Below are positions 1-37,443 of a stretch of DNA of 37,443 nucleotides, piece after piece (position 1 is the first letter of the stretch; every line of letters starts with the position of its first letter). A program made the translations under genes and the position numbers. Location: the NCBI RefSeq assembly GCF_000003605.2, contig NW_003126254.1, positions 1 to 37,443 of the forward strand. Direction: 5' to 3'. The notes beneath the pieces are model-generated. The model ran no database searches. It was not told the origin of the DNA and saw nothing but the letters and a program-made list of their open reading frames with translations. Origin of the DNA: Saccoglossus kowalevskii (Eukaryota > Hemichordata > Enteropneusta > Harrimaniidae).

Positions 1-425
1 TCATCAATCAGTCTAATGTTTTGTCCAATGAACCGACCAGGAATATATGCAGTTTGGTCCGGATTAATCATTTTATGGATAAATTTCTTCATTTTGTGTG
101 CTAAAACAAAGGCTAGAAGTTTATAGTCTACATTTCAGAGACTAATAGGACGCCAATTGTCAAAATTAGTTTTTTCATTGTTTTTATGCAAAAGCCTTAA
201 TATTGCTATACGCTGAGACTGTGCCAGTTCCCCGTTTTGTAAGCCATTCTTAATTGAACCATGCACCAATACACCAATAGATTCCCAAAAGGTTTGATAA
301 AACTCAACTGGGAGCCCGTCCAAGCCAGGCGATTTGTCTTTTTTCATTTTAAAAATATCCTGTTTACACTCGTCTAATGAAATTGGTAAATCAAGTTGAG
401 CTTCTTCCTCGTCTAATAAACTGCT
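1..425 (-). pseudogene. LINE ORF2 fragment: start of the reverse transcriptase domain, with an in-frame stop
   Basis: Reading leftward from 425, the frame gives NSSLLDEEEAQLDLP, then an acidic stretch leading to KMKKDKSPGLDGLPVEFY (the KSPGxDG..xEFY start of L1-type reverse transcriptases). LLHKNNEKTNFDNWRPISL follows (the RPISL motif), and after the stop NVDYKLLAFVLAHK and PDQTAYIPGRFIGQNIRLID (the Q..(I/F)xPGR block). The family copies RNA to cDNA by target-primed reverse transcription. The frame is open except for a TGA at 135-137, immediately after RPISL, where relatives usually have a Leu or other sense codon. The first ATG in this stretch (345-347) is internal and not a true start, because the frame is open upstream up to the array edge at 426. 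The fragment runs off the left end before the catalytic Asp residues. It is a pseudogene remnant, not an expressed small protein. Confidence 0.92.
135..137 (-). other. In-frame TGA stop in the LINE reverse transcriptase
   Basis: The codon after ..NWRPISL on the minus strand is TGA; the same frame then continues with recognisable reverse transcriptase sequence (NVDYKLLAFVL...). One substitution in a Leu TTA codon would give this stop. It indicates that this copy is inactive independently of the array. Confidence 0.9.
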
Positions 426-490
426 ATTTACCTGAATGTCATCAAGGTATTCTCATATAGTTTGTATGTTTGGATTGTTTGAAGTGTACA
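426..490 (-). repeat. Left-edge repeat unit, joined to the LINE reverse transcriptase fragment
   Basis: This first unit carries the common variants G35 and G47 and no private change. On the minus strand its end, DDIQV, runs in frame directly into NSSLLDEEEA of the LINE. The change from repeat to unique sequence occurs after ATTT (426-429), with CTGCT on the unique side. Unlike many satellite edges, this unit shows no decay. Confidence 0.95.
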
Positions 491-1465
491 ATTTACCTGA
501 ATGTCATCAAGGTATTCTCATATACTTTGTATGTTTTGATTGTTTGAAGTGTACAATTTACCTGAATGTCATCAAGGTATTCTCATATAGTTTGTATGTT
601 TTGATTGTTTGAAGTGTACAATTTACCTGAATGTCATCAAGGTATTCTCATATAGTTTGTATGTTTGGATTGTTTGAAGTGTACAATTTACCTGAATGTC
701 ATCAAGGTATTCTCATATAGTTTGTATGTTTTGATTGTTTGAAGTGTACAATTTACCTGAATGTCATCAAGGTATTCTCATATACTTTGTATGTTTGGAT
801 TGTTTGAAGTGTACAATTTACCTGAATGTCATCAAGGTATTCTCATATAGTTTGTATGTTTTGATTGTTTGAAGTGTACAATTTACCTGAATGTCATCAA
901 GGTATTCTCATATACTTTGTATGTTTGGATTGTTTGAAGTGTACAATTTACCTGAATGTCATCAAGGTATTCTCATATAGTTTGTATGTTTTGATTGTTT
1001 GAAGTGTACAATTTACCTGAATGTCATCAAGGTATTCTCATATAGTTTGTATGTTTGGATTGTTTGAAGTGTACAATTTACCTGAATGTCATCAAGGTAT
1101 TCTCATATACTTTGTATGTTTTGATTGTTTGAAGTGTACAATTTACCTGAATGTCATCAAGGTATTCTGATATAGTTTGTATGTTTTGATTGTTTGAAGT
1201 GTACAATTTACCTGAATGTCATCAAGGTATTCTCATATACTTTGTATGTTTTGATTGTTTGAAGTGTACAATTTACCTGAATGTCATCAAGGTATTCTCA
1301 TATACTTTGTATGTTTTGATTGTTTGAAGTGTACAATTTACCTGAATGTCATCAAGGTATTCTGATATAGTTTGTATGTTTGGATTGTTTGAAGTGTACA
1401 ATTTACCTGAATGTCATCAAGGTATTCTGATATAGTTTGTATGTTTTCATTGTTTGAAGTGTACA

Positions 1466-1985
1466 ATTTACCTGAATGTCATCAAGGTATTCTCATGTAG
1501 TTTGTATGTTTTGATTGTTTGAAGTGTACAATTTACCTGAATGTCATCAAGGTATTCTCATATAGTTTGTATGTTTGGATTGTTTGAAGTGTACAATTTA
1601 CCTGAATGTCATCAAGGTATTCTCATATAGTTTGTATGTTTGGATTGTTTGAAGTGTACAATTTACCTGAATGTCATCAAGGTATTCTCATATAGTTTGT
1701 ATGTTTTGATTGTTTGGAGTGTACAATTTACCTGAATGTCATCAAGGTATTCTCATATAGTTTGTATGTTTTGATTGTTTGCAGTGTACAATTTACCTGA
1801 ATGTCATCAAGGTATTCTCATATAGTTTGTATGTTTTGATTGTTTGAAGTGTACAATTTACCTGAATGTCATCAAGGTATTCTCATATAGTTTGTATGTT
1901 TTGATTGTTTGAAGTGTACAATTTACCTGAATGTCATCAAGGTATTCTCATATAGTTTGTATGTTTTGATTGTTTGAAGTGTACA
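1466..1985. repeat. 8-unit array block with G32, G57 and C57 markers, left copy
   Basis: Markers are G at unit position 32 (1497), G at position 57 (1717) and C at position 57 in the next unit (1782). The same ordered markers occur near 34277 at a constant offset of 32811 bp. The units after them are all T47 in both places. One T47/G47 difference and one extra substitution in the right copy show slight divergence. Confidence 0.75.
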
Positions 1986-3350
1986 ATTTACCTGAATGTC
2001 ATCAAGGTATTCTCATATAGTTTGTATGTTTGGATTGTTTGAAGTGTACAATTTACCTGAATGTCATCAAGGTATTCTCATATAGTTTGTATGTTTTGAT
2101 TGTTTGAAGTGTACAATTTACCTGAATGTCATCAAGGTATTCTCATATAGTTTGTATGTTTTGATTGTTTGAAGTGTACAATTTACCTGAATGTCATCAA
2201 GGTATTCTCATATAGTTTGTATGTTTTGATTGTTTGAAGTGTACAATTTACCTGAATGTCATCAAGGTATTCTCATATAGTTTGTATGTTTGGATTGTTT
2301 GAAGTGTACAATTTACCTGAATGTCATCAAGGTATTCTCATATACTTTGTATGTTTGGATTGTTTGAAGTGTACAATTTACCTGAATGTCATCAAGGTAT
2401 TCTCATATAGTTTGTATGTTTGGATTGTTTGAAGTGTACAATTTACCTGAATGTCATCAAGGTATTCTCATATAGTTTGTATGTTTGGATTGTTTGAAGT
2501 GTACAATTTACCTGAATGTCATCAAGGTATTCTCATATACTTTGTATGTTTGGATTGTTTGAAGTGTACAATTTACCTGAATGTCATCAAGGTATTCTCA
2601 TATAGTTTGTATGTTTTGATTGTTTGAAGTGTACAATTTACCTGAATGTCATCAAGGTATTCTCATATAGTTTGTATGTTTTGATTGTTTGAAGTGTACA
2701 ATTTACCTGAATGTCATCAAGGTATTCTCATATAGTTTGTATGTTTGGATTGTTTGAAGTGTACAATTTACCTGAATGTCATCAAGGTATTCTCATATAG
2801 TTTGTATGTTTGGATTGTTTGAAGTGTACAATTTACCTGAATGTCATCAAGGTATTCTCATATACTTTGTATGTTTGGATTGTTTGAAGTGTACAATTTA
2901 CCTGAATGTCATCAAGGTATTCTCATATACTTTGTATGTTTGGATTGTTTGAAGTGTACAATTTACCTGAATGTCATCAAGGTATTCTCATATAGTTTGT
3001 ATGTTTGGATTGTTTGAAGTGTACAATTTACCTGAATGTCATCAAGGTATTCTCATATAGTTTGTATGTTTTGATTGTTTGAAGTGTACAATTTACCTGA
3101 ATGTCATCAAAGTATTCTCATATAGTTTGTATGTTTTGATTGTTTGAAGTGTACAATTTACCTGAATGTCATCAAGGTATTCTCATATAGTTTGTCTGTT
3201 TGGATTGTTTGAAGTGTACAATTTACCTGAATGTCATCAAGGTATTCTCATATACTTTGTATGTTTGGATTGTTTGAAGTGTACAATTTACCTGAATGTC
3301 ATCAAGGTATTCTCATATAGTTTGTATGTTTGGATTGTTTGAAGTGTACA

Positions 3351-4130
3351 ATTTACCTGAATGTCATCAAGGTATTCTCATATACTTTGTATATTTGGAT
3401 TGTTTGAAGTGTACAATTTACCTGAATGTCATCAAGGTATTCTCATATACTTTGTATGTTTGGATTGTTTGAAGTGTACAATTTACCTGAATGTCATCAA
3501 GGTATTCTCATATAGTTTGTATGTTTGGATTGTTTGAAGTGTCCAATTTACCTGAATGTCATCAAGGTATTCTCATATACTTTGTATGTTTGGATTGTTT
3601 GAAGTGTACAATTTACCTGAATGTCATCAAGGTATTCTCATATAGTTTGTATGTTTTGATTGTTTGAAGTGTACAATTTACCTGAATGTCATCAAGGTAT
3701 TCTCATATAGTTTGTATGTTTTGATTGTTTGAAGTGTACAATTTACCTGAATGTCATCAAGGTATTCTCATATAGTTTGTATGTTTGGATTGTTTGAAGT
3801 GTACAATTTACCTGAATGTCATCAAGGTATTCTCATATAGTTTGTATGTTTGGATTGTTTGAAGTGTACAATTTACCTGAATGTCATCAAGGTATTCTCA
3901 TATAGTTTGTATGTTTGGATTGTTTGACGTGTACAATTTACCTGAATGTCATCAAGGTATTCTCATATACTTTGTATGTTTGGATTGTTTGAAGTGTACA
4001 ATTTACCTGAATGTCATCAAGGTATTCTCATATAGTTTGTATGTTTGGATTGTTTGAAGTGTACAATTTACCTGAATGTCATCAAGGTATTCTTATATAG
4101 TTTGTATGTTTTGATTGTTTGAAGTGTACA
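3351..4130. repeat. 12-unit array block, copy A (780 bp)
   Basis: By the diagnostic positions I tracked, these twelve units show the same variant pattern as 30244-31023. Shared rare markers include A at unit position 43 (3393), C at position 63 (3543), C at position 58 (3928) and T at position 29 (4094). All lie at the same offset of 26893 bp from their partners. The pattern stops matching in the unit before and the unit after. Confidence 0.85.
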
Positions 4131-4325
4131 ATTTACCTGAATGTCATCAAGGTATTCTCATATAGTTTGTATGTTTGGATTGTTTGAAGTGTACAATTTA
4201 CCTGAATGTCATCAAGGTATTCTCATATAGTTTGTATGTTTTGATTGTTTGAAGTGTACAATTTACCTGAATGTCATCAAGGTATTCTCATATAGTTTGT
4301 ATGTTTTGATTGTTTGAAGTGTACA

Positions 4326-5285
4326 ATTTACCTGAATGCCATCAAGGTATTCTCATATAGTTTGTATGTTTGGATTGTTTGAAGTGTACAATTTACCTGA
4401 ATGTCATCAAGGTATTCTCATATAGTTTGTATGTTTTGATTGTTTGAAGTGTACAATTTACCTGAATGTCATCAAGGTATTCTCATATAGTTTGTATGTT
4501 TTGATTGTTTGAAGTGTACAATTTACCTGAATGTCATCAAGGTATTCTCATATAGTTTGTATGTTTGGATTGTTTGAAGTGTACAATTTACCTGAATGTC
4601 ATCAAGGTATTCTGATATAGTTTGTATGTTTCGATTGTTTGAAGTGTACAATTTACCTGAATGTCATCAAGGTATTCTCATATAGTTTGTATGTTTCGAT
4701 TGTTTGAAGTGTACAATTTACCTGAATGTCATCAAGGTATTCTCATATAGTTTGTATGTTTGGATTGTTTGAAGTGTACAATTTACCTGAATGTCATCAA
4801 GGTATTCTCATATAGTTTGTATGTTTGGATTGTTTGAAGTGTACAATTTACCTGAATGTCATCAAGGTATTCTCATATAGTTTGTATGTTTGGATTGTTT
4901 GAAGTGTACAATTTACCTGAATGTCATCAAGGTATTCTCATATAGTTTGTATGTTTGGATTGTTTGAAGTGTACAATTTACCTGAATGTCATCAAGGTAT
5001 TCTCATATAGTTTGTATGTTTGGATTGTTTGAAGTGTACAATTTACCTGAATGTCATCAAGGTATTCTCATATAGTTTGTATGTTTGGATTGTTTGAATT
5101 GTACAATTTACCTGAATGTCATCAAGGTATTCTCATATAGTTTGTATGTTTGGATTGTTTGAAGTGTACGATTTACCTGAATGTCATCAAGGCATTCTCA
5201 TATAGTTTGTATGTTTGGATTGTTTGAAGTGTACAATTTACCTGAATGTCATCAAGGCATTCTCATATAGTTTGTATGTTTGGAT
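4326..5285. repeat. About 15-unit array block with C14, paired C47, T59, G65 and C23 markers, copy 1
   Basis: Ordered rare markers are C at unit position 14 (4339), G29 with C47 (4614 and 4632), a second C47 (4697), T59 (5099), G65 (5170) and C23 (5193). Most recur at offset 7601 in the block starting at 11927. The first part recurs at offset 30991 in the block starting at 35317. Confidence 0.75.
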
Positions 5286-8200
5286 TGTTTGAAGTGTACA
5301 ATTTACCTGAATGTCATCAAGGTATTCTCATATAGTTTGTATGTTTGGATTGTTTGAAGTGTACAATTTACCTGAATGTCATCAAGGTATTCTCATATAG
5401 TTTGTATGTTTTGATTGTTTGAAGTGTACAATTTACCTGAATGTCATCAAGGTATTCTCATATAGTTTGTATGTTTTGATTGTTTGAAGTGTACAATTTA
5501 CCTGAATGTCATCAAGGTATTCTCATATAGTTTGTATGTTTGGATTGTTTGAAGTGTACAATTTACCTGAATGTCATCAAGGTATTCTCATATAGTTTGT
5601 ATGTTTGGATTGTTTGAAGTGTACAATTTACCTGAATGTCATCAAGGTATTCTCATATAGTTTGTATGTTTTGATTGTTTGAAGTGTACAATTTACCTGA
5701 ATGTCATCAAGGTATTCTCATATAGTTTGTATGTTTTGATTGTTTGAAGTGTACAATTTACCTGAATGTCATCAAGGTATTCTCATATAGTTTGTATGTT
5801 TGGATTGTTTGAAGTGTACAATTTACCTGAATGTCATCAAGGTATTCTCGTATAGTTTGTATGTTTGGATTGTTTGAAGTGTACAATTTACCTGAATGCC
5901 ATCAAGGTATTCTCATATAGTTTGTATGTTTTGATTGTTTGAAGTGTACAATTTACCTGAATGTCATCAAGGTATTCTCATATAGTTTGTATGTTTGGAT
6001 TGTTTGAAGTGTACAATTTACCTGAATGTCATCAAGGTATTCTCATATAGTTTGTATGTTTGGATTGTTTGAAGTGTACAATTTACCTGAATGTCATCAA
6101 GGTATTCTCATATAGTTTGTATGTTTGGATTGTTTGAAGTGTACAATTTACCTGAATGTCATCAAGGTATTCTCATATAGTTTGTATGTTTGGATTGTTT
6201 GAAGTGTACAATTTATTTGAATGTCATCAAGGTATTCTCATATAGTTTGTGTGTTTTGATTGTTTGAAGTGTACAATTTACCTGAATGTCATCAAGGTAT
6301 TCTCATATAGTTTGTATGTTCTGATTGTTTGAAGTGTACAATTTACCTGAATGTCATCAAGGTATTCTCATATAGTTTGTATGTTTGGATTGTTTGAAGT
6401 GTACAATTTACCTGAATGTCATCAAGGTATTCTCATATAGTTTGTATGTTTGGATTGTTTGAAGTGTACAATTTACCTGAATGTCATCAAGGTATTCTCA
6501 TATAGTTTGTATGTTTGGATTGTTTGAAGTGTACAATTTACCTGAATGTCATCAAGGCATTCTCATATAGTTTGTATGTTTGGATTGTTTGAAGTATACA
6601 ATTTACCTGAATGTCATCAAGGTATTCTCATATAGTTTGTATGTTTGGATTGTTTGAAGTGTACAATTTACCTGAATGTCATCAAGGTATTCTCATATAG
6701 TTTGTATGTTTTGATTGTTTGAAGTGTACAATTTACCTGAATGTCATCAAGGTATTCTCATATAGTTTGTATGTTTTGATTGTTTGAAGTGTACAATTTA
6801 CCTGAATGCCATCAAGGTATTCTCATATAGTTTGTATGTTTTGATTGTTTGAAGTGTACAATTTACCTGAATGTCATCAAGGTATTCTCATATAGTTTGT
6901 ATGTTTTGATTGTTTGAAGTGTACAATTTACCTGAATGTCATCAAGGTATTCTCATATAGTTTGTATGTTTTGATTGTTTGAAGTGTACAATTTACCTGA
7001 ATGTCATCAAGGTATTCTCATATAGTTTGTATGTTTGGATTGTTTGAAGTGTACAATTTACCTGAATGTCATCAAGGTATTCTCATATAGTTTGTATGTT
7101 TGGATTGTTTGAAGTGTACAATTTACCTGAATGTCATCAAGGTATTCTCATATAGTTTGTATGTTTCGATTGTTTGAAGTGTACAATTTACCTGAATGTC
7201 ATCAAGGTATTCTCATATAGTTTGTATGTTTGGATTGTTTGAAGTGTACAATTTACCTGAATGTCATCAAGGTATTTCTCATATAGTTTGTATGTTTTGA
7301 TTGTTTGGAGTGAACAATTTACTGAATGTCATCAAGGTATTCTCATATAGTTTGTATGTTTGGATTGTTTGAAGTGTACAATTTACCTGAATGTCATCAA
7401 GGTATTCTCATATAGTTTGTATGTTTCGATTGTTTGAAGTGTACAATTTACCTGAATGTCATCAAGGTATTCTCATATAGTTTGTATGTTTGGATTGTTT
7501 GAAGTGTACAATTTACCTGAATGTCATCAAGGTATTCTCATATAGTTTGTATGTTTGGATTGTTTGAAGTGTACAATTTACCTGAATGTCATCAAGGTAT
7601 TCTCATATAGTTTGTATGTTTGGATTGTTTGAAGTGTACAATTTACCTGAATGTCATCAAGGTATTCTCATATAGTTTGTATGTTTGGATTGTTTGAAGT
7701 GTACAATTTACCTGAATGTCATCAAGGTATTCTCATATAGTTTGTATGTTTGGATTGTTTGAAGTGTACAATTTACCTGAATGTCATCAAGGTATTCTCA
7801 TATAGTTTGTATGTTTGGATTGTTTGAAGTGTACGATTTACCTGAATGTCATCAAGGCATTCTCATATAGTTTGTATGTTTGGATTGTTTGAAGTGTACA
7901 ATTTACCTGAATGTCATCAAGGTATTCTCATATAGTTTGTATGTTTGGATTGTTTGAAGTGTACAATTTACCTGAATGTCATCAAGGTATTCTCATATAG
8001 TTTGTATGTTTTGATTGTTTGAAGTGTACAATTTACCTGAATGTCATCAAGGTATTCTCATATAGTTTGTATGTTTTGATTGTTTGAAGTGTACAATTTA
8101 CCTGAATGCCATCAAGGTATTCTCATATAGTTTGTATGTTTTGATTGTTTGAAGTGTACAATTTACCTGAATGTCATCAAGGTATTCTCATATAGTTTGT

Positions 8201-10110
8201 ATGTTTTGATTGTTTGAAGTGTACAATTTACCTGAATGCCATCAAGGTATTCTCATATAGTTTGTATGTTTTGATTGTTTGAAGTGTACAATTTACCTGA
8301 ATGTCATCAAGGTATTCTCATATAGTTTGTATGTTTGGATTGTTTGAAGTGTACAATTTACCTGAATGTCATCAAGGTATTCTCATATAGTTTGTATGTT
8401 TGGATTGTTTGAAGTGTACAATTTACCTGAATGTCATCAAGGTATTCTCATATAGTTTGTATGTTTGGATTGTTTGAAGTGTACAATTTACCTGAATGTC
8501 ATCAAGGTATTCTCATATAGTTTGTATGTTTGGATTGTTTGAAGTGTACAATTTACCTGAATGTCATCAAGGTATTCTCATATAGTTTGTATGTTTGGAT
8601 TGTTTGAAGTGTACGATTTACCTGAATGTCATCAAGGCATTCTCATATAGTTTGTATGTTTGGATTGTTTGAAGTGTACAATTTACCTGAATGTCATCAA
8701 GGTATTCTCATATAGTTTGTATGTTTGGATTGTTTGAAGTGTACAATTTACCTGAATGTCATCAAGGTATTCTCATATAGTTTGTATGTTTGGATTGTTT
8801 GAAGTGTACAATTTACCTGAATGTCATCAAGGTATTCTCATATAGTTTGTATGTTTTGATTGTTTGAAGTGTACAATTTACCTGAATGCCATCAAGGTAT
8901 TCTCATATAGTTTGTATGTTTTGATTGTTTGAAGTGTACAATTTACCTGAATGTCATCAAGGTATTCTCATATAGTTTGTATGTTTTGATTGTTTGAAGT
9001 GTACAATTTACCTGAATGTCATCAAGGTATTCTCATATAGTTTGTATGTTTTGATTGTTTGAAGTGTACAATTTACCTGAATGTCATCAAGGTATTCTCA
9101 TATAGTTTGTATGTTTGGATTGTTTGAAGTGTACAATTTACCTGAATGTCATCAAGGTATTCTCATATAGTTTGTATGTTTCGATTGTTTGAAGTGTACA
9201 ATTTACCTGAATGTCATCAAGGTATTCTCATATAGTTTGTATGTTTGGATTGTTTGAAGTGTACAATTTACCTGAATGTCATCAAGGTATTCTCATATAG
9301 TTTGTATGTTTGGATTGTTTGAAGTGTACAATTTACCTGAATGTCATCAAGGTATTCTCATATAGTTTGTATGTTTGGATTGTTTGAAGTGTACAATTTA
9401 CCTGAATGTCATCAAGGTATTCTCATATAGTTTGTATGTTTCGATTGTTTGAAGTGTACAATTTACCTGAATGTCATCAAGGTATTCTCATATAGTTTGT
9501 ATGTTTGGATTGTTTGAAGTGTACAATTTACCTGAATGTCATCAAGGTATTCTCATATAGTTTGTATGTTTGGATTGTTTGAAGTGTACAATTTACCTGA
9601 ATGTCATCAAGGTATTCTCATATAGTTTGTATGTTTGGATTGTTTGAAGTGTACGATTTACCTGAATGTCATCAAGGCATTCTCATATAGTTTGTATGTT
9701 TGGATTGTTTGAAGTGTACAATTTACCTGAATGTCATCAAGGTATTCTCATATAGTTTGTATGTTTGGATTGTTTGAAGTGTACAATTTACCTGAATGTC
9801 ATCAAGGTATTCTCATATAGTTTGTATGTTTGGATTGTTTGAAGTGTACAATTTACCTGAATGTCATCAAGGTATTCTCATATAGTTTGTATGTTCTGAT
9901 TGTTTGAAGTGTACAATTTACCTGAATGTCATCAAGGTATTCTCATATAGTTTGTATGTTTGGATTGTTTGAAGTGTACAATTTACCTGAATGTCATCAA
10001 GGTATTCTCATATAGTTTGTATGTTTGGATTGTTTGAAGTGTACAATTTACCTGAATGTCATCAAGGTATTCTCATATAGTTTGTATGTTTGGATTGTTT
10101 GAAGTGTACA

Positions 10111-10431
10111 ATTTACCTGAATGTCATCAAGGTATTTTCATATAGTTGTATGTTTGATGTTGAAGTGTACAATTTACCTGAATGTCATCAAGGTATTCTG
10201 ATATAGTTGTATGTTTTGATTGTTTGAAGTGTACAATTTACTGAATGTCATCAAAGGTATTCTCATATAGTTTGTATGTTTTGATTGTTTGAAGTGTACA
10301 ATTTACCTGAATGTCATCAAGGTATTCTCATATACTTTGTATGTTTTGATTGTTTGAAGTGTACAATTTACCTGAATGTCATCAAGGTATTCTCATATAG
10401 TTTTGTATGTTTTGATTGTTTGAAGTGTACA
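10111..10431. repeat. Indel-rich stretch of the array
   Basis: These five units carry most of the small indels of the left half. Four bases are missing in one unit (ATAGTTGTATGTTTGATGTTGAAG), a T is missing in the next, ACTGAATG replaces ACCTGAATG, and CAAAGG and GTTTTG carry single-base insertions. The neighbouring 149 units on the left keep the 65-bp phase apart from one +1/-1 pair. Confidence 0.85.
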
Positions 10432-11926
10432 ATTTACCTGAATGTCATCAAGGTATTCTCATATAGTTTGTATGTTTTGATTGTTTGAAGTGTACAATTT
10501 ACCTGAATGTCATCAAGGTATTCTGATATAGTTTGTATGTTTTGATTGTTTGAAGTGTACAATTTACCTGAATGTCATCAAGGTATTCTCATATAGTCTG
10601 TATGTTTTGATTGTTTGAAGTGTACAATTTACCTGAATGTCATCAAGGTATTCTCATATAGTTTGTATGTTTTGATTGTTTGAAGTGTACAATTTACCTG
10701 AATGTCATCAAGGTATTCTCATATAGTTTGTATGTTTTGATTGTTTGAAGTGTACAATTTACCTGAATGTCATCAAGGTATTCTCATATAGTTTGTATGT
10801 TTGGATTGTTTGAAGTGTACAATTTACCTGAATGTCATCAAGGTATTCTCATATACTTTGTATGTTTTGATTGTTTGAAGTGTACAATTTACCTGAATGT
10901 CATCAAGGTATTCTCATATAGTTTGTATGTTTTGATTGTTTGAAGTGTACAATTTACCTGAATGTCATCAAGGTATTCTCATATAGTTTGTATGTTTTGA
11001 TTGTTTGAAGTGTACAATTTACCTGAATGTCATCAAGGTATTCTCATATAGTTTGTATGTTTGGATTGTTTGAAGTGTACAATTTACCTGAATGTCATCA
11101 AGGTATTCTCATATAGTTTGTATGTTTTGATTGTTTGAAGTGTACAATTTACCTGAATGTCATCAAGGTATTCTCATATAGTTTGTATGTTTGGATTGTT
11201 TGAAGTGTACAATTTACCTGAATGTCATCAAGGTATTCTCATATAGTTTGTATGTTTGGATTGTTTGAAGTGTACAATTTACCTGAATGTCATCAAGGTA
11301 TTCTCATATAGTTTGTATGTTTTGATTGTTTGAAGTGTACAATTTACCTGAATGTCATCAAGGTATTCTCATATAGTTTGTATGTTTTGATTGTTTGAAG
11401 TGTACAATTTACCTGAATGTCATCAAGGTATTCTCATATAGTTTGTATGTTTTGATTGTTTGAAGTGTACAATTTACCTGAATGTCATCAAGGTATTCTC
11501 ATATAGTTTGTATGTTTTGATTGTTTGAAGTGTACAATTTACCTGAATGTCATCAAGGTATTCTCATATAGTTTGTATGTTTGGATTGTTTGAAGTGTAC
11601 AATTTACCTGAATGTCATCAAGGTATTCTCATATAGTTTGTATGTTTGGATTGTTTGAAGTGTACAATTTACCTGAATGTCATCAAGGTATTCTCATATA
11701 GTTTGTATGTTTGGATTGTTTGAAGTGTACAATTTACCTGAATGTCATCAAGGTATTCTCATATAGTTTGTATGTTTGGATTGTTTGAAGTGTACAATTT
11801 ACCTGAATGTCATCAAGGTATTCTCATATAGTTTGTATGTTTGGATTGTTTGAAGTGTACAATTTACCTGAATGTCATCAAGGTATTCTCATATAGTTTG
11901 TATGTTTTGATTGTTTGAAGTGTACA

Positions 11927-12886
11927 ATTTACCTGAATGCCATCAAGGTATTCTCATATAGTTTGTATGTTTGGATTGTTTGAAGTGTACAATTTACCTG
12001 AATGTCATCAAGGTATTCTCATATAGTTTGTATGTTTTGATTGTTTGAAGTGTACAATTTACCTGAATGTCATCAAGGTATTCTCATATAGTTTGTATGT
12101 TTTGATTGTTTGAAGTGTACAATTTACCTGAATGTCATCAAGGTATTCTCATATAGTTTGTATGTTTGGATTGTTTGAAGTGTACAATTTACCTGAATGT
12201 CATCAAGGTATTCTCATATAGTTTGTATGTTTCGATTGTTTGAAGTGTACAATTTACCTGAATGTCATCAAGGTATTCTCATATAGTTTGTATGTTTCGA
12301 TTGTTTGAAGTGTACAATTTACCTGAATGTCATCAAGGTATTCTCATATAGTTTGTATGTTTGGATTGTTTGAAGTGTACAATTTACCTGAATGTCATCA
12401 AGGTATTCTCATATGGTTTGTATGTTTGGATTGTTTGAAGTGTACAATTTACCTGAATGTCATCAAGGTATTCTCATATAGTTTGTATGTTTGGATTGTT
12501 TGAAGTGTACAATTTACCTGAATGTCATCAAGGTATTCTCATATAGTTTGTATGTTTGGATTGTTTGAAGTGTACAATTTACCTGAATGTCATCAAGGTA
12601 TTCTCATATAGTTTGTATGTTTGGATTGTTTGAAGTGTACAATTTACCTGAATGTCATCAAGGTATTCTCATATAGTTTGTATGTTTGGATTGTTTGAAT
12701 TGTACAATTTACCTGAATGTCATCAAGGTATTCTCATATAGTTTGTATGTTTGGATTGTTTGAAGTGTACGATTTACCTGAATGTCATCAAGGCATTCTC
12801 ATATAGTTTGTATGTTTGGATTGTTTGAAGTGTACAATTTACCTGAATGTCATCAAGGTATTCTCATATAGTTTGTATGTTTGGAT
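11927..12886. repeat. About 15-unit array block, copy 2
   Basis: Partner of 4326-5285 at offset 7601. C14 is at 11940, C47 at about 12233 and 12298, T59 at 12700, G65 at 12771 and C23 at 12794. It lacks the G29 change of copy 1 and has a private G at position 34 (ATATGG, near 12415). It also lacks the second C23 that copy 1 has at 5258. Confidence 0.75.
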
Positions 12887-15800
12887 TGTTTGAAGTGTAC
12901 AATTTACCTGAATGTCATCAAGGTATTCTCATATAGTTTGTATGTTTTGATTGTTTGAAGTGTACAATTTACCTGAATGTCATCAAGGTATTCTCATATA
13001 GTTTGTATGTTTTGATTGTTTGAAGTGTACAATTTACCTGAATGCCATCAAGGTATTCTCATATAGTTTGTATGTTTTGATTGTTTGAAGTGTACAATTT
13101 ACCTGAATGTCATCAAGGTATTCTCATATAGTTTGTATGTTTTGATTGTTTGAAGTGTACAATTTACCTGAATGTCATCAAGGTATTCTCATATAGTTTG
13201 TATGTTTTGATTGTTTGAAGTGTACAATTTACCTGAATGTCATCAAGGTATTCTCATATAGTTTGTATGTTTGGATTGTTTGAAGTGTACAATTTACCTG
13301 AATGTCATCAAGGTATTCTCATATAGTTTGTATGTTTGGATTGTTTGAAGTGTACAATTTACCTGAATGTCATCAAGGTATTCTCATATAGTTTGTATGT
13401 TTGGATTGTTTGAAGTGTACAATTTACCTGAATGTCATCAAGGTATTCTCATATAGTTTGTATGTTTGGATTGTTTGAAGTGTACAATTTACCTGAATGT
13501 CATCAAGGTATTCTCATATAGTTTGTATGTTTGGATTGTTTGAAGTGTACAATTTACCTGAATGTCATCAAGGTATTCTCATATAGTTTGTATGTTTGGA
13601 TTGTTTGAAGTGTACAATTTACCTGAATGTCATCAAGGTATTCTCATATAGTTTGTATGTTTGGATTGTTTGAAGTGTACAATTTACCTGAATGTCATCA
13701 AGGTATTCTCATATAGTTTGTATGTTTGGATTGTTTGAAGTGTACAATTTACCTGAATGTCATCAAGGTATTCTCATATAGTTTGTATGTTTGGATTGTT
13801 TGAAGTGTACAATTTACCTGAATGTCATCAAGGTATTCTCATATAGTTTGTATGTTTGGATTGTTTGAAGTGTACAATTTACCTGAATGTCATCAAGGTA
13901 TTCTCATATAGTTTGTATGTTTGGATTGTTTGAAGTGTACAATTTACCTGAATGTCATCAAGGTATTCTCATATAGTTTGTATGTTTGGATTGTTTGAAG
14001 TGTACAATTTACCTGAATGTCATCAAGGTATTCTCATATAGTTTGTATGTTTGGATTGTTTGAAGTGTACAATTTACCTGAATGTCATCAAGGTATTCTC
14101 ATATAGTTTGTATGTTTGGATTGTTTGAAGTGTACAATTTACCTGAATGTCATCAAGGTATTCTCATATAGTTTGTATGTTTGGATTGTTTGAAGTGTAC
14201 AATTTACCTGAATGTCATCAAGGTATTCTCATATAGTTTGTATGTTTTGATTGTTTGAAGTGTACAATTTACCTGAATGTCATCAAGGTATTCTCATATA
14301 GTTTGTATGTTTTGATTGTTTGAAGTGTACAATTTACCTGAATGTCATCAAGGTATTCTCATATAGTTTGTATGTTTGGATTGTTTGAAGTGTACAATTT
14401 ACCTGAATGTCATCAAGGTATTCTCATATAGTTTGTATGTTTTGATTGTTTGAAGTGTACAATTTACCTGAATGTCATCAAGGTATTCTCATATAGTTTG
14501 TATGTTTGGATTGTTTGAAGTGTACAATTTACCTGAATGTCATCAAGGTATTCTCATATACTTTGTATGTTTGGATTGTTTGAAGTGTACAATTTACCTG
14601 AATGTCATCAAGGTATTCTCATATACTTTGTATGTTTTGATTGTTTGAAGTGTACAATTTACCTGAATGTCATCAAGGTATTCTCATATAGTTTGTATGT
14701 TTGGATTGTTTGAAGTGTACAATTTACCTGAATGTCATCAAGGTATTCTCATATAGTTTGTATGTTTGGATTGTTTGAAATGTACAATTTACCTGAATGT
14801 CATCAAGGTATTCTCATATAGTTTGTATGTTTGGATTGTTTGAAGTGTACAATTTACCTGAATGTCATCAAGGTATTCTCATATAGTTTGTATGTTTGGA
14901 TTGTTTGAAGTGTACAATTTACCTGAATGTCATCAAGGTATTCTCATATAGTTTGTATGTTTGGATTGTTTGAAGTGTACAATTTACCTGAATGTCATCA
15001 AGGTATTCTCATATAGTTTGTATGTTTGGATTGTTTGAAGTGTACAATTTACCTGAATGTCATCAAGGTATTCTCATATACTTTGTATGTTTTGATTGTT
15101 TGAAGTGTACAATTTACCTGAATGTCATCAAGGTATTCTCATATAGTTTGTATGTTTTGATTGTTTGAAGTGTACAATTTACCTGAATGTCATCAAGGTA
15201 TTCTCATATAGTTTGTATGTTTTGATTGTTTGAAGTGTACAATTTACCTGAATGTCATCAAGGTATTCTCATATAGTTTGTATGTTTTGATTGTTTGAAG
15301 TGTACAATTTACCTGAATGTCATCAAGGTATTTTCATATAGTTTGTATGTTTTGATTGTTTGAAGTGTACAATTTACCTGAATGTCATCAAGGTATTCTG
15401 ATATAGTTTGTATGTTTTGATTGTTTGAAGTGTACAATTTACCTGAATGTCATCAAGGTATTCTCATATAGTTTGTATGTTTTGATTGTTTGAAGTGTAC
15501 AATTTACCTGAATGTCATCAAGGTATTCTCATATACTTTGTATGTTTTGATTGTTTGAAGTGTACAATTTACCTGAATGTCATCAAGGTATTCTCATATA
15601 GTTTGTATGTTTTGATTGTTTGAAGTGTACAATTTACCTGAATGTCATCAAGGTATTCTCATATAGTTTGTATGTTTTGATTGTTTGAAGTGTACAATTT
15701 ACCTGAATGTCATCAAGGTATTCTGATATAGTTTGTATGTTTTGATTGTTTGAAGTGTACAATTTACCTGAATGTCATCAAGGTATTCTCATATAGTCTG

Positions 15801-17386
15801 TATGTTTTGATTGTTTGAAATGTACAATTTACCTGAATGTCATCAAGGTATTCTCATATAGTTTGTATGTTTTGATTGTTTGAAGTGTACAATTTACCTG
15901 AATGTCATCAAGGTATTCTCATATAGTTTGTATGTTTTGATTGTTTGAAGTGTACAATTTACCTGAATGTCATCAAGGTATTCTCATATACTTTGTATGT
16001 TTTGATTGTTTGAAGTGTACAATTTACCTGAATGTCATCAAGGTATTCTCATATAGTTTGTATGTTTTGATTGTTTGAAGTGTACAATTTACCTGAATGT
16101 CATCAAGGTATTCTCATATAGTTTGTATGTTTTGATTGTTTGAAGTGTACAATTTACCTGAATGTCATCAAGGTATTCTCATATAGTTTGTATGTTTTGA
16201 TTGTTTGAAGTGTACAATTTACCTGAATGTCATCAAGGTATTCTGATATAGTTTGTATGTTTTGATTGTTTGAAGTGTACAATTTACCTGAATGTCATCA
16301 AGGTATTCTCATATAGTTTGTATGTTTTGATTGTTTGAAGTGTACAATTTACCTGAATGTCATCAAGGTATTCTCATATACTTTGTATGTTTTGATTGTT
16401 TGAAGTGTACAATTTACCTGAATGTCATCAAGGTATTCTCATATAGTTTGTATGTTTTGATTGTTTGAAGTGTACAATTTACCTGAATGTCATCAAGGTA
16501 TTCTCATGTAGTTTGTATGTTTTGATTGTTTGAAGTGTACAATTTACCTGAATGTCATCAAGGTATTCTCATATAGTCTGTATGTTTTGATTGTTTGAAG
16601 TGTACAATTTACCTGAATGTCATCAAGGTATTCTCATATAGTTTGTATGTTTTGATTGTTTGAAGTGTACAATTTACCTGAATGTCATCAAGGTATTTCT
16701 CATATACTTTGTATGTTTTGATTGTTTGAAGTGTACAATTTACTGAATGTCATCAAGGTATTCTCATATAGTTTGTATGTTTGGATTGTTTGAAGTGTAC
16801 AATTTACCTGAATGTCATCAAGGTATTCTCATATAGTTTGTATGTTTGGATTGTTTGAAGTGTACAATTTACCTGAATGTCATCAAGGTATTCTCATATA
16901 GTTTGTATGTTTGGATTGTTTGAAGTGTACAATTTACCTGAATGTCATCAAGGTATTCTCATATAGTTTGTATGTTTGGATTGTTTGAAGTGTACAATTT
17001 ACCTGAATGTCATCAAGGTATTCTCATATAGTTTGTATGTTTGGATTGTTTGAAGTGTACAATTTACCTGAATGTCATCAAGGTATTCTCATATAATTTG
17101 TATGTTTGGATTGTTTGAAGTGTACAATTTACCTGAATGTCATCAAGGTATTCTCATATAGTTTGTATGCTTTGATTGTTTGAAGTGTACAATTTACCTG
17201 AATGTCATCAAGGTATTCTCATATAGTTTGTATGTTTTGATTGTTTGAAGTGTACAATTTACCTGAATGTCATCAAGGTATTCTCATATAGTTTGTATGT
17301 TTGGATTGTTTGAAGTGTACAATTTACCTGAATGTCATCAAGGTATTCTCATATAGTTTGTATGTTTGGATTGTTTGAAGTGTACA

Positions 17387-17501
17387 ATTTACCTGAATGT
17401 CATCAAGGTATTCTCATATAGTTTGTATGTTTTCATTGTTTGCTGAATGTCATCAAGGTATTCTCATATAGTTTGTATGTTTGGATTGTTTGAAGTGTAC
17501 A
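17387..17501. repeat. Two units with a 15-bp deletion (115 bp), copy 1
   Basis: The 15 bp AAGTGTACAATTTAC across the unit junction are missing, giving TTTGCTGAATG (junction near 17442). The preceding half carries C48 (TTTTCATTG). The same deletion with the same linked C48 occurs at four other places. Confidence 0.9.
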
Positions 17502-18086
17502 ATTTACCTGAATGTCATCAAGGTATTCTCATATAGTTTGTATGTTTTGATTGTTTGAAGTGTACAATTTACCTGAATGTCATCAAGGTATTCTCATATA
17601 CTTTGTATGTTTGGATTGTTTGAAGTGTACAATTTACCTGAATGTCATCAAGGTATTCTCATATAGTTTGTATGTTTGGATTGTTTGAAGTGTACAATTT
17701 ACCTGAATGTCATCAAGGTATTCTCATATAGTTTGTATGTTTGGATTGTTTGAAGTGTACAATTTACCTGAATGTCATCAAGGTATTCTCATATACTTTG
17801 TATGTTTGGATTGTTTGAAGTGTACAATTTACCTGAATGTCATCAAGGTATTCTCATATAGTTTGTATGTTTGGATTGTTTGAAGTGTACAATTTACCTG
17901 AATGTCATCAAGGTATTCTCATATACTTTGTATGTTTGGATTGTTTGAAGTGTACAATTTACCTGAATGTCATCAAGGTATTCTCATATAGTTTGTATGT
18001 TTGGATTGTTTGAAGTGTACAATTTACCTGAATGTCATCAAGGTATTCTCATATAGTTTGTATGTTTGGATTGTTTGAAGTGTACA

Positions 18087-18201
18087 ATTTACCTGAATGT
18101 CATCAAGGTATTCTCATTAAGTTTGTATGTTTTCATTGTTTGCTGAATGTCATCAAGGTATTCTCATATAGTTTGTATGTTTGGATTGTTTGAAGTGTAC
18201 A
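18087..18201. repeat. Two units with a 15-bp deletion, copy 2
   Basis: Same TTTGCTGAATG junction (near 18142) and linked C48. This copy also has TTAA in place of TATA before GTTTG. Confidence 0.9.
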
Positions 18202-19176
18202 ATTTACCTGAATGTCATCAAGGTATTCTCATATACTTTGTATGTTTGGATTGTTTGAAGTGTACAATTTACCTGAATGTCGTCAAGGTATTCTCATATA
18301 CTTTGTATGTTTGGATTGTTTGAAGTGTACAATTTACCTGAATGTCATCAAGGTATTCTCATATAGTTTGTATGTTTTGATTGTTTGAAGTGTACAATTT
18401 ACCTGAATGTCATCAAGGTATTCTCATATAGTTTGTATGTTTGGATTGTTTGAAGTGTACAATTTACCTGAATGTCATCAAGGTATTCTCATATAGTTTG
18501 TATGTTTGGATTGTTTGAAGTGTACAATTTACCTGAATGTCATCAAGGTATTCTCATATAGTTTGTATGTTTGGATTGTTTGAAGTGTACAATTTACCTG
18601 AATGTCATCAAGGTATTCTCATATACTTTGTATGTTTGGATTGTTTGAAGTGTACAATTTACCTGAATGTCATCAAGGTATTCTCATATACTTTGTATGT
18701 TTGGATTGTTTGAAGTGTACAATTTACCTGAATGTCATCAAGGTATTCTCATATAGTTTGTATGTTTGGATTGTTTGAAGTGTACAATTTACCTGAATGT
18801 CATCAAGGTATTCTCATATAGTTTGTATGTTTTGATTGTTTGAAGTGTACAATTTACCTGAATGTCATCAAAGTATTCTCATATAGTTTGTATGTTTTGA
18901 TTGTTTGAAGTGTACAATTTACCTGAATGTCATCAAGGTATTCTCATATAGTTTGTCTGTTTGGATTGTTTGAAGTGTACAATTTACCTGAATGTCATCA
19001 AGGTATTCTCATATACTTTGTATGTTTGGATTGTTTGAAGTGTACAATTTACCTGAATGTCATCAAGGTATTCTCATATAGTTTGTATGTTTTGATTGTT
19101 TGAAGTGTACAATTTACCTGAATGTCATCAAGGTATTCTCATATAGTTTGTATGTTTTGATTGTTTGAAGTGTACA

Positions 19177-19291
19177 ATTTACCTGAATGTCATCAAGGTA
19201 TTCTCATATAGTTTGTATGTTTTCATTGTTTGCTGAATGTCATCAAGGTATTCTCATATAGTTTGTATGTTTTGATTGTTTGAAGTGTACA
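19177..19291. repeat. Two units with a 15-bp deletion, copy 3
   Basis: Same junction (near 19232) and linked C48. Confidence 0.9.
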
Positions 19292-22200
19292 ATTTACCTG
19301 AATGTCATCAAGGTATTCTCATATAGTTTGTATGTTTTGATTGTTTGAAGTGTACAATTTACCTGAATGTCATCAAGGCATTCTCATATACTTTGTATGT
19401 TTGGATTGTTTGAAGTGTACAATTTACCTGAATGTCATCAAGGTATTCTCATATAGTTTGTATGTTTGGATTGTTTGAAGTGTACAATTTACCTGAATGT
19501 CATCAAGGTATTCTCATATAGTTTGTATGTTTGGATTGTTTGAAGTGTACAATTTACCTGAATGTCATCAAGGTATTCTCATATAGTTTGTATGTTTTGA
19601 TTGTTTGAAGTGTACAATTTACCTGAATGTCATCAAGGTATTCTCATATAGTTTGTATGTTTTGATTGTTTGAAGTGTACAATTTACCTGAATGTCATCA
19701 AGGTATTCTCATATAGTTTGTATGTTTTGATTGTTTGAAGTGTACAATTTACCTGAATGTCATTAAGGTATTCTCATATAGTTTGTATGTTTGGATTGTT
19801 TGAAGTGTACAATTTACCTGAATGTCATCAAGGTATTCTCATATAGTTTGTATGTTTGGATTGTTTGAAGTGTACAATTTACCTGAATGTCATCAAGGTA
19901 TTCTCATGTAGTTTGTATGTTTGGATTGTTTGAAGTGTACAATTTACCTGAATGTCATCAAGGTATTCTCATATAGTTTGTATGTTTGGATTGTTTGAAG
20001 TGTACAATTTACCTGAATGTCATCAAGGTATTCTCATATAGTTTGTATGTTTGGATTGTTTGAAGTGTACAATTTACCTGAATGTCATCAAGGTATTCTC
20101 ATATAGTTTGTATGTTTGGATTGTTTGAAGTGTACAATTTATTTGAATGTCATCAAGGTATTCTCATATAGTTTGTGTGTTTTGATTGTTTGAAGTGTAC
20201 AATTTACCTGAATGTCATCAAGGTATTCTCATATAGTTTGTATGTTTTGATTGTTTGAAGTGTACAATTTACCTGAATGTCATCAAGGTATTCTCATATA
20301 GTTTGTATGTTTTGATTGTTTGAAGTGTACAATTTACCTGAATGTCATCAAGGTATTCTCATATAGTTTGTATGTTTGGATTGTTTGAAGTGTACAATTT
20401 ACCTGAATGTCATCAAGGTATTCTCATATAGTTTGTATGTTTTGATTGTTTGAAGTGTACAATTTACCTGAATGTCATCAAGGCATTCTCATATAGTTTG
20501 TATGTTTGGATTGTTTGAAGTGTACAATTTACCTGAATGTCATCAAGGTATTCTCATATAGTTTGTATGTTTGGATTGTTTGAAGTGTACAATTTACCTG
20601 AATGTCATCAAAGTATTCTCATATAGTTTGTATGTTTGGATTGTTTGAAGTGTACAATTTACCTGAATGTCATCAAGGTATTCTCATATAGTTTGTATGT
20701 TTTGATTGTTTGAAGTGTACAATTTACCTGAATGTCATCAAGGTATTCTCATATAGTTTGTATGTTTTGATTGTTTGAAGTGTACAATTTACCTGAATGT
20801 CATCAAGGTATTCTCATATAGTTTGTATGTTTGGATTGTTTGAAGTGTACAATTTACCTGAATGTCATCAAGGTATTCTCATATAGTTTGTATGTTTGGA
20901 ATGTTTGAAGTGTACAATTTACCTGAATGTCATCAAGGTATTCTCATATAGTTTGTATGTTTGGATTGTTTGAAGTGTACAATTTACCTGAATGTCATCA
21001 AGGTATTCTCATATAGTTTGTATGTTTTGATTGTTTGAAGTGTACAATTTACCTGAATGTCATCAAGGTATTCTCATATAGTTTGTATGTTTGGATTGTT
21101 TGAAGTGTACAATTTACCTGAATGTCATCAAGGTATTCTCATATAGTTTGTATGTTTGGATTGTTTGAAGTGTACAATTTACCTGAATGTCATCAAGGTA
21201 TTCTCATATAGTTTGTATGTTTTGATTGTTTGAAGTGTACAATTTACCTGAATGTCATCAAGGTATTCTCATATAGTTTGTATGTTTGGATTGTTTGAAG
21301 TGTACAATTTACCTGAATGTCATCAAGGTATTCTCATATAGTTTGTATGTTTGGATTGTTTGAAGTGTACAATTTACCTGAATGTCATCAAGGTATTCTC
21401 ATATAGTTTGTATGTTTGGATTGTTTGAAGTGTACAATTTACCTGAATGTCATCAAGGTATTCTCATATAGTTTGTATGTTTGGATTGTTTGAAGTGTAC
21501 GATTTACCTGAATGTCATCAAGGCATTCTCATATAGTTTGTATGTTTGGATTGTTTGAAGTGTACAATTTACCTGAATGTCATCAAGGTATTCTCATATA
21601 GTTTGTATGTTTGGATTGTTTGAAGTGTACAATTTACCTGAATGTCATCAAGGTATTCTCATATAGTTTGTATGTTTTGATTGTTTGAAGTGTACAATTT
21701 ACCTGAATGTCATCAAGGTATTCTCATATAGTTTGTATGTTTTGATTGTTTGAAGTGTACAATTTACCTGAATGTCATCAAGGTATTCTCATATAGTTTG
21801 TATGTTTGGATTGTTTGAAGTGTACAATTTACCTGAATGTCATCAAGGTATTCTCATATAGTTTGTATGTTTGGATTGTTTGAAGTGTACAATTTACCTG
21901 AATGTCATCAAGGTATTGTCATATAGTTTGTATGTTTTGATTGTTTGAAGTGTACAATTTACCTGAATGTCATCAAGGTATTCTCATATAGTTTGTATGT
22001 TTGGATTGTTTGAAGTGTACAATTTACCTGAATGTCATCAAGGTATTCTCATATAGTTTGTATGTTTGGATTGTTTGAAGTGTACAATTTACCTGAATGT
22101 CATCAAGGTATTCTCATATAGTTTGTATGTTTTGATTGTTTGAAGTGTACAATTTACCTGAATGTCATCAAGGTATTCTCATATAGTTTGTATGTTTTGA

Positions 22201-25200
22201 TTGTTTGAAGTGTACAATTTACCTGAATGCCATCAAGGTATTCTCATATAGTTTGTATGTTTTGATTGTTTGAAGTGTACAATTTACCTGAATGTCATCA
22301 AGGTATTCTCATATAGTTTGTATGTTTTGATTGTTTGAAGTGTACAATTTACCTGAATGTCATCAAGGTATTCTCATATAGTTTGTATGTTTTGATTGTT
22401 TGAAGTGTACAATTTACCTGAATGTCATCAAGGTATTCTCATATAGTTTGTATGTTTGGATTGTTTGAAGTGTACAATTTACCTGAATGTCATCAAGGTA
22501 TTCTCATATAGTTTGTATGTTTTGATTGTTTGAAGTGTACAATTTACCTGAATGTCATCAAGGTATTCTCATATAGTTTGTATGTTTTGATTGTTTGAAG
22601 TGTACAATTTACCTGAATGTCATCAAGGTATTCTCATATAGTTTGTATGTTTGGATTGTTTGAAGTGTACAATTTACCTGAATGTCATCAAGGTATTCTC
22701 ATATAGTTTGTATGTTTGGATTGTTTGAAGTGTACAATTTACCTGAATGTCATCAAGGTATTCTCATATAGTTTGTATGTTTGGATTGTTTGAAGTGTAC
22801 AATTTACCTGAATGTCATCAAGGTATTCTCATATAGTTTGTATGTTTGGATTGTTTGAAGTGTACAATTTACCTGAATGTCATCAAGGTATTCTCATATA
22901 GTTTGTATGTTTGGATTGTTTGAAGTGTACAATTTACCTGAATGTCATCAAGGTATTCTCATATAGTTTGTATGTTTTGATTGTTTGAAGTGTACAATTT
23001 ACCTGAATGTCATCAAGGTATTCTCATATAGTTTGTATGTTTTGATTGTTTGAAGTGTACAATTTACCTGAATGTCATCAAGGTATTCTCATATAGTTTG
23101 TATGTTTGGATTGTTTGAAGTGTACAATTTACCTGAATGTCATCAAGGTATTCTCATATAGTTTGTATGTTTGGATTGTTTGAAGTGTACAATTTACCTG
23201 AATGTCATCAAGGTATTCTCATATACTTTGTATGTTTGGATTGTTTGAAGTGTACAATTTACCTGAATGTCATCAAGGTATTCTCATATAGTTTGTATGT
23301 TTTGATTGTTTGAAGTGTACAATTTACCTGAATGTCATCAAGGTATTCTCATATAGTTTGTATGTTTGGATTGTTTGAAGTGTACAATTTACCTGAATGT
23401 CATCAAGGTATTCTCATATAGTTTGTATGTTTGGATTGTTTGAAGTGTACAATTTACCTGAATGTCATCAAGGTATTCTCATATAGTTTGTATGTTTGGA
23501 TTGTTTGAAGTGTACAATTTACCTGAATGTCATCAAGGTATTCTCATATAGTTTGTATGTTTGGATTGTTTGAAGTGTACAATTTACCTGAATGTCATCA
23601 AGGTATTCTCATATAGTTTGTATGTTTGGATTGTTTGAAGTGTACGATTTACCTGAATGTCATCAAGGCATTCTCATATAGTTTGTATGTTTGGATTGTT
23701 TGAAGTGTACAATTTACCTGAATGTCATCAAGGCATTCTCATATAGTTTGTATGTTTGGATTGCTTGAAGTGTACAATTTACCTGAATGTCATCAAGGTA
23801 TTCTCATATAGTTTGTATGTTTTGATTGTTTGAAGTGTACAATTTACCTGAATGTCATCAAGGTATTCTCATATAGTTTGTATGTTTTGATTGTTTGAAG
23901 TGTACAATTTACCTGAATGCCATCAAGGTATTCTCATATAGTTTGTATGTTTTGATTGTTTGAAGTGTACAATTTACCTGAATGTCATCAAGGTATTCTC
24001 ATATAGTTTGTATGTTTTGATTGTTTGAAGTGTACAATTTACCTGAATGTCATCAAGGTATTCTCATATAGTTTGTATGTTTTGATTGTTTGAAGTGTAC
24101 AATTTACCTGAATGTCATCAAGGTATTCTCATATAGTTTGTATGTTTGGATTGTTTGAAGTGTACAATTTACCTGAATGTCATCAAGGTATTCTCATATA
24201 GTTTGTATGTTTGGATTGTTTGAAGTGTACAATTTACCTGAATGTCATCAAGGTATTCTCATATAGTTTGTATGTTTGGATTGTTTGAAGTGTACAATTT
24301 ACCTGAATGTCATCAAGGTATTCTCATATAGTTTGTATGTTTTGATTGTTTGAAGTGTACAATTTACCTGAATGTCATCAAGGTATTCTCATATACTTTG
24401 TATGTTTGGATTGTTTGAAGTGTACAATTTACCTGAATGTCATCAAGGTATTCTCATATAGTTTGTATGTTTGGATTGTTTGAAGTGTACAATTTACCTG
24501 AATGTCATCAAGGTATTCTCATATAGTTTGTATGTTTTGATTGTTTGAAGTGTACAATTTACCTGAATGTCATCAAAGTATTCTCATATAGTTTGTATGT
24601 TTTGATTGTTTGAAGTGTACAATTTACCTGAATGTCATCAAGGTATTCTCATATAGTTTGTATGTTTTGATTGTTTGAAGTGTACAATTTACCTGAATGT
24701 CATCAAGGTATTCTCATATAGTTTGTATGTTTGGATTGTTTGAAGTGTACAATTTACCTGAATGTCATCAAGGTATTCTCATATACTTTGAATGTTTGGA
24801 TTGTTTGAAGTGTACAATTTACATGAATGTCATCAAGGTATTCTCATATAGTTTGTATGTTTGGATTGTTTGAAGTGTACAATTTACCTGAATGTCATCA
24901 AGGTATTCTCATATAGTTTGTATGTTTTGATTGTTTGAAGTGTACAATTTACCTGAATGTCATCAAGGTATTCTCATATAGTTTGTATGTTTGGATTGTT
25001 TGAAGTGTACAATTTACCTGAATGTCATCAAGGTATTCTCATATAGTTTGTATGTTTGGATTGTTTGAAGTGTACAATTTACCTGAATGTCATCAAGGTA
25101 TTCTCATATAGTTTGTATGTTTTGATTGTTTGAAGTGTACAATTTACCTGAATGTCATCAAGGTATTCTCATATAGTTTGTATGTTTTGATTGTTTGAAG

Positions 25201-25985
25201 TGTACAATTTACCTGAATGCCATCAAGGTATTCTCATATAGTTTGTATGTTTTGATTGTTTGAAGTGTACAATTTACCTGAATGTCATCAAGGTATTCTC
25301 ATATAGTTTGTATGTTTTGATTGTTTGAAGTGTACAATTTACCTGAATGTCATCAAGGTATTCTCATATAGTTTGTATGTTTTGATTGTTTGAAGTGTAC
25401 AATTTACCTGAATGTCATCAAGGTATTCTCATATAGTTTGTATGTTTGGATTGTTTGAAGTGTACAATTTACCTGAATGTCATCAAGGTATTCTCATATA
25501 CTTTGTATGTTTGGATTGTTTGAAGTGTACAATTTACATGAATGTCATCAAGGTATTCTCATATAGTTTGTATGTTTGGATTGTTTGAAGTGTACAATTT
25601 ACCTGAATGTCATCAAGGTATTCTCATATACTTTGTATGTTTGGATTGTTTGAAGTGTACAATTTACCTGAATGTCATCAAGGTATTCTCATATACTTTG
25701 TATGTTTGGATTGTTTGAAGTGTACAATTTACCTGAATGTCATCAAGGTATTCTCATATAGTTTGTATGTTTGGATTGTTTGAAGTGTACAATTTACCTG
25801 AATGTCATCAAGGTTTTCTCATATACTTTGTATGTTTGGATTGTTTGAAGTGTACAATTTACCTGAATGTCGTCAAGGTATTCTCATATACTTTGTATGT
25901 TTGGATTGTTTGAAGTGTACAATTTACCTGAATGTCATGAAGGTATTCTCATATAGTTTGTATGTTTTCATTGTTTGAAGTGTAC

Positions 25986-26099
25986 ATTTACCTGAATGTC
26001 ATCAAGGTATTCTCATATAGTTTGTATGTTTTCATTGTTTGCTGAATGTCATCAAGGTATTCCCATATAGTTTGTATGTTTTGATTGTTGAAGTGTACA
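25986..26099. repeat. Two units with a 15-bp deletion, copy 4
   Basis: Same junction (near 26041) and linked C48. One further base is missing in the second unit (GATTGTTGAAG), and there is a private C (TTCCCATA). Confidence 0.9.
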
Positions 26100-26358
26100 A
26101 TTTACCTGAATGTCATCAAGGTATTCTCATATAGTTTGTATGTTTTGATTGTTTGAAGTGTACAATTTACTGAATGTCATCAAGGTATTCTCATATACTT
26201 TGTATGTTTGGATTGTTTGAAGTGTACAATTTACCTGAATGTCATCAAGGTATTCTCATATAGTTTGTATGTTTTGATTGTTTGAAGTGTACAATTTACC
26301 TGAATGTCATCAAGGTATTCTCATATAGTTTGTATGTTTTCATTGTTTGAAGTGTACA

Positions 26359-26473
26359 ATTTACCTGAATGTCATCAAGGTATTCTCATATAGTTTGTAT
26401 GTTTTCATTGTTTGCTGAATGTCATCAAGGTATTCTCATATAGTTTGTATGTTTTGATTGTTTGAAGTGTACA
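26359..26473. repeat. Two units with a 15-bp deletion, copy 5
   Basis: Same junction (near 26414) and linked C48, 373 bp after copy 4. Confidence 0.9.
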
Positions 26474-28358
26474 ATTTACCTGAATGTCATCAAGGTATTC
26501 TCATATAGTTTGTATGTTTTGATTGTTTGAAGTGTACAATTTACCTGAATGTCATCAAGGCATTCTCATATACTTTGTATGTTTGGATTGTTTGAAGTGT
26601 ACAATTTACCTGAATGTCATCAAGGTATTCTCATATACTTTGTATGTTTGGATTGTTTGAAGTGTACAATTTACCTGAATGTCATCAAGGTATTCTCATA
26701 TAGTTTGTATGTTTGGATTGTTTGAAGTGTACAATTTACCTGAATGTCATCAAGGTTTTCTCATATACTTTGTATGTTTGGATTGTTTGAAGTGTACAAT
26801 TTACCTGAATGTCGTCAAGGTATTCTCATATACTTTGTATGTTTGGATTGTTTGAAGTGTACAATTTACCTGAATGTCATCAAGGTATTCTCATATAGTT
26901 TGTATGTTTTGATTGTTTGAAGTGTACAATTTACCTGAATGTCATCAAGGTATTCTCATATAGTTTGTATGTTTGGATTGTTTGAAGTGTACAATTTACC
27001 TGAATGTCATCAAGGTATTCTCATATAGTTTGTATGTTTGGATTGTTTGAAGTGTACAATTTACCTGAATGTCATCAAGGTATTCTCATATAGTTTGTAT
27101 GTTTGGATTGTTTGAAGTGTACAATTTACCTGAATGTCATCAAGGTATTCTCATATACTTTGTATGTTTGGATTGTTTGAAGTGTACAATTTACCTGAAT
27201 GTCATCAAGGTATTCTCATATACTTTGTATGTTTGGATTGTTTGAAGTGTACAATTTACCTGAATGTCATCAAGGTATTCTCATATAGTTTGTATGTTTG
27301 GATTGTTTGAAGTGTACAATTTACCTGAATGTCATCAAGGTATTCTCATATAGTTTGTATGTTTTGATTGTTTGAAGTGTACAATTTACCTGAATGTCAT
27401 CAAAGTATTCTCATATAGTTTGTATGTTTTGATTGTTTGAAGTGTACAATTTACCTGAATGTTATCAAGGTATTCTCATATAGTTTGTCTGTTTGGATTG
27501 TTTGAAGTGTACAATTTACCTGAATGTCATCAAGGTATTCTCATATACTTTGTATGTTTGGATTGTTTGAAGTGTACAATTTACCTGAATGTCATCAAGG
27601 TATTCTCATATAGTTTGTATGTTTGGATTGTTTGAAGTGTACAATTTACCTGAATGTCATCAAGGTATTCTCATATACTTTGTATATTTGGATTGTTTGA
27701 AGTGTACAATTTACCTGAATGTCATCAAGGTATTCTCATATAGTTTGTATGTTTTGATTGTTTGAAGTGTACAATTTACCTGAATGTCATCAAGGTATTC
27801 TCATATAGTTTGTATGTTTGGATTGTTTGAAGTGTCCAATTTACCTGAATGTCATCAAGGTATTCTCATATACTTTGTATGTTTGGATTGTTTGAAGTGT
27901 ACAATTTACCTGAATGTCATCAAGGTATTCTCATATAGTTTGTATGTTTTGATTGTTTGAAGTGTACAATTTACCTGAATGTCATCAAGGTATTCTCATA
28001 TAGTTTGTATGTTTTGATTGTTTGAAGTGTACAATTTACCTGAATGTCATCAAGGTATTCTCATATAGTTTGTATGTTTGGATTGTTTGAAGTGTACAAT
28101 TTACCTGAATGTCATCAAGGTATTCTCATATAGTTTGTATGTTTGGATTGTTTGAAGTGTACAATTTACCTGAATGTCATCAAGGTATTCTCATATAGTT
28201 TGTATGTTTGGATTGTTTGACGTGTACAATTTACCTGAATGTCATCAAGGTATTCTCATATACTTTGTATGTTTGGATTGTTTGAAGTGTACAATTTACC
28301 TGAATGTCATCAAGGTATTCTCATATAGTTTGTATGTTTTGATTGTTTGAAGTGTACA

Positions 28359-28813
28359 ATTTACCTGAATGTCATCAAGGTATTCTCATATAGTTTGTAT
28401 GTTTGGATTGTTTGAAGTGTCCAATTTACCTGAATGTCATCAAGGTATTCTCATATACTTTGTATGTTTGGATTGTTTGAAGTGTACAATTTACCTGAAT
28501 GTCATCAAGGTATTCTCATATAGTTTGTATGTTTTGATTGTTTGGAGTGTACAATTTACCTGAATGTCATCAAGGTATTCTCATATAGTTTGTATGTTTT
28601 AATTGTTTGAAGTGTACAATTTACCTGAATGTCATCAAGGTATTCTCATATAGTTTGTATGTTTGGATTGTTTGAAGTGTACAATTTACCTGAATGTCAT
28701 CAAGGTATTCTCATATAGTTTGTATGTTTTGATTGTTTGAAGTGTACAATTTACCTGAATGTCATCAAGGTATTCTCATATAGTTTGTATGTTTTGATTG
28801 TTTGACGTGTACA
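28359..28813. repeat. 7-unit higher-order module (C63, C35, G57, A48, G47, T47, C58), copy 1
   Basis: Seven successive units carry, in order, C at position 63, C at 35, G at 57, A at 48, then G47, T47 and C at 58. This order identifies a higher-order repeat seen again at 31414, 32584, 33367 and 36487, all in the right quarter of the array. The next unit has a private AAGGAATTC change. Confidence 0.85.
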
Positions 28814-30243
28814 ATTTACCTGAATGTCATCAAGGAATTCTCATATAGTTTGTATGTTTGGATTGTTTGAAGTGTACAATTTACCTGAATGTCATCAAGG
28901 TATTCTCATATAGTTTGTATGTTTGGATTGTTTGAAGTGTCCAATTTACCTGAATGTCATCAAGGTATTCTCATATACTTTGTATGTTTGGATTGTTTGA
29001 AGTGTACAATTTACCTGAATGTCATCAAGGTATTCTCATATAGTTTGTATGTTTGGATTGTTTGAAGTGTACAATTTACCTGAATGTCATCAAGGTATTC
29101 TCATATACTTTGTATGTTTGGATTGTTTGAAGTGTACAATTTACCTGAATGTCATCAAGGTATTCTCATATACTTTGTATGTTTGGATTGTTTGAAGTGT
29201 ACAATTTACCTGAATGTCATCAAGGTATTCTCATATAGTTTGTATGTTTGGATTGTTTGAAGTGTACAATTTACCTGAATGTCATCAAGGTATTCTCATA
29301 TAGTTTGTATGTTTTGATTGTTGGAAGTGTACAATTTACCTGAATGTCATCAAAGTATTCTCATATAGTTTGTATGTTTTGATTGTTTGAAGTGTACAAT
29401 TTACCTGAATGTCATCAAGGTATTCTCATATACTTTGTATGTTTGGATTGTTTGAAGTGTACAATTTACCTGAATGTCATCAAGGTATTCTCATATAGTT
29501 TGTATGTTTGGATTGTTTGAAGTGTACAATTTACCTGAATGTCATCAAGGTATTCTCATATAGTTTGTATGTTTTGATTGTTTGAAGTGTACAATTTACC
29601 TGAATGTCATCAAAGTATTCTCATATAGTTTGTATGTTTTGATTGTTTGAAGTGTACAATTTACCTGAATGTCATCAATGTATTCTCATATAGTTTGTCT
29701 GTTTGGATTGTTTGAAGTGTACAATTTACCTGAATGTCATCAAGGTATTCTCATATACTTTGTATGTTTGGATTGTTTGAAGTGTACAATTTACCTGAAT
29801 GTCATCAAGGTATTCTCATATAGTTTGTATGTTTGGATTGTTTGAAGTGTACAATTTACCTGAATGTCATCAAGGTATTCTCATATACTTTGTATATTTG
29901 GATTGTTTGAAGTGTACAATTTACCTGAATGTCATCAAGGTATTCTCATATACTTTGTATGTTTGGATTGTTTGAAGTGTACAATTTACCTGAATGTCAT
30001 CAAGGTATTCTCATATAGTTTGTATGTTTGGATTGTTTGAAGTGTCCAATTTACCTGAATGTCATCAAGGTATTCTCATATAGTTTGTATGTTTGGGTTG
30101 TTTGAAGTGTACAATTTACCTGAATGTCATCAAGGTATTCTCATATAGTTTGTATGTTTTGATTGTTTGAAGTGTACAATTTACCTGAATGTCATCAAGG
30201 TATTCTCATATAGTTTGTATGTTTTGATTGTTTGAAGTGTACA

Positions 30244-31023
30244 ATTTACCTGAATGTCATCAAGGTATTCTCATATACTTTGTATATTTGGATTGTTTGA
30301 AGTGTACAATTTACCTGAATGTCATCAAGGTATTCTCATATACTTTGTATGTTTGGATTGTTTGAAGTGTACAATTTACCTGAATGTCATCAAGGTATTC
30401 TCATATAGTTTGTATGTTTGGATTGTTTGAAGTGTCCAATTTACCTGAATGTCATCAAGGTATTCTCATATACTTTGTATGTTTGGATTGTTTGAAGTGT
30501 ACAATTTACCTGAATGTCATCAAGGTATTCTCATATAGTTTGTATGTTTTGATTGTTTGAAGTGTACAATTTACCTGAATGTCATCAAGGTATTCTCATA
30601 TAGTTTGTATGTTTTGATTGTTTGAAGTGTACAATTTACCTGAATGTCATCAAGGTATTCTCATATAGTTTGTATGTTTGGATTGTTTGAAGTGTACAAT
30701 TTACCTGAATGTCATCAAGGTATTCTCATATAGTTTGTATGTTTGGATTGTTTGAAGTGTACAATTTACCTGAATGTCATCAAGGTATTCTCATATAGTT
30801 TGTATGTTTGGATTGTTTGACGTGTACAATTTACCTGAATGTCATCAAGGTATTCTCATATACTTTGTATGTTTGGATTGTTTGAAGTGTACAATTTACC
30901 TGAATGTCATCAAGGTATTCTCATATAGTTTGTATGTTTGGATTGTTTGAAGTGTACAATTTACCTGAATGTCATCAAGGTATTCTTATATAGTTTGTAT
31001 GTTTTGATTGTTTGAAGTGTACA
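30244..31023. repeat. 12-unit array block, copy B (780 bp)
   Basis: Partner of 3351-4130. The rare markers are at 30286 (A43), 30436 (C63), 30821 (C58) and 30987 (T29), and the G/C choice at position 35 and G/T choice at position 47 match in all twelve units. The next unit (31024) carries A at position 21, where copy A's neighbour does not, so the block ends there. Confidence 0.85.
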
Positions 31024-31413
31024 ATTTACCTGAATGTCATCAAAGTATTCTCATATAGTTTGTATGTTTTGATTGTTTGAAGTGTACAATTTACCTGAAT
31101 GTCATCAAGGTATTCTCATATAGTTTGTCTGTTTGGATTGTTTGAAGTGTACAATTTACCTGAATGTCATCAAGGTATTCTCATATACTTTGTATGTTTG
31201 GATTGTTTGAAGTGTACAATTTACCTGAATGTCATCAAGGTATTCTCATATAGTTTGTATGTTTGGATTGTTTGAAGTGTACAATTTACCTGAATGTCAT
31301 CAAGGTATTCTCATATACTTTGTATATTTGGATTGTTTGAAGTGTACAATTTACCTGAATGTCATCAAGGTATTCTCATATAGTTTGTATGTTTTGATTG
31401 TTTGAAGTGTACA

Positions 31414-31933
31414 ATTTACCTGAATGTCATCAAGGTATTCTCATATAGTTTGTATGTTTGGATTGTTTGAAGTGTCCAATTTACCTGAATGTCATCAAGG
31501 TATTCTCATATACTTTGTATGTTTGGATTGTTTGAAGTGTACAATTTACCTGAATGTCATCAAGGTATTCTCATATAGTTTGTATGTTTTGATTGTTTGG
31601 AGTGTACAATTTACCTGAATGTCATCAAGGTATTCTCATATAGTTTGTATGTTTTAATTGTTTGAAGTGTACAATTTACCTGAATGTCATCAAGGTATTC
31701 TCATATAGTTTGTATGTTTGGATTGTTTGAAGTGTACAATTTACCTGAATGTCATCAAGGTATTCTCATATAGTTTGTATGTTTTGATTGTTTGAAGTGT
31801 ACAATTTACCTGAATGTCATCAAGGTATTCTCATATAGTTTGTATGTTTTGATTGTTTGACGTGTACAATTTACCTGAATGTCATCAAGGTATTCTCATA
31901 TAGTTTGTATGTTTGGATTGTTTGAAGTGTACA
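31414..31933. repeat. 8-unit higher-order repeat (520 bp), module copy 2
   Basis: The C63, C35, G57, A48, G47, T47, C58 series is followed by a G47 unit, and the series then restarts at 31934. The 520-bp spacing defines a true tandem higher-order repeat here. Confidence 0.85.
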
Positions 31934-32193
31934 ATTTACCTGAATGTCATCAAGGTATTCTCATATAGTTTGTATGTTTGGATTGTTTGAAGTGTCCAAT
32001 TTACCTGAATGTCATCAAGGTATTCTCATATACTTTGTATGTTTGGATTGTTTGAAGTGTACAATTTACCTGAATGTCATCAAGGTATTCTCATATAGTT
32101 TGTATGTTTTGATTGTTTGGAGTGTACAATTTACCTGAATGTCATCAAGGTATTCTCATATAGTTTGTATGTTTTAATTGTTGGAAGTGTACA
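31934..32193. repeat. Truncated higher-order module (4 units), ending in a chimeric unit
   Basis: C63, C35 and G57 units are followed by a unit that has A48 (32176) and also G55 (32183, TTGTTGGAAG). G55 is otherwise seen at 29323 and 36476 without A48. The following unit carries A21, as it does after 29323. The module is therefore cut short at an apparent recombination junction. Confidence 0.8.
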
Positions 32194-32583
32194 ATTTACC
32201 TGAATGTCATCAAAGTATTCTCATATAGTTTGTATGTTTTGATTGTTTGAAGTGTACAATTTACCTGAATGTCATCAAGGTATTCTCATATAGTTTGTCT
32301 GTTTGGATTGTTTGAAGTGTACAATTTACCTGAATGTCATCAAGGTATTCTCATATACTTTGTATGTTTGGATTGTTTGAAGTGTACAATTTACCTGAAT
32401 GTCATCAAGGTATTCTCATATAGTTTGTATGTTTGGATTGTTTGAAGTGTACAATTTACCTGAATGTCATCAAGGTATTCTCATATACTTTGTATATTTG
32501 GATTGTTTGAAGTGTACAATTTACCTGAATGTCATCAAGGTATTCTCATATAGTTTGTATGTTTTGATTGTTTGAAGTGTACA

Positions 32584-33038
32584 ATTTACCTGAATGTCAT
32601 CAAGGTATTCTCATATAGTTTGTATGTTTGGATTGTTTGAAGTGTCCAATTTACCTGAATGTCATCAAGGTATTCTCATATACTTTGTATGTTTGGATTG
32701 TTTGAAGTGTACAATTTACCTGAATGTCATCAAGGTATTCTCATATAGTTTGTATGTTTTGATTGTTTGGAGTGTACAATTTACCTGAATGTCATCAAGG
32801 TATTCTCATATAGTTTGTATGTTTTAATTGTTTGAAGTGTACAATTTACCTGAATGTCATCAAGGTATTCTCATATAGTTTGTATGTTTGGATTGTTTGA
32901 AGTGTACAATTTACCTGAATGTCATCAAGGTATTCTCATATAGTTTGTATGTTTTGATTGTTTGAAGTGTACAATTTACCTGAATGTCATCAAGGTATTC
33001 TCATATAGTTTGTATGTTTTGATTGTTTGACGTGTACA
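32584..33038. repeat. 7-unit higher-order module, copy 3
   Basis: Same marker order (C63, C35, G57, A48, G47, T47, C58). The six units before it (A21, C41, C35, G47, C35 with A43, T47; from 32194) repeat the six before 31414 (from 31024), 1170 bp or 18 units away. Confidence 0.85.
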
Positions 33039-33103
33039 ATTTACCTGAATGTCATCAAGGTATTCTCATATAGTTTGTATGTTTTGATTGTTTGAAGTGT
33101 ACA

Positions 33104-33301
33104 ATTTACCTGAATGTCATCAAGGTATTCTTATATAGTTTGTATGTTTTGATTGTTTGAAAGTGTACAATTTACCTGAATGTCATCAAAGTATTCTCAT
33201 ATAGTTTTGTATGTTTTGATTGTTTGAAGTGTACAATTTACCTTGAATGTCATCAAGGCATTCTCATATAGTTTGTATGTTTTGATTGTTTGACGTGTAC
33301 A
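33104..33301. repeat. Indel-rich stretch with three single-base insertions
   Basis: Three units total 198 bp instead of 195 because of GAAAGTG, GTTTTGTATG and ACCTTGAATG. All are homopolymer-type extensions. This could be a real mutation cluster or uncorrected read error. Confidence 0.8.
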
Positions 33302-33366
33302 ATTTACCTGAATGTCATCAAGGTATTCTCATATAGTTTGTATGTTTGGATTGTTTGAAGTGTACA

Positions 33367-33821
33367 ATTTACCTGAATGTCATCAAGGTATTCTCATATA
33401 GTTTGTATGTTTGGATTGTTTGAAGTGTCCAATTTACCTGAATGTCATCAAGGTATTCTCATATACTTTGTATGTTTGGATTGTTTGAAGTGTACAATTT
33501 ACCTGAATGTCATCAAGGTATTCTCATATAGTTTGTATGTTTTGATTGTTTGGAGTGTACAATTTACCTGAATGTCATCAAGGTATTCTCATATAGTTTG
33601 TATGTTTTAATTGTTTGAAGTGTACAATTTACCTGAATGTCATCAAGGTATTCTCATATAGTTTGTATGTTTGGATTGTTTGAAGTGTACAATTTACCTG
33701 AATGTCATCAAGGTATTCTCATATAGTTTGTATGTTTGGATTGTTTGAAGTGTACAATTTACCTGAATGTCATCAAGGTATTCTCATATAGTTTGTATGT
33801 TTTGATTGTTTGACGTGTACA
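33367..33821. repeat. 7-unit higher-order module, copy 4
   Basis: Same marker order except that the sixth unit is G47 rather than T47. It follows directly after the indel-rich stretch 33104-33301. Confidence 0.8.
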
Positions 33822-34276
33822 ATTTACCTGAATGTCATCAAGGTATTCTCATATAGTTTGTATGTTTGGATTGTTTGAAGTGTACAATTTACCTGAATGT
33901 CATCAAGGTATTCTCATATAGTTTGTATGTTTTGATTGTTTGAAGTGTACAATTTACCTGAATGTCATCAAGGTATTCTCATATAGTTTGTATGTTTGGA
34001 TTGTTTGAAGTGTACAATTTACCTGAATGTCATCAAGGTATTCTCATATACTTTGTATGTTTTGATTGTTTGAAGTGTACAATTTACCTGAATGTCATCA
34101 AGGTATTCTCATATAGTTTGTATGTTTGGATTGTTTGAAGTGTACAATTTACCTGAATGTCATCAAGGTATTCTCATATAGTTTGTATGTTTTGATTGTT
34201 TGAAGTGTACAATTTACCTGAATGTCATCAAGGTATTCTCATATAGTTTGTATGTTTGGATTGTTTGAAGTGTACA

Positions 34277-34796
34277 ATTTACCTGAATGTCATCAAGGTA
34301 CTCTCATGTAGTTTGTATGTTTTGATTGTTTGAAGTGTACAATTTACCTGAATGTCATCAAGGTATTCTCATATAGTTTGTATGTTTGGATTGTTTGAAG
34401 TGTACAATTTACCTGAATGTCATCAAGGTATTCTCATATAGTTTGTATGTTTGGATTGTTTGAAGTGTACAATTTACCTGAATGTCATCAAGGTATTCTC
34501 ATATAGTTTGTATGTTTGGATTGTTTGGAGTGTACAATTTACCTGAATGTCATCAAGGTATTCTCATATAGTTTGTATGTTTTGATTGTTTGCAGTGTAC
34601 AATTTACCTGAATGTCATCAAGGTATTCTCATATAGTTTGTATGTTTTGATTGTTTGAAGTGTACAATTTACCTGAATGTCATCAAGGTATTCTCATATA
34701 GTTTGTATGTTTTGATTGTTTGAAGTGTACAATTTACCTGAATGTCATCAAGGTATTCTCATATAGTTTGTATGTTTTGATTGTTTGAAGTGTACA
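34277..34796. repeat. 8-unit array block with G32, G57 and C57 markers, right copy
   Basis: Partner of 1466-1985 at offset 32811. The markers are at 34308, 34528 and 34593. The first unit has an extra T-to-C change (GTACTCTCATG). Confidence 0.75.
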
Positions 34797-35316
34797 ATTT
34801 ACCTGAATGTCATCAAGGTATTCTCATATAGTTTGTATGTTTTGATTGTTTGAAGTGTACAATTTACCTGAATGTCATCAAGGTATTCTCATATAGTTTG
34901 TGTGTTTTGATTGTTTGAAGTGTACAATTTACCTGAATGTCATCAAGGTATTCTCATATAGTTTGTATGTTTTGATTGTTTGAAGTGTACAATTTACCTG
35001 AATGTCATCAAGGTATTCTCATATAGTTTGTATGTTTGGATTGTTTGAAGTGTACAATTTACCTGAATGTCATCAAGGTATTCTCATATAGTTTGTATGT
35101 TTGGATTGTTTGAAGTGTACAATTTACCTGAATGTCATCAAGGTATTCTCATATAGTTTGTATGTTTGGATTGTTTGAAGTGTACAATTTACCTGAATGT
35201 CATCAAGGTATTCTCATATAGTTTGTATGTTTTGATTGTTTGAAGTGTACAATTTACCTGAATGTCATCAAGGTATTCTCATATAGTTTGTATGTTTTGA
35301 TTGTTTGAAGTGTACA

Positions 35317-35836
35317 ATTTACCTGAATGCCATCAAGGTATTCTCATATAGTTTGTATGTTTGGATTGTTTGAAGTGTACAATTTACCTGAATGTCATCA
35401 AGGTATTCTCATATAGTTTGTATGTTTGGATTGTTTGAAGTGTACAATTTACCTGAATGTCATCAAGGTATTCTCATATAGTTTGTATGTTTTGATTGTT
35501 TGAAGTGTACAATTTACCTGAATGTCATCAAGGTATTCTCATATAGTTTGTATGTTTGGATTGTTTGAAGTGTACAATTTACCTGAATGTCATCAAGGTA
35601 TTCTGATATAGTTTGTATGTTTCGATTGTTTGAAGTGTACAATTTACCTGAATGTCATCAAGGTATTCTCATATAGTTTGTATGTTTCGATTGTTTGAAG
35701 TGTACAATTTACCTGAATGTCATCAAGGTATTCTCATATAGTTTGTATGTTTGGATTGTTTGAAGTGTACAATTTACCTGAATGTCATCAAGGTATTCTC
35801 ATATAGTTTGTATGTTTGGATTGTTTGAAGTGTACA
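35317..35836. repeat. Block with C14, G29+C47 and C47 markers, copy 3 (partial)
   Basis: C14 at 35330, G29 at 35605 with C47 in the same unit, and C47 again in the next unit match 4326-4845 at offset 30991. One unit has G47 where copy 1 has T47. The later T59/G65/C23 markers are absent here. Confidence 0.65.
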
Positions 35837-36486
35837 ATTTACCTGAATGTCATCAAGGTATTCTCATATAGTTTGTATGTTTTGATTGTTTGAAGTGTAC
35901 AATTTACCTGAATGTCATCAAGGTATTCTCATATAGTTTGTATGTTTTGATTGTTTGACGTGTACAATTTACCTGAATGTCATCAAGGTATTCTCATATA
36001 GTTTGTATGTTTGGATTGTTTGAAGTGTACAATTTACCTGAATGTCATCAAGGTATTCTCATATAGTTTGTATGTTTGGATTGTTTGAAGTGTCCAATTT
36101 ACCTGAATGTCATCAAGGTATTCTCATATACTTTATATGTTTGGATTGTTTGAAGTGTACAATTTACCTGAATGTCATCAAGGTATTCTCATATAGTTTG
36201 TATGTTTGGATTGTTTGAAGTGTACAATTTACCTGAATGTCATCAAGGTATTCTCATATACTTTGTATGTTTGGATTGTTTGAAGTGTACAATTTACCTG
36301 AATGTCATCAAGGTATTCTCATATACTTTGTATGTTTGGATTGTTTGAAGTGTACAATTTACCTGGATGTCATCAAGGTATTCTCATATAGTTTGTATGT
36401 TTGGATTGTTTGAAGTGTACAATTTACCTGAATGTCATCAAGGTATTCTCATATAGTTTGTATGTTTTGATTGTTGGAAGTGTACA

Positions 36487-36941
36487 ATTTACCTGAATGT
36501 CATCAAGGTATTCTCATATAGTTTGTATGTTTGGATTGTTTGAAGTGTCCAATTTACCTGAATGTCATCAAGGTATTCTCATATACTTTGTATGTTTGGA
36601 TTGTTTGAAGTGTACAATTTACCTGAATGTCATCAAGGTATTCTCATATAGTTTGTATGTTTTGATTGTTTGGAGTGTACAATTTACCTGAATGTCATCA
36701 AGGTATTCTCATATAGTTTGTATGTTTTAATTGTTTGAAGTGTACAATTTACCTGAATGTCATCAAGGTATTCTCATATAGTTTGTATGTTTGGATTGTT
36801 TGAAGTGTACAATTTACCTGAATGTCATCAAGGTATTCTCATATAGTTTGTATGTTTTGATTGTTTGAAGTGTACAATTTACCTGAATGTCATCAAGGTA
36901 TTCTCATATAGTTTGTATGTTTTGATTGTTTGACGTGTACA
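36487..36941. repeat. 7-unit higher-order module, copy 5, near the right edge
   Basis: Same marker order as copies 1-3, followed by one G47 unit, one T47 unit and the edge unit. It is preceded by a unit with G55 (36476). Its closeness to the array end shows that block copying reaches within two units of the LINE boundary. Confidence 0.85.
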
Positions 36942-37071
36942 ATTTACCTGAATGTCATCAAGGTATTCTCATATAGTTTGTATGTTTGGATTGTTTGAAG
37001 TGTACAATTTACCTGAATGTCATCAAGGTATTCTCATATAGTTTGTATGTTTTGATTGTTTGAAGTGTACA

Positions 37072-37140
37072 ATTTACCTGAATGTCATCAAGGTATTCTT
37101 ATATAGTTTGTATGTTTTCATTGTTTGAAGTGTACAATTT
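37072..37140 (-). repeat. Right-edge repeat unit plus terminal ATTT, joined to the LINE linker fragment
   Basis: This last unit differs from the consensus by T at position 29 and by C at position 48, with T47. On the minus strand it reads in frame from the right flank as KLYTSNNENIQTI, then TAA, then EYLDDIQV. The Asn-Asn-Glu-Asn reading comes from the C48 change; most internal units read NNPN or NNQN here. The unit ends at 37136. ATTT (37137-37140) follows, shared with the start of every unit, and then unique TGTGTAAACA. It may preserve ancestral LINE bases, since edge units exchange less with the rest of the array. Confidence 0.9.
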
Positions 37141-37207
37141 TGTGTAAACAGAGTGCTGCAAAATTGGACCATTATCCGTGATGTCATTTCCTGATATATT
37201 CAGCTTA

Positions 37208-37223
37208 GTAATGACGTCATTAC
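37208..37223. other. 16-bp perfect palindrome containing TGACGTCA, inside LINE coding sequence
   Basis: GTAATGACGTCATTAC equals its own reverse complement and contains the full CRE octamer bound by CREB/ATF-type bZIP factors in animals. It also codes for part of ..NDVITK.. in the LINE ORF2 frame, so a regulatory role is not shown by the sequence; chance is a fair explanation. Confidence 0.3.
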
Positions 37224-37254
37224 AACGTCGTTTACGTTCAAGGTTTAGGAAAAA

Positions 37255-37265
37255 CTTCTGCCTTC
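37255..37265 (-). other. Frameshift in LINE ORF2 between EGEK and KFFLNLE
   Basis: On the minus strand EGEK ends with AAG at 37264-37262 and QKFFLNLE begins with CAG at 37260-37258, leaving a single unpaired G at 37261. Relatives usually have two residues between EGEK and K(Y/F)FLNLE, so a 2-bp deletion is about as likely as a 1-bp insertion. This is a second lesion that does not depend on the array. Confidence 0.85.
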
Positions 37266-37443
37266 TCACCTTCCTTAAAGTACATTGCCCTCGCACGTAT
37301 TTGAGCGCCCCTAGCTTCGTATTTATAAAAATCCTCTAATTGATACTTAATTCTCTCGTAGTCATTCAACAGGTCAACCTCTAAACTATCATCAATTAGC
37401 TTATCAAGACGAAGTAATTCTCTCTCAGCATTTCTCTGTCCTT

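Follow-up and report, generated by a model that had tools for sequence, protein, structure and literature searches.

A 36.7-kb tandem array that very probably grew in place from a 65-bp segment of LINE ORF2 in Saccoglossus kowalevskii

The beginnings of tandem arrays are hard to study, as neither the ancestral single copy nor the first edges usually survive. The origin of such repeats has been called very difficult to study (PMC3389668). The window analyzed here, meaning the whole 37,443-bp stretch of DNA, consists almost entirely of one array with LINE sequence on either side, which raises the question of whether the array was inserted into the element or grew out of it. In our view, the best explanation overall, with a probability of roughly 0.85, is that a native segment of ORF2 was duplicated across a short ATTT repeat and then grew in place to 566 units. 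That the array arose in place from a native 65-bp LINE ORF2 segment is very probable, and a stepwise mechanism for its growth is somewhat favored. The features on which this reading is built are as follows.

1 to 425, minus strand: LINE ORF2, start of the RT (KSPGLDG...RPISL...), on the 3' side of the array in the orientation of the element, with one in-frame stop
37141 to 37443, minus strand: LINE ORF2, the linker that precedes the RT, on the 5' side of the array in the orientation of the element, containing a frame change
426 to 37140, no strand assigned: tandem array in which a 65-bp unit is present 566 times, followed by a final ATTT, with units diverging from the majority unit by a mean of 1.33% (deleted positions not counted)
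426 to 490, minus strand: first unit, in frame with the left flank (YTSNNPNIQTI*EYLDDIQVN, then SSLLDEEE)
37072 to 37136, plus strand: last full unit, sharing 61/65 bases with the single-unit paralogue in contig C365
426 to 429, plus strand: ATTT, left-edge copy of a 4-bp microhomology
37137 to 37140, plus strand: ATTT, right-edge copy of the same microhomology and the terminal partial unit

Tandem Repeats Finder, run on the window, reported a single array at 426 to 37140 with a period of 65, 566.1 copies, and 96% matches, in agreement with the approximately 566-fold amplification given in a preliminary description of this DNA. Wrap-around alignment resolved the array into 566 head-to-tail units and a 4-base ATTT remainder. 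With the remainder counted as a row, 544 of the 567 rows had a length of exactly 65 bases, and there were 74 distinct row types. Most of the variation sat at two unit sites, site 47 (G in 322 units, T in 233, and C in 10) and site 35 (G in 488, C in 77, and A in 1). The majority unit contains stops in 6/6 frames, so the array is noncoding, and a coding role was rejected. Hairpin-driven expansion was rejected as well, since a two-unit stretch folded no better than shuffled sequences on either strand (z scores of -0.09 and 0.12). The array needs no function to be explained and behaves as a minisatellite grown to satellite length.

We searched the assembly (572 Mb in 4,830 contigs) with two core patterns from the unit. 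An exact 24-base core occurred 500 times, with 500/500 occurrences in the window, and a 26-base core, for which up to 3 mismatches were allowed, occurred 559 times, 558 of them in the window and 1 in contig C365; the reversed control of each core gave 0 matches genome-wide. The search for further arrays, which the preliminary description had suggested, found no second one in the assembly with either pattern, both of which would miss more diverged relatives of the unit. The term “satellite,” used in that description, is apt in part. The array exceeds 100 copies, as does a classical satellite family, but it is a single array at a single locus and not one of many, and by unit size it is a minisatellite, its 566 head-to-tail copies of 65 bp falling within the 10 to 100 bp given for minisatellite units in the relevant portion of PMC3389668.

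Both flanks derive from one LINE ORF2, on the same strand and in collinear order, as first described; the support comes from the minus-strand translations of both flanks and from their order in contig C365. The left flank, read on the minus strand from 425 to 1, translates as SSLLDEEE...KSPGLDG..., and the right flank, also on the minus strand and after the frame change within it, as ...GPILQHSVYTK. On overlapping contig C3434, the right flank passes into the unit as ...SVYTKLYTSNN, and in the window the first unit and the left flank are contiguous as YTSNNPNIQTI*EYLDDIQVNSSLLDEEE..., with one TGA within the unit. With one unit between them, the two natural edges of the array stay in a common frame. 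A continuous frame with only one stop had been proposed, and this holds for the junction but not for the whole left flank, where a second stop lies downstream (RPISL*NVDY).

The left end of C3434 overlaps the right end of the window (325/326 aligned positions identical, with one 1-base gap), and the element is common to C365 and C3434 as far as C3434 position 709. Farther out, from position 977 on, C3434 has matches at many other places, 46/49 matches starting at a position of at least 977. A piece of C3434 at about 790 to 1037, picked by eye as the endonuclease, gave no Exo_endo_phos match; this piece partly overlaps the region matched in many places. The Pfam RVT_1 match in the left flank was weak (E value of 1.7e-5 and 25 bits, below the curated cut-off of 29.6 bits). 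The left-flank protein matched at the 150 genome places scored, out of 1017 candidates and with the window itself counted. One relative, L027, has an open frame of 1025 residues with both Exo_endo_phos (E value of 9.1e-14) and RVT_1 (E value of 2.6e-35) domains, and on this basis we took the host element of the array to be a LINE.

Contig C365 carries, on its minus strand at about 108157 to 109077, the left flank, exactly one unit, and the right flank in the same order as the window. Among the matches listed, it was the one place besides overlapping C3434 to match both flanks at the DNA level. Its unit is identical to the array majority at 60/65 positions (92.3%) and to the first unit at 60/65. 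When gapped columns are excluded (63, 23, and 63, respectively), C365 is identical to the window left flank (157 to 425) at 191/207 positions (92.3%), to the right flank at 273/290 (94.1%), and to C3434 positions 23 to 709 at 597/634 (94.2%). Because the divergence between the C365 unit and the array equals that between the C365 flanks and the window flanks, the segment appears to be native to the LINE. The C365 copy is degenerate: its left-flank match is limited to window positions 157 to 425, window positions 1 to 156 have no match in C365, and there are 5 gap runs in each flank. The expectation that LINE copies would carry the segment once and free of stops was borne out in C365 as to number but not as to stops, of which the C365 unit has two and the array unit one.

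We scanned 29 loci of more distant relatives (L017 to L045) with a motif pattern restricted to spans of 38 to 88 residues. The pattern matched in 11/29 loci (10 distinct sequences) and was absent in 18/29, and in the matching relatives the Y..L motif and PGxDG were 54 to 69 residues apart, with 9/10 sequences lacking a stop. A single unit had been said to restore the motif spacing, and indeed the one-unit reading of the window spans 63 residues, compared with 63 in L018 and 62 in L027. Six relatives chosen by hand for alignment, of which L027, L019, and L045 are stop-free across the matched region, aligned at 31 to 44% identity with 9 invariant columns, one of which (L20) lies within the unit. 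Stop-free sequence at the place of the unit was seen in distant relatives only (31 to 44% identical). Based on these alignments, the spacing and the flanking motifs are conserved in the relatives, and the individual residues of the unit hardly so; C365 is the strong evidence. It is the sole apparent close paralogue, and the putative pre-expansion state is reconstructed from this one DNA-level copy together with distantly related proteins.

The single unit in C365 has ATTT at either end, giving a precursor structure of ATTT-61 bp-ATTT; in the array, ATTT likewise forms the first four bases, and one further ATTT follows the last full unit. Because ATTT stands at both ends of the precursor, a tandem duplication across this microhomology would give exactly both observed edges. 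Microhomology of at least 4 bp was present in 2.4% of 128,527 start/length choices (40 to 100 bp) in these LINE stretches; given this chance rate, the 4-bp match is suggestive and not proof. The precursor, both edges, and the array thus survive together in one assembly, as the preliminary description had it, in the form of single-unit C365, the ATTT edges, and the array. We propose that a degenerate LINE copy held a native 65-bp ORF2 stretch just upstream of the RT, between the direct repeats ATTT...ATTT. The first tandem duplication may have occurred across the 4-bp ATTT microhomology by replication slippage or microhomology-mediated break repair, and later growth to 566 units would have involved slippage of neighboring units plus unequal exchange or conversion, which may have copied multi-unit blocks over distances of up to about 27 kb.

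The order of unit types within the array bears on this later growth. Neighboring units were of the same type in 26.4% of cases versus 18.9% (standard deviation [SD], 1.5) after shuffling, and agreement at site 47 at lag 1 was 64.6% versus 49.1% (SD, 2.0); local clustering at site 35 was slight (0.777 versus 0.761; SD, 0.010). Three features recur elsewhere in the array, the blocks both nearby and far off.

3351 to 4130, plus strand: 12-unit block (units 45 to 56), with unit types identical to those at 30244 to 31023 (units 460 to 471), about 27 kb away
31024 to 31868, plus strand: 13-unit block of 10 distinct types (units 472 to 484), with unit types identical to those at 32194 to 33038 (units 490 to 502)
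17387 to 17501, plus strand: unit pair with a 15-bp deletion, recurring from 18087, 19177, 25986, and 26359

The best block alignment scored 55.7 versus at most 16.1 in 5 shuffles; the alignment rows overlap one another. The 15-bp deletion is found in 5 places, with T47 and C48 adjoining it in 5/5, as expected from a single origin followed by spread. Together, the local clustering and the repeated blocks of several units suggest that the array grew by slippage together with unequal exchange or conversion. Among the lags tested, none beyond 1 stood out in unit-type identity, ruling out a simple higher-order periodicity. Nor were edge units more diverged than the array interior, which, like the slight clustering at site 35, counts against the proposed explanation; with sites 35 and 47 left out, the first 40 units were among the most homogeneous.

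A bolder reading of the same locus, which we consider possible but doubtful, is that of a satellite at birth. One microhomology duplication in the coding DNA of a dead LINE would have led, within a short time and at one locus only, to >500 copies, possibly in one replication-based burst, while a sister with identical ATTT boundaries stayed single. If so, nature would have run the experiment of giving two near-identical precursors different fates, and the locus would allow the reason for the expansion of just one of them to be studied.

Growth in a single shot, in which replication (by rolling circle or repeated template switching) very quickly generated the bulk of the array where it stands and later exchange only reshuffled it, would suit the low divergence (1.33%), the single locus, the single strand, and the exact edges of the array. 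We nevertheless think it unlikely, as the variant bases at sites 35 and 47 are interspersed over the length of the array, those at site 47 form local runs, and multi-unit blocks recur, all of which fits many events. Later homogenization after a one-shot amplification could yield an identical picture of variants and blocks.

It is decidedly unlikely that the array, though real, owes its length or arrangement to assembly, whether by collapse, by expansion, or by the joining of two alleles. In favor of this, the window is the entire contig C1904 (37,443 bases) and nearly all of it is array, C3434 begins within the array, 22 bases from the edge, and meets the window end with its 1-base gap, and no contig shares the left end of the window (a 32-base pattern with 2 mismatches matched the window alone). 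The 74 distinct row types follow a nonperiodic order, however, which is not what one read repeated would produce. The contig extends only 425 and 303 bases beyond the array on its two sides, which leaves the true length uncertain and makes both length and order dependent on the assembler.

Arrays can shrink to one unit, and C365 could in principle be a contracted former array and not the pre-expansion state, but this is very improbable given that its unit and its flanks show equal divergence from their counterparts in the window and that distant relatives have one-unit spacing. Scarcely credible is the insertion or transposition of a pre-existing satellite into the LINE, for although an array edge within a transposon can mark an insertion, the corresponding place in C365 holds exactly one unit, as diverged as its flanks, and the 26-base core (up to 3 mismatches) was found at no other locus of the assembly; we thus rejected a foreign insertion on the evidence of C365, upholding the original claim of amplification in place.

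Read as a native ORF2 segment that grew in place, the array joins the transposon-born minisatellites and satellites, those from LINE ORF2 included, that are already in print, and it is an unusually clean example. At least 7,276 tandem repeats in the human genome are derived from transposable elements (TEs) (PMC3389668), and minisatellites arise inside transposons via short flanking repeats (PMC6947457). Two models are cited in these sources (PMC3389668/PMC6947457), that of Haber and Louis with short flanking direct repeats and that of Taylor and Breden with a terminal partial unit. The array resembles TE-derived minisatellites (PMC3389668, PMC6947457) in that a transposon-internal segment, with a unit of <100 bp, was amplified at one locus, with short flanking direct repeats or a terminal partial unit; its unit is native to the TE, being single in C365, diverged like the flanks, and similarly spaced in relatives. 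It is unlike them in its 566 copies over 36.7 kb, compared with up to 100 units for minisatellites (PMC6947457), in its source in a LINE coding region, and in having a single-unit paralogue in the same genome. Its microhomology is 4 bp, versus 5 to 10 or 5 to 20 bp for TE-derived minisatellites (PMC3389668, PMC6947457), and the direct repeats at the ends of the C365 unit (ATTT; chance rate, 2.4%) have 4 bp versus the 5 to 10 bp of the Haber-Louis type.

We found no identical case in the literature, a search of open-licence PMC articles in which absence is weak evidence. Satellite monomers related to LINE ORF2 include PROsat (Phodopus), Pvc 20 (Phoca), and chicken HinfI (CR1) (PMC9659126); these are known by similarity to the element, whereas the present array remains inside the element it came from, with both edges preserved. 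In Lathyrus, short arrays within LTR retrotransposons expanded to satellites (PMC7004042), another case of long arrays from a segment within a retrotransposon copy. The Lathyrus elements already carry short tandem arrays, expanded in some copies, whereas here a single-copy coding segment expanded at one locus. A satellite from a single-copy intron sequence (Valeri, 2018, as cited in PMC7004042) is likewise a tandem amplification of a single-copy segment, with an intron and not a transposon as its source. The untranslated regions of LINEs have been named as a source, with microhomology discussed (PMC12628747). Set beside these systems, what is unusual in the array is its size, its single locus, and the joint survival of precursor, edges, and array. 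With the single-unit sister, both edges, exact unit boundaries, and a record of block duplication in one assembly, models of initiation and growth become testable at one locus.

At the right edge of the array and in the LINE flank beyond it, and at one place within the array, we noted the following features (window positions, forward strand).

13227-14201, array, 15 consecutive identical units
37072-37136, array, last full unit
37119-37443, end overlap with contig C3434 (its positions 1-326)
37208-37223, right flank (minus-strand LINE ORF2), perfect palindrome of 16 bases, GTAATGACGTCATTAC

The last full unit carries T at site 29 of the 65-bp unit, as does the single unit in the sister LINE copy on contig C365, while the array majority carries C. 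This edge unit may therefore have retained the ancestral base, although it is not alone in doing so, since three inner units also carry T29. The 15-unit run is the array's longest of a single type and comprises 14 lag-1 pairs; in 50 shuffles, the longest repeated run averaged 6.7 and never exceeded 9.

At the DNA level, the LINE subfamily occurred at only two genome places among the matches listed, including C365 108157-109077, whereas its protein was matched at 150 scored places (of 1,017 candidates, window included), nearly all of them distant. Based on this disparity, the subfamily appears to be an ancient lineage close to extinction.

The window and C3434 overlap end to end with a single 1-base difference (A versus AA), and the assembly leaves the two contigs unjoined; C3434 is probably the right-hand neighbor. 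The flank palindrome is preserved in both C365 and C3434. Adjoining the LINE remnant on C3434, positions ∼977 to 1500 have similar sequence at many genome places (46 of 49 matches listed), and a peptide encoded in this segment carries a motif suggestive of a putative Ty3-type reverse transcriptase.
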